A DNA stretch of 64,000 bases. Origin: Pratylenchus scribneri. Taxonomy: Eukaryota; Nematoda; Chromadorea; Rhabditida; Pratylenchidae. The position numbers and the translations under genes are program-made. The notes below the pieces were generated by a model that searched no databases, had not been told where the DNA came from, and saw only the letters and a list, made by a program, of their open reading frames with translations. Where the stretch lies: positions 620,001-684,000 of the forward strand of contig JAQSEB010000042.1 of assembly GCA_030063045.1 (NCBI GenBank), read 5' to 3'. Position 1 is the first letter of the stretch, and every line of letters begins with the position of its first letter. Below, piece after piece: positions 1-64,000 of the stretch.

Positions 1-399
1 GGAGAAACCGAAACGGATAACCTATATTTTTAAAATACCGGAAACCTGATTTTAAAACCTAAGCACTCTAAAAACCGAAATTGAAATTATGATTAATATT
101 CATTCATTGAATTACCATTTTAATAAAAAAAATTGAAAAATTAGTGTTTTAAATTTTTTAATATTCCAAATTTTTATGGAGAAATTTATGCAAAACTTAA
201 ATTAAAATCTTTTAGATAAAATTTTATTATTTCCAATACAGTAAATTAATAAATTAATATTTTTTAATCGAAAAAATTAGGAAATAAAATTAAATATAAA
301 ATTCAATTTATTTGTTGTTTTTTCAATGTCTCCCATTCATAATTAAGGAAATTGTTGGAAAAGATAAAATCAGAACGATTTGCTTGAGAAGTATCAAAG

Positions 400-1446
400 G
401 CAGCAGTAGCATATACAATAGAATTAGTGAAAAATTCAAAGGGAAAGATGAAAACGAAATCCCTGTTGAATTCTTCAAATTCGATTATAATTTGGTAGAG
501 ATGATTAAACAAAATTTGGGATTGCCATCAGATTTTCTCAAAATAGAAAACTTTATCGTCGCAAACACAACTAAAAAAGAGGAAAAAAGAATGGCTGTGC
601 GCAAATCAAAAGTATACTAATAAAATTCATTTTTATCAAATATAAATTAATGCTTTTTAAAAATATAATTTGTATACTTTTGCAATTTAAGTTTTTTTTC
701 GGAATCTTTTTAGCTGGAATAGGGAAATAATTTTAATTGTATAGATAAAATTTTAAAGAATGCAAAGACGGTTTCAGTTAGAGAAAATAGATGAAATTTA
801 AAACCGAAATTGGGAATTTTTGCTCTTTAAAAGCGAAAATAGGAGAACTCTAACGCGAAATTTTTTCCCAAACCAAACCGGAAAAGTCTAAAACCATATT
901 TCCAATATACAATCATTTGTCTGCTGTCGTATATGGACGGCCAAAAAATTGTAACCATTTTAAATTGAATATATAAGAGAATTAGATTAAATAGGTTGGC
1001 AATAAGGCAATGCTTTGACGTTTAAAGCGTTTTTTTGTGTAGTCTACATAAAATTCCCGCAATTTCGTCGATTCAACTCAAGGGTTAATGCAAAAATACA
1101 TTCTTCTAGTCAATGTCTCTGGCTATAAAATAGGGCATCAAACTAATTAATTTTAACAATAGTTACAAATTGGTCAAAATTTAAATAAAATTCCATTTTT
1201 TATTAGAGAAAAGAAATTTATTCCCCTTTATTTCCACAGATTCGAATTGCAGCTGCCAAATTAATATTGGTCTATGAACGATTGAAGGCGATGTTTTATG
1301 AGGAAGAAGAATTGAATGAAAATGAAAAGAAAAATGCGCAAGAAATAACAGAACTTTTGAGTCAAATTTATATGCAGCCAATACCAGCAAAGCGTTTTGG
1401 TGAATTACTTTATAAATATATATTTGAGAATTTCCAAAATGTATAA
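400..1446 (+). CDS. Family A secreted protein, copy A1, 3' end only
   Basis: This is the last part of a gene whose front lies outside the window. Exons are read at about 400-611 and 1240-1446. The first codes for a lysine-rich stretch with the family motif N-L-G-L-P-S-D-F and ends M-A-V-R-K-S-K at a GTATAC donor. The second follows a TTTCCACAG acceptor, begins I-R-I-A-A-A-K-L-I-L-V-Y-E-R-L-K and stops after F-Q-N-V. The same two exons end A2, A3 and A4, which is the main support. The family is not recognised; the 3' end is predicted to be helical and charged. The acceptor at 398-399 is inferred from the A4 paralogue and leaves a partial first codon, so the exact 5' limit is uncertain. Confidence 0.65.
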
Positions 1447-1889
1447 TTTGAAATGGCAGTCTTCATTTAGACAATCTGAAACCACGAATATATTCAAGAT
1501 TCAACCTATAAAATTACAAATTATTTATCCATGATTTAATCCGAAATCATTTATGTTAGTTATATATGATAAATCATTTTGTTGAAATTACACAATTGAT
1601 TAGAAATATTTTACAAAGCCAGATTTTGCATTCCATTAAAGAATAATTAGTAAAAATTTCTTGCAGTGAAAAAAATATATAAAAAGTAGTACAAATGTCA
1701 ATATTTTGTAAGTTTATCAATTTATGCGGTTGAAATGTTTTATAATTATTTATTTAAATAATTCAATAACGATTTTTTAAATGTAAATATTTAATTATTT
1801 CCATAAGCAGCAATTCTGTATTTGCAAATTGCAACTATATCTTTTGCCGGTCAAAATTTTTGTAGCGATATAGCAAAATTTACCTATGA
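1447..1889. other. Spacer after A1, no gene seen
   Basis: AT-rich DNA with only short ORFs. It separates the A1 stop codon from the small insertion at 1898. I see nothing coding or structured here. Confidence 0.5.
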
Positions 1890-1897
1890 GTAAAAAT

Positions 1898-2079
1898 TAG
1901 AGATCGGACGAGACGAGATTCTCGCCGAGATTTTCCGAGATCTCGGTCCGTGAGTCAACTGAGATCCTCGACCGAAATCTCCGTCGGTCTTTTTTCTGGG
2001 TGGACCGAGAATTTCCGAGACCGAGATTTTCCGAGATTCTGGGACTGAGATCTCGCTCGGTCCTCCTTGCCGATCTCTA
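1898..2079. mobile_element. hAT-type MITE, 182 bp, TAGAGATCGG ends
   Basis: The element starts TAGAGATCGG and ends CCGATCTCTA, an inverted pair. It is flanked on both sides by the 8-bp direct repeat GTAAAAAT (1890-1897 and 2080-2087). The inside is relatively GC-rich and full of CCGAGAT/ATCTCGG words, so each strand can fold on itself. The YARNG-type ends and 8-bp target duplication fit hAT. It encodes no protein and would need a transposase in trans. Confidence 0.85.
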
Positions 2080-2336
2080 GTAAAAATCAATATTCCCAAA
2101 GGACAAAGGAATAACAAAAGTTAAGGATTTAATGGGAGCAAAGATTAATTCAAAATTGAATGTGCAAAATGCATTTTCCACTATAACTCCGGAATCCTTC
2201 AATAAAATTGGATTTTTTTCTTTGCATTTTATCGCGCAAAAAAAAAGTTTGGAACAATTTTATGATTGACCTTGGTGTAATTGTTGCCTTCCTAGTACCT
2301 TGTTCGAAACAAAAAAAAATCTTAAAGCAAAACTGA

Positions 2337-2456
2337 GAACAATAGAACCAGCGGAGAAACCGAAACCGAAGGTCACGGAATTGGAATATTGTTGTTGGCA
2401 ATTCGTAGACTATGTCATCATTTGCATGTACTTGGTCAGAGCTCATAGGACAGAAT
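2337..2456. repeat. Family A upstream block, copy 1, left part
   Basis: This stretch (AACAGAACC..GGAGAAACCGAAACCGAAG, then TATTGTTGGCAA..CGTAGACT) recurs upstream of A3 at about 10645 and at 16780, with a weaker copy near 15690. It is part of the repeated spacer before each family A gene. It is interrupted at 2456 by the hAT element and continues at 4250. Confidence 0.6.
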
Positions 2457-4241
2457 CAGGGGTGGGGTCGAAATTTCGATTTTCGATTTCGATCGTCGAA
2501 ATTTCGATGTTTTAGTTTCGATTCGATTTCGAAAAGCGTCGAGTTTCGAAAAAATTTCGAAAAAGGCAAGGGGGGACCCTTTGCTAGTTTTAATCAAAAA
2601 TTTGGTGTATTTTTTTAAACGAATTCCTTTTTTACTTTCAATTTTCTTCTTTATCAATTATATTTTATTCTTCTTCTCTTTGATTGACATAATTCTAAAT
2701 CCTATATCAAATAAATTATTTCGAATTAACATTTAATTAATTCCTAAATCAATAAATTTTACATTGTTTTTGTTTTTTTAAGAATAAGGAAAAATGAAAG
2801 AACATGGTAAAGATTCTTGGTGGTATTATTTTGATAGAATTGGCAAAACAACAAAAGCCCAATGCAAAGTGCCAACATGCAAAAAAGTTATTGATCAAGG
2901 CCCAACAAAAGCAACAAACAAATTAGAATGTCATTTGAAAAATCATCATAAACCGCTTTATAAACAACGAGAAAAGGCTAAAAAAGAAGTGGAACAACGA
3001 AAACAGGCACAACAAAACAAATTGTCTTTCAACCGGAAAATATCAGAAATGATTCAAGGTTTACTAATTATTTTACCTATTAAATTATATGTGAAATATA
3101 AAGAAGAAGCAGCACTTCGTCAGCAAAGGAAGTGGAGGAATGTGTTACCAATGAAAATGCCGAGCCCGAGGATGGAGGATTTGAACAAAATTTGGAACAA
3201 TTGTTGAGAACACATGGAAAAACACCAGAACAAGCGATGGAAATATTGTCAAGAATGGCCCAACAAGGAAGAAATAATAATAATGCACCACAAGTTCACT
3301 TCAAATGCAACCGTTTGGGCCAATCAACAATAATGGAAGCATTTAGTACCGTTTATAAACAAAAAAAACAAATTAAACTATATTTTAGCTCAATGGAGAG
3401 AAAATGGAGAAAAAACATTAGATTTGGAGGACAAAATAATGTTGATGATTGCAACAGATGGATTACCTCTACGGACCGTTGAAAAGGCTGGATTTAACAT
3501 CTTTTTGAGCCATGTTATTCCGCAATTTAAAATAAAAAATCGTCGTTATTATCGGGAGAATGTTTTGCCGCGTGTTTATGAAAATTTGAGAAGAAGAATG
3601 ATTGACGATTTATCGACCATAAATTATATGAGTCTAACATTCGATTCATGGGAGAGCAAATCATGCAATCATTCTCTTTCAATCATTTTTTGAAACAGAA
3701 AATTATTTTCTAATAGGAACTTGACAAATATTTGCGTGCGCGAAGAACCGATTCAAAAGTAAACCTATCGGCTTGGTGGAATGCAAATCGGGCGGAATTT
3801 CCATTCCTTTATCAACTTTATGAAAAATACCATTCGGCTCCAGTTGGCAGCGTCGAGAGTGAACGAGTATTCAGTTCTGCCCGCTTTATTCTCAATGATT
3901 TGCGCCAAAGTTTGACGCCAGAAAATTTGAAAAAGCTTCTTTTCCTTCACCAAAATGTGCCACTTTACAATTTTAAATTTTGATGCTGAATATTAAATAA
4001 TTTTTTGAAATATGATTGAATATAATTTTTGGATAAAAATTTCACCATTTTTATATTTTCTGAATTTTTTTTTCAATTTTTAAAGGATTGAAAATTTTTT
4101 TGAAAAATTTCGATTTTCGATTTCGATTTTCGAAATTTCGACGTTTTAGTTTCGTTTCGATTTCGATTTCGATTTGGATGTGAGTTTCGATTTCGAAGCA
4201 AATTTCGATTTCGATTTTTTTGAGTTTCGACCCCAGCCCTG
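2457..4241 (+). mobile_element. hAT transposon, internally deleted, 1785 bp
   Basis: The left end CAGGGGTGGGGTCGA and the right end TCGACCCCAGCCCTG are inverted repeats differing at one base. The flanking 8-bp target duplication GACAGAAT is perfect (2449-2456 and 4242-4249). Subterminal DNA on both sides is built of TTTCGAT/ATCGAAA repeats, as expected for transposase-binding regions. The interior encodes pieces of a BED-finger hAT transposase whose catalytic middle is missing, so this copy is non-autonomous. It landed in the repeated upstream spacer of A2. Confidence 0.92.
2794..3983 (+). pseudogene. hAT transposase remnant: BED finger and hATC dimerisation region
   Basis: Three to four frames carry recognisable pieces. 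At 2794-3052 there is an N-terminal BED zinc finger: paired W residues, C-x4-C (CKVPTC) and an H-x4-H (HLKNHH) pattern, then a lysine-rich stretch. At 3424-3693 there is a transposase segment ending L-T-F-D-S-W-E-S, which resembles the first catalytic Asp region of hAT enzymes. At 3732-3983 comes the C-terminal hATC signature, with paired W followed by F-P, then S-V-E-S-E-R-V-F-S-S-A and L-L-F-L-H-Q-N. Most of the RNase-H-like core between the last two is absent and frames differ, so no active enzyme is expected. Domain calls rest on known hAT motifs and are confident; the precise exon structure is not. Confidence 0.85.
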
Positions 4242-5118
4242 GACAGAATCATGTGATATCCGCTGCGCCGAAGAAGGTGTATTTGATGGGGAGGAGAAAA
4301 TGAAATCAGCACGATGCGAAATGCATGCGCCCGCGCATTCAACAGAATAGAACAGAGCAGCGGCAACGAGAATGTTGGCCGCCATTAATACAAAGAAAGA
4401 CCAATTAGCATTTAATTTGAATAATTTAATTGAAAACTTTTTATCATTGCTAATTTGGTATAGTTTAATTTATTCATCAATTGAAATTTTGAAAAAAAGA
4501 ATTCAAATTGCCTCACAAATTCATTAAATGCTGGAAAATATGTTCTACTTGTCATTGCTTTTTTTCTATTGGAAGTTGGCGCGCGCGCATCTCATATTGG
4601 CCCAATTTGCTTCCTTCAATCAATTCATCCCTTTTTCTCTGGCCCAATCCTTCAAAGACTTATCCACATCGATTGGCCAATAATCTAGGTGTGATTGTGC
4701 CGTTCTATTCCACCGAACCGTGCGCATGCACAATGCCTTTCGAGTCATGCAATTGTTGGACACATTATCTTTTCTCCATCAGTTTCTCTAGTCCGATATT
4801 TCGAAGACATGTTGGCCAAAATCCATGTTATGCCGCGTGCTTTGCCCTTTGCGCACGTCAACAAAATTTGTATTTTGAATTCACTCTCCATTTGGCCATC
4901 CATCCACGAGACCTTCTTCTCCTCAAATTGATCCAATTTTCACATAAAGAAAAGAATAAGTATTCAAATTTTTTGAGAAAATAAAAATTCGCCAACGGCA
5001 TTTGTTCAAATTCCAAAACTTCTTAAACCAACTTTCATTGTCTTATCTTTTTATTTATTTATTTCGTAATTAATCATTGCCAAAAAATATTATTCAAATA
5101 ATCCAGGTACTTCAAAAA
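4242..5118. repeat. Family A upstream block, copy 1, right part (A2 promoter region)
   Basis: The block holds the recurring phrase GCGGCAACGAGAATGTTGGCCGCCATTAAT (4358-4387), seen again near 10930, 15930, 17065 and 17415. A second part, from about 4560 to 5000, with repeated TTGGCC words, matches the DNA before A4 (17600-18070). Open frames here (for example 4508-4984) are promoter repeat and not taken as genes. Confidence 0.6.
4931..4950 (+). promoter_or_regulatory. Candidate TATA region of A2
   Basis: The sequence ATCCAATTTTCACATAAAGA lies about 170 bases before the A2 start codon. The A4 counterpart is ATCCAATTTACATATAAAGG and the A3 counterpart CCATTTTCTATAAAGAAAA at similar distances. 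Conservation across paralogues supports a core promoter, but no start site is known. Confidence 0.4.
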
Positions 5119-8002
5119 ATGCTATGCAAATTTCCCAAATTTTCTCAATTAATTTATTCTTCCATATTATTAATTTTAATTTTGGGTACAAAATTTGCGG
5201 ATCCGACTCCAACAGAAAAAGACAAAAAATTCATTAAGTTATGCAATGAAATGTACAAAAAAATTGAGGTAACTTTTAAAAATATAAGAATTAGGAAATT
5301 TTTCAAAAAAAATTTTTAAAGACAATAACAATAATAATATTAAAATGTGAGTTCATTTGAGTACGAATTTTAATTTATATAATATATTCCCATACTTATC
5401 TTTTTAAGACTAAATTGAACCAAACACCTTTAACAATCTTCCCAATCAAAAATTATCATGATCAGCCATGGGTCACATCCAAAGAGGATTTCAGCAGCTT
5501 TATTCTGGAAAAAATAGAACTTTTGGCTGAAGTATTTGGAAAAATTCAAGAGAAAATTAACAATGAAGAGAAATCTTTATTCGACCTTGCCATCGATAAA
5601 TTCGAAACGGCCATAATGAATGCCGAAAAAGATGGCGGGAAATATGGCTGGATTTTGAAAAATGCTTTGGATGGAAATAAACGACACTTTTTCAATTATA
5701 TTTTGCAGGAATATCCATCTTCTTTTTTCATCTCCTTTTTGGATGAACTTTTATGGAAACCTGACGGTAAAATTTTTAATATAATTTTAAGAATAATCGA
5801 AATAATAAAAATACATAGAAGCAGGTAGTGCGAATGCAAATCATTCCGTGGAAATTAAAAAGGAAAAATTAAGAAAAAAGATGAATGAATTCATAAAAGT
5901 TCTGAAAATAGAAATTGTTTATGGCCAAAGCGTTGGTGCAATCAAGTGAGTGCAAATAAATAAATCTTCTAAAATAATTGAATTAAAAAAATTATTTTAA
6001 ACTTATCAGTCGGATCCGCAACCCTTAACTCAGCCCCTCAATTTCCTTTCCACAAATCCCTTCTCTTCCCTGAAAAAAAATTGGCTTTATAAGTCGAAAT
6101 CAAGATAGAAATTTTCTGATTGCGTTTGAACAAAAAAATCTCAAAGAGTGAAGGTGATTAGATTTTTGCCAGTTTAAAAATATTTCGTAATTTACGAAAA
6201 CTTTTTTTTAATTTTATGCTTATAATGTTTTTATTTAAGTCAGATCAAAGTGAGGTACTCAAATTTCAAAGAACAATTCAACGGGATAAAAAAATTTAAA
6301 AAAAGTGACAATTTGGAAATGATTCTAAATAATCCAAAAACAAATTTGGATATTAAATTTAAAGAAATTGAAATTGCTGAAAAAAAGGTAAAAGAATGAA
6401 ATGAATTTTTTTTTAATTTTCCAACAATCTGAAGTCGCCTGAATCCAAAGCATACTTTTTTTACAATTTATTGAACAATACAACCAATATGGTCTGTGAA
6501 AATTTGGAGCAATTAGTGGGCGAAGCTATAGATTTGCATGACTCTGTGAATAACATGGAGGCTCGAAAAGAAATGCCAACCGCAACTTGGGCTTTGGTGG
6601 AGCTGATTATGAAGCCAATACTTCATCTAGTATTAAATGAGGCCATTGAAGCATTGTCGTCGAATAAATCTAAAAGTGCAAAAAATTTTGTGGAGACATT
6701 AGAGAGAAAACAGGTTTTACCATTGATTGTGTTAGAAAATTTGTAGAGTTAAAATTATTAATAATTCAATTCTTTGTTTTAATTAGGTACCACCGGTCTA
6801 TATATGGACATGGAATATTTGCAATATAATGGGGATGCTATAATTGAGAACAAAAATTCTAGTATTTTAGTATTGATGATGGCAAAGCTATTGGATCAAT
6901 TATTTATATAGTATTTTAATTTAAATTAACAACAAAATGATATAAAAATAATTAATCATTGTTCGGTTATCGTTATCTATATTAGTCAGTAATGGCCAAA
7001 AATAATATTTTTGGTTAAATCAATGTTTTTTTGGCTAATTTTATCTGTAATCAAAATATTATAATGCATTTTGATATCATTTTGTAGTTATTTTTTGGTC
7101 AAAATTGATACAGTAATTAGTTGCTTCGGATATGGATGTTTCATTTCCAGACATTTTGACAAGTCATAACTCTGCAATCTTGTTATCATTGTGCAGCGCT
7201 ATTCGAGGTCCATTGAATAGCATAGAACGATTTGGAAAAATTCAATATCCTCTTAATACCAAGCTTCTAAATAAAGAAATATTCACTTTTTCGTCCTAAG
7301 TTAATCAAAAAACTTTATTCAATAGAGCTTGAATAGCTCATCTAATGATAGAAAAATTTTATTAAAAGATTTCTTTTTGGCTGAATTATGACTTGTCAAA
7401 ATGGCTAGGAATGAAATGGGCAGTGGCCATCAATACCCACACTCTAGTAGTTTTATCACCATCGATTTCGACACTAAACCATTTCGCCACCAATTGTTAT
7501 AATATTGTAGAAATTTAGTAAAATAATAAAAATAAATTGGATTCCAAATTCATTTTAATTTAAAGGTTAATGCTGAAAGTGAGCCAAACAGTAGCAGCAG
7601 AAGCAGCAGAAATAACAAAAAAGGCAAAGGAATTGTTGATAGCAAATTCGAATACTATCTGGAGGAAAAGATCAAGGAAAAACTACAATTGGAGAATAAT
7701 TATTTAACATTAGAAGGGCTTCTTGTGAAAAAAAGTATTAACAAGGCCAATTATAATAATCAAGAGAATATAGAAGTTGTTAAGCGCGAATCGAATGTAA
7801 TTTTACATTCATCCAATAATTGTGTATCCCCATCCCAACATCCCATTGACAGATTCGAATTGCTGCGGCAAAATTATTATTGGCTTATGAACGGTTGAAA
7901 GCAATGTATTATGTGCGGCGCGAATTGAATGCCGATGAATTGAAGAATGCTGAAGAATTGGCCTATAATTTGATTACCAATTTTTTGATGATTGATAAAT
8001 GA
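5119..8002 (+). CDS. Family A secreted protein, copy A2 (478 aa)
   Basis: Seven exons can be joined with GT-AG introns in one frame: 5119-5268, 5409-5766, 5825-5945, 6240-6387, 6435-6713, 7566-7796 and 7853-8002. The start M-L-C-K-F-P-K-F is followed by a hydrophobic run (I-L-L-I-L-I-L-G) and A-D-P, a signal peptide, so secretion is predicted. Later landmarks shared with A3 and A4 are Q-E-Y-P-S-S-F-F-I-S-F-L-D-E-L-L-W-K, I-E-I-V-Y-G-Q-S-V-G-A-I, Y-N-L-L-N-N and I-R-I-A-A-A-K-L-L-L-A-Y-E-R-L-K. The mature protein is mainly charged and helical with no domain I recognise. An upstream in-frame ATG at 5077 is less likely because a splice-acceptor-like CAG lies between it and 5119. A secreted effector role is inference from context only. 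Confidence 0.75.
7138..7417. repeat. Foldback element in A2 intron 5
   Basis: The left arm (7138-7174, containing ACATTTTGACAAGTCATAA) is the near inverted complement of the right arm (7384-7417, TTATGACTTGTCAAAATGGC). About 210 bases separate them. No coding capacity; most likely a small inverted-repeat element inserted into the long intron. Confidence 0.6.
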
Positions 8003-8694
8003 CAAAAAAAAAAAGCTTACTGATGGATTGATTTATATATTTATTGAAAGCATATTGAGAATGTTTTGTTAATTTATAATTTCTATGGAATGTCTAAAAA
8101 GTTCCGATTTATCTTTCTTCGAAAATTGTGAAAACCGAAAACTAAATATAAGTATTAATTATCGCGATTATTTTTGATTATTTTTCAATGATTTTTTCAT
8201 AAATGATTTGAATTTTTACAATTTAATTTTAATTTTAGGACATGATTAAACTTTCATTGTGAATTCGGGAAGAATGTCACAATAGAGAATAATTTCCGCA
8301 TCCTTCTGCAATGCTAATTAGAATGCAGCATTTAGATGGAACATTTACAACCAATTTTATCATTTAATTTAACGCCTATTTCGGTTTATTTAAGATAAAA
8401 CTGAGATCAGCAAAATCAGCGGAAAAACAAAATTGAAGGCATTGAAACCGCGATCTTTCCTAATTTACATTTTCATCGGTCTCAAAAATCATAACTCGGT
8501 AGAGAAGAGATGAAAAATTAAGGAATGACACCAATCAAACTGCAGTGTTGAGAATATTTTTGTTCATTTGATTTAAAAAAGGGAAATATTCTCTTGTTCT
8601 CATTTATAATAGCCGAAGGGAAGAATCAAGATTGACAATTGATAATACCAAAGTTAGAGCAGTTGCATTAACTTTTTAGCCCATTTTCTGCGAA
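8003..8694. other. Spacer between A2 and the 8.7 kb transposon, no gene seen
   Basis: AT-rich spacer with no convincing coding region. Confidence 0.5.
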
Positions 8695-8702
8695 GTATTA
8701 AC

Positions 8703-10587
8703 TAGGGTTGGCCCCCGGCGCCCGGGGAACGATTTTCGGGGACGGGGAATTGCGGGGAGACAAGCTTCGGGGACGGGGACGGGGAGAGCTTCGCGGGGAG
8801 GGGAACGGGGCCGGGGACGGGGTCCCCGAAATTTCGGGGAATTTGCCCTTTCTTGGAAAAAATTTTTTTTCCAACTTTCAAAAAATCTTTTTATTTCTAA
8901 AATTTTTCCGAACGTCTAATAAATAAATAAAATGTATAAAATTGAATGATTTAAAATATTTTATAATAAAAGTCGTCCCATTTCTTCATCCGGAATTTGT
9001 TCCCAAATTGGCTCATCATCCGATCCTGGCTCATTTTCTTTTGTTTTTTCTTCCTCCAACAATGGATTCGAAATCAAATTGGCCTTTGCAACCAGCAAAT
9101 TTTGAACAGTGCTAGCATGGATCCTGAATTGTCGAAATATTTTAATATTAAATTAGAATATTGTTCTTAAACCTATTGCGCAAATTATTGTAGAAAAGCA
9201 AAGTTGCTTTGTTGAAAAGGCATTCTGACGAGACGGAAGTGGCAGTAAAGAAATGAAGTGCTAGGGCTGCACGCGAAAGCATAGGAAATTAGAGTTGATG
9301 AGCATCCCATCATTTGAAAATGTCCAATTTCTCAGGGTCGATGTTCTCCATAGTTAGATTCACTGTCCACAACTCGGCATGTCCCTTCCGACAAGTAAAA
9401 AGTTACTGATCCCACTTTCGGCCTCTAACAATCCGAAATCCGGTTCTTCCTCTTGCGCTTGTTGGATGGTTATTCCGGCCAAAAAATGCCTTTGCCTTCT
9501 TTCATTCAACAAAGGAGTGAATGCAATGGCCAATGGAGGCAATTGTTCATCTGGGAAGAGTAGCTGTAGCCGATTGAGTGATTCCGTCGATCGGGCCAAT
9601 TCATGGAAGAAGACCTTGATTGTGACTTGTGAGGGCGAAATGAAAGTGGATGGATGTCTTTCCAGCCAAGGAATATACATGGGTTGTATCCAATTGTTCG
9701 GCAATGGCATCCGCCCTTTTCAGCTCAGACCCCAATGCTTCCAAGTTCCAAACTTTTTGCGCTATGTGCCGTCTTTTTCAACAGTTACAATGCCAATTGA
9801 CCAATTGTAGATATGAACCCGAAAATGAATAAGGAGGCATAATGCCCGACAAATATTAACATTTAAGCGCATTTAATGGATTGAGACGAATTTCAATATT
9901 GATAAGAATTTTTTGGTGGACACACTTTAGAAGACTCTAGTTTAGGCCCATTTAGGCCATCTTTTTGTCATAAAGAAGAAAGCGTAGGGAAAGTAAAGGG
10001 ATGGGCCCTCTCTAGTTATTAAGAGTGTAAGTTTAGGGTTACATTACATGATATTCTTTGAATTATTCTAAACATTTTAATCCTGATGATGCCTAGGGGT
10101 AATCCTTCACTTTCTTCCTTCTCAACAAAAAAGAAGTGGTCTAAAGTTTTGACGATATTTTTCTCTGTAAAATAATTTTTATTTAATTTATAAATAACAT
10201 AAAGCCTGTCAGCTTCCTTTTTTACAATTTATAATGAAATATGAATAATAAAATATGAAATAATAAAGAAAAAATAATGAATTATGAATTAGTATAAAAT
10301 ATGGAAATTGAGTGAGAAAAATGAATTTTTCAATAAAAATTGATTATTTTTCATTAAAAATATCAATTTTCATACATGAAAATAGAGAAAAAAAAGACTT
10401 TTTAGTTGAATTTCCGAAAAAACATTTCCCCCGAAATTTCGGGGTCCCCGGCCGGGGAGAGGCTCCACGGGGAGGGATTCGGGGACGGGGAATATTCATT
10501 TTCGGGGACGGGGACGGGGGACGGGGGCAAAAAAGCCCGGGGACGGGGGGGGGAACGGGGACGGGGAGGGGACGGGGGCCAACCCTA
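8703..10587 (-). mobile_element. hAT-type transposon with GC-rich ends, 1885 bp
   Basis: Ends are TAGGGTTGGCCCCCG and GGGGGCCAACCCTA, inverted to each other. The 8-bp duplication GTATTAAC flanks them exactly (8695-8702 and 10588-10595). Both termini carry long runs of GGGGACGGGGA words, extremely GC-rich against the AT-rich host. The interior holds a decayed hAT transposase 3' end on the - strand. Beyond it (9850-10300) there is AT-rich filler with short matches to nothing else in the window. Confidence 0.9.
8961..9710 (-). pseudogene. Decayed hAT transposase, C-terminal half
   Basis: Reading from 9710 downwards, one frame stays open to 9360, with P-W-L-E-R-H-P-S and a poorly conserved transposase-like body. 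A shifted frame continues through a hATC region: W-D-A-H-Q, F-P-M-L-S-R-A-A-L-A, then A-T-S-V-S-S-E-C-L-F-N-K-A and N-N-L-R-N-R (about 9310-9175). It contains at least two in-frame stops. After a likely intron, 9122-8961 gives I-H-A-S-T-V-Q-N-L-L-V-A-K-A-N-L, an acidic tail and a stop. The V-S-S-E and F-x-x-A pattern is the hAT dimerisation signature. The stops and the frame change mean it is dead. Confidence 0.75.
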
Positions 10588-10639
10588 GTATTAACTGATA
10601 TGGGAGGGGAATATACTATTGAAAAAATCTCTTAAAACT

Positions 10640-11236
10640 AAACCAAACTCAACAGAACCGGTGGAGAAATCGAATCCGAAGACCTCGGTGTGACGATTTA
10701 TTCGTATTTTTGATATTAATATTGTTGGCAAACCGCAGACTGTCATCACAATTTGCGCATGACCTGATCATGGCTCAAAGGGTAGTCAGGAGCTTTTCGC
10801 GCGCGTCGCGGACAAATCGATTTATTCAAAATCAATCGGAGCAAAGGCATTTTGATCAGCCAGAGATGAAATTGATAGAGAAAAGGAAAATCGTGGAATT
10901 AGGCGCGCTCGTAACCAAAACAATAGAATAGCGCAGAGGCAACGAGAATATTGACGGCCATTAATTTTTTTATCAAAAGTAAATTTAAATAATTTAATGG
11001 AAAATCATTTATTTTTAACGAATAGGCAAACTTTTGAATACTTTTATTATGCTGGGTGAAAATTTTTAAAAATTTCATGCCGATTGACCAATTGTTGTTA
11101 AAGTTATTGGCCAATATTGTCGTTTTGATGTTTTCTATTCACCGGAGTCATGTGTGCGCCTACGAAATCTCTTTAGCGTCGTGCCTTTTTTTGTATTTGG
11201 CCATATTCTCTCTTTCCGAATCGATCATTTTTTCTC
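10640..11236. repeat. Family A upstream block, copy 2 (before A3)
   Basis: This matches the block at 2337-2456/4250-4390 and that at 16780-17100: CCGAAGACCTCGGTGTGA, then TTGGCAAACCGCAGACTGTCATC, then CGGACAAATCGATTTATTCA, ending CGAGAATATTGACGGCCATTAAT (10943-10965). It continues into the A3 promoter region. Confidence 0.65.
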
Positions 11237-11244
11237 TTCCCCAG

Positions 11245-11404
11245 CAGGGCTGGGTACAACTCAAAAATGCCGCAATTGCGGTTATCGCAACCGCAACTAA
11301 ATCGAAAAGTTAAGGGTCCCCCTTTACTTTTTTCATAATTTTTCAAAATTTTCCCGAAAAATACCAAATCGAAATCGAAAATCGCAATTGCGGCCCCAGC
11401 CCTG
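11245..11404. mobile_element. hAT MITE, 160 bp, ends related to the 2.5 kb hAT element
   Basis: Ends CAGGGCTGGGTAC and GCGGCCCCAGCCCTG are imperfect inverted repeats. The perfect 8-bp duplication TTCCCCAG flanks them (11237-11244 and 11405-11412). The termini resemble those of the element at 2457 (CAGGG-TGGGG), suggesting the same transposase could have moved both. Inside are GCAATTGCGG and TCGAAATCGAAAATCG words. It sits in the A3 upstream region. Confidence 0.88.
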
Positions 11405-11412
11405 TTCCCCAG

Positions 11413-11907
11413 TGCTTCGAAGGCATATTATCCACACTATAATAGCCAATATTTAGTTGCACCATTGTGCCGTTCTATTCGTCTGAGTGCGCGGTCCTTG
11501 CGTGCATATAACGCAAGTGCTTTATCTCCTTGCTCCTTTTAGGGCCATCATCTTTTCTCAATCAATCTTTTCCTTTTCTCTATTCCATTGCTTCGTTGGC
11601 GTGATCATATTCAAATCAAAAGAGCCCAGGCTACACATCGGAATGCCGCGTGTTTTGCGCACGCTGCCAAATTTTCCTTGCGGAATTCACCCCTCTTCTA
11701 TTCCGTCGTCCTCTGATCTACTCCTATTCGACTTCATCATATTGTTCCATTTTCTATAAAGAAAATAAAAGGCCAGATTTTCAGGGAACAACAATTCAGC
11801 AATTGCATTTCACAAACCCAAATCAAATCCCAATTATTGTGATGTGATGTCTAATTCGATTCAAAAATTGTAAAAATTATTATCAAATTATTTAGATTCC
11901 CGAAAAA
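11413..11907. repeat. A3 promoter region
   Basis: Homologous in patches to the DNA before A2 and A4: TGTGCCGTTCTATTC, GCATGTTTTGCGCACG-like and the CTCCTATTCGACTTCATCATATTG stretch. No gene is called. Confidence 0.45.
11745..11764 (+). promoter_or_regulatory. Candidate TATA region of A3
   Basis: TCCATTTTCTATAAAGAAAA lies about 150 bases before the A3 ATG and aligns with the conserved TATA-like sequences of A2 and A4. Confidence 0.4.
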
Positions 11908-14900
11908 ATGCTATTCAAATTTCCCAAATATTTTATTTCACCTCTGTTATTATTTTTAATTTTATTTTTGGGTGCAAAGTTGGCGGATTCTTCAAAATTA
12001 TTCGCTGAGTTGTCATTGAGGTTAAAAGTAGGTTTTTACAAAATTAAAATATTGGAATTGAGTCATATCTTTGGCTAATACAAAAATACTCCATTAAAAC
12101 AAAATTCGATTGCATGATGATGACAAACTCTGTTTAAATTGATAGATTAATAAACGTGTTAAATATGTCAAATTAAAAAAATATAATAGAAATTATAAAC
12201 AAGAGCCCTACTATCAATTTCCATAAGGGGATTATTAACGGAAGTCAAGAAGAAGGCTATCTTTTAGAAAAAAATTTTCATTTAACATATTCAAAATTAA
12301 AATTGCTGGACACATTAAATAAATAATGGATATTATTAAATTTATGGAAAAAAAATAGTTAAAATGTCGAAAAGATTATTTTATTTGCCGAATATAAAAT
12401 TTTTAATGCTAAAACTTAAAATAATTAATTAAATGGTTTAAGTGATTGTCCTAAATCCATAATCATTAATCTTCGAAAGCTTGTCAAGACGAATCGATTG
12501 ATAAATAAATTAAACCGATTTTCTTTTTTTTTTGTTCAAAGCTACTTTAATTATAATTATTTTAATATTAATTAAACCAAAGAAAAACTATCTATTATCC
12601 TATCATTTTAATATATGGTTTATTGATCTGGGACAAACTGCAAAATCATTTTTCAATCTTCAATTCTCATTTAGGCAAATTCAGTGTTCTCTTCCTCTTC
12701 TTCGATAAATTTTAAAATTTTCTTTATTAAAAATAGATTCATAAATCATAAATAAATAAATATTTTCAAGAATGAAATGGGCCAAACACCGTTCACACCC
12801 TTAGAATATAATGACAACCAATCACCGTTGCTGTTGGTCGCAACAAAAGAAGAATTCAATCTTTTCATAGTGAAAAAAACGGAAATTTTGGCCGAAGTGT
12901 TGAAACAAATTCAGAAGGAAACTAATGAAAAAGAATTTGATAATGTTATCAACAAATACGAAACTCTCATTAGAAAGGCCGATGGCGGAAAGTATATAAA
13001 AATTTTGGAGGGTTTTTTGGATGAAAAAGAACACAGACTTTTACTTTTTATCATACAAGAATATCCGCCCTCATTTTTTGTCTCCTTTTTGGATGAATTT
13101 TTGTGGAAATCTGACGGTAAAATTTTGATAGGTTTTTCAAAAAAAAAGAAAATTTTTGATAAAATTTACAGGAAATTTACACTTGATTATGGAGAATAAC
13201 AAAGACAATTCTATTGGGAAAAAGACACTGCTTATTGAACAAGAATATATAAAATTACGCAAAAGAATTAATGAATATCTGAAGGAGCTAAAAATTACAA
13301 TGATTTATGGCCAAGGAATTAAAGCTATCAAGTGAATAATTGTATAAAATTATTAATAAAAAATAAATTAATTCTATAACAATTAAAACTAATTATTTTG
13401 ATCAAAAAATAATTAATGCTAACAGCTTTTGATTTACATTGCAAAAAAAACTATGGCTAATAATTTAAACTCATTATATAGCAAAAATTGGATAACTTTC
13501 AAACTTTTCTAAAATATAATTCAATATTCAGTGAAATTGAAAAAAATCATGCAGTATTTCAAACACAATTCAAAATGGAATTTGATGAATTGGACAACGA
13601 AGCCAAAAAATTAGTTCATGAAAATATGGAAGAAATAATCACTGTAAGGAAAAAAGTTAAGTCAGTAAAGAAACGAAAGGAGAAATTGAAGGAAATATTT
13701 ATGAATATTGCTAAAAAGGTATAAAAAAAATTAATTTCAATATATTGGAAAATGAATACATTTTTAAATTTGCATTAATTTGGCAGCAGGATATTTCTCG
13801 CGAATACAACGAATTATATTTATACAATTTATTGAATAATGCAATTATTGAGCTTTACAAAAATTTGCAAGAATTAGTGGACAATGCTATCAATGAGATG
13901 GAGCTTCAAAAGGAAAAATCAAGAGCAACTCGAAAAGAAATACAAATCGGAACTGGAGCCCTAGCAGAATATGTTGTGGAGCCATTGTTGCGCCAATCAT
14001 TGAATGATGCCCTGGCAGTTATGCCATCCTCAAGTGACACAACAAATTTTGGGATGGCATTCAGAGGAGAGAACAATGTATTTTGTTGATAATAGGATTA
14101 TTCTTGAATTAATATGCAAAAACTATAAGTTCTAAAAAAAAAGAAATTTGAGCAAAATTTGGCATCAAATCAATTTTTCAATTGAAAATTTAACAAATTT
14201 AATAATATTGAATAGCACAGATTTGGATGAATTGATTAGATAAAGAATTAGTGGATTTGATTGGAAATAGACAAAAATTATCATTAACAATAAAAGCGGA
14301 AATTTGGCAGTAACATTCTATTCAATTATAATTAATAAATCTTTCTTTTTTATCGAAATGTTCAACAGAAGAGCTTGTAACTTAAAGCTAAGAAATTTTC
14401 AAAATAAAGTAAATTATTGTCGATATATATTGGCCAATGAGCAAAAATCGAGTGCACAAAACTATCATCAGAACTATTAAAAAGGCGTAAAGTTTATAAA
14501 AGGAAATTTGATTCCGATACTCTAATTTATATTTTTGATTCAAATCTAGCCAAATATTTTTCTTATATATTTATTAATTTTACATATGCTTGCTAATCCA
14601 CATTATCTGCTATTAGTTTCAATATGTATTTGGTTGGACAAATTATTTATTGTGGATGTGGATTGGAATTAGATTAAAAATAATATTTAGTTAATTAAAT
14701 TATTAGTAAATTACGATAATGGAAAATCTCCCTTAATTTAAAGAATATGGCTAATTACCGCATCGATAACATTCTGTTGAATCCAATCAAAAATGAGTTG
14801 GGATTGTCGTCAAAATTCTTTAAATTGGAAAGTCTTTTCGTCTACACAGCAATTCATAAAGCTAATTTCGGTGCCAAAGGTGATAATGCGACCAATAGTG

Positions 14901-15188
14901 GAGAAAAAGAAAAGGCTGTGCGGAAATCGCATGTAAATTCCACATCAAGCAATTTTTTTTTATTCATTTCTCAATTGCCAGATTCGATTTTCGGCTGCCA
15001 AATTGTTGTTGGCCTATGAACGATTGAAGTCTATGTATTATGGGAAACAAGAATTTAAAGATTCCGATAACTTGGAAAATGTGAAAATTCTGGCCGAGCA
15101 ATTAAGCGAGACTTTAGCAGGGCCAATGACATCCAAAAATTATATTGAATTGATTGAAAAGTATTTTAGTGAGAAAAATGTTGCTTGA
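11908..15188 (+). pseudogene. Family A secreted protein, copy A3, probable frameshift
   Basis: Seven exons match A2: 11908-12027 (signal peptide M-L-F-K-F-P-K-Y, hydrophobic run, then A-D-S), 12771-13116, 13172-13331, 13482-13718, 13790-14077, 14744-14932 and 14982-15188. Each is open and has good splice sites. They total 1547 coding bases, which is not a multiple of three. Exon 3 ends two bases into a codon, like A2 and A4, but exon 4 is only open if it starts on a codon boundary. Joined as drawn, the reading hits a stop after about ten codons. Either A3 is a recent pseudogene, or it uses another splice site I could not find, or there is a sequence error near 13331-13482. The ends (Y-N-L-L-N-N, A-A-K-L-L-L-A-Y-E-R-L-K) are well conserved. 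Confidence 0.6.
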
Positions 15189-15454
15189 TGAATGGTTCAA
15201 AACTATGGATATATAAATATAAAAATTTTATATTTTCTATTTTATATTTAATCTAAATGGAAAAGATTAAATAGTATCTTTTCGGCTATTTTTTATCGTG
15301 TTTTTTCGGTAATTTTTTTCTATTTTGATAAATTCTTGTTAATGAAATTTTAATATTGAATCAACATTTTTTTATGCATTTATTTTTTAAAATATTTTAT
15401 AGAAATTTGAAGGAAAATTCATTTACTCATATATTACGTATCACTATATCAAAT

Positions 15455-15613
15455 TTATGCTTTTTGGATTGCTTCAATTTTGAAGTATTCTTCATTGTTG
15501 CCAGTTTCGGCATCATCAGCATTGATTGACACGCATCCGGATGGGCGTGGCGGTGCCAAACATTGAACTGGTTCCACACATTTATAACCAACAGCGCATC
15601 ACTGTTAGGCAAA
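15455..15613 (-). pseudogene. Relic of a TIL-gene last exon
   Basis: Read on the - strand this matches the last exon of the TIL gene at 22515-22642: V-G-Y-K-C-V-E, then P-S-G-C, then N-A-D-D-A-E-T-G-N. The 3' splice acceptor, CAG in the intact gene, reads CTG here. A 2-base loss after T-V changes the frame and removes a cysteine, and C-P-A-P-P-C has become C-L-A-P-P-R. It is therefore a dead copy. Part of the adjoining TIL intron survives at 16098-16207, separated from it by a copy of the family A upstream block. Confidence 0.75.
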
Positions 15614-15639
15614 CAGTAAAATATAAAAGATGATTAATT

Positions 15640-16020
15640 ATTAATTTGCCAGAATCACGGAATTAAGGCCATTTATTATCTTAATTTTCGAATTAGTATT
15701 GTTGGCAATCCGTTGACTCTCATGTCTAATCATATGCAATATGGATGCACATGATGGTGGCTAAAATGAGAGTCACCAGGTTTTCGCGCGCGAACAGAAC
15801 AAATCGATTTATTCAAATTCAAAATCCGCTGAACGAAAAGCATAGGAGGAGTTTTGAGAAAGAAAATCGGCATTATTAGAAATGAAATTGCGGGTGCGCG
15901 CGCGCATTAATAGGAATAGAACAGCGTAGCGGCAACGAGAATATTGGTCGCCATTAATTTAAAGAAAGACCAATTAGTTTTAAAATAAATAAATAATTAT
16001 TTAAATAAATTTATTAAAGG
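15640..16020. repeat. Family A upstream block, extra copy
   Basis: Shares TTGGCAATCCGTTGACTCTCATG, CGCGCGAACAGAACAAATCGATTTATTC and the closing GCGGCAACGAGAATATTGGTCGCCATTAAT phrase with the blocks at 4250, 10640 and 16780. It has no family A gene directly after it and lies inside the TIL relic. Confidence 0.6.
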
Positions 16021-16097
16021 CAAAAATGGTTAAAGCACTTATCACCATCCTGAATTATTTTGGCCTCCAATCGTCAGTCGCTTCCACGGATGATTAG

Positions 16098-16207
16098 AAA
16101 GAGATAAATGAAGGCAAATAAATTTGTCTAAAACCCTTTAATTTTTACATTAAATGTTCTTTTAATTCTCCAATCTTTAATAATTCTCCACCCTCGATTT
16201 TAAGGAC
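16098..16207 (-). repeat. Copy of TIL-gene intron 3 sequence
   Basis: About 110 bases (AGATAAATGAAGGC to CACCCTCGATTTT) are nearly identical to 22679-22788, inside the last intron of the intact TIL gene. Together with the exon relic at 15455-15613 this marks an old duplication of the TIL locus. Confidence 0.75.
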
Positions 16208-16332
16208 CCATAGCTTCTCAATATTATCATTACAATTGTTTTATTTCTATTTATAGTTCCTTAAAGTTCTACAAAATCCATTATAATTTGTTCTAATAAT
16301 GTCATTCATCATCAAATTGTCAAAAACTTTCG

Positions 16333-16436
16333 ATATATGTTACGGCCAAAAGTGGAAATCGGCCAAAACTGGTTTTGGCTGAAAATCGGCCAAAACTGGT
16401 TTTGGCCGATTTCCACTTTTGGCCGTAACATATATA
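16333..16436. mobile_element. Near-perfect palindrome, about 100 bp
   Basis: The arms run ATATATGTTACGGCCAAAAG onward and return as CTTTTGGCCGTAACATATAT. Arms are about 40 bases with a short loop, and the inner TCGGCCAAAACTGGTTTTGG is itself repeated twice. The whole can form one long hairpin. It is most likely a tiny inverted-repeat MITE in AT-rich DNA; no target duplication can be fixed because the flanks are themselves TA-rich. Confidence 0.7.
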
Positions 16437-16764
16437 TTATTCTATCAATATTTAGCATTCACTATCCATCATCATCAACAAAAGTTCAAATTATTCATTT
16501 ACCAAATTATTTTGAATTTTTATCATTCTTGTTAAAGAATTTGTTATGGCGTATTATTTTTTTAAATATTAGAAGTAAAAATGAGAGAAAAATTGTCTAT
16601 TCACTTTTTGCGTTTTGGATTTGGATTTGGAGCGAAATTATTCTAATCAGCAGGTGGAATTAAAATCAGAACATGCACAATTATTCTCTAACCAAGTGGA
16701 ATAAAATCAGAACAGATGAAATTAATAAAATCAGAACAGACGGAATTTAAATCGGAATAGCTGG

Positions 16765-18181
16765 ATTCCTAAATCAACAGAACCGGCAGAGAAATCGAAA
16801 CCGAAGACCTCGGTGTGATGGTTATAGGAATGAATTAATATTATTGTTGGCAAACCGCAGACTGTCATCTCAAGCGCATGATTTGATCATGGCTTATAGA
16901 GGGCAGTCAGGGGAGAATTTCTCGAGACCCGCCGGACAAATCGATTTATCCAAAATCGGTGGGAGGAAAGACATTTGATCAGCCAAGAGGAAATTGATAG
17001 AGAAAGGAAAAATCAGCGATGGAATTAAGCGCGCTCGCATCCAAAAGAATAGAACAGCCAGAGTCCACGAGAATATCGGCAGCCATTAATTTTTTGGCTT
17101 TGGCCAATCCGTTTTAAATTTGATTAGCCTATTATGCTGTCTATTCGTTCGAGTGCGCCTTTAAACGAGAGCCTTTCCTTTCTCGCCGTTTTGGCCTATT
17201 CTCTTTCCAATCAATCCATTCCTTTTTCTCTCCCCAACATTTGATCATAGGACAACAAGCATAAAGTTTTGGGTGTTGAACGTGACAATTGATTGGCTCA
17301 AGATCCAGACGAAAAGCATTTAATTGGAAGGAGGACTGATTACAAGGGGGAGGGCCAAATGGAAGACAAACGGCACTTCACAGAGGATGAGGCAAGCGCG
17401 CATATTCGAATAGCGCAACAGAGGATGAGAATATCGGCGGCCATTAATTCTTAACAAATGCCAGTTCAATCTTCTCTTTTTTGGGATATAATTAAAACCT
17501 TTTGTCAATTTTAACAAATTATCAAATATTTACAAACCATTAGAAAATCTTTCAAAATAATGCGAATGGTCAAAAGCTTCAAGTATAGGCCAATATTCTA
17601 GTTGTATTTTTGCCGTTATAGTCGATTGGGGATGTGCGCGCGCGAAATCTCTTTGTCGTCATGCCGTTTTATGTGTATTTGGCCATATTCTCTCTATTCT
17701 GAACCGATCATTCTTTTTCTCTTTCCCAATGCTACTATGAGACAACCACATTATTGGCCAGTATTCTATTTTTCCGTCTATTCTTCGTTCGGTCATGGAA
17801 TATAAAATTTCCTTTCATGTCATGCCATCGTTGGCCAAATTCTTTCTCCTCCATTTTCTCTATCCTAATACTTCTAAGACATGTTGGCCGAAAGCCACGT
17901 ATAGGTCGCATGTTTTGGCGCACGCGAATCAATTTGTAGTTTGAATTCATTGACCCATTGCCCCATCCAAGGATTGTACTAGATCTTCTCCTCCTCAAAT
18001 TGATCCAATTTACATATAAAGGAAAGAATGGGCACTCAAATTTTGGGAGAAAACAAGAATTCCGCCAGCGGCATTTTTCAGAATCCGAAAACTCGAATCT
18101 AATCTTCAAAGCAATATCTATTCTTTCCGAAATTTATCATTGCCAAAAAATTATTATCAAATTATTCAGATTCTTCAGAAA
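16765..18181. repeat. Family A upstream blocks before A4
   Basis: Contains a full block at 16780-17100, a further partial repeat ending CGGCGGCCATTAAT at 17450, and the proximal promoter part 17590-18060 that matches 4560-5000. ORFs at 17735-18109 (-) and 17754-17939 (+) lie within this repeat and have no support as genes. Confidence 0.6.
18003..18022 (+). promoter_or_regulatory. Candidate TATA region of A4
   Basis: ATCCAATTTACATATAAAGG, about 165 bases before the A4 start, aligns with A2 (4933) and A3 (11747). Confidence 0.45.
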
Positions 18182-21100
18182 ATGTTGCTCACATTTCTCA
18201 AATATTCCCAATTAATTTATTCAACAATATTATTTATTTTATTTTTGGGTAGCAACACAATTGCGGATCCAAATGATAGAGAATTCATTAAGTTGTGCAA
18301 AGATTTGTCCGGGAAATTGAATGTTCGTTATCGCTTTTTAAAAATATAATCCCGCAAGAGCTAAATTAAAATATAAAATAAAGAATACTTATTTTAAAAT
18401 AACTAATAATAATAGTATTTTATTATATACAATTTTTTAATTAGCTAAAAATAAGATAAAATGGATTTTAATACGCTTTTTCGCTGATTAGATTAGCAGT
18501 GAAAACAGTTAGTTATTAATGGCGGGGACCAGCCCATATTGGCACCGGCCGGCTTGAGGCCGATCTTCTAGCTTGACTATTTCTGGATTTAGGGCCCGGA
18601 GGATGGCGTCTAAGGAGCTGGATTAGGATTAAATTTTGGATCGGAATATGATCCGTTGGTAAGATATAATTCCGGACCCCCCCCCCCTTACGGGTCTTAT
18701 TAGGGAGGGATAGGTTTTAGGGTAACATGGCTATGATTTTTCCCATCCTATCCAAAAATCTTGAAGACCCAAAGGGGGACCCATTAATTTTTCCTTTTTT
18801 TGGGAAAAGGTGGAGGGATTAACATATTAACCTAACTTTTACCAAAACTCCGCCAATAATGGTCAATTTTTTTTAAATTAATTCATAATAATTCTAGTCT
18901 GAAATGAGCAAATCCGCTACCGAACCATTGTATAAGTTTCATACACTGGTGGCAGACAAAGAGCAATTCGCCAAATTCATTGTGGAAAAAGTGAAATTTT
19001 TGGCAAAAAATTTGAGAGAATTCATTCAAAAAGTTAACAGATTGAAAAAGAAAACAGTGGACAAAAATTTATTTTTTGATAAAAATGCTCTCAAATTTAT
19101 CAATACCATCAATGAGAATACCAAAAAACCGGCTGCGTTTGCTCACGAAATTTTGGACAGAATTTTTGTTTTGGATGAAAAACCAAATCAATTTTTTCTC
19201 ATTTTGGATCAACTTTTATGGAAAATTGAAAATGATAAAAAAGAAAATGGCGAAATTCCACATGATGGCGGAACGGATCATCCCATGGGGAAATATATAG
19301 AAGCAAGAAAAACAACCAACAAATATATAAAGCAGCTAAAAATTGAAATTGTCTATGGCCAAGACATTGGGGCAATCAAGTACATTTTTTATAAATTATT
19401 AATCGACCTATAATATATGCCTTAATAAAACAGTATGTTTTGAAAAAAAATTCATCCTATTTTTTAATGAAGTATCAAAAAAAATTCTCATTCTCTTGTC
19501 TTGTCTGCTGGCTAGAGGCTAGACTCATCATACATTTTATTTATTTTTTTTTCTTTTATTATGTCAGATTTGCATGAGAGTATTATTCATATTATATTAG
19601 TAATATTAACCATACTTACATAATTAAATTATTTTAATTCCATTTAGCATTTTTTGGATCCTTGTTCAGAGCTCGTAGCTCAGAACTATTATTAAAATTA
19701 AAGAAAAGAAACCCGGAACTAAAATTATCGATGATTGGCACCGTAAAAAATAAAAATAATATAAATACATTTTTTATTAAAATTATTTTAATCATTTTAG
19801 TGAAATAGGAGGAATTTATTTAGAAAATAAAGGAATATTCAAAGATAATTTTGGGGCAATGAAAATTGAAAGTAAAGCCAAAAAATTTGTCAAAAGTATT
19901 AATAAGGAAGAAATTGAAAAATTAATGAAAGAGATTCAAGAAAAAAATCGAGAATTAAAAGAAATGACGGGATATGTACAAAATTTGGTACAAGTATCAA
20001 ATTTAATGAAAAAGAATCAAAGTGAAAAATTTGAGGAAAAATTTATGGAAATTTCTAAAAAAGAAGAAGTGAAGGTAAAAAATAAATCTATTTTAATATT
20101 TATTAATTATAAAATTTTGCAGGATATTCCTCGCAAATACAACGAATTATATTTGTACAATTTGTTGAATAATGCAATTTTTGAGCTTCAAAAAAAGTTG
20201 GTGGAATTGGTGGCTGTGGCTGTTGATGGAAAGAAAAATAAAATAGATGAAAGTTTGAATCTGATCGAATTGATTGTGAAGCCAAAATTGCGTCAAGTCT
20301 TTGAGGAAGCAATTACATTGCCGGACACATCTGAAACAGAAAAATTTGTAGAGGTAAAAGTTCAACAAAGATAAAGTTTCTCGAAAATATTTATTTATTA
20401 TATTCATCTTTTTCAAAGTTATTAATATTTTTAATTTTAACCAAAAAATGAAAGTTCTAATTTATAGAGAAAAGGCAATTGATAAATATCATCTCTATCT
20501 TTGCTGATTTGTTTTTCTTTTTTCAATTTTTTTTTAAAAAATAATAAAATATATATTTTCAAATGCAATCAAAAATATTTAAGTAAATAAAAAATTTAAA
20601 AATATTAAATTCAATTTATATTATTTTTTTACAATTCCTTCATAGATAATATTTGCAACTAGGGTTAATTACCCGTTGGCGGGTAGGGAAGGCGGGTAAA
20701 GGATTTTAGGCAAATTACCCGACCCGTTACCCGCATCCCAATTACCCGCATAACCTGTTAGCCGCTTTTTCATTACCCGCTCACAGATAATTAACCCTAA
20801 TTGTAACTATTAAAGGCAGCAGTTGGAAGTGACAAAATCATGAAAAATACAAGTAATAGCAGCATCAATAGTAGCAAAAAGGGTAAAATCACATTCAAAT
20901 ATGATTTGGTGGGAGAGATTGAAAAAAATTTGGGATTGCCACAGGAATTTCTCTACATTGAACCCTTTATCGTGAAAAAAGGTGTTGACAATGAACATGG
21001 AATGGCAATGCGCAAATCGAAGGTATTATACATTCAGCTTTTCTCTAATATATTGATAAAAAATATATTTATTTATTGCCACAGATTCGAATTGCAGCCG

Positions 21101-21270
21101 CCAAATTATTATTGGTCTTTGAACGATTGAAAAAGATGTATTATGAAAAGGAGGAATTGAATGACTTTGAAAAGAAAAATCCGCAAGAAATGATTGATAA
21201 TTTGAGTCAGCCAATACAAACAGAAACATTTGGTGAAATACTTGGAAAGTACTTGCTTCCGAAGCATTAA
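18182..21270 (+). CDS. Family A secreted protein, copy A4 (506 aa), intact
   Basis: Six exons join in frame: 18182-18322, 18898-19379, 19801-20074, 20123-20353, 20816-21022 and 21085-21270. The start M-L-L-T-F-L-K-Y leads a hydrophobic segment (T-I-L-F-I-L-F-L-G) ending N-T-I-A-D-P, a signal peptide with a plausible cleavage after A. The second exon covers what are exons 2 and 3 in A2 and A3, so one short intron is absent here. It is followed by a lysine/glutamate-rich, probably coiled region, the D-I-P-R-K-Y-N-E-L-Y-L-Y-N-L-L-N-N exon and the conserved end A-A-K-L-L-L-V-F-E-R-L-K-K-M-Y-Y. The exon 1 donor (AAT/GTTCGT) is weak. This is the cleanest member of an unrecognised secreted family. 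Confidence 0.78.
18512..18860. mobile_element. Possible inserted element in A4 intron 1
   Basis: A GC-richer island with a run of 13 C (18668-18680) and many GGGA words sits in an AT-rich intron. Its borders, ATTAATGGCGGGG and CTCCGCCAATAAT, are imperfect inverted repeats. No clear target duplication is visible, so mobility is a guess. Confidence 0.35.
20660..20799. mobile_element. hAT-like MITE, 140 bp, in A4 intron 4
   Basis: Ends TAGGGTTAATTA and TAATTAACCCTA are perfect inverted repeats over 12 bases. Flanks TTTGCAAC and ATTGTAAC agree at 6 of 8. The inside is a set of ACCCG/CGGGT words in both orientations. It stops 16 bases before the exon 5 start (20816), so it supplies part of the 3' splice-site neighbourhood. 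Confidence 0.7.
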
Positions 21271-21327
21271 ATGTGAACTGTCATAGACATTTTCTATCGC
21301 AATGGCGCGTTTTGAAAATCGGACATT

Positions 21328-21650
21328 TATGCGCATTTTGAAAATCGGACATTTACAATTTAAATTTACTCTAATAAATCAGAGACCGGTTCTAGACAAT
21401 ACAAACCTTATATAAATTTGTAGATCTCATCGAGACGCACCGATTGGTATATAAAATGTTAGTTTTTGGTCAACTGGAAATATATTTAAACGGTTTAATA
21501 CCCTTTAATTTTGACCTAACTATGACAAATTATATAACATTCGATGCGACTTGATGAGATTTACAAATTGCTATAAGGTTTGTAGGATCTAAAACCGTTT
21601 CTGATTTATTAGAGTAATTTAAATTATAAATGTCCAATTTTCAAAAAGCC
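21328..21650. repeat. Foldback repeat FB1, copy 1
   Basis: Left arm words (AATAAATCAGAGACCGGTTC, ACAAACCTTATA, GATCTCATCGAGACGCACCGA) return inverted on the right (TCGATGCGACTTGATGAGAT, TATAAGGTTTGTAGGATCTA, TCTGATTTATTAGAG). Arms are about 110 bases with a spacer of about 100. The same core is found at 31757, 34260 and 55440, so this is a dispersed family. Confidence 0.75.
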
Positions 21651-22514
21651 ATTCAACCTATTCTATACTCGATTTTAAATCTTCATTAAAAATGGCAAAT
21701 TATTCATTCACTACACTATTTTATTTATGAATTTGTATTATTCTTTTTTTAAAAATTTATCTATGATATTTTTGCACCAACTGATTGGAAATTCTTTATA
21801 AAGTCAAACATTACATTCTATCAAATAAAAATCTGAAAAAAAACTTTGTACAATTTAAAAAATAAAAATGGGAAAATTTATTATTCAATCCGTTAGTTAT
21901 TAAGACTTAAGAATGGTTGAAATGATCACAAAAAGTTAGAGTTTTACCCTAAATTACATATGCTTTTCTTTCGGATCTCGAAATAATATTTTATTAAAAA
22001 AAATATTTTTAAACTTTTGAATCTTTATTTTCATCTTTTTATAGGTCAAATTTCTGATATTGTGTACAAATTTTTAGTGAAATATTTCATTTAATATTGG
22101 CTTTTATTCTTTCAAAAACTATTCCTTCAACACTAATAATCTGCTGATCAATGGTCAATTTAATTTTATACTCATTTTAATTTATTTGGACTGAAAACCC
22201 AGCAGATCTCCATTTGTTGTGACATGAAGAAATTTGATTTTTGTGGATCCAAATTTTTGCAAATTTCAAAAGCCTGTGCCGATTTTCTTAGCAATGAAAA
22301 TTGTTAAAATCAGGAAATTGAGAGAATGGCTGAATCAGGGCAAATTCCGGAAGATTGAGTCATATTTTTTCTATGAATTTATTTTTTAATATTAAAGAGA
22401 AAAATAAGGGGAAAATCATTTATTCATATATTGCATATTAACAAATCAATGCATTTTTGGATTGATTCAATTTTGTTTAAAAATTCGATAAATTCATTAT
22501 TTCCATTCATTAAT
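21651..22514. other. Spacer between A4 and the TIL gene
   Basis: AT-rich, no gene seen. A4 and the TIL gene converge on it, so it should carry both 3' ends. Confidence 0.5.
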
Positions 22515-23596
22515 TTATTCAATGTTGCCAGTTTCGGCATCATCAGCGTTGATCGGCACACATCCGGATGGACATGGCGGTGCGGGACATTGAGTGGATT
22601 CCACACATTTATAACCAACACCGCATTTTACTGTTAAGCAAACTGTAAAATAAAAAATGTGATTATTTGCCTAAAGAAAGAGATAAATGAAGGCACATAA
22701 ATTTGTCTAATACCCTTTCATTTTTACATTAAATGTTCTTTTAATTCTCCAATCTTTAATAATTCCCCACCCTCGATTTTGAGGACGCACAAACTGTGCA
22801 AAATAAGTAAAAAAATAATTAAAAATTCATATGAAACTAACCATCAGGATTATTTGGCACACATTTTGCTTGGCCATTGACCACAACACAATCAGATCCT
22901 GTAATGCAATCCGTAACGGCACATGCTAAAATAAACATTTTATTTAACAAAAAATTTAAAATTTAAAAGATATAATTAACGTTTATAATCATCATTTAAT
23001 TGGATTAAAATTATGCTATTTTTACGATAATTAAAAATTCCTTAAAGCAACAATTACCAGGCATTACCCAGCAAAGGAAAAATTTTTATTAAAAATTAAT
23101 AATTTTGTCAAAATTTAGTCTATTTTCTTGAAAATTTGGTCAAATTATTTAAATAAAATTTTTATTTCAATTTTTATAAAATTCGATACGATTGGTTGGG
23201 ATGCCATCATCCGGGGATGGGCATTTTGATTTTGGAACACATCGACCAGTTTGATTATTTCGTGCATAATTCTATATGGAAAAATAATATTATTTAAATT
23301 TTCATGACATTTTCAAAATATTTTTTTTAACTTTAAAAATTCATTTTTCTGACCTTTGCGCAAGCGCAAGCCGGTGGATCACAAATTTTCACACAAGGAC
23401 GGCCTTCGGGCGGATCACCGCATTTTGCCTCACAACGTTTGCCGCATCCATTGTAGACTTCGCTTGGGCGGCGACATTTCATAGCTTTTTGTTGCACAGC
23501 ATCCGTATCCGCATCCGCATCCGCATTATTTTGTCCGTTTATTGTTGGAATGATGAGTGGGAGGAAAAGAAGGAAGGGAATTAAATGGAATAACAT
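22515..23596 (-). CDS. Secreted TIL-domain (trypsin-inhibitor-like) protein, 178 aa
   Basis: Four exons on the - strand: 23596-23354, 23271-23190, 22925-22842 and 22642-22515, all with GT-AG borders. A signal peptide (M-L-F-H-L-I-P-F-L-L-F-L-P-L-I-I-P, ending I-N-G) is followed by a short Asp/Ala run. Then comes the TIL core: C-R-R-P-S-E-V-Y-N-G-C-G, C-E-A-K-C, C-V-K-I-C, P-A-C-A-C and, across the first intron, Y-A-R-N-N-Q-T-G-R-C-V-P-K-S-K-C-P. These ten cysteines match the Ascaris-type inhibitor fold. Exons 3 and 4 add two further small cysteine-rich pieces (C-V-V-V-N-G-Q-A-K-C; C-G-V-G-Y-K-C-V-E) ending in an acidic tail. Extracellular serine-protease inhibition is the family role; the target is unknown. 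Confidence 0.88.
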
Positions 23597-25180
23597 TTTT
23601 GTTTTGGTAGAATTTTCTGTGATTTGGTTAAAATAAAATTAATTAAAATATGACTAATTAACTAGAATATCGACTATTGAGACTTTTACAACTATCATTA
23701 ATAAGTTAGTATTATTAGGTTATGATGATGTCTTTTTAAATAGCCAACCCAAAATTGCGACTGGTAATGAAATAACTATCCAAATTTTTCTGAAAGAATT
23801 TTATTCGCTAAACAAATCACTTATGACTTATCCAAATGAGCAGAATATGTTGAGGGAAAATAAAATTTTAGGAATCTGAAAAATTAGTCCATTGTCCATT
23901 TATCTGACGGAATAAAAAATAGTGTGTATTTCCCAAATACAAAAGTTTTTTCCCTCTTGCTTGCTGAGAATTCGACGAACAAAAATGAAATGACTAATAA
24001 AATGAAAGGAATTGTGGTGAAATAAATACAGCGAATAAATTCATTTTTGAAATATGGAAATAAAATTGTGAATATTGATCATATCATCACACCCAATTAT
24101 TATTTAAACACCTTTTCATTTCCCTCACTTTTCATTTTTAATCCATTCAATCCAATCCCGAATTCAATGAATGGAAAATAACAAACATTTGTGGTTAAAT
24201 GAATGAAATGGTGGAATTGACAAAAATAATGTATACTATAATATTTGTTCATATGCCGAAAATTTTAATGGAAAAATTGAAAAATTAGGCAAAAGGTCAT
24301 TCTCGTGATTTTGTAACATGAAAAATGAAAATAATTGGGAAAAGGGCAGAGCTTAAAAAAATATTTTTAAGATAAATAAAAAAATAATAATATTTGTTCA
24401 GCAGGTTTGTATTTTCATGAGTATATTTTATTAAATGAATTCTCGTGATTTTGAATTGAAAAAATTGAATAAAAAATAAAAGTTCCAAAATATAGCAAAT
24501 CCAAATTTAAAAGTACAAATTCATTTGTTGTAAGCGAAGATTTATAATACTTTTTATCATTATGACTTTGCTAAAAATGAATGCTGCGTCTTCTGTTTTA
24601 GTTGTCGACTAAATTGTTAAATGAAATTCATTAATATCAAAATATTGTATGTTAATTGAATATTTTTTGTTGCTATCATTTACCATCAAAAATATAGAAT
24701 CAGAGCTTTTTTTAGTTTTTTTTGTTTGTATTTGCAAAATTTTATTAGTGGAATTTGTAAATTTTTGAAAAAAAAATATTTGGAAAACTAAAAGCACGAA
24801 ATATTTGGAAAAAAAATTGCTTACAAAAACAAAAAGTATTCAATTAAAGATTTAATAAAATATTATAATTGTATACAATTTTTTATAATATTCATTATGT
24901 TTTAGAACCTGTAAATTAGTACTAATATGAATTTTTTGGTTATTTCTGCAATAAGACACCATTGAAAAGATTTCTATTTATTAAAGTTTGTAATGAATAA
25001 TTTTATTAGTCAAATTTGTGATCAAAAATAATGAAAGGAAGTTCAATGTTTAAAGTAGAATTTTTTCGTGGATTAAAAAATATTTTATCTTTAAATAATT
25101 TATGTGAATTAATTTGATTGCTTCATTATGAATTTATTTGTTGAACATTTCGTCGTTTAATTTATATTTCATTCATTCAT
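23597..25180. repeat. Upstream region of the first TIL gene
   Basis: A segment at 23960-24330 (GAATTCGACGAACAAAAATGAAATGACTAATAAAATG onwards) recurs at 26020-26370 and 26460-26810, so it belongs to the duplicated TIL promoter. The rest, 24400-25180, is AT-rich without genes. Confidence 0.6.
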
Positions 25181-25904
25181 TTATTCATCGCTGTCATTTT
25201 CGGCATCATCATTATTATCATTGTCGGGCACACATCCTTGGCCTTCCACACATTTATAACCACCACGGCAACGCACTCGTGCACAAACTGGAAAATAAAA
25301 TAAAATAAATAACCCAACTTTTGAGAAATAATCCACAATTCGTGAAAATCTTACTATTTTGATTATTTGGCTGGCAGGTTGCCCGACCATCCTTCACAAC
25401 ACAAAGCGATCCTTCAAGGCATGATGTGGCCGCACATGCTTAAAAAATAGTTTGTAGATTTTGAAAATGCTACTATTTTTTTTATTTAATGATTAATAAG
25501 CCTTTTTTATTGGAAAATGGCATACGATTTGTTGGGTCGCCATTATCCACCGATGGGCATCTTGATTTTGGAACACATCGGCCAGTTTGATTGTTGCGTG
25601 CATAATTCTTTATGGAAAAATATTATTAATAAAATTTTTATGGCATTTTCAAGATAATTTTTTAACTTTAAAATTTCAATAAAAATTTCGTTTTGACCTT
25701 TGCACATGCACAAGCCGGTGGATCACAAATTTTCACGCAAGGACGACCCTCGGGCGGATCACCGCATTTTGCCTCACAACGTTTGCCACATCCATTGTAG
25801 ACTTCGCTTGGAGTGGAACATGGAAATTTTTGTTGCGCGGCTTCATCATTTTGCCCATTGATAAAGGGAAGAATAAAAAGGAGGGAAATAAATTCGAATA
25901 ACAT
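25181..25904 (-). CDS. Secreted TIL-domain protein, second copy, 159 aa
   Basis: Same four-exon plan as its neighbour, with equal second and third exon lengths (82 and 84 bases): 25904-25698, 25607-25526, 25438-25355 and 25287-25181. The signal peptide ends F-I-N-G-Q. The TIL core is almost unchanged (P-S-E-V-Y-N-G-C-G-K-R-C-E-A-K-C through P-A-C-A-C-A-K), then Y-A-R-N-N-Q-T-G-R-C-V-P-K-S-R-C-P. The last exon is shorter, losing the C-P-A-P-P-C-P-S-G piece, and ends in an Asp/Asn/Glu tail. The first exon is conserved while the 3' exons diverge, consistent with a constrained inhibitor core. Both copies are transcribed towards lower coordinates, opposite to the flanking families. Confidence 0.88.
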
Positions 25905-27807
25905 TTTGTTTGGAGGACTTTCTATTAAATTTAGAAGATTAAAAATTAAAAGAAAAAGAATTTTAAAAAATGATTCATTTATAATATTTGACTGAGGTGA
26001 ATTTCCTATTGCTTACTGAAAACTGAGAATTCGTAGAACAAAAATGAAATGAGAAATGACTAATTAAATGATTTTGGGATGGAATAAATACAGCAATAAA
26101 TTGGTTTTGTGGGAAAAAAAATTGTTGAATTTTGATCAAACTAATTATTTAAACACCATTCCATGTCCCCTTTTCATTTTTAATCCATTCAATCCAAATT
26201 CCACGTTGGAAAATAACAAAAAATTTTTGATTAAATGAATGATATGGGAAAAAATAATGAATTTTATTTATTCAACTGTTGGATTTTTTTAGTGAAAAAT
26301 TGGAAAATTAGGCAAAAGGTCGTTCTCGCGATTTTGGATGTGAAAAATAAAAATTGGAATGATAAAGTAAAATAAATTTTTGAATTAAAAAAAGCCCATT
26401 TATGTATTGAATGGAGGGTATTTTGGTGAATTTCTCAAATGAAATGCAAAATCCTTTTTTCTATTGCTGAATTCGACGAACTAAAATGAAATGACTAATA
26501 AAATAACGGGAATTGGGGTGGAATAAATGCAGCAATAAATTGGTTTGTGAATTACAATTGTGTATATTGATTAGCAATTATTTAAACACCTTTCCCCTCA
26601 CTTTTCATTTTTAATCCTTTCATTCAATCCCCAATTCCATGGATGGAATGGAAAATAACAAGTAAACATTTGTGGTTAAATGAATGGAATTGGTGTGAGA
26701 ACGAAAAATAATGAATAATATTTGTTTATCTGCTGAAAAATTTTCATGAAATTGGGAAATTTGGGTAAAGATTGTTCTCGTGATTTTGGATGCGAAAAAA
26801 ATATTTGGAAAAAGGGCAGCTTTAAAAATTGGGAAAAAAAATTTATATTTTTATTATCCAATGCAAATTCTCAATAAAAAAATATAAATATAATATTGAT
26901 AAATAAAATTAGATGCCATAAAAAGCAAAAATCGAATTAAGGAGATGCAAGAAAAAACTATATTGCAGACAAAAATAATAATAATTTTTTCTAAAATTTA
27001 TGTTGAGCAATATTTTTCTGAAATAGAAATATTCCTTCTTTGACCCTTTGATCCCTAAATAATTTCAGAATACAAAATTTCCATTATATATTTTGATTGT
27101 TAAATAAATAACCTCGAATCGTTTCGCTGGAAAAGAGGGCATATAAAAATTTTAGATATTTTTCTATTATCGTGGCATTTTTGAAATGAAAGGGTTATGG
27201 ATACCTGCTGATGAGATGAAAATCTATCCCCTTAAGACCCTAACGCTTTCCATATGACTCAAGGCAGTTACCGTAAACTTTCCTCACAGTAGACTAAAAA
27301 ATCTGCCCGGGGATAATACGAAATAAGTACCAAATTTTACACTCGCTGGTATTTGACCTAAAAAACCAATTTACAATATGGGGCATTGGAAAATTTAAGA
27401 TATTGGCCCGTATCTTCATCTTGATTTAATAATCGGCCCAGGACATTTCAGACTGCGACAATAATTTTCATTCAGCTAAAATTTTTGGGTTCATTTTTAT
27501 TATTTCGAGTTCATTTTATAACTAAAATATTATAATAAATTTTAATCTATTCTCAACAATGCCAACCGACAATAAAAAAATATTTCGTTGTTTATAATTA
27601 ATTTAGTTGGTTTGAATTTTGAGAAATTACTGCTGGGTTCAGAATTCAGATCTATTAAAAGCAGTTCAATTTTCTCTTTAAATTAATATTCCAATTTTTA
27701 CATTTTTCTCATTTCTTTTACTGAGAAATTTTCTAAAATTTCCATAAAAATTCAAAATAAATAAATTGAATTGAATTACAAAATTTCATCTAAATTTTTT
27801 TAGAAAA
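25905..27807. repeat. Duplicated TIL promoters and B1 upstream region
   Basis: Two copies of the TIL upstream segment lie in tandem (about 26020-26370 and 26460-26810). The second has no gene of its own. From about 27630 (AATTCAGATCTATTAAAAGCAG, TTTTCTCTTTAAAT) the DNA resembles the stretch before B5 at 43430-43490. No gene is called. Confidence 0.6.
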
Positions 27808-28450
27808 ATGAAGGAAATTCTATTTATTTTAATTATTTTTATACAAATTTTCGAAAATACGGTTACAGGGAAAGGCGGAGGTGAACCATCACAAAGCAAG
27901 GATAAAAGACCAGTGGAAATAATAGAATTGAGTTCTGATTCCGAAACTAATTCACCAAATACGGATGAGGAATATGAAAATACGACAATTCCCGGAGATG
28001 GAAGAAATAAACAATCCAAAAGAAAAGGGAAAAAACCACTAATAGATTTGAGTTCCAATTCCAGTCAAAATTCACCAAATACGGAAGGGGAAGAAAATAT
28101 GGAAATGAAAAGGAATCCATCAGCGGCAATGCGTCCAGATGAATATTTTAATTGGCTTGTAGAATTTGATCAACATTCATCAAATCTAATCAATTTTGGG
28201 CACAATCCAGTTGGAGGTTGGTTTAATTTATTATTTTAGATACATATTTTATTGGCTTAAAAGAAATGAATATTTTTTAATAAATAAATCAAATTTCAAC
28301 AGGAATTAAAATTGGCAGAGAAGATGGTCAGGAAAATCCACCCAAAAAAACTCAAATTCAGCCAAGAACCAAAAAGCATCGAAATTGATGATAAAAATTA
28401 CATTGAAATTGAAACGAATCCTACAAATTTTAAACATTTTGTTCAGCAAT
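27808..28450 (+). pseudogene. Family B locus B1, 5' half with frameshift
   Basis: E1 (27808-28216) starts four bases after a TTTTTTTAG acceptor. M-K-E-I-L-F-I-L-I-I-F-I is a signal peptide; the tail is acidic and contains the repeated unit L-S-S-(D/N)-S..N-S-P-N-T-(D/E) twice. E2 (28303-28450) opens G-I-K-I-G-R-E-D-G-Q-E-N-P-P-K-K. A run of seven A (six in B8) then shifts the frame to an early stop. Removing one A would restore family reading, so it may be a sequencing slip. No E3 or E4 is found before B2. If E2 reads past its donor it ends 12 codons later, so a short protein is conceivable. Confidence 0.6.
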
Positions 28451-30976
28451 GTAAATTAAAAATGGGGATTAGTGTAAAATGAGATTTCATTTTTATAAAT
28501 ATGGCCATTCTGGTAACAGGAATGATGAATTTAATAGCTAATAAAAAAGTTGGATCTTAATTTTTGCAGTATAATTCCCATTCACTTTGCAACTTACCCA
28601 AGATTTATAATATTTTGGGATAAATCGATAATTTATTCAGGAATTGATTTCAGGGTTTTTATGGGATATTCTGAATATATAATATGAAAATTTCAATGAG
28701 GTAGGGACAGAATGACCCAATTGCCACGATAAATTTTTGCATAAAAAATTTTATTAAAATTATAAATTTTTATTTTTATTTTACAATTAATATAAATATT
28801 TGTAAAAATTTTTGAAATAAATTATCATTATCAATCTGCTGTATTTTCAGAATTGAATAGTCAATCAATATCCGTATTTATTAGCCATAAAACTATGGCC
28901 ATTTGTATACATCAAAAGTTTGCCAAACTTTTCTCCTTAAAAAAGTTTGACAAATTTTGTTTGCCAAATATTTGTTGAGAGTGTGAATATTTTTTTTTTT
29001 AAATTTTGTTCAAACAGAGTGTATACTTTCGTTTTCTTCTTATAAAAAACATAAATAATAGTCATCTATCTGCACTGCAGTCACATATAACAGCACAATG
29101 CGTAAGAGCTCGGTTCATGGAAGTTGTGGGTTCGAATTTCGAACCGCAGCAGCGGCAAAAGTTTTTAGATAATAGAGAAGTAAATAATATGAAGAAATAG
29201 TGTCCTAAAATCACCAAACACCAAATATTTTACAAAATTTTGGACAAACAAATTTCAGTTTCGATTAAATAAGTATACATTGTGCAAAAAATGTTCGGCA
29301 AATAAGTTGTCAAACAAAAGTTTGCCAAATAAATTTAACCAAATAAGTATGCATTTGGCCTATAAAAAGCAGCAGTTTAGAAAAATCGATTTTCCAAATA
29401 TGTTAATTTTTAAAATTTGTTTAATTAATAAATTTATCGGGAATTATTGGACGAATTGGCTAATTAGAAATTATGGCCAAAAAAGTTTCAACTTCCATAT
29501 AAATTTACCATTTAAGTTAATTTTACCAAAACTTTATGTCAAATTAAGTTAAATTAGTCAATCTTGGGCTCAAAATTTTCATCATACTATGTAGAATTCA
29601 ATGATATAAAAATGTTTTCGATTACTTTTAAATTAAACAATGTTAATTACAAATTTAATGAAAATTGACTGGTCGGCATAAACCACAAATAATTTATGGC
29701 TGATTTTCATACCAAATATGGGAATGGGATGAGGGAAGGAAGGATAGAGTATTTGATTTAGATTTGATGAGGTTGGGCAGAATTTTTGATCGAGAGGTGG
29801 CATTGATTAATTTGTGATCATTTTAATAACAATATTTTGATTAATTAACATTTTAATTAGTAAATATTTTAACTTAATTCTTTTACCATTGAATTTCAAA
29901 TGATTTTTCGAACATTTTGAGCCCAAGATTGATAAATTTAACTTAATTGGCGACAAAATTATAGTAAAAAACTATAATTTACCAATTTTGTGAATTTTGC
30001 CATAATTTTGTGGCCAATAAAAATAAATTAATCATTCTTGAGCTCTAAATGTTCGTCAAATTGAGTAGAATCCAATGGTAGAAAAATTATTTTGATTATT
30101 TTAATAGTTGAAAAAATATGATTTCAAATTATAAACAAAGGTCGGCATCATAAACCACAAAAATGCCCATAGGGAGTGTGAAGAGATGGGCATATTGGGC
30201 AATGGACAAATAATATATGCTGGGTGAGTTAACAAGGAGTGGGATTTGTTTTTATTTAAAATCACAAGATATTGAATAATTGGGCCCAACAGACCATTTC
30301 AGACCGCGAAATTTTGCCCAATTTTTCATTAAACAGAAATTTTAGTTAATTTTATATATTTTTCGAATAAATTAATTAAATTTTCAATTATGACCAAATA
30401 ATTGTATTTGTTGCAGTTAATATTGGATATTAGCAAATTACGGAATTAGCTAATCGTCTGGCTTATTTAATTTTATAAATCTCGGCTTCCAAGCAACCCA
30501 GAGAGCGGAAAATAGGCTCATTCGACTCGGCATGGTCGATTTATTATATGAAATTTTAATTTCAGACAATCTCGCCTCCTACATATTACCCCTAGTCTTA
30601 ACTCTTAACCCAGGAGTGGGAAGATGGGCATTTTGGGCTAAGGAAATGGAAATGATTTTATTTAATAAAATCATAAGATATTGAATACATACATATATAT
30701 TGATTGAACGATGGGCATTCAGATAATCGAATCTGTAAATTGAGCCCAATTTTTGATTCAGCTAAAATTTTTCTGTTAATTTTTTTATATTATTTTCAAA
30801 AAAATTGGCTGGATTTTCATTTATAGTCGAATTTTTTTCCTAAATTCAAATCGACAATAAAAAAATTTTGGGTTATAAAATTGACTAATAAATTTACTTG
30901 TCTTTGAAATTTTCCAAATCAATATTTTACAATTTCGATATATTTTCAATTTTTTAATTTTTCCATTTTAGAAGAA
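28451..30976. repeat. B1-B2 spacer with foldback and segmental duplication
   Basis: From about 29576 to 30430 the DNA is duplicated at 37975-40015 (minus a later insertion). A long stretch, including 30101-30289, shows no difference that I can see. It contains the family B foldback 29885-30078. The ORFs here are therefore spacer copies. The earlier part (28500-29570) is AT-rich with no gene apparent. Confidence 0.7.
29885..30078. repeat. Family B intergenic foldback, copy 1
   Basis: Left arm ACCATTGAATTT..CGAACATTTTGAGCCCAAGATTGAT and right arm ATCATTCTTGAGCTCTAAATGTTCG..GAATCCAATGGT are inverted to each other over about 65 bases. Equivalents lie at 35941-36121, 39479-39672, 48125-48320, 51302-51497 and 60042-60663 (split by an insertion). 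Confidence 0.7.
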
Positions 30977-33900
30977 ATGAAAAATATTCTATTTATTTTA
31001 GTTATTTTTATTAACATTTTTGAAAATATGAATGCTGTGAAAAAAGGAGGTGAAGGTGAACCATCGCAAAAGAGGGGCAAAATACCAGCCGAAAAAGAAA
31101 TAGTAGAATTGAGTTCCGGGACAAATTCGCCAAATACGGATGGCGAAGAAAATGCCAGAAAGATAGAGCCAGCAGTAGATTCCAATTCCGAATTTGAAAA
31201 ATGGGCAAATGATTTTTTTGAAACTGTACAAGCGCCTTTGCGGATAAATCCAGGCAATTTTGTACAAAATTCTCCGAATGAAATATTCAATCCAGCAGCG
31301 GGGGGATCGCAGGCAAAATCATTAGCAGAAGGTTGGGATCAGGGATGGGTTCGATTTTCGATTTAATTCATTTCAGTCCGAAATTTTACGACCGAATTGT
31401 TGTTTTTCGAATTCCGAATAATTTTTGACCCTCTTAAATTTTGTTTTTTTTTTCTTTCAGAAAAAAAAAACAATAATAATATAATATATATATAATGACT
31501 TTCGGCACAAATTTCTTTTAAATATTTAAGCAAAAGTTACTTTTTCATTTGAATTTTCTCTTTGAACTTATCTTATGATTTATGAATATGAACTAATGAG
31601 AATTTTGTTCATTTTGCCCAATAATAAAAATTTTAATGAAATTTTTTATTTTGGTCATTTTTGGGGCTGAAATATCGATTTTCGATTTTAATAATGGATA
31701 ATATTTAATTTGTCGAAAAAATTATTTGAAAAAGTCCAAAAAAGTATAGAAAATGTCGAAAGTTTATAACGGTTTAATGGTTTTTCCTAGACCGCCAAAT
31801 CCTATCCCAATCGATAGATCTCGACAAGACGCATCGTTTGGTATATATATTTTGTCATGGTTTGATTAAAAGTATCAATTCAAAACTAATAAAACTATGA
31901 CAAATTAAAATTATATACAATTTAATGCATTTTGACGAGTTCTATCGAATGGATGGTACTTGTGCAGTTTGTATCCTCTATTTTGGAAAGTGCCTGGTCC
32001 CCCCTATGGTTTGTCATAATTCGGGTTAGGGTCAATCAGGGTTGGATTAGGGATATGGTGGGATAAGAATCATCTTACGTTTATCCTAAACCCAAGCCCT
32101 AACCAAAACCCTGAAACCATAGGGGGGACCAAGCACTTGCCAAAAAAGAGGATACAAACTGCACAAGTACCTGGATGGATATATGGTTTGAATAGAACAA
32201 ACCACTAAACCGTTATAATCTTTTCGTTTTCAATATTATATTTGACAATTTAAATATTTCCCTTAAAATTATTTTCTAATCGATCCATCACTGCTCTTTA
32301 AGAAAATATTATAATTGAGAAATCAGAATAAATTATAATTATAGCATTAAAGAAAATTAAAGCTTTTTTTAAATATTTTTATTATCAATGTTCACCATCT
32401 CGCTTTAAAGGAAAAGGGAGTCAGGCGACAAATAATTCATCCAAACAACAATCCAAAATCATCAAGAAAAAGAAACCAATAATAAAAGTGCATGCAAAAC
32501 CAGCAGAATTCGAAAGCCTTGTTCAAAATTGTATATGATTTTTAGGGAAAAAATATATTACTCCAAATCTTTATTGAATTTAGCCCATAAAAAACGATAT
32601 TTTTGATAAAAAAATGGCGAAAATATTTTTTTTAAAGACGATTTGTTATATCAGAGGGATGTAATGGATTCAGTAGTAAAATTTAAAAAATCCATTAATT
32701 ATCTAGAATTTGGCTTGGACTTTGGAATATTCAGTCTAAAAAATATAAAAGTTTTTTAAATAAATTCGATTTGTTTTCCATTATCCACCGCATGTTCTCC
32801 TTCGTTTTGTAGGAGAATTGTCCGAATATTGGGGAAATGGATGACCGATTTCATCAGGGAATCTTATTAAATATGAGAAAGAAAATCTTAGAGGGGTTTT
32901 TTCGGAGTCAATATTTACGTAATTATCTGAGGTTAGATCGTTATTTTAGAGAAATCTCCCCGAGTGCCAGTCTCTGTAATTTCAATATTTGATTAATTTT
33001 TTGTTGATATTATTTATTTTTCTCTTCATTTTTTAATTTTTAATCTTATTTATCAGTGACTGGAAAAGATGCAACATTCGAAAAAATCCAAGAAATAGTT
33101 AAACAACAAAATTTGAAAATTAATAAGGAAAATATGGATACGGATAAAAATAGAAAAAGGAAGGATAAAAGACCAATCACAATATTTGATTTGGAATCGG
33201 GACAAAATTCACCAAATACGGATGAAGAAGAAAATACCGAAATGAATCCAGTGGCAATCCGCCCAGATGAATATTTGAATTGGCCTGTAGGATTTGATCA
33301 ACATCAATCAAATCCAAGTAATTTTGTGCCACATCAGCCAAAGGAGAAATTTGATCAAACCACTCATCAGAGGCAGACGCAGACAGCAGCAAGAGGTTTT
33401 GAAATTAATTTAATTGATCAGAGTTCAAATATAATTTAATATTAAATGAAATTATAAATTTAAAATAATATTTTAATTTTTAGAATTAAATTTGGGCGTA
33501 TCAAGCCAATCGGCAAATATTTTCAAAAAATCCAAACCAATAAAGGCCAAATATATTTCGCCACCAAAATACAATCAAACCAATGCTGCAAACTTCAGAG
33601 ACGCTTATCAACAAGTTCCTGCTGGGCATCCTCAAATGTCGCCACAATTTCCTGCTGATCCGAATTGGCAAATAACGTTGGAAACAAATTTCCCACATCC
33701 AAATCAAAATATGCCACAGTCCGGTAATTTGAATTTATTTTAATTTGTGAACCCAAAATTCACAATTAGTTAATGTGGTATCCCTTATTAGACTCTTCAT
33801 TTATTTCTTTCCAATATATTCCAATTACTCTTTCCAAATATAAGAAAGGCCAAATTCTTTATTGAGAGGATATTAAAGAATATTTTGGTCAGCAAATGAG

Positions 33901-34963
33901 TTAGGGAATTATTAAGGGAATAATGAATAAAAAGTGAATGCCTAATGGGGAAATTGGATTCATTAAATAGGGGCACAATATGGGCGGAATTAATGAGGGA
34001 ATTAGGGTGGATCGAGAGTATCAATTTCTTGCCAAGATAGTTCACCACAGTTAAGTTGTGCGTGCCTTGGATTTAAGAATTCCCACCGAGATTTTAAGCC
34101 TTACCCTCACTGAAAATAGCCATCAATGAAAATTCATTGCCATAAAACCAGCTAATAAGTCTATTGATTTAATCTTAACTTCATAAATTTTGCACTAGCA
34201 TTCAGAAATTGTCCTATGCCTATACTTTTAACAGCAAAGGCACAACTTTTCACTTCAAAAAGTCCAAAAACCATGCGAGGACACTTCCTAAATATACAAA
34301 GGACGGTGCAAATGTGGGCGCTTCCTAAAATGGTGCAAATGTGCATTTTTTCGACTATAATAAATCATAAACCGGTTTTAGACCCTACAAACCTTATACC
34401 ATTTTGAAGATCTCGTCAAGACGCATCGAATGGTATATAAATTGTAATGGTTTGATTAAAATTAAAGAGTTTAAAACCAAAGAATGGAAAAATGGTTTGA
34501 ACGGTTTAATACTGACTTAACCATGCCATATATACCTTTCAATTCGTCTTAACGATATCTACAAAATGGTATAAGGTTTGTAGGGTCTAAAACCGGTTTA
34601 TGATTTATTATAATCGAAAATATGCACATTTGCACCATTTTAGGAAGCGCCCACATTTGCACCGTTTAGGAATTGTCCTAGCACCTCCAAAAACTATTAA
34701 TAAATTTTATTTTAGTGAACGAATCACGTCATCAAATAATAAATGAGCTCGTCGATATGCGACTTGAAGTTCATGATATGAAAGGGGAATGTGAACAAAT
34801 AGAAGAGAAAATTAAAAATTTACAAAATAAAGGGAAAGCAGAACAAAACACTAAAGAAATTGAAATGCTATCGGCAAGAAAGAAGGAAATTAGAAAACGA
34901 ATGGACGATTTGGATGTGAAGATTGCAAATTTGAATGAGGAATTAAAACGGCAAAAAAATTAA
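30977..34963 (+). CDS. Family B secreted protein B2, chimeric exons, 433 aa
   Basis: Five exons, all joined in phase 1: 30977-31331, 32411-32530, 33057-33395, 33484-33723 and 34716-34963. E1 gives a signal peptide (M-K-N-I-L-F-I-L-V-I-F-I-N-I-F) after a CATTTTAG acceptor. E2 is the Lys-rich linker ending L-V-Q-N. The third exon starts like E3 (L-T-G-K-D-A) but then runs into an E1-type body (R-K-D-K-R-P, Q-N-S-P-N-T-D-E-E-E-N, I-R-P-D-E-Y). The fourth starts as E2 (L-N-L-G-V-S-S) and passes without an intron into the E3 tail (P-A-G-H-P-Q, F-P-H-P-N-Q-N-M). The last is a charged coiled coil ending L-K-R-Q-K-N. The protein is predicted secreted, largely disordered, with a helical C-terminus; function unknown. 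Confidence 0.75.
31757..32219. repeat. Foldback FB1, copy 2, with a second inverted repeat nested inside
   Basis: The outer arms are TATAACGGTTTAATGGTTT..GATCTCGACAAGACGCATCG and CAAACCACTAAACCGTTATA. Into its centre is set a second inverted repeat (31952-32172) whose arms of about 60 bases begin GGTACTTGTGCAGTTTGTAT and include GGTCCCCCCTATGGTTT. It lies in B2 intron 1. Confidence 0.7.
34200..34690. repeat. Foldback FB1, copy 3, with extended arms
   Basis: Arms of about 170 bases: GGTGCAAATGTGGGCGCTTCCTAAAATGGTGCAAATGTGCA on the left, then AATAAATCATAAACCGGTTTTAGACCC, both returning inverted at 34540-34680. Core GATCTCGTCAAGACGCATCG as in the other copies. It lies in the last intron of B2. 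A worn relative of its outer part is at 61663-61960. Confidence 0.75.
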
Positions 34964-36262
34964 CCGTCGAAAAATGCTTCAAAATGGATGTCAAATCCAA
35001 TTATTTTTATACTTTTTTATTCCATTTCATTCTCATGCCCTTCCTGTCAATTTAGATATTTTTGAAATTCTTCTGCTGTCATTTTATGGTTTTTAATTTT
35101 TATCTTTTTTTTAAGAATACTGAAATTTTTACTTCTGATAAATTTACTCTATCAATTTTATAGATAAGATTAATAGTCATGGCACGTTTATAGATCGCAA
35201 TTAATATTGCTTGCCTTAGCAGTTTGGTTTAAAATTGATGAATTTTAAATAAAATATCGATGGTTTTGATTATCTAGTGTCAAAATTTGCAACACAAGAT
35301 TTGCGACTCTTATTCTTATCAAAAAATAATAAAAATAGAAAGATACTAGGGTAAAATTTCGGGTAGAAAATTAATGTTGATCTTTTGTTTAGGCTAATAA
35401 CCTTTAGATGGCGAAGGGTGCGTATGCTTATTTGGTTAAAAATTTCATTTCCAATAAAGGACTGAAAAATTCGGTGAAGAAAAATTCATTAACTGCGCAT
35501 TATAGGCCCAAAAATTAGCATAAATTTTCAAATTTTAAATTTTTTTTCTATACTATTTTAAACTTTCTACGCCAACTCTTTATTTGTCTTCAAATAATAC
35601 CGTGAAAAATTGCCACTAGTTAGATATTTTTTTTATTTCACCGTTTGGCAATATATTTAAAAACTTCTTCAATAATTTGAAATTTGTATCATTTTATTAA
35701 TTTTTTTTACATTTTGAAATTTGTGAACCAATTAATGTTTAATCCACATTTTCAATACCATCATTTTTTAAATATGGAATCCAATTTAAATCGAATATTT
35801 AGTGGGAAGGAGAGAGAAAGGTAGAGAAGCTTTGATGAATTTGGCAAATAATTCGGCCAATTTAATAACAAACATTTTTAATAATTAACATTTTTAATAA
35901 TTAACTTTTTGATTATTAAATATTTTTAATCAATTCTTTCACCATTGAATTCCTCTCTAATTGACGAGCATTTTGAGCCCAAGATTGATTAATTTAACTT
36001 AATTGGCTATAAAGCTATGGCCAAAACTTTAATTTACCATTTTGCAGTTATGACCAATTATAAGATAAATTAATCATTCTTGAGGTCAAAATATTCGCCA
36101 TATCGAATTAAATCCAATGGCAAAAAATTTGTCTCCAATGATTAAAAATTTTCTTATTTTCGAGATTACTAAAAAATTGGAATATAAAAAACAGATAACA
36201 TTTATGAATTATTATCATTTCTTTTTTTTGTAAATTTATTTTATCAAATTATAAATTTAAAG
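34964..36262. other. Spacer with foldback, missing the 5' half of B3
   Basis: Carries the intergenic foldback at 35941-36121. Where an E1 and E2 exon would be expected after it, there is none. Confidence 0.55.
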
Positions 36263-37371
36263 TTACTGGAATGAATCCATCAGTCAATGATAATCAAGAA
36301 TTTGTTCATTTCCCTCATCAGCAACATAGACAAAAACAACAACATTTGAGAAAATATTCTGCTACTGGAATTGGCCAAGGATCATCTTCGTCGGCTGCTG
36401 CTGGAGTCCCTGTTCCCGGCCACAATCATTATCAACATCAAATTAATCTTAATTATTATCAACATTTAATTAATGGGCGTCATCAATTTGTTGCTGATCC
36501 AAATGAAACCGCACGCTTTTCTCAAGCAATAAACTCATACGATAAACAAAGTATAAAATAAAAAAATATTAAATTAAAATGCCAAATAGATTATATAAAT
36601 TATTCTTTGTCTGTGGTGTTAAACTTCCATAATTTGATTATTGTTTTTGTCCTATTTAATATTTATGTATTAGGTTAAACAAATGCATTCGATGGTTTAA
36701 TAGCATTAATTTTAATCATATCACTTTAAGAGATATTTGATTTAGAAAGTTGATTAATTTAGTGAAAAGGGCAAAATAAAAATTATGATAAATAGTAGTG
36801 GGAAAAATAGTGACAAAAAAATTGCAAAAAATGAAAAAATTTACCAAAAATTTTATCAAAAACATTTTTAAAGAAAGGGGCCTCAAAAAGTTTGACCTAA
36901 ATGAATTAAAGTGGTAAAATTTTGATGAAAAATGGTTTAAAATTTTAAAAATTTTAAGTCAAGAAATTTCTCAAGTCATCAAAGATTTTGCTTATAAAAT
37001 CTTTTAAGATTTTTTTTAATATTTATTCAATTTTAAATATTCATAAAAAATTGAATTAAAAATAAAATTCCCACTTTTAAAAAAAATTTTTAGAGTTGGG
37101 AGAATTTCTCTTAAATATAGATGGAAATTTGAATGAATTAAAAGAAAAATTATATAAATTGCAATTGCGGATCAATTCTTTTAGCATTGCTGAAAGAAAT
37201 GCGAATAATTTGATGCTGAAAAATTTACAACAGAAACACAGAATGAACTTGGAATATGAAAAAACAGTTTTGATGGAGAACTGTTTTAAAATGGAAGCTC
37301 AAAAACAACAAATTATACAGAAAATTCTAAATATTGAAGCAGAAGTGAGGACTGGAAAAGGACACCATTAA
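36263..37371 (+). pseudogene. Family B locus B3, orphan E3-E4
   Basis: Two phase-compatible exons are present: 36263-36550 and 37094-37371. The first opens T-G-M-N-P-S-V-N-D-N-Q-E, is Gln/His-rich and has I-G-Q-G-S-S-S-S-A-A-A-G. The second is a coiled coil (E-G/L-N-E-L-K-E-K-L-Y-K-L) ending T-G-K-G-H-H. No signal-peptide exon or E2 precedes them. They may be a headless remnant, or alternative terminal exons of B2, whose exon 4 donor is also phase 1. Transcript data would separate these. Confidence 0.6.
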
Positions 37372-38151
37372 ATTGGAAAACACACAAAAAAATACTAATT
37401 TCTATTTTATTGACATAAATTTTTTCATTTAAAAGTTATTTTTATTATACAATCAAAATAGTTGGAAAAATTTTCACTACATACAAATATTACTTTATTA
37501 ATGATTTTGATTGATTTATTATGCATAAATTTACAAATTCTGTTAATTTTGATTGAAGTTTGTGGCCGATTGAGATAAATTAATCAATCTTCAACTTAAT
37601 CATAATATGCTGATTATAATTAAGCAGAATCGATTGGTAAAAAAATTATTTCAAAATGCTTTATTTTATATTTAAATGGATATTCAAATTAAAAGTTAGT
37701 TTTTGATAACATTAAAAAATGTTTTTCTGTGAATTTTACATAATTTTATTAGTTGAATTTAATTCAGAATGGTGTTCAGCGCCTAAAATTACACCTAAAA
37801 ATATGTTTAGCTTATTTTTAAAATCAAAATCCAACGAGAAAACAATTCTGTACTTTGGCAACATCTGTCATAGAAATTATGGCCAAAAAGTTCCAATTTC
37901 CACAAAAATTACCAATTCTATTAATTTTACTATAACTTTCTTTCCAATCAAGTTAAATTAATCAATTTGTGTTCAAAATGTTCATCACACTATGTAGAAT
38001 TCAATGATAGAAAAATATTTTCGATTGCTTTTACAATTTAACAATTTTAATTTCAATTTTAATGAAATTGACTTGTCGGCATAAACCACAAATAATTTAT
38101 GGCTGATTTTCATACCAAATATGGGAATGGGATGAGGGAAGGAAGGATTGA
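37372..38151. other. Spacer after B3
   Basis: AT-rich; includes partial intergenic-repeat words (TAATCAATCTTCAACTT, AAGTTAAATTAATCAATTTGTG) and, from about 37975, the start of the duplicated segment shared with 29576 onwards. No gene. Confidence 0.5.
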
Positions 38152-38159
38152 GTATTTAG

Positions 38160-39339
38160 TAGGGTTGCTCAAAGTCGGTTTTAAACCGAGGTTTCCGGTT
38201 TTCGGTTTTCTCGGTTTTCCAATGTCGGTTTTCGGTTTCGGTTTGAAAAAATTCTCGGTTTTCGGTTTCGGTTTTCCGGTTTTTCGGTTTTTTGAAAAAT
38301 GGTCAAAAAATTTTTTAAAAATTTAATTTTTCATAAAATTTCGCAAAAAAATCAAAGAAAATTTATTCAAATATCACATATCCAATATTTTACATCAATT
38401 TTTACTTATTCTTCTAGGTTTGCTTCAACAATAAAGACCCAAAAGAGAAAATATTTCAAAAAAGCCCAGCAGAGAAAAATTTTAGCCTAAATAATTCACA
38501 AAAAGAAGAATTTCTAATAAAAATGGCCCCGCAGGGAGAAAAATTAGAAAAGAAAGGACCATAAATGAAATAATTTATATTAAAAATGCCCGTTTAAGCA
38601 AAAAATTTCAGTTGAAAATGGTTTTGAATAAAAAATAGACCAAAAATTTTCTTGGAGGGTAAAATTAAAGGCAAAGATGGCCATAGAGCAGGGTTCTCAG
38701 ATGTACTTTATTTAAAGATTTGTACTTTATTTGGGTCATTGTGTTACTTTATGTACTTTTTTTCATGAAATTATAAAAAAATGATAAAATTTTTCGCTGC
38801 GCGGCTATTTTTGGTCTAAATTTTTTGTCTTCGGCTCGAAAAATTGTAAAAATTTCTTCTCAAAAAGCATGTAATCTTAGTCCTGCTTGATAATCTCATG
38901 CTCATTTATAATAAAAAATTTTTTTTATCAATTTATATAGCTTAAAACGAAAATCTTTATTTTGACCACTAAATCTTTATTTTCAAGGCCAGTGTACTTT
39001 TTTGAAAATAATCTGAGAACCCTGCCATAGAGTAAAAAATCAGACAAAAATAGACCCGAAAGGAAAAATATTAAGCTAAAAATGATCCAAAAGATAATAT
39101 TTTAAGCCAAAAATGGCCCGTTAGGGAAAAATTTTAATTAAAAATGGTCGAATAAGGTAAAATTTTAACCAAAAATTGTCCCTCAAGGTGAAAATTAAAA
39201 ACCGAAAAACCGTCGGTTTGGACTCTCGGTTTTCGGTTTTCGCGGTTTTCGGATCTCGGTTTCGGTTTCGGTTTTTGGGCCAAAAAACCCGGTTTTCGGT
39301 TTCGGTTTCGGTTCGGTTAACCGACTTTGAGCAACCCTA
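38160..39339. mobile_element. hAT-type non-autonomous element, 1180 bp, carrying a nested insertion
   Basis: Perfect 21-base inverted ends, TAGGGTTGCTCAAAGTCGGT(T), with the exact 8-bp duplication GTATTTAG on both sides (38152-38159 and 39340-39347). Near each end are arrays of CGGTTTTCGGTTT or its complement. The middle is made of imperfect repeats of a AAAATGGCC(C)..AGGGAAAAATTT unit. A second element sits inside at 38689. The matching DNA at 29741-29765 lacks the insertion. Confidence 0.92.
38689..39024. mobile_element. Nested hAT-type MITE, 336 bp
   Basis: Ends CAGGGTTCTCAGAT and ATCTGAGAACCCTG (mirrored but for short gaps) are flanked by CCATAGAG on both sides (38681-38688 and 39025-39032). 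Inside is repeated TACTTTATTT and the phrase TTTTTCGCTGCGCGGC, which also occurs in the element at 59423, suggesting common descent. It inserted after the host element. Confidence 0.9.
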
Positions 39340-39347
39340 GTATTTAG

Positions 39348-40642
39348 ATTTAGATTTGATGAGGTTGGGCAGAATATTTGGAAAGGTGACATTGATTGAT
39401 CTGTGATCATTTTAATAATAACAATATTTTTCTGTTAACTAACATTTTAATCAGTAAATATTTTAATTTAATTCTTACACCATTGAATTTCAAATGATTT
39501 TTCGAACATTTTGAGCCCAAGATTGATAAATTTAACTTAATTGGCGACAAAATTATAGTAAAAAACTATAATTTACCAATTTTGTGAATTTTGCCATAAT
39601 TTTGTGGCCAATAAAAATAAATTAATCATTCTTGAGCTCTAAATGTTCGTCAAATTGAGTAGAATCCAATGGTAGAAAAATTATTTTGATTATTTTAATA
39701 GTTGAAAAAATATGATTTCAAATTATAAACAAAGGTCGGCATCATAAACCACAAAAATGCCCATAGGGAGTGTGAAGAGATGGGCATATTGGGCAATGGA
39801 CAAATAATATATGCTGGGTGAGTTAACAAGGAGTGGGATTTGTTTTTATTTAAAATCACAAGATATTGAATAATTGGGCCCAACAGACCATTTCAGACCG
39901 CGAAATTTTGCCCAATTTTTCATTAAACAGAAATTTTAGTTAATTTTATATAATTTTCGAATAAATTAATTAAATTTTCAATTATGACAAAATTATTGTA
40001 TTTGTTGCAGCTAATATTGGATATTAACAAATTCGCAATTAGCTAGCCAAATTTGCCAGCTAATTTTGGAAAGCTCGGTATTTTGGAAACTCAGAGAGTC
40101 GAAAATAGGCTCAATCGATTCTGTAGGGTCGATTTATTATATGAAATTTCAAATACATACCCGTAAGAGCTTATTTAGTAATACTTTCCGTATTACTATC
40201 CTGCCTCCGGTGACATATCCCTAGTCCAGCCTAGCAAACCGGTTTAAATAAAATTTTTTATAGTAAATCGACCATGCTGAGTCAGATGAGCCTATTATCA
40301 AATCTCTACGACACCGAGAAGCAGAGATTTCCAAAATTAGCTAGCCCGATGCCTAGCCAATTCCGGAATTAGCCAATTTCCGATATTATCTGTGATATAT
40401 TAACCAGTCAAATGAAGATCTACTCCAATTAATCTTCAATTAATTAGATTATTTCATTTCAAAAATATGGGATTATAAAATTGACTAAAAGATTTGTTGG
40501 GCATCAAATTTTGTAAAATTAGATGAAAAATCAATTATAGTTATATGTATTACCAAAATTGTTTATAATTTCCAATTTCTATATTTAATTAAAAATAATT
40601 TATTTAAATTAAATTTATAATAATTTGTATATTTTTAGAAAA
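39348..40642. repeat. Duplicated spacer before B4
   Basis: About 39470-40015 repeats 29876-30425 almost exactly, including the foldback at 39479-39672. After that the sequence is unique up to the B4 acceptor (ATTTTTAG, 40631-40638). Confidence 0.7.
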
Positions 40643-42111
40643 ATGAAACAAATTCTATTAATTTTAATTATTTTTATATACATTTTTGAAAATATGGCTA
40701 CTGGCAAAGATGGAGTAGGTGAACCATCCAAAAGAAAAGAAGGGTATTCGCCAAATGAAGCGGAAAGTAAAAATAGAGAAATGAATCCGACAAAAAATTT
40801 CGAGGTAGTTGCGCCAGATACCTATATTTTCAATTCATTTGATCAAAATCGAAATGAGAAACGGAAAGGGAATAATTCAAGCAATTCTGTGCACCATCGA
40901 CCAGTGACCAGATCGCAAATAGCTAAAAGAGAAAGTAGCAATTTTGTGCCAAAACGGTCAATGACAAGATCGCAGACAGCAAAAGGAGGAGGTTGGAGTT
41001 AATTTTTATTTAATAGTCAAATAGCATAAAAAAAGAAAATTTGAATTAATTTCCAGGATATAATTTTGTCGAATTAGGCCGTTCGGAAATTCAAAAGCCG
41101 AAATCAAAAAAAGCAAAAACATTTCATCAGCGATTTCCACCACTGGAACAACGAATGGGAGAACAGCATTCTGCCCCAGAAATAGGCCAAGGGTCATCTG
41201 TGCCGGCTGGAATCCTAGGGCCTAATCAACAAATTCAATGGCCTCAACAATTGCCGAAATTTGCAACTAATCCGAATTTCCTTGATCCTAATCAAGAGTC
41301 AAGACTATTTGCTGAAGCTATAAATCCTTTTAATTATGAAGGTATTAATTAATATTTGTTTTTAAAAAAAATATTTAAAAAGTGTCATATAAAAACGATT
41401 AAATAATTTTTACTATACAAGCAATAACTCTTAGAAATAATGAAAAATTTGAATATTATTTACTTTAATTTTGGCATTTGCGCATTTGAAGCTAAAATAC
41501 CATCAATTTTTTTAATCTAAAATATACATATTTTATCAGTTTTGGCTGATAATTAGTAATGACAGTAATAACATATAAAAAAAAATACAAAAAGGACACA
41601 AATGGGCCCTACCAAATGACATATTTATTTTTAACATTTTGTACTAAAATCTGTTTAGGTATTAAAGTGACGAAAACCTGTCACGGTTTGCTACGAGAAA
41701 TAATTTTTTAATACATCCAGACAGAACAAAAAAAGAGTTATTTTTTGACATTTTCGTATTTTTTTTAAATAATCGTCAAAATTTAAAATTTCTACTTTTT
41801 AATTATTTTTAGAGGAGAGAAAAACTCTCAAAGAAATTGAAGAAAATTTGGTCAAATTATACGAAACAAAAGAAAAATTAAAAAATTTGAAAAACAAGAT
41901 TGATAAACATGACAAAGTTGTAACAGAAAATGAGCATAATTTGGGTGAAGTGGTGATTAAAGAATTGGAGAAAACTAAAAAGGATTTTGCCAATAAAAAG
42001 GAGGAAGTAGAACAACAAATTGAGGAAATGGAAAAACAAAAAGAGCAAATTACACAGAAAATTCAAGAGAAAGCTCGTGAAAAATTGAAAACTGGAAAAG
42101 GGAATCATTAA
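40643..42111 (+). CDS. Family B secreted protein B4, fused E2-E3, 309 aa
   Basis: Three exons in phase 1: 40643-40988, 41057-41341 and 41813-42111. The signal peptide M-K-Q-I-L-L-I-L-I-I-F-I-Y-I-F is followed by M-A-T-G-K-D-G and a basic/Ser-rich tail with two related units (R-P-V-T-R-S-Q-I-A-K; R-S-M-T-R-S-Q-T-A-K). The second exon begins as an E2 linker and, without the usual intron, becomes E3-like (I-G-Q-G-S-S-V-P-A-G, N-Q-Q-I-Q-W-P-Q-Q-L-P). The third is the longest coiled coil of the set, almost purely K/E/N/Q with regular leucines and isoleucines, ending T-G-K-G-N-H. A secreted protein that can oligomerise by its C-terminus is the inference. Confidence 0.75.
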
Positions 42112-43593
42112 ATTGGAAAATACACAAAATCATTTTTGAATTATATTTTTTCGGGATGAGGGGACGGAAATTTTATTTTAATTTTTTAACCTCTGAGATG
42201 CATCTTTTTGGATTCTTTCTACTAAATTTACAAAAATTTATCCAAAATTTAGCATTGGAAAATATTATTAACCTATTGGAATTCACAATCCGAGGAAAGT
42301 ATCTATTTTGGTTATTTAAGTGCATCAAATATATTTTATTTTTGTTAATTTCTTCATATTTCCATATTTTTCTGATTGTTTAGTTGATAAAATTGCGATT
42401 AAAAAATTTTTGTATTCATATTCAACTTTTTTAAATATACAATAACCACTACTAAAATATAGATATTATAAAAATTAAATACTTCTAAGATTTGCTTTAC
42501 TTGATTGGATCCCCTTCGTCAATAAATGATTTTACATCTCACTAAATTAAATTCAGCTTTAATTCTTATAAAAAATTTTCGCAAATCATCAATAATGTAT
42601 TACCTTGAATATTCCATTATGAATGTTTGGCCAATATTTATAATTTTTGTGCCAACCTAAAAATTTTAGGTCAATTTAAGGCTGATTACTTAAATGTAAA
42701 AATCACTTCAGCCACATCATCCAAATTGTAGTAAAGCAAAATGGGCCTACAAAGTAAAAGTAGCAGTCCTACAAGCCGAATTTTAACATTTTAATTTCGT
42801 ATTTGAATTAATTAAAATTATTTTATTACGAATGAATATATTCATTTTTTTAATAGAATAATTTATTAAAAAAATGGGAAATTTAATTTATTAAATAAAA
42901 TTTTGAGTTTTTAACTCGAATTATATAATTTGTTGTCATAAAAGTATTATAAAGCATTAGTATTCCCCTTCATAGCACCAGTGAGCAGTGACTAATTTGA
43001 GGGCCACAAAACGGCCTCGCTCTGTGGCATGCTTTTTCAATGGTACCCATCTAACAGTTAGCTTCATTCCATTGATATCGAGACTCGAGAGCATCTCATT
43101 TCCCATTCATTCCCGTTGACTATTCCAGCAGTTGGTGCCAAAGCCCTCTATTCCATTGACATTCACTACACCTTTTTTCCCCAATTAGCAGTTCGATCTA
43201 TTTGTTCTATTCGGTTGATCTTACTCCGCAGCCTCTTCTCTGATTCTGTTAGCCAAATGAAAATGACCCATATTCATTCAAAACCCTGTTATTATGAGAC
43301 CATTTTGTTTGTGTACCTATTCCACTCCCTATTATACTTCACCAACCCAATTTTCTTTTTCAGTGGTATGAATGATCTTTATCATTTCTCACATTTGGAA
43401 CAAATAGAATGGATCATCATTATTGTTGGCTTCCGAATTCAGATCCATGAAAAACAGCTCGTTTTTCTCTTTAAATAATAAATTTTATCAATCAAAATTC
43501 CCATTTTCACATTTTCCTCCTTTTTGCCTAAAATAATTCAAAAGAAAGAAAATAAATTTAATTGAAAATTAATTTCTTCGAAATTTACTAAAA
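42112..43593. other. Spacer before B5
   Basis: AT-rich to about 42950, then a less AT-rich part (42960-43450) with open frames but no recognisable protein. The last 60 bases resemble the stretch before B1. No gene is called. Confidence 0.45.
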
Positions 43594-44574
43594 ATGAAAA
43601 AAATTCTATTTATTTTAATTATTTTTATAAACATTTTTGAAAATATGGCTGCTGGTGGTAATGGTAAAGATGTACAAAGGAAGGATAAAACATAAAAGAC
43701 CAAAAATTGATTTGGAATCGGGGCTAAATTTGTCAAATATAGCAGAAGATGAGGAAAGAAATAATATTGGGGCAAGTGGAATTCTGGATTGGGAGAAAAT
43801 ACATGAGAATGCCCTTATACCAAGACGGTCAAATGCAAATGAAGGGTTTGATAAATCTGCTCAATTAGAGGATCTAAACTATATTTTGCCCCCTCCGCCA
43901 ATGGTAAGATTTGAGCATCAAGCAACGCCATCGCAGAAGACAGCAGCAAAAGGTTGTTTTGTGACTAATTACCTTAAGAATTCAATTTAAAATTAGCATT
44001 AAATTGATCTTATACAAAATTTTAAAAATTAATGTTTATATTTTTATATAATGGATTTAGGTTATCATTCTGATTTTTGTAGAACAGAGCTTATTAATTT
44101 TATCCATAATAAAAATTTTTTTTATTAATTCACAAATTTTCCGTGAATTGGCCTTATATCAACATAATTAGGACTTTATTATTAGTTAAAGGTGTAGGAG
44201 GAAATACTCAACTCTTTTTCGGGTTTTCTAAATTTATCGCGTAAAAATATAAATTTAAAGGACTTGTGCTTTTAAAAAGGATACAAACTAATTCATTTTT
44301 TTTTCAACTAGCTAGTAAGATTTTCTCTTTTAATATTAATTAAGTATGCGTTTTCTCATTTTAATTAATTTCTAATGAAATTAATCATGTTTTCTAACTA
44401 TCATATTACTTCTATTAAAATCCCTCCTTCTATTAGAAGTCCCTTTCTATTAGTATCCTATTCTAGAGGGTCTTTGAAATTTAATAATCTCGAGTATATT
44501 AATAGAAGTAATGCGGTATTTTATACTAATTTTAATAAAAAAAAATCGAATTTTCCAATAAAATTTAAGCAAAT

Positions 44575-44945
44575 ATGAAAGAAAATAAAAATGATAAACC
44601 ACAAAAAAGGGCAAAATACAATGAAGTTCGTCGATTTAGCAGTGAGCAGGAATTTGCTGAGTGGATCGAATTATCAGTTTGGCGAAAGTAAACAAAAAAA
44701 ACTATATATTTTAAATATCTTCTTAATTCCTTTTCCGATGGGAAACTAAAGAAAAAGGTGATTTCTATAGGTGCACATATTACCAAAAAAAAGGTTACAA
44801 CAAGTGCAAATCACGTCTCATGGTCTTTCGCCCAGCAAATTCCAACAATATCATTGCTGAAGAAGCCGACATCCAACATGATCATCGATTTATTGGGCCA
44901 ATTCAAGTGAAAAGCAGCAGGCCGATGCAGGGTATAAAAGTTAAT
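44575..44945 (+). pseudogene. FLYWCH-like zinc-finger remnant
   Basis: A reading starts M-K-E-N-K-N-D-K and continues R-R-F-S-S-E-Q-E-F-A-E-W-I-E. After a possible 65-base intron (44688-44752) it gives D-F-Y-R-C-T-Y-Y-Q-K-K-G-Y-N-K-C-K-S-R-L, and then ends I-Q-H-D-H-R. The spacing C-x10-C-K-x-R-L followed by H-D-H fits the FLYWCH fingers found at the front of MULE transposases and related nuclear proteins. No DDE core follows. It probably came from a transposon, lies inside the B5 locus and is not obviously part of family B. Confidence 0.5.
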
Positions 44946-44948
44946 TAT

Positions 44949-45415
44949 TAAAGTAGCTCAAAGTCAGTTTTGAAAACCGAAGCCGTACATCAAAATTCGA
45001 CCAAAACTGAAACCAAAACTGATCAGTTTTTGCTTTTTAAATTTCAGCCCGATGGGGGCAATTTTTGATTAAAATTTTAAAATTTACTTGTGGGATAATT
45101 TTTGCTATAATTGAATTTTATGTAGCTGTTTTTGACTAATTTTTTCTTGGAAGAGTAATTATAATAAAATAAGTTAAAATTTCCCTCTCTCTGCAAGAAA
45201 ATTTAGAAATTGATAAAAAAAAATATTGGAGATGAAAATGATAGTTGAATAATTTTATTTGATTTTTTTCGATATTTTATGAAAAATTAAACATTAAAAA
45301 AATTCTTAATGCTTTTTTTTTAAAAAAAATCGGTCAAATAAAGAAAATAATATAGGATTTTGAAAAATGGAAACCACCGAAACCAAAAACCGGTTTAAAA
45401 ATTATGTAATTAAAA
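44949..45415. mobile_element. Worn relative of the 38160 element
   Basis: Left end TAGCTCAAAGTCAGTTTTGAAAACCGAA resembles TAGGGTTGCTCAAAGTCGGTTTT. Right side carries AAACCACCGAAACCAAAAACCGGTTT. No target duplication remains visible. Confidence 0.45.
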
Positions 45416-46776
45416 AATAAATTTTTTTTTAAATATATTTATAAACATTTAATATATATTTGATTTCATTTTGAAGGAGAAGGCAGTCATTCAACAAATA
45501 TCCCACAACATACTGTCAAAAAAATTCCAAGAGAATTCGTGGTTGTGAAAGCAACAACTCCTTTTGAATTCAAGGGCACTGTTCAAAAATGTATAAAATA
45601 AATTTAATTTTTTATATATAATTGTTGATTAAAGTTCTCTTATAAAGGGATTTAATGTGGTAGCTAAATCTTTTTGGGTTTTTGTTTCATAGAAAAATTG
45701 AAAAAAAAACAACGATTTTGGCAAAAAATTTTTAAAATCAATGGTCATATTTTGCATTAATGTTTTATCGATTCAATAATAATATTAAATAACAATAAAT
45801 TATCTAAAATTCTGCTCATCAGAACTGGCTACTATATTCAATATATTCGCTTTATAAACAATGCCAAAGCTTTTTAATAAAATTTTATTTGATATCTGCC
45901 TAAAAGTAGCTGAATTATATTTCATTTTATTGGAGAATTGGCTGAATAGGTTTTGAATTTGTAGGGAATTTTTTAAAGGGAATATCATGAATATGAAGCG
46001 AGAACCCAAATTAAGGGAAAGAAATCTTTAAAGGGGAAGGAATATGATTTTTCGGAGAAAATATTTTTCGTAATTACCTGAAATTGAAGAAGATTAAGGC
46101 TTTCGTTTTAAAAAAATATGCCCAAGTTGTCGAAGATTGTCCAAATTGACGTCTTTTTAATATTAACTATGCATTAAAAATTTTTTGAAACCTTTTTTTA
46201 TTCTGTTCATTTTAAGATTTTTAATCTTTTTTTTCCTTAAATTATAAATTTAATATTTTAAGTGACTGGGAATGATGAAACACTCAGACAAAATCAAAAC
46301 GTAGTTATTAATTATAAAAATAGACAACAGCAACAAAATATGGAACGACAACTTGCTGCTAGAATAGGCAAAGGAACATCATCTTCGTCTGCTGTTGGAA
46401 TCCATGAAAATCATCATCAAATTCGAGGGAATCCTCAAATGTTGCCGCAATCTGCTGTTTTTGATCAGAATCAGCAAATGATGGAAGATGCAAATTTCAA
46501 ACATCAAAATCGAAATTTGTCACAATTTGGTAGGATGAATTAATTCTAATTCGAGTAATCAAACATTCAACAGAACAAATATTTTATGTTTCACATTTAT
46601 AAATATTTGACAAAAATATTCATTAAATAATAAAATAAATTTCAGAGTTGGAAGAAAAGCTCAAAACAATTGAAGAAAGTTTGAAACAATTAAATGAAAA
46701 AAAGAGTAAATTGGACGGTGAATTGGAAGTAGAATTAAAGATAGAAGAACTTTTTTATATGAATGAAAATGATCAG

Positions 46777-46857
46777 GTACGATATCTTTAAAAAATAGTG
46801 AAAACACGGGGTAAAATTAAAATTACCATTGTTTTACTATTTTACCACGTTTTTAAG
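46777..46857 (+). other. Hairpin-forming intron inside the B5 coiled-coil exon
   Basis: GTACGATATCTTTAAAAA.. at the 5' side and ..TTTTTAAG(ATACG) at the 3' side are inverted, as are CACGGGGTAAAA and TTTTACCACG. Removing these 81 bases leaves an open coiled coil; no other family B coiled-coil exon is interrupted. See findings. Confidence 0.65.
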
Positions 46858-46992
46858 ATACGAACCCAGACGGAGATAGCTCGATTGAAACTTGAAATAA
46901 GGAAAGTGATAGAAGAAATTGAGATTTGGGAACAACAAAAACACAAATACCAAAGATTGATACAAATTGTGCCAGGAAAAGAGCAATATTAA

Positions 46993-48774
46993 ATTGGAAG
47001 ATAGGATGGATGACACATAAATTCATTTTTGATCGTATTATTTGAGCTTTTTTTTTAAAATATTCCTTCATTTTGGCATTGACCGTAAGCAATCATTTCG
47101 AAAACAATTATATTAAATTTACGAAAATTCTATTTTTTAAAGTTTATTTTAATTTGATTTTTATGAAAAATATTCATTCTTTTGAAATTCTATTTCTTGG
47201 AAAAAAATACAATTTATTTTACATTGATCAAATTTATTTATTCTATCTTTTATTTGTCTAATTTCTCTATATTTTCTAATTTTTTCTGATTGTCAATTTA
47301 ATCAAATTTCAATTTTATTGGCATAAATTGTTGCATTCTAAATTTTATTTTTTATTTCTAATCAAGGAAAAATTTTCGAAAATTAATAAACTACTTTCAA
47401 TATTAATTAGTTTAACGGTATCTGGGCATGTAAGAAGATTGATTTGACGAAATTTTTACCGTTTTTTTTTGTAATTTTAAAATTTAATTTTTTCTTATCA
47501 ATTTTGCACGATTTCTTTTCATTTTTTAAAATTGCTTTGGAGAATTATCAATTTTAAGCCGGACCAGAGTTTCTTGATCGGTCATCCATGATTAAAATAT
47601 CAATTTATTATATTCAATATTTTGTTTGATTAATTTTTCCTAAATATTTCCTAATTTTTAATTGTCTTTCTTTTTCTAATATTAGTCAAATTATGATTTT
47701 ATGGTTAATTTTATTGCATAAATATTTTTGATATTCAAAATATTTTTTATTACATTTAACATTTTTGGCCAATTTTTTGAATAAATTTTTTTTTATATGC
47801 ATAGTGGCAATTGGCAACATTAAAAAATTTCTCTTCAAGTTTTGCATTATAGTCGAATTTATGAAGCTGAAAGAGTCTAAAAATGTAGTGTTTAATTAAT
47901 TAATACTTAATTCCCGCTTTAATAGCCTTATTTGGATATTGGAGTCCTAAGTCCATTACATCAAATTTGGAGGAGTGGGAGAGAAGGGTATTTTGAATTT
48001 ATATTTGACGAGGTTGGGCAGAATGTCCGGCCGAGGGCGAAATCGATTGATTTGTGATCATTTTAATAAAATATTTTTGAATTAATTAACATTTTAATCA
48101 GTAAATATTTTATTTTAATTCTTATATCTTTGAATTCAAAATGCTTTTTCCAATATTTTGAACCCAAGATTGATAGGTCTATCTAAATTTGCCAAAAAAT
48201 TAAGGCCAAAAACTTTGAATTAACATATTTTTTTTATTTTGACACAACTTTATGAAAGATTAAAATAAATTAAGCAATCTTGGGTTCAAAATGTTCGCCA
48301 TAATGAATAGAATCCAATGTTAGAAAAATTATTTTGATTACTTTTACAATTAAAAAATATTAATTTCAAGTTATAAACCATGGTCAACATAAACCACAAA
48401 AATGCTCTTATAGAGGTATGGGAAAATAGGCATATTGGGCAATTGGGAGTGGGGATAATTTTTTATTTAAAATCACAAGATATTGATATCGACTATCGAG
48501 AAAATTGGCCTAGATAAACATTTCAGCCCGTGGAATTTTGCAAAATTTTTCAAAATTTTTAGGTTTATTTTAATATTATTTTCGAGTAATTTGCTCTTCC
48601 TTTATCCTTAAATTTAATATAATAGCAGTAGATTTTATTTATTGCCAAATTTATTGTAATATTTTTCCAGCCAAAACTGCATAAATTGTTTCACAACACA
48701 ATTAATAAGAATAAATATTCTGAATAATTTCCATATTTTTTATATTAAATTAAAATAATTTCATTTTAGAAAAG
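46993..48774. other. Spacer before B6
   Basis: AT-rich with the intergenic foldback at 48125-48320 and the GTTGGGCAGAATGTCCGGCC phrase shared with other B spacers. No gene. Confidence 0.55.
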
Positions 48775-50451
48775 ATGAAAACAATTTTGTTTATTTTAAT
48801 TGTTTTTATTAACATTTTTGAATATTTGGCTACTGGCAAAGATGGACAAAAGAAGGATAAAACAATAATAGATTGGGAGAAATTAGAGCTCGATGCACGT
48901 TTCCCAAGTTGGTCAAATGCACATGAAGAATTTGATAAATCTCCGCTATTGGAAAATCCAAGCAATTTTGTGCCACATCAGCCAAAGGGGAAATTAGATC
49001 AAACAAATCAGACTCAGACAACAGCAAGAGGTTTGCATTAATTTCTTTGATTAGAATTGAATTATAATTAGCATTAAATTAAATTAAAAATTAAAATAAT
49101 ATATAATTTTAATATATTAATTTTAGAATTAAATTTGGGCGTATCTAGCCACTCGGCAAGTATTTCCAAAAAGTTTAACCCACCAAAGGTCATCCACTAT
49201 TTGTCACCAACGTATGTGGAAACTAATGCTGCAGGCTTCAAAGATGTTATCCAAAATTGTAAAAATTAATGCTTTAATTTTATTTAATAAATTTAAGCGA
49301 ATATTCTAATTTTTGCGAAATGATGATGAGAATAATTTAGTAGTTGATATTAGTAAACTTCACCCATAATAAAAATTATTGTTTAATTTATGCATAAATT
49401 TTAAATGAATTGGCCTTATCGAAAACTGTACGAAAGGATTGACGAGAGGTTTTAATCCAAGGCTTTATTAATTAGATTTATACTTATTAGATTAGAGCTG
49501 AGAATAAAACTCTGTTCTTTTTTATGATTTTCTAAATTTTTAGCGTTAATTTAAATTTAAAATTTAAAGTGACCGGAAAGGATGCCCCAGTCAATGAAAA
49601 TGAAGAAAAACATTTGGAAAAACAACGAAATGCCTCACATGCACCAGTCATTCAGCCTATTTTACAACTAAATTCTGGCACATCGATGATAGGACAAAAT
49701 ATTGGGCCCAGTCAACATAATTCTGATTCCGTAACTGCCGAAAATCGAGAAAATGTTCATCATGAAAGTCCATCGCAAATTCATCAATCGAAAATTGCAA
49801 AAATAGTGCAACATTTCCCTGGACAACATAAATTAAAACAACAAAATTTTGGACAGTATTCTTCTCCTGGAATAGGCCAAGAATCATCATCGTCAGCTGG
49901 AGTTCACGGTCACGGGTATTATCAACAAATTCCTGCTGGGCATCCTCAAATATTGCCACAATTTCCTGCTGATCCGAATTGGCAAATAACGTTGGAAACA
50001 AATTTCCCACATCCAAATCAAAATATGTCACAGTCCGGTAATTTTAATTAATTTTAATTTGTGAACACAAAATTCACAAATTAGAAGAACAAACAATGAA
50101 ACATTTTGGGTGAATTTTTCAAATATTTATCAAAAATATCCATTAAAAATAAAATTTCTAATTTATGAAATAATTTTAGAGGTGGAAAAATTGTTCAAAA
50201 CAATTAAAGAAAATTTGGATGAATTATATGAAAAATATCACAGTTTGAAAAACGAATTATTTAATCTTTTCTATTATGAAATAAACCACGCGAATATTAT
50301 GAATGGAGAAGAAAAGAAAAAATTGGAAGAAAAAAGAACTAAATTGGAAAATGAAAAAAAAGCGGTAGAGGAGCAAATTCCGATAATGGCAAATAAAAAG
50401 CAAGTATACGAAAAATTTATTCAATTGGTGGCTGGAAAAGAGCAACATTAA
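48775..50451 (+). CDS. Family B secreted protein B6, canonical four exons, 375 aa
   Basis: Exons 48775-49030, 49127-49258, 49570-50037 and 50180-50451, every intron phase 1. E1: signal peptide M-K-T-I-L-F-I-L-I-V-F-I-N-I-F and a short tail with N-F-V-P-H-Q-P-K-G-K-L-D-Q-T, a piece also found in B2 exon 3. E2: L-N-L-G-V-S-S-H-S-A to D-V-I-Q-N. E3 is the longest of the family: L-T-G-K-D-A-P-V-N, a unique Ser/Asn/His-rich insert, I-G-Q-E-S-S-S-S-A-G and a tail (P-A-G-H-P-Q..F-P-H-P-N-Q-N-M-S-Q-S) nearly identical to B2 exon 4. E4: coiled coil E-N-L-D-E-L-Y-E-K-Y..A-G-K-E-Q-H. Start chosen because a TCATTTTAG acceptor ends five bases upstream. Confidence 0.78.
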
Positions 50452-51965
50452 AATGGAAGATAAAGATATACAAATCCTTTTTTAATTCGTATTTTTGGTC
50501 TTTATATTTTTTTCAACTCCATCATTTATGGGTGATTATGAGACTACTAAAACCATTCATTTCTAAACCAATTCAATTAAATTTGTAAAAAATCTTTCAT
50601 TTTTTAAAGATGTTATCAATTTCATTATGAAAAATATTCATTCTTTTGTAATTCTATTTCTGGGGAAAATAGAAAATTTCAATTATAATTTATATTAATC
50701 AAAATTATTTATTCTATATTTTATTTGGTTAGTTCTTCTTATTTTTTAAAATTTTTTCTGTTTGTCATTTAATTAAGTTTATATTTAATTGGCATAAATT
50801 ATTGCTTTCAAATTTTTATTTTATTATACAATCAAAATATAATTGCGAAAATTTTCGAAACAATTTTCACTTTACTTTCAAAATTGAAAGTTATTCGGTA
50901 TTTAGTCATAAACTAGGACACAAATATATCAATTTTAAGTTTAATAAATTAAAAAATTTTATTTGCTTTTTAAAATGAATTTGATTAAGAGGAACGATTT
51001 GAGAAATTTTTAAAAATTTTCAAAAATTTTAAAATAAAATTTAATTTTTTAATTAATTAATCTTAATCCAAACTTTAATTGCCGTCATTTTTATTCCTTT
51101 TTTGAATCCAAGATCCATTATAAAAAAATAAGGAGTGTGAGGGGAGGATAACGCGTACGTAGATTGTTATGAATTTAACTTTGATGAGATTGAGTAGAAT
51201 GTCCTGCCCAGGAAGAAATCGATTGATTTCTGATTATTTTACTAAAGATATTTCAGAATAATTAAAACTTAAATTATTAAATATTTTTAAGAAATATTTA
51301 TACTATTGAATTCTACTCGATTTGTTGAACATTTTGAGCCCAAGATTGAATATCCTAGCTAAATTTATACTAAAGTTATGGCCATAAACTTTGAATTTGC
51401 CTCTTTTATTAATTTTGTCACAATTTTGTGGCCAATTAAAATAAATTAACCATTCTTGTACTCAAAATGTTCGCCATACGGAGAAGAATACAATGGTTTA
51501 AAAATTATTCCAATTAATTTTAGAGTTAAAAATATGATTCAAATTATAAATAATTCAAAGACAAATTAAACCACAAATATGCCCAAAAGGGAGTGGAAAG
51601 ACAGGCATTAGGCCAGCAGGGCAATAGCTAAGTGAATGTCAGTGTGTGAGTGAGGATTATTTTATAAAAAATCATAAGACATTAAGATTAAAGGCATTCA
51701 TCATGGGTTCATTTTTATATTATTTTCGAGTAAATTTATTAAAAGATTATATCAAAGGGAATTCTATGCAAATTCACTCTTAAATTAATAAGACAATTTC
51801 ATTTCTAATTTCGGGCCTGAATATAAAATATTTCGGTATAGAAATTTGCCAAATTATGCTAAAATTCTTATATCTCCAACTAAATTGTGTATAATTTCTT
51901 AAGGAAAAATAAAAAAATTTATTTAAATTATAATAATTTAATCATAATTTGTCCATTTTAGAAAA
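50452..51965. other. Spacer before B7
   Basis: AT-rich, with the foldback at 51302-51497 and the ACAAATTAAACCACAAATATGCCC phrase common to B spacers. No gene. Confidence 0.55.
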
Positions 51966-54156
51966 ATGAAAAGAATTCTATTTATTTTAATTATTTTTGC
52001 CAACATTTTTTACAATATGGCTACTGGTAAAGATGGAGGAGGTGAACCATCACAAAGGAAGGGTAAAAGACCATTATTAGAAAATGAATCGCCACCGGCT
52101 GATCAATCCCGTCGAACAAAGGGAAAATTTACTGCTGATGGTGAACTTTCGAAGGCAGCAGCCGGAGGTTATTGTTAATTCATATGCTAAGCCAATTAAA
52201 TTATAGATTTAATTAAAAATTTAAAAAAGTGAAATATATAAAATTAATTTTAAAGGATTTATTAATTTCGATGAAACAGAAGAGCCAACAGAAATTATAT
52301 CATCCCAAAAGAAACCCAAACAACAAAGAATTTTCCGTCAAAAGACCACAGAAATTATTAAAACAAATCCAGCTGATTACAAAGGTCTTGTTTAATAATG
52401 TATAAAATAAATTAATACTTTTTAAAATAAATTTAGAGATGCGAAAAGCAATGAAAAAAATTGATGAAAATTTGTATAAATTGGACAAAAAATATGATAG
52501 GTTGGAAAAGGAATTAAGAAATATTCACAAATATGAAATACAAAACGCGGATTATTTGACTGAAGAGGAGCAGAAAAGAATTGATGAAAATAAAAATAAT
52601 TTGAACATTGAAAAAACAGAGCTAGAGAAGCAAATTGCGGATATGGAAAAGGAAAGACAACAAATTATAGAGCAAATTCAGGCAAATGATACGATTGCGA
52701 TAGGCCAAGATTCGTCATCGTTGGGTGAGTCAATGATGGGCAATAGGCATCAATGGCTTCGATTTCTTAAAAAATCTCCAAAAATTCAGGGGGAAATTTC
52801 TAGAAATCGAAAAATTCAAGGGGTTAAAAATTTCTAGAAATCGAAAATCTATATTTCGGTGCCAAAAATGACCGAAAATCGACATCGAATAAAAAAAATC
52901 AAAAATCGAAGCCATCCCTGTTAGACTTCAAACAAATTAATTGGCAAATTTCAATTTTTAAAGAGACAGGAAATTATGCACCAGTCGATGATAATCAGAA
53001 AATTGTTCGGCGGCAAAATCCATTACAAACTCGCAATCCTCATCAGCAACAAATGCAAAGCTCAAATTCATTCCATCATTACCTTCAAGAGCAAGAACAA
53101 AGATTGGGACAAGAAATTGCTGCTAGAATAGACCAAGGATCATCTGCATCTGCTTTTGGAATTGTAGGACATCATCAACAAATTCAAGGGCATCATCAAT
53201 TGCCACAATTTTCTGTTGATCAGAAACAGCACATGAAGGGGAAAACAAATTTGTCACATCCGAGTCAAAATATGTCACATTCTGGTAAGTAAAATTAATT
53301 CTAATTTATGCTTTTATTTTATTACAAAACATTAAAATATTTTTGACAATTTTGCTTTTTATCTATCTAACGCACAAGGCACAACTATGGATACAAAATT
53401 TATTAAAGTAAATTCATGAATGCATTGCTGATTCGCTTTCTCTTCCTCCTCTCGCTCTCGATGATGGCAAATTTAAGCCAGACTTTTGCGCATCTACCCA
53501 ATGTCGATATTTGCGACCGAAATTTATGCATCTAAAAATGAATCACAACCTAAAGATAAAGATATACACACCAAACCTACACCTAATAAGAAACCTACAA
53601 AACCAAAAGGCCTATACTAATTTTAGATTTCTCCGCCATGTCACTCACTTCGCGACATTTATCCGTTCAATCCCATGCTCCGAACCCCTAACTCTAAACT
53701 CCTAGTGTTGGCCTTTTGGGTTGTAGATATTTTAGCTATTGGAGGTAGATCTCTAGGATGTGGTTCATTTTAAATTTTTGGATGCATAAATGTCGGTGCG
53801 CAAATTTCAGAATACCAAATTTAATTGACAGAGTTGCCTATCACTCTGCCCCCCCCCCCACCAACTCTCTCTCCCCCACCCCAAGTCCTCTATTACCTTG
53901 AAGTTTTGTATTTTTTAAATATTTATCCATTAAATAATCAAATTTATACTTTTAAGCTTTGAATAAATTAAACAAAAAATATGTTAGGTTGGAAAATGAA
54001 TTAAAAAATATTCACATATATGAAAGTCAAAACGCGGATTATTTGACCGAAGGGGAGAAGAAAAAAATTGATGAAAATAAAGCAGAGATACAGGCGAAAA
54101 TTGCGATAATGGCAAATGAAAAACAACAAATGATGGCTGGAAAAAAGCAGCATTAA
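51966..54156 (+). CDS. Family B secreted protein B7 with two coiled-coil exons, 379 aa
   Basis: Exons 51966-52167, 52256-52384, 52437-52724, 52964-53284 and 53957-54156, all phase 1. Signal peptide M-K-R-I-L-F-I-L-I-I-F-A-N-I-F, then M-A-T-G-K-D-G-G-G-E-P-S-Q. The usual E2 end is spoilt: the Q codon before the normal donor is TAA. A GT eleven bases earlier (AAAG/GTCTTG) is in phase and avoids the stop. The third exon is a coiled coil that runs on into an E3-like I-G-Q-D-S-S-S-L-G instead of ending. A true E3 follows (E-T-G-N-Y-A-P-V-D-D-N-Q, D-Q-G-S-S-A-S-A). A second, shorter coiled coil ends A-G-K-K-Q-H. The two coils share N-I-H-x-Y-E-x-Q-N-A-D-Y-L-T-E, so one arose by duplication of the other. 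Confidence 0.7.
52747..52920. mobile_element. Worn MITE in B7 intron 3
   Basis: Right end AAAAATCGAAGCCATCCCTG mirrors a degraded left CAATGGCTTCGATTTCT. Internal words GACATCGAAT and ATTTCGGTGCC recur in the element at 58307. No target duplication is seen, so the left limit is approximate. Confidence 0.5.
53505..53810. repeat. Foldback element in B7 intron 4
   Basis: GCGACCGAAATTTATGCATCTAAAAATGAA (53513-53542) returns as TTAAATTTTTGGATGCATAAATGTCGGTGCGCA (53770-53803). The inside includes the less AT-rich text CACCAAACCTACACC. A C-run and CCAACTCTCTCTCCCCC follow at 53850-53880. Confidence 0.55.
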
Positions 54157-55117
54157 ATTGGTAGTAGTACAATTTCATATTTGATCATATTTTTGGGCTT
54201 ATTTTAAATATTCCTTTTGTTCAATTCTATCATTTGGGGATTGACTGACTGACTGATTGAGTATTCATTTGAAAACAATTCTATTAATTTACACAAATTG
54301 GATAATTTTTAGTTTATTCTTTTGTAATTTTATTACCGTGGAAAAATAGAAAAAATTTTCAATTAATTTAAATTGATCAAATTTATTTATTCTATATTTT
54401 GTTTGGCTAATTTCTTCATATTTTCTAATTTTTTCTGATTGTTAATTTAATCAAATTTCTATTTTATTGGCATAAACTGTTATTACAAAATTTTTTTTTT
54501 ATACAACCAAGAAAGTTGCAAAAATTTTCGAAACAAATATCATTTTACAAAATGATTGATTTATTAAGCATAAAATTACAAATTCAGTTAATTTTGAATG
54601 AACTATGTGGCTAAATAAGATAAATTAATCTTGAGCTTAACTCATTATATAAAGCAGAATTGTTTGGTATCCAATTTGATTTATTTTATATTTAAAGGGA
54701 TATGATATGACAAATTAAATTCTAATTTTTATTTCTATGACAACATTAAACAGTCTTTTTCTGAAAATCAGAGGTCTTCTATTAAAGTTGATCCCAATTC
54801 TTTTGCAAAATGGTAAAATATAATATTTAGTAGTCCAGCGGTCTTATTTTCATTTTTGATTACCTGGCAAAGCAGATGGTTACAAGAATAGAATAATCTT
54901 CTCAATTCTCATTATCATTTTCTTTATAAACATCTGCTTTCACCCAATTCTTGGCCCTATTCACACCAATTCATCAGATTTGAACAGCTGAAAATTTACA
55001 TATCCATCAAATGCGATATAAAATTAATCTCCCCTTGATATTTGGAGCGCTTATTACCATTCATAATTCATTGTGTCTATTTGAAACTTGTAACTAAATA
55101 TTGGTTATATTGTTGAA
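54157..55117. other. Spacer before the membrane protein gene
   Basis: AT-rich, no gene apparent. The 3' part (54780-55110) is less repetitive and probably holds the promoter of the next gene. Confidence 0.45.
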
Positions 55118-56269
55118 ATGACTGATGCCAAACAACAATCCCATCATTTTTGTTGTTGTTGTTGTCAGTCATGTTTTGGCCTGGCCTACATTGTCGCTGT
55201 GTTGGGCATTGCGATCACCGTTGGCCAATACTTCTATTTGACCAATATCACTGAAAATGGTTACAATTTACATTCAATCAATATCTCCACCTCTACTAAC
55301 CTAACTGAACAGGAGATACAAGAATTGAATTCCTTTTTCAATCAAACTGGTATTTTAAATGGATGATATCTAATTTGCAGAAAAAAACATTGAATTGAAG
55401 AAAAAAAAACATTGAAATTGCAGAAAAAAAAGTATTGAAAATGCAGAAAAATTTATACCGGTTTAGTGGGTTTGTCCTAGCTCCTAGACCCCTAAAACCT
55501 ATATATATTCGATAGATCTCGTCAAGTCGCGTCTATAGTTTTAAACCACTTAAACCATTTTATGGCTTTTGTTTCAAAACCAATTAAACCATGGCAAATT
55601 ATATACCAATCTATGCGTCTTGACGTGTTCTATCCAATGGTATTTTCTGCATTTTCAATACTCTTTCATGCAATTTCAATTTTTTTTCTGCATTTTAAAT
55701 ATTTCCCTATTTTAAATTTGTAAAAATTTTAATTTTCAGATGAAGCCAATTTGCAACTGATAAAAATGGCCATCGACAATCCAAAAATGTATCTTCTTTC
55801 TGAAATTGTGATGGAAATTTTGCCGTGTGTTTTGTTGCTAATTGGTCTATGCACAAAATTTGCCTTTCTTCTAAGGGCATATTTGTTTGTTAAGGTTGGG
55901 AAATTACGATTTGGGGAATTTCCAATTTTTGACATGGAAATGCAATTTTTGAATTTTTGAATTTTTTTTTCAGATTTTTCTCCTCTGCATCGCCCAATGC
56001 GTTCTCATTGTTTTCATCATTGCCCCCCTGGTTCCACTAATTTGGCATCGTCAAACAAATGGTTTTTAAATGTCAAATAGAAATTGTCTAAATTTCCCAC
56101 AGTTGTCCTCATCCCCTTCGCTATTTTGGTTGCCGTTTTCTTACTCTACGATTTCCTTTGCCTATTAGCCTATTTCATAGTTTACCGGACTTATCGACAA
56201 ATCAAAGAGGGGGGCATGGTCCATATTGTTGTGAACACCGGAGGCAATATGTATGGAAAATTTGGATAA
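55118..56269 (+). CDS. Multi-pass membrane protein, 213 aa
   Basis: Four exons in frame: 55118-55349, 55740-55894, 55974-56061 and 56103-56269. After M-T-D-A-K-Q-Q-S-H-H-F comes a cluster of five cysteines (C-C-C-C-C-Q-S-C), then TM1 (F-G-L-A-Y-I-V-A-V-L-G-I-A-I). A loop with possible N-glycosylation sites (N-I-T, N-I-S, N-L-T) follows. TM2 (L-P-C-V-L-L-L-I-G-L-C), TM3 (L-L-C-I-A-Q-C-V-L-I-V-F-I-I-A-P-L-V-P) and TM4 (L-I-P-F-A-I-L-V-A-V-F-L-L) precede a short polar tail ending N-M-Y-G-K-F-G. The four-TM layout resembles small nematode membrane protein families, but I do not recognise the gene. Its lower AT bias and lack of family B features show it is an unrelated gene caught inside the array. 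Confidence 0.8.
55376..55707. repeat. Foldback FB1, copy 4, in intron 1 of the membrane protein gene
   Basis: Core GATCTCGTCAAGTCGCG and CGTCTTGACGTGTTCTATCCAATGG as in the other FB1 copies. It is enlarged on the outside by ACATTGAAATTGCAGAAAAA units, inverted at 55643-55700 as TTTTTTCTGCATTTTAAAT. Confidence 0.65.
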
Positions 56270-56819
56270 AGTTAAAGTCGAAAAAGCAAAGTCTCATTAA
56301 AAGAAAAAAACAGCCACAAATTGATTTTTTTCCAAACATTTTGTGTTTTTGTTTTGCCAAGCATTTTTTCACAGCATTTTATATTGATCAATCTTGGGCT
56401 CAAAATGTTCGTTACATTGAATAGAATCCAATGAAGAAAGAATTGATTAAAAATATTTTATTCAAAAGGAGTTAAGTTTAAAATTAAATGGAATTGATTG
56501 GTCGGCATAAACTATAAAAACCATAAATTATATACAGCTAATTTATTCGAAATATGGGTTTGTTGGGCAGTGGCACTGATTGAAGGGTAAATGGATGCTT
56601 TGTATTTGGTTTAATGGGAAGGATTGGCCATTGCAAATTTAAATTGGGGGTAAATGCATTTTATGGATGAAACGGATGATTTATTGACAAACCCTTGATC
56701 AACAACCCTGCTGATACATTGCTGTGGGGCATTTTAAAATAATTCGCGCAGAATTGTGGCTTCAGTTTTCATTCAAATATTAATCGAATGAAATTTGCAT
56801 TTATAAATTTTTAGAAAAG
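56270..56819. other. Spacer before B8
   Basis: Carries a half of the B intergenic repeat (CAATCTTGGGCTCAAAATGTTCG, 56390) and the GGTCGGCATAAACTATAAAAACC phrase. It reads through into the B8 TTTTTAG acceptor at 56808-56814. No gene. Confidence 0.55.
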
Positions 56820-59353
56820 ATGAAAAAAATTCTATTTATTTTAATTATTTTTATAAATAATTTTGAAAATATGGCTGCTGGTGGAGATGAAGGTGAGCCA
56901 TCACAAAGGAAGGATAAAAGGCCATTAGAAATAATTGATTTGGATTCCGATTCGTCAAATACAGATCGGGAAGAAAATGCCGGAATAAATCAAGCAGCAA
57001 TTCGGCCTGCAGATGCACATTTTAATTCATTAACAAATACACTTGGAGGAGAATTTGGCCAACATCAGAGAGGTTTAATTTATTTTTGAGAAATATTAAC
57101 TGTGAAAGAAATTTAATTTTTTTCTAAATAATTTAATAAATTAATCAAATTTTCAAAAGGAATTAAAATTGGTGGACAAAGAGGCCAAGCAAATCCATCC
57201 AAAAAACTCAAATCTTCAGAACCAAAACCAACCATTCAACTGAGGCCTGTAAATTTCAGAGATGTTGTTCAAAAATGTAATTTAATTAAATTAATTGATT
57301 ATTTCGATTTTTCTTTTTTGTTAAATTTTAAAATGTAAAGTGGCCGGAACATCTTCTCCTGCTGATTTAAAAGATATAAATTTGGGACACAGTGGAATTC
57401 AACAACAACCACGATTATACCCGGTAAACCTTACATAAATGACGAAATATTTGTGCCTAATAACATTGAAAAAAATTTTTAATGCAGATAAAAATTTCCT
57501 ATTAATTTATTAATCAATTTATTTTAGATACCAATAGAGCCTAAAGATAAATTCATAGTTAATCATCAGTCGCAACCGCAACATAATCTACCCGCGGCAG
57601 TTTCATCTATGATGGTACAAAATATTGGACAAAGTCGACAAAAACATTCATCATCGGCAGCTATTAAATTAATCAACTTTTCAAAAGAAATTAAAATAGG
57701 TGGAAAAAGTGACCAAACAAATCCATCCAAAAAACTGGAATTCTCTGAACCAAAAATAATTTATTATGATTCACCAAAACACTTTGATGTGGAACCTGGA
57801 AATTTCAAAACTGTTGTTCAAAAATGTAATTTTTTTAATCAAATTTTTTGATTTTAATCATTGAATTAATTCACATTAGATTTTTGTGTTTTTTTTCATA
57901 ATTTTCATTTTATTTAAAATATAAATTAAAATTTTAGTGACTGGAAAGAATGCACCGGTCAATGATAATCAAGAAATTGCTGCTCATCATCCAAATCCAT
58001 TACAAAATTTCAATCCTCAATCTCAATGGGGAGGAAAAATTCATCAGGGACAATTACAAAATCAACAACAATATTTTGGACATTCTGCTGCTGCTGGAAT
58101 AGACCAAGGATCATCGTCATCGGCTACTGGAATTCAAGGACATCCTCAATTTTCACGATTTGCCCCAGGATTGAATCAACAAATGTCTGCGACGAATCAT
58201 CCAAATGAAAGAAAAATTGGTGATTTATTAAGGGAAGAAAATGACAAGCTTAAATTTAGGATGCTTTTGGTAATATTTTTCTAATTTCTGCACTGTCAGT
58301 CCAGTGCAGGGATATTTTCGATTTTCAAAAAAAAATTATCAAAATTGAAAATCGAAATTTTGGAGGGTCCATTAAATTTTCCAAATAGAAGAACGAAATT
58401 TCGAACCCAAAGTGATCGAAATTCGACATCGAATCAAAAAAAATTTCATTTGAATTTTTAAAATTTTTATTTTGGAGTAAAAATTAAAAAATTTGATAGT
58501 CAAAAAAAGGTCATAAGTAAGATGTTCAAAGTTAAAAATTGTAACGAAAAAGTGACTTTTCCTTAAATATTTGAAAGAAAATTGTGCCAAAAATCATTTA
58601 AATATTCTATATAATTTTAATTTGCGATTTTTAAATTTTTCTAAATCGAAATTTCAGTGGGGAAGGGATGGAAAATTTTCCGAAATCGAAATTTTGGTCT
58701 TAAATTAAAATGACAGAAAATCGACATCGAATCGAAAAAATCGAAAATTGAAGCAATCCCTAGTCTAGTAATTTAAAAGTCTAAATTTTGAAATAGAAAA
58801 ATTCGAAAGCTATTTCCGTGGTTAAAGTTTAAGATAAGGAAAAATTGGGAAAACTGCATACAATTAGAAAAATTAATCTTCTTAAATTGTAAATGGAATT
58901 TACATATTATTTAAAATATATATTATTTTTATATGCTGAAATTAAGAAATATTTTGTTTGAGAAATAATCCCTTTCTAACTTTCTATACGAATGATTAAA
59001 AAATTAAATAGACTTTTAAGCTAATCTGTTATTTAATTCTATTTACCTAAAATTATATAAAATAAAAAATTAATTTTTAAGAAATCAATGAAGCGATTGG
59101 AGAAATTGATCATAAATTGGATAAATTAATCGTGGAAGATCACAATTTGGGATTAAAATTGGATAGAATTAACCATGATTTACATGTATATCACATCAAA
59201 TTAGTAAAATTGAGCGATGAAGAAGTCCAACAAATGGAGGCACGAAAGACTGAATTGAACCAACAAAAAATGTTATTGGTCAGTCAAATTGCGCAATTGC
59301 AATTTCAAAAAGAACATTTACTGAAGCAAATTCATGTAAATATCCCAAAATGA
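56820..59353 (+). CDS. Family B secreted protein B8, six exons with an exonised intron end, 434 aa
   Basis: Exons 56820-57072, 57160-57276, 57341-57423, 57528-57825, 57938-58219 and 59082-59353. E1: signal peptide M-K-K-I-L-F-I-L-I-I-F-I-N-N-F, then G-E-P-S-Q-R-K-D-K-R-P and an acidic tail. E2: G-I-K-I-G-G-Q-R-G-Q-A-N-P-S-K-K. A short exon (L-A-G-T-S-S-P-A-D) is joined in phase 0 to the fourth. That exon begins E3-like (M-M-V-Q-N-I-G-Q-S..S-S-S-A-A) and then reads I-K-L-I-N-F-S-K, a translation of what is intron in its siblings, before a second E2 (E-I-K-I-G-G-K-S to V-V-Q-K). A normal E3 (L-T-G-K-N-A-P-V-N-D-N-Q-E, I-D-Q-G-S-S-S-S-A) and a coiled coil ending H-V-N-I-P-K follow. The E3 donor is taken at 58220 by comparison with B9. 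Confidence 0.72.
58307..58762. mobile_element. hAT-like MITE in the last intron of B8, 456 bp
   Basis: Starts CAGGGATATTTTCGATTTT and ends AAAATTGAAGCAATCCCTA. Flanks GTCCAGTG and GTCTAGTA agree at six of eight. Both halves carry GACATCGAATC. The same intron of B9 reads GTCCAGTGATTTAAAAAG without the insert (62454-62472), an empty site. Confidence 0.8.
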
Positions 59354-59422
59354 AGTGACATTTAAATTGGAAAAAAAACAAATATTTTTACTATTGGATC
59401 AAATTATATTCACATCACATGG

Positions 59423-59762
59423 CAGGGATCTCAGATTGTACCCCTACGGGGGGCATTTGCCCCCTTTTTGAGATTTTGCCCCCTTTTGTGCCCCCCGAGC
59501 CGAGTTGCCCCCCAAATGCCCCCTTTTGATTTTTTGTTAAATTTTCCCCAAATGGGTCATTTTTAGTTAAAATTTTTCGCTGCGCGGCCATATTTTGGTC
59601 TCATTTTTCGCTGCGCAGCTATTATTGGCAAAAATTTTCGCATTTTTGGCACTTTTTAAAAATGTCCCCCAAAATGCCCCCTTTTTTATCGAAAATGCCC
59701 CCAAAATGCCCCCTTTTTCTTCCAAAATGCCCCCCAAATCGAAAAACCATCTGAGATCCCTG
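59423..59762. mobile_element. hAT-type MITE rich in C-runs, 340 bp
   Basis: Inverted ends CAGGGATCTCAGAT and ATCTGAGATCCCTG, exact 8-bp duplication TCACATGG (59415-59422 and 59763-59770). The interior repeats ATGCCCCC(TTTT) and holds CGCTGCGCGGC, shared with the nested element at 38689. It lies about 70 bases after the B8 stop codon. Confidence 0.9.
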
Positions 59763-60202
59763 TCACATGGACACATTTTTGGACTTTTAAATATCTTTTT
59801 CTGTACATCTATCTTTCTATAAAAAGTACTGAGTCGAGTTGCTCAAAATTTAAATTTATTTTGACTAAAATCTTTTATTTAAAATACAATCGGATTTCAA
59901 GAGAAGTTGGGGCGTCTTTGATGAAGGTATCAAATTGTTCGCCCGAAGGAGGAATTGATTGTTGTTTTCTGAATATTTTACGAACAATATTTTGAACGAA
60001 TTAACATTTTAATTAATTAAATATTTTAAATCAATATTATGCCATTCAATTCCATTCGATTTTGTGAACATTTTAAGCCAAGGATTGATTAACCGAGATA
60101 AATTGACCAAAAATTTTTGATCAAAAACTAAATTTAGCAATTTTATTAATTTTGTTATAACTTTGTTTCCAATTTTAAATTAATCAATCTTGGGCTCAAA
60201 AT

Positions 60203-60629
60203 CAGTGTGTCCAAACGTCCTCGTCATTCGTCTCGTCCTCGTCTTCGTCCTCGTCTCGTCTTAAAAAAAAGACGAAAGACGAGACGAATGACGAGAGGGT
60301 AAAAAAGGTCAAGACGAGAGACGAGACGAATGACGAGGGGTAAAAAAAGGGCAAGACGAGGACGAGACGAATGACGAGGGGTAAAAAAAGGGCAAGACGA
60401 GGACGAGACGAATGACGAGGGGTAAAAAAGGGCAAGACGAGGACGAGACGAATGACGAGAAAATGAACAAAATGACGAGAAAAATACGAAAAATGACGAG
60501 AAAAAGACGAAAAATGACGAGAAAAAGACGAAAAATGAGAAGAAATGACGAGACGAATGACGAGGGGTAAAAAAAGGGCAAGACGAGGACGAGACGAATG
60601 ACGAGAAATTTGACATTTGGACAACACTG
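60203..60629. mobile_element. hAT-type MITE made of GACGAGACGAATGACGAG repeats, 427 bp
   Basis: Ends CAGTGTGTCCAAACGTC and GACATTTGGACAACACTG are near-inverted. The 8-bp duplication CTCAAAAT is exact (60195-60202 and 60630-60637). The interior is a variant tandem array of GACGAGACGAATGACGAG(GGGTAAAAAAGGGCAA). It splits the B intergenic phrase TTGGGCTCAAAATGTTCG. Long - strand ORFs here (60202-60634) simply translate the repeat. Confidence 0.88.
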
Positions 60630-60637
60630 CTCAAAAT

Positions 60638-61122
60638 GTTCGCCTAATAGCGTAGAATTCAGTGATATAAGAATTGATTAAAAAATATTTGATAATGAAA
60701 AAATGATTTCAAAATAAATGGAATTAACTGGTTCGGCATAAACCATAAATTATTTACGGCTGATTTATTGGGCCGGTGAATGGATTGGCTGATGGCACTG
60801 ATTGAAAGATGTACGCTTGATTTGTATAGGGTTTCGGGGATGATTGGCCATTATAAATGTAAATTGGGGGAGGGGGTGGAGTGAATACATTTGTGAATGA
60901 ACGGATGATTTTATCGACAAAATCTCGTGTTTTCGGGCACTGAATGCCATTGCTTTGGGGCATTAAAAATAGTGAGAGGGAGCGCAGAATTATGGCTTCA
61001 ATTTTAATTTCAATATTAACTGAATCAAAAATATTTTGAATTTAAAAATTTTCAATAGTTATTTTCACATTTTTAAAAATTTTATTAAATTATATTCATC
61101 ATAATTTGCGCATTTTAGAAAA
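60638..61122. other. B9 upstream spacer
   Basis: Contains TCGGCATAAACCATAAATTATTTACGGCTGATT, shared with 63360-63390 before B10 and, in part, with 63865-63890. The B9 acceptor is GCATTTTAG ending 61118. No gene. Confidence 0.55.
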
Positions 61123-62838
61123 ATGAAAACAATTTTATTTATTTTAATTATTTTTACAAACATTTTTGAAAATATGGCTACTGGCAAAGATGAAGGAGGT
61201 GAACCATCACAAAGGAAGGATAAAAGACCAATCATAGATTTGAGTTCCGATTCAGATTCTGATTCCGAATCAAATTCGTCAAATACGGAAGGGAAAGGAA
61301 ATATAGGAGGAAGGAATCCACCGGTAATACATCGAGATGTCCATTTTGATTCATTAGCAAATGTACATGGAGGAAGATTTGGGCAACATCAAGGAGGTTG
61401 GATTTACTTTCGAGACCTATAAAAATTTTCAAATAAATAATTTACCAAATTAATCAATTTTCAACAGGAATTAAAATTGGTAGAGAAAGTGGTCAAGCAA
61501 ATCCTGCCAAAAAACACAAATCCTCTGATCCAAAAATCATCTATATTGAGGATGATAAACCCATTATTGTGGACCCTGCCGAATTCAAAAGCTTTGTTCA
61601 ACAAAGTAATTTTTAACTATATTTATGATTCTAATCATTGTTGAAATAATTTAAATAGAAATAACGGTGCTAGTACAATTGCTAAACAATGCAAATGTGG
61701 GCGATTCATAAAATGATGCAAATAATTTAAATTTAAAATCATGGCAATAAGAAAATTTAAAGTTAAATCAGAATTTAAAAACACAGAATAAAATCAGAAT
61801 AAAATCAGAATTAAAAATAAGAATATAATCAGAACTAAAATCAGAATCAGAATAAAATCGGAATAAACAGAATAAAAATCAGAATAAAGAAAAAGAATTT
61901 CACATTTGCAGCGTTTAGAAACTGCCCACATTCGCACCGTTTTAGCACCTCCCTTTGCTCTTTAGGAATTGTCCTCGGACGAATATAATATTGAATTAAT
62001 CCTCCTTTTTTGTGTTCTCTTTTGTTATTTTTCTAATTTTTTAAATTTTATTTAAAGAGACTGGAATGAATGCACCAATCAATGATAATCAGCAAATTGT
62101 TCAACATCATCAAAATCCATTACAAATTGTCAAATCTATACCGCAAAATGCAAATTCAATGCATCATTACCTTCAACAATTAGAACAAAAATTGGGATTG
62201 AGGGAACAATTTTCACCAAAAATTGGCCAAGGATCATCTTCGTCTGCATTTGGAGTTGTAGGGCATCAAATTCATGGGCACTCGCGATTTGCTCCTGGTC
62301 CAGGCCCAAATCAACAAATGTCTGCGGTGAATCGCCCAAATGATACAGAAAATGGTGAAAAAATTATGGGAAGAAAAATGGCAACTTAAATTTAGAATGA
62401 TTTTCTTTTTTGCTTATTTTTAAATAATATTTTTTCCAATTTCTGCACGGTCTGTCCAGTGATTTAAAAAGTTAAAATTTTTAAAAATTCGCAGTTATTT
62501 CCGGGGTTAAAGTTTAAAAAAGGAGAGAAAATTGGCAATTTGTTTAAATTTTTTTTCAAAAAAATTCAACTATTGAATAAATATAAATTTTTTTAGTGAA
62601 TGAATCACGCCAACAACAATTTAATACCCTAATTGATAAGCGACGTGAAGCTAAAGAATTGAAAAGTGTATTTGAAAATATAATTAAGAAAATTGGAACA
62701 TTACCAGATAAAGGGATGGAACAAAACAATCAGGAAATTGAAATGCTACGGGCTTCAAAGAACGAAATTGGAAAACTCATGGATAAATTAAATGTGGAAA
62801 TTACAACATTGGAAAATGAATTAAAACGCAGAAATTAG
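61123..62838 (+). CDS. Family B secreted protein B9, canonical four exons, 316 aa
   Basis: Exons 61123-61396, 61468-61605, 62058-62354 and 62597-62838, all introns phase 1. E1: signal peptide M-K-T-I-L-F-I-L-I-I-F-T-N-I-F, M-A-T-G-K-D-E-G-G-E-P-S-Q-R-K-D-K-R-P and a stretched D-S-D-S-D-S-E-S-N-S-S-N-T run. E2: G-I-K-I-G-R-E-S-G-Q-A-N to F-V-Q-Q. E3: K-T-G-M-N-A-P-I-N-D-N-Q-Q, I-G-Q-G-S-S-S-S-A-F-G and a Pro/Gln tail. E4: coiled coil starting V-N-E-S-R-Q-Q and ending E-N-E-L-K-R-R-N, closest to the B2 end. It is the clearest reference for the ancestral layout. Predicted to be secreted, mostly disordered with a helical C-terminus; function unknown. Confidence 0.78.
61663..61960. repeat. Worn foldback in B9 intron 2 with AATCAGAATAAA tandem repeats
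   Basis: Outer words GTGCTAGTACAATTGCTAAAC and ATGCAAATGTGGGC return inverted as GCCCACATTCGCACCGTTTTAGCAC. The centre holds repeated AATCAGAATAAAATCAGAAT. It matches the outer arms of the copy at 34200. Confidence 0.6.
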
Positions 62839-63753
62839 CTATCGAAAAAAATTTTTAAAACAGATGTCAAAATCCAATTCTTTTTATATTTTATTTCATT
62901 TCATTCTCCATCCTTCCTGTCAATTTATATATTTTTGGAATTATCTTTTAGATCATTTTATAGATTTTTTCTTTTAACAATTCGGAAATTGATTTTTAAA
63001 CCTCTGATAAATTCCCTATCAAATTTCTAGAGCATATCAATGGTCAAGGTACATTGTTTATAGAGTAGAAGACATGAAATGGCAGTCCCTAGGTCAAGAT
63101 CAAGACATTATAGACCCGATTTATTCATCATTTTATTTAATTGTCGTCCGCGAATAGGGCCCAAAAATTTCAATTTAAGTAAAAAATTTAATTAATTAGG
63201 TAAATTTTGATAAATTAGTGCTAGGTGTTAGATTAATATAAATTAATCAATCTTGGGCTCAAAATGTTTGTCAAATTGAGTAGAATCCAATGGTAAAAGA
63301 ATTTTTTAAAAATATTTGATAATCAAAAAAGTTAGTTTCCAATTTAATGAAATTGACTGGTCGGCATAAACCATAAATTATTTACAGCTGATCGGAAAGA
63401 TGGGTGAATTGGGCAATGGTATCGAATGAAACGTGAACGGATGATTTGTACGGTTGATTTGTATAGGGTTTTGGCGGATTGATTGGCCATTGTAAATGTA
63501 AATTGGATGTAAGGGCATTTTTGGATGAACGGATGATTTATCGGCAAAATCTTGCGTTTATTTCGGACCCTGAATGCCATTGCTTTGGGGCATTTTAAAA
63601 ATAGGGAGAGATGTGATTCTAATTTGCAATTTTCATTCATATATTATTTATTTGAATCAATATAATTTGCATTTATAAATTATTTTGATTCAATTTTATT
63701 ATAAGCATTTCAAAATTTTTTCTAAATAAAATTAATCAAATTTTTTAGAAAAA
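62839..63753. other. Spacer before B10
   Basis: AT-rich with the half repeat CAATCTTGGGCTCAAAATGTTTG at 63249 and TGGTCGGCATAAACCATAAATTATTTACAGC at 63358. No gene. Confidence 0.55.
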
Positions 63754-63864
63754 ATGAAAAAAATTCTAATTGTTTTAATTATAATATTTATAAACATTAT
63801 GGAAATTGGACCGAAACGAAAAAAATTGAAAATCGATTCCATCCCAGTCCCAGGTCAGAATTAA
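63754..63864 (+). pseudogene. Family B locus B10, signal-peptide stub
   Basis: After a TTTTTTAG acceptor the start M-K-K-I-L-I-V-L-I-I-I-F-I-N-I-M matches family B. Within 20 codons the text turns into AAAATCGATTCCATCCCA, the typical right end of the CAGGGATGG MITE family, and reaches a stop (36 codons). Directly after it the spacer phrase CTATAAATAATTTACAGTCGATTTATTGG of an upstream region starts again. The rest of the gene has been lost through a MITE-associated rearrangement. Confidence 0.65.
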
Positions 63865-64000
63865 CTATAAATAATTTACAGTCGATTTATTGGAAAGAAA
63901 GGTGTATTGGGCAGTGGCATCGAATGAAGCGTGAATGAATGATTTGTATTGGGTTTTGGCGGATTGATTGGCCATTGTAAATGTAAATTGGGGGTAGGGC
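63865..64000. repeat. Upstream-type spacer repeated after B10
   Basis: Closely matches 63372-63520 (GGCAGTGGCATCGAATGAAGCGTGAATGAATG; GGTTTTGGCGGATTGATTGGCCATTGTAAATG). A further family B unit probably starts just outside the window. Confidence 0.65.

What the first reader, a model, noticed from the sequence alone, without database searches (positions are those of the whole stretch)
27808..63864. Family B: a secreted gene array built from phase-1 modules that are shuffled, fused and duplicated
Across the family B loci nearly all reconstructed introns are phase 1, so E2, E3 and internal coil exons are symmetric and can move without a frame change. The copies show the outcome: canonical E1-E2-E3-E4 (B6, B9), fusions (B2, B4), repeated coil exons (B7), repeated E2 (B8) and headless or tailless copies (B1, B3, B10). 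A signal peptide on every start exon makes these candidate secreted diversity-generating proteins. I know of no description of this family; that it is an effector system is inference.
Basis: partly seen in the sequence, partly recalled or inferred. Interest (0 to 1): 0.9.

Follow-up and report, generated by a model that had tools for sequence, protein, structure and literature searches.

The report
Nematode secreted genes swapping exon modules
A nematode genome carries clustered copies of a fast-changing gene family whose predicted exons have been swapped, fused and lost between copies; the proteins are predicted to be secreted and would likely act in the nucleus of host cells, which makes this a possible way for a parasite to renew its protein arsenal.

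Summary
Ten family B copies lie at 27.8-63.9 kb; the array continues beyond the window and recurs on four other contigs. Of 87 scored exon boundaries, 84 have a phase-1 splice site. Exons read as coding: 25 of 29 listed exon indels between homoeologous copies are multiples of three, and dN/dS is 0.24-0.92 in 13 pairs. Module swapping is supported by ancestry, not only by architecture: W61123 resembles W56820 in E1 and E3 (z about 20) but not in E4 (z 0.2); its E4 matches W30977 (z 19), and the change falls in intron 3. Other changes are deletions: an in-frame fusion at 33605 and a headless copy at 36262. An acceptor-like site precedes 25 of 31 start codons, against 3.5% of ATGAA sites. New here: 15 of 31 start exons carry a SUMO-interacting-like core, 0.2 expected on shuffling, and a related start-exon family carries an EAR-type DLNxxP motif in 9 of 10 distinct loci read. 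Effector function, SUMO binding and expression are untested. A root-knot gland promoter motif is not enriched.

The parts
27808..28236 (+). B1 E1: start exon with two tandem SIM-like blocks (IIELSSD, LIDLSSN)
28303..28388 (+). B1 E2 stub; no E3 or E4 hit after it before B2
   Evidence: phase-1 acceptor
30977..31366 (+). B2 E1 (open frame to 31366)
   Evidence: (95% to C70, indels of 3)
33044..33439 (+). B2 open frame with E3-type start (VTGKDA) followed by an E1-like KRKDKRP..FDLESG block
33477..33743 (+). B2 fused exon: E2 joined in frame to the 3' part of an E3; junction at 33605
34716..34963 (+). B2 E4, related to B9 E4
36263..36561 (+). B3 headless copy: E3; similarity to the C70 gene breaks in intron 2 near 36130
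37081..37371 (+). B3 E4 (coil)
40643..41002 (+). B4 E1
41050..41352 (+). B4 fused E2/E3-like exon
41803..42111 (+). B4 E4 (coil)
43594..43990 (+). B5 E1, first frame closes after 33 residues; similarity goes on in another frame
46263..46543 (+). B5 E3
48775..49041 (+). B6 E1
49127..49255 (+). B6 E2
49570..50051 (+). B6 E3 (type d); 3' end not fixed
50200..50451 (+). B6 E4 (coil); start of exon not fixed
51966..52178 (+). B7 E1, class without SIM-like block
52406..52837 (+). B7 first coil exon
52964..53335 (+). B7 E3
53956..54156 (+). B7 second coil exon
56820..57072 (+). B8 E1 (SIM-like IIDLDSD)
57160..57276 (+). B8 first E2
57528..57825 (+). B8 open frame holding the second E2 (hit from 57690)
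57938..58217 (+). B8 E3 (3' end inferred)
59082..59353 (+). B8 E4, predicted as two long helices
61123..61396 (+). B9 E1 (SIM-like IIDLSSDSDSDSE)
61468..61605 (+). B9 E2 (KKxK-type, NLS-like)
62058..62354 (+). B9 E3 (3' end inferred)
62461..62583 (+). zone in intron 3 where similarity passes from the W56820 type to the W30977 type
62597..62838 (+). B9 E4, predicted as two long helices, unrelated in sequence to B8 E4
63754..63864 (+). B10 start stub with KRKK / KKLK, then stop

Best explanation
This is a tandem, multi-contig nematode gene family whose predicted exon modules have been swapped between copies, in one mapped case within an intron, and it is predicted to encode secreted proteins that likely act as effectors in the nucleus of host cells. 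Shown here: the modules, a shared phase at five boundary types, coding constraint, discordant module ancestry with one breakpoint zone in intron 3, and deletions that fuse or behead copies. Inferred: E1 supplies secretion plus, in about half the copies, a SUMO-binding motif; E2 supplies a nuclear localisation signal; E3 is a flexible Gln/Ser-rich linker; E4 is an exchangeable helical part that sets the partner. Ectopic recombination between tandem and homoeologous copies, helped by one intron phase and dispersed repeats, would change tails and linkers without loss of frame, while selection keeps start exon and frame.
For: Phase: 84 of 87. Discordance: W61123/W56820 E1 z 20.6, E3 z 20.0, E4 z 0.2; W61123/W30977 E1 6.9, E3 0.8, E4 19.0; C124_453/W56820 E1 29.9, E3 2.5; C124_453/W48775 E1 6.8, E3 16.2 (matrices). 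Breakpoint: W61123 matches W56820 to 62461 and W30977 from 62583 on. The C124:460517 relative is collinear through this zone in one 1000-base match, so the swap predates that split. Coding: dN/dS 0.24-0.92 in 13 pairs, 7 of them 0.33-0.65; pooled E1 0.53, E2 0.83, E2b 1.40 (23 changes), E3 0.47, E4 0.72. Start: TTT(T)AG within 12 nt of ATG in 25 of 31 E1s against 65 of 1851 ATGAA; SL1 sequence found 302 times with up to one mismatch, reversed control 0. SIM-like core 15 of 31, shuffled mean 0.19, 0 of 44 in E2-E4. Both E4 types tested are predicted as two long helices, best-model pLDDT 91.6 and 94.4. Related start-exon family: DLNxxP in 9 of 10.
Against: No transcript, protein or localisation evidence. 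Mel-DOG motif not enriched. Many splice sites are weak (AAAG acceptors, GTTTAA donors) and no splice model was trained on this genome. Several copies are incomplete or frame-broken, so part of the array is decay. The SIM-like core is absent in 16 of 31 E1s, and the strict SIM-a pattern also turns up in 5 of 14 E4 coils and 2 of 16 E2s, so that pattern alone is not specific. Related sequences inflate motif counts. The 31 E1s were chosen by a hydrophobic-start pattern. The species is not identified; two recalled species-diagnostic primers gave no match.
Confidence: 0.6

Rival explanations
1. Birth and death of a fast-evolving tandem family: duplication, gene conversion and deletion make chimeras and fragments as by-products; shared phase is only common descent of one gene, and swapping has no adaptive role.
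For: Headless, stub and frame-broken copies; the 33605 fusion and the 36130 break are deletions; dispersed repeat in both orientations through the array; boundary copies of one type share ancestry, so phase agreement is weak evidence.
Against: dN/dS below 1 in all 13 pairs and mostly in-frame indels keep copies coding; the W61123 chimera is kept in two homoeologous arrays, although its C124 relative has one stop in E3 and a broken frame in E4.
Confidence: 0.3
2. Secreted proteins with a role inside the nematode (for example gland or cuticle secretions, or intracellular nuclear proteins with a misjudged hydrophobic start), not host-directed effectors.
For: Gland promoter motif not enriched; SUMO and nuclear import exist in nematodes too; no Pfam match above cut-off in 8 exons.
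Against: Conserved hydrophobic start with SL-like acceptor; rapid divergence; related start-exon family with a conserved EAR-type DLNxxP motif, a class known for binding plant TOPLESS co-repressors.
Confidence: 0.15
3. The acidic IIDL block is a degenerate EAR-type repression motif (binding TOPLESS), not a SUMO-interacting motif.
For: 6 of 31 E1s read IDLN and one of these reads DLNSEP, a full DLNxxP (L015); EAR motifs are conserved in the related family.
Against: 8 of the 15 cores read IIDLS, IIELS or IVELS, which are not EAR, with acidic residues or serines after them, as in SIMs; the EAR of the relatives lies about 25 residues further from the KR element, so the two are probably not the same site.
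Confidence: 0.15

Closest known systems
HYP effectors of Globodera (PMC11228951, abstract and first part of Results read; PMC4177990, listing only)
   Same: Secreted nematode gene family with modular variation that keeps the frame.
   Different: HYP variation is allelic, at single-gene loci, in short motifs inside the middle exon; here variation was seen between tandem paralogues, at the level of whole exons, with an intron-placed breakpoint. Alleles in a population were not examined here.
map-1 family of Meloidogyne incognita (known here only from passages in PMC4617103 and a reference title)
   Same: Root-knot nematode secreted family described as modular.
   Different: map-1 modules are short repeats of 14-15 aa (CLE-like and HVLM); I did not search for them here.
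1-1 symmetric exon shuffling of extracellular proteins (recalled general knowledge)
   Same: One intron phase on both sides lets exons be added, doubled or lost in frame.
   Different: Here it acts inside one fast-evolving family and exchanges 3' tails and linkers, not folded extracellular domains.
SUMO-interacting motifs (PMC12751080, passages read)
   Same: Four-residue core with at least three hydrophobic residues next to acidic, phosphorylatable serines.
   Different: Binding untested; loose motif with chance matches.
EAR-motif effectors that bind TOPLESS, e.g. HaRxL21, Jsi1 (PMC12886408, section 3.3 read)
   Same: DLNxxP motif in a predicted secreted protein, in the related start-exon family.
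   Different: Family B itself has a full DLNxxP in only one of 31 start exons.

Membership tests
Phase-1 modular (1-1 exon) gene family | Phase-1 introns on both sides of internal modules | tested here: met
   E2: 18 of 18 acceptors and 17 of 17 donors; 84 of 87 over five boundary types. E3 donors not scored, so both sides are tested for E2 only
Phase-1 modular (1-1 exon) gene family | Modules of one copy have different histories | tested here: met
Secreted nematode effector | N-terminal signal peptide, no membrane domain | tested here: inconclusive
   Hydrophobic MKxILFIL-type start in 31 E1s, which were chosen by such a pattern; no trained predictor run
Secreted nematode effector | Dorsal-gland promoter motif Mel-DOG (TGCMCTT) | tested here: not met
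   9 of 31 against 26.6% of random 1-kb windows; 0 in forward orientation. In the source paper the motif is upstream of 27 of 46 known dorsal-gland effector loci, so its lack does not exclude an effector
Secreted nematode effector | Expression in pharyngeal glands, delivery into host | not testable with these tools
   no RNA or protein data
HYP effectors | Hyper-variable domain of short tandem motifs within one exon | tested here: not met
   Tandem repeat scan at score 80 shows no array over the exons listed in parts; some E3 exons do hold two-fold internal repeats
HYP effectors | Variation is allelic | not testable with these tools
   one assembly only
SUMO-interacting motif protein | Hydrophobic core V/I/L plus acidic or Ser stretch | tested here: met
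   core in 15 of 31 E1s; strict pattern in 6 of 31
SUMO-interacting motif protein | Binds SUMO | not testable with these tools
   needs a binding assay
Any Pfam family | Match above gathering score | tested here: not met
   0 of 8 exons reach a cut-off

The most novel reading that the evidence does not exclude
One secretion-plus-nuclear start exon heads a genome-wide nematode arsenal in which copies carry different docking motifs for host nuclear hubs (SUMO in family B, TOPLESS through DLNxxP in the related family) and exchange helical tails through phase-1 introns: a combinatorial effector system that makes new motif-tail pairings by recombination.
Probability: 0.22. Interest if true: 0.87.

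Novelty: new variant of a known kind. Interest (0 to 1): 0.62.

Why it matters
Root-knot nematodes, the likely kind of genome here, are described as adapting rapidly in spite of asexual reproduction (PMC8685519, abstract in the listing). A clustered secreted family that exchanges whole exons between copies would be a concrete source of such change, and it can be tested by comparing isolates. The SUMO-like and DLNxxP motifs give two named host targets that a simple binding test could confirm or exclude.

Tried and rejected
Database relatives: E1 of W27808 gave one hit, P0001, a 99-aa metagenome frame identical to the C70:227959 start frame; the W48775 E3 exon and the L025 exon gave none. I take that database to be poor in nematodes, so absence means little. 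Text search for three peptide strings: 0 papers. Mel-DOG: not enriched. Species: two recalled SCAR primers, 0 hits. I first took the repeat at 35874-36129 for a shared promoter because it lies 271 nt upstream of an E1 in C70; a wider search shows it in both orientations at many distances, so it is a dispersed repeat. The seed E3e was cut in a wrong frame with two stops, so its hits mark place only and the W51966 E3 rows are void. E4 of W61123 against W56820: 23% identity in the local alignment, no better than shuffled. My first pattern for the DLNxxP relatives missed most of the loci and counted two twice; replace it.
Full report
What the window is. The window is C42:620001-684000 of a 227-Mb, 276-contig genome with G+C 0.25-0.37 per 4 kb. 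The nematode spliced leader SL1 (sequence recalled) occurs 302 times with up to one mismatch and its reversed control never, so this is a nematode. Root-knot nematode (Meloidogyne) is my inference from base composition and several homoeologous copies of the array; it is not proved, and two recalled species primers gave no match.

Anatomy. Four module types recur. E1 starts like MKxILFILIIFINIFENMA and continues GEPSQRKDKRP, then in many copies IIDLSSDS. E2 is about 38-52 aa, GIKIGG..NPSKKLKSSEPK. E3 starts like VTGKDAPVNDNQ and is Gln/Ser-rich, often with GIGQGSSSSA. E4 is a coil. Ten copies lie in the window; more lie at C42:684244, C70:225-275 kb, C124:445-466 kb, C228:3-19 kb and C180:314-323 kb, with further copies or start exons elsewhere (for example C42:735 and 768 kb, C70:147 kb, C124:507 kb, C17, C44, C147). 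Genome searches returned 58 E1, 16 E2 and 27 E3 hits as lower bounds at the E-values used. No exon of 8 tested reaches a Pfam cut-off.

Splice phase. For each homologous boundary I asked which phase has a GT or AG within a few bases of the site. E1 donor 12 of 13, E2 acceptor 18 of 18, E2 donor 17 of 17, E3 acceptor 27 of 29 and E4 acceptor 10 of 10 have phase 1; 11 E3 acceptors have also a phase-0 AG two bases on and one E1 donor also a phase-2 GT. These are five boundary types with shared ancestry, not 87 independent draws. Sites are often weak, and no model was trained on this genome. E3 donors were not scored.

Coding. In alignments of homoeologous copies, 25 of the 29 exon gaps listed are multiples of three while intron gaps are irregular (three-way alignments count a shared gap twice). 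The four exceptions are a 1-base gap in E4 of the 61123/C124 pair and gaps of 1, 10 and 1 in E4 of the 36262/C70 pair. dN/dS by Nei-Gojobori is 0.24-0.92 in 13 copy pairs, 7 of them between 0.33 and 0.65; pooled 0.53 for E1, 0.83 for E2, 1.40 for E2b (23 changes in all), 0.47 for E3, 0.72 for E4. The pairs overlap, so they are not independent. Most exons look weakly constrained and change fast. An acceptor-like TTT(T)AG lies within 12 nt of the start codon in 25 of 31 E1s, against 65 of 1851 ATGAA sites, as expected for trans-splicing or a short 5' intron.

Swapping. W61123 and W56820 match in E1 (z 20.6) and E3 (z 20.0) but not in E4 (z 0.2), while W61123 and W30977 match in E4 (z 19.0) but weakly in E1 (6.9) and not in E3 (0.8). 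DNA similarity to W56820 runs to 62461 in intron 3, and similarity to W30977 starts at 62583, just before the E4 acceptor, and runs on past the stop. The relative at C124:460517 is collinear through the zone, so this swap is older than that pair; that relative has itself one stop in E3 and a broken E4 frame. C124:452992 shares E1 with the W56820 type (z 29.9) but has an E3 of the W48775 type (z 16.2 against 2.5); C70:248477 and C228:4244 show the same pattern in raw scores.

Deletions and mosaics. In W30977 an E2 is joined in frame to the 3' part of an E3 at 33605; from there 166 aligned bases are 95% identical to W49919-50084, while the C70 relative keeps about 850 bases there (260148 to 259300) and is 88% identical beyond. 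W36262 has no E1 or E2 hit; its C70 relative at 268317 has both, and similarity breaks in intron 2 near 36130, beside a dispersed repeat. Its E3-E4 intron is matched from end to end only by another C70 copy (275244-274398, 89%), not by the gene that matches its E3, so this copy looks mosaic too. Gene order also differs between C42 and C70.

Function. The mature E1 has a core [VIL][VIF][DE]L in 15 of 31 copies (shuffled mean 0.19, maximum 2 in 2000 rounds), the strict pattern [PILVM][ILVM]x[ILVM][DSE]3 (recalled) in 6 of 31, and W27808 has two blocks. The core is absent from 44 E2-E4 exons, though the strict pattern occurs in 5 of 14 coils and 2 of 16 E2s. [quoted passage not shown]). One class of E1 lacks this block in the alignment. 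E2 has KKxK, which I read as a nuclear localisation signal from memory. Two E4 exons with no sequence similarity are both predicted as two long helices with a short turn (single-sequence models; best pLDDT 91.6, the other four 73-81, and best 94.4, the other four 88-92), consistent with exchangeable helical hairpins; this is a prediction.

Start-exon relatives. Weaker E1 hits led to a second family; its member L025 gives 93 hits in the genome. Of the 12 best loci returned, 11 could be parsed and 10 are distinct; 9 of these 10 carry DLNxxP at one aligned position and the tenth reads FNLNELP, against a shuffled mean of 0.03. They were picked as the best hits of a query with the motif, so the share in all 93 is unknown. 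Five further start-exon relatives (L021-L024, L027) lack it. DLNxxP belongs to the EAR class that binds the plant co-repressor TOPLESS, which fungal and oomycete effectors use (PMC12886408, section 3.3). This favours a plant host, but binding is untested.

Literature. Papers seen: PMC11228951 (abstract and first part of Results), PMC12886408 (passages and one section), PMC8158474, PMC4617103, PMC8727514, PMC11239862, PMC10275998 and PMC12751080 (passages); others as search listings. Searches whose listed rows show no description of this family or of a nematode EAR-TOPLESS effector; one search listed 15 of 2,411 papers, searches listed 15 of 16 and 15 of 17. Mel-DOG was taken from PMC8158474 and tested with a negative result.

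Noticed in passing
L025, L026, L030-L041 (contigs C181, C109, C56, C16, C203, C219, C8 and others): Related secreted-start family with 93 hits in the genome; DLNxxP (EAR-type) in 9 of 10 distinct loci read.
   Followed up: partly
window 35874-36129 and many places in the arrays: Dispersed repeat of about 255 bases in both orientations, often between array genes and beside the headless copy's break.
   Followed up: partly
L001 1744-2166 and its relatives in L005 and L013: E3 exons with a two-fold internal repeat (HHYLQEIxxNL..), so some length change happens inside exons as well.
   Followed up: no
window 5361-21130: A second tandem family (frames such as MGQTPFTPLEYNDNQSPLLLVATKEEFNLFIVKKTEILAEV), no Pfam match above cut-off for the four frames tried.
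   Followed up: no
window 23336-23638 and 25671-26012, minus strand: Two short secreted-looking cysteine-rich frames with weak matches to the TIL (trypsin-inhibitor-like) domain, below cut-off.
   Followed up: partly
window 2788-3690: Frame with a weak BED zinc finger match (below cut-off); perhaps a hAT-like transposon.
   Followed up: no
P0001 (public metagenome frame, contig of 1218 bases): 99-aa frame identical to the C70:227959 start frame: the same or a sister nematode was probably sequenced in a metagenome.
   Followed up: no
L015 4244, minus strand (C228): One family B start exon reads IIDLNSEP, which fits both a SIM-like core and a full DLNxxP.
   Followed up: no
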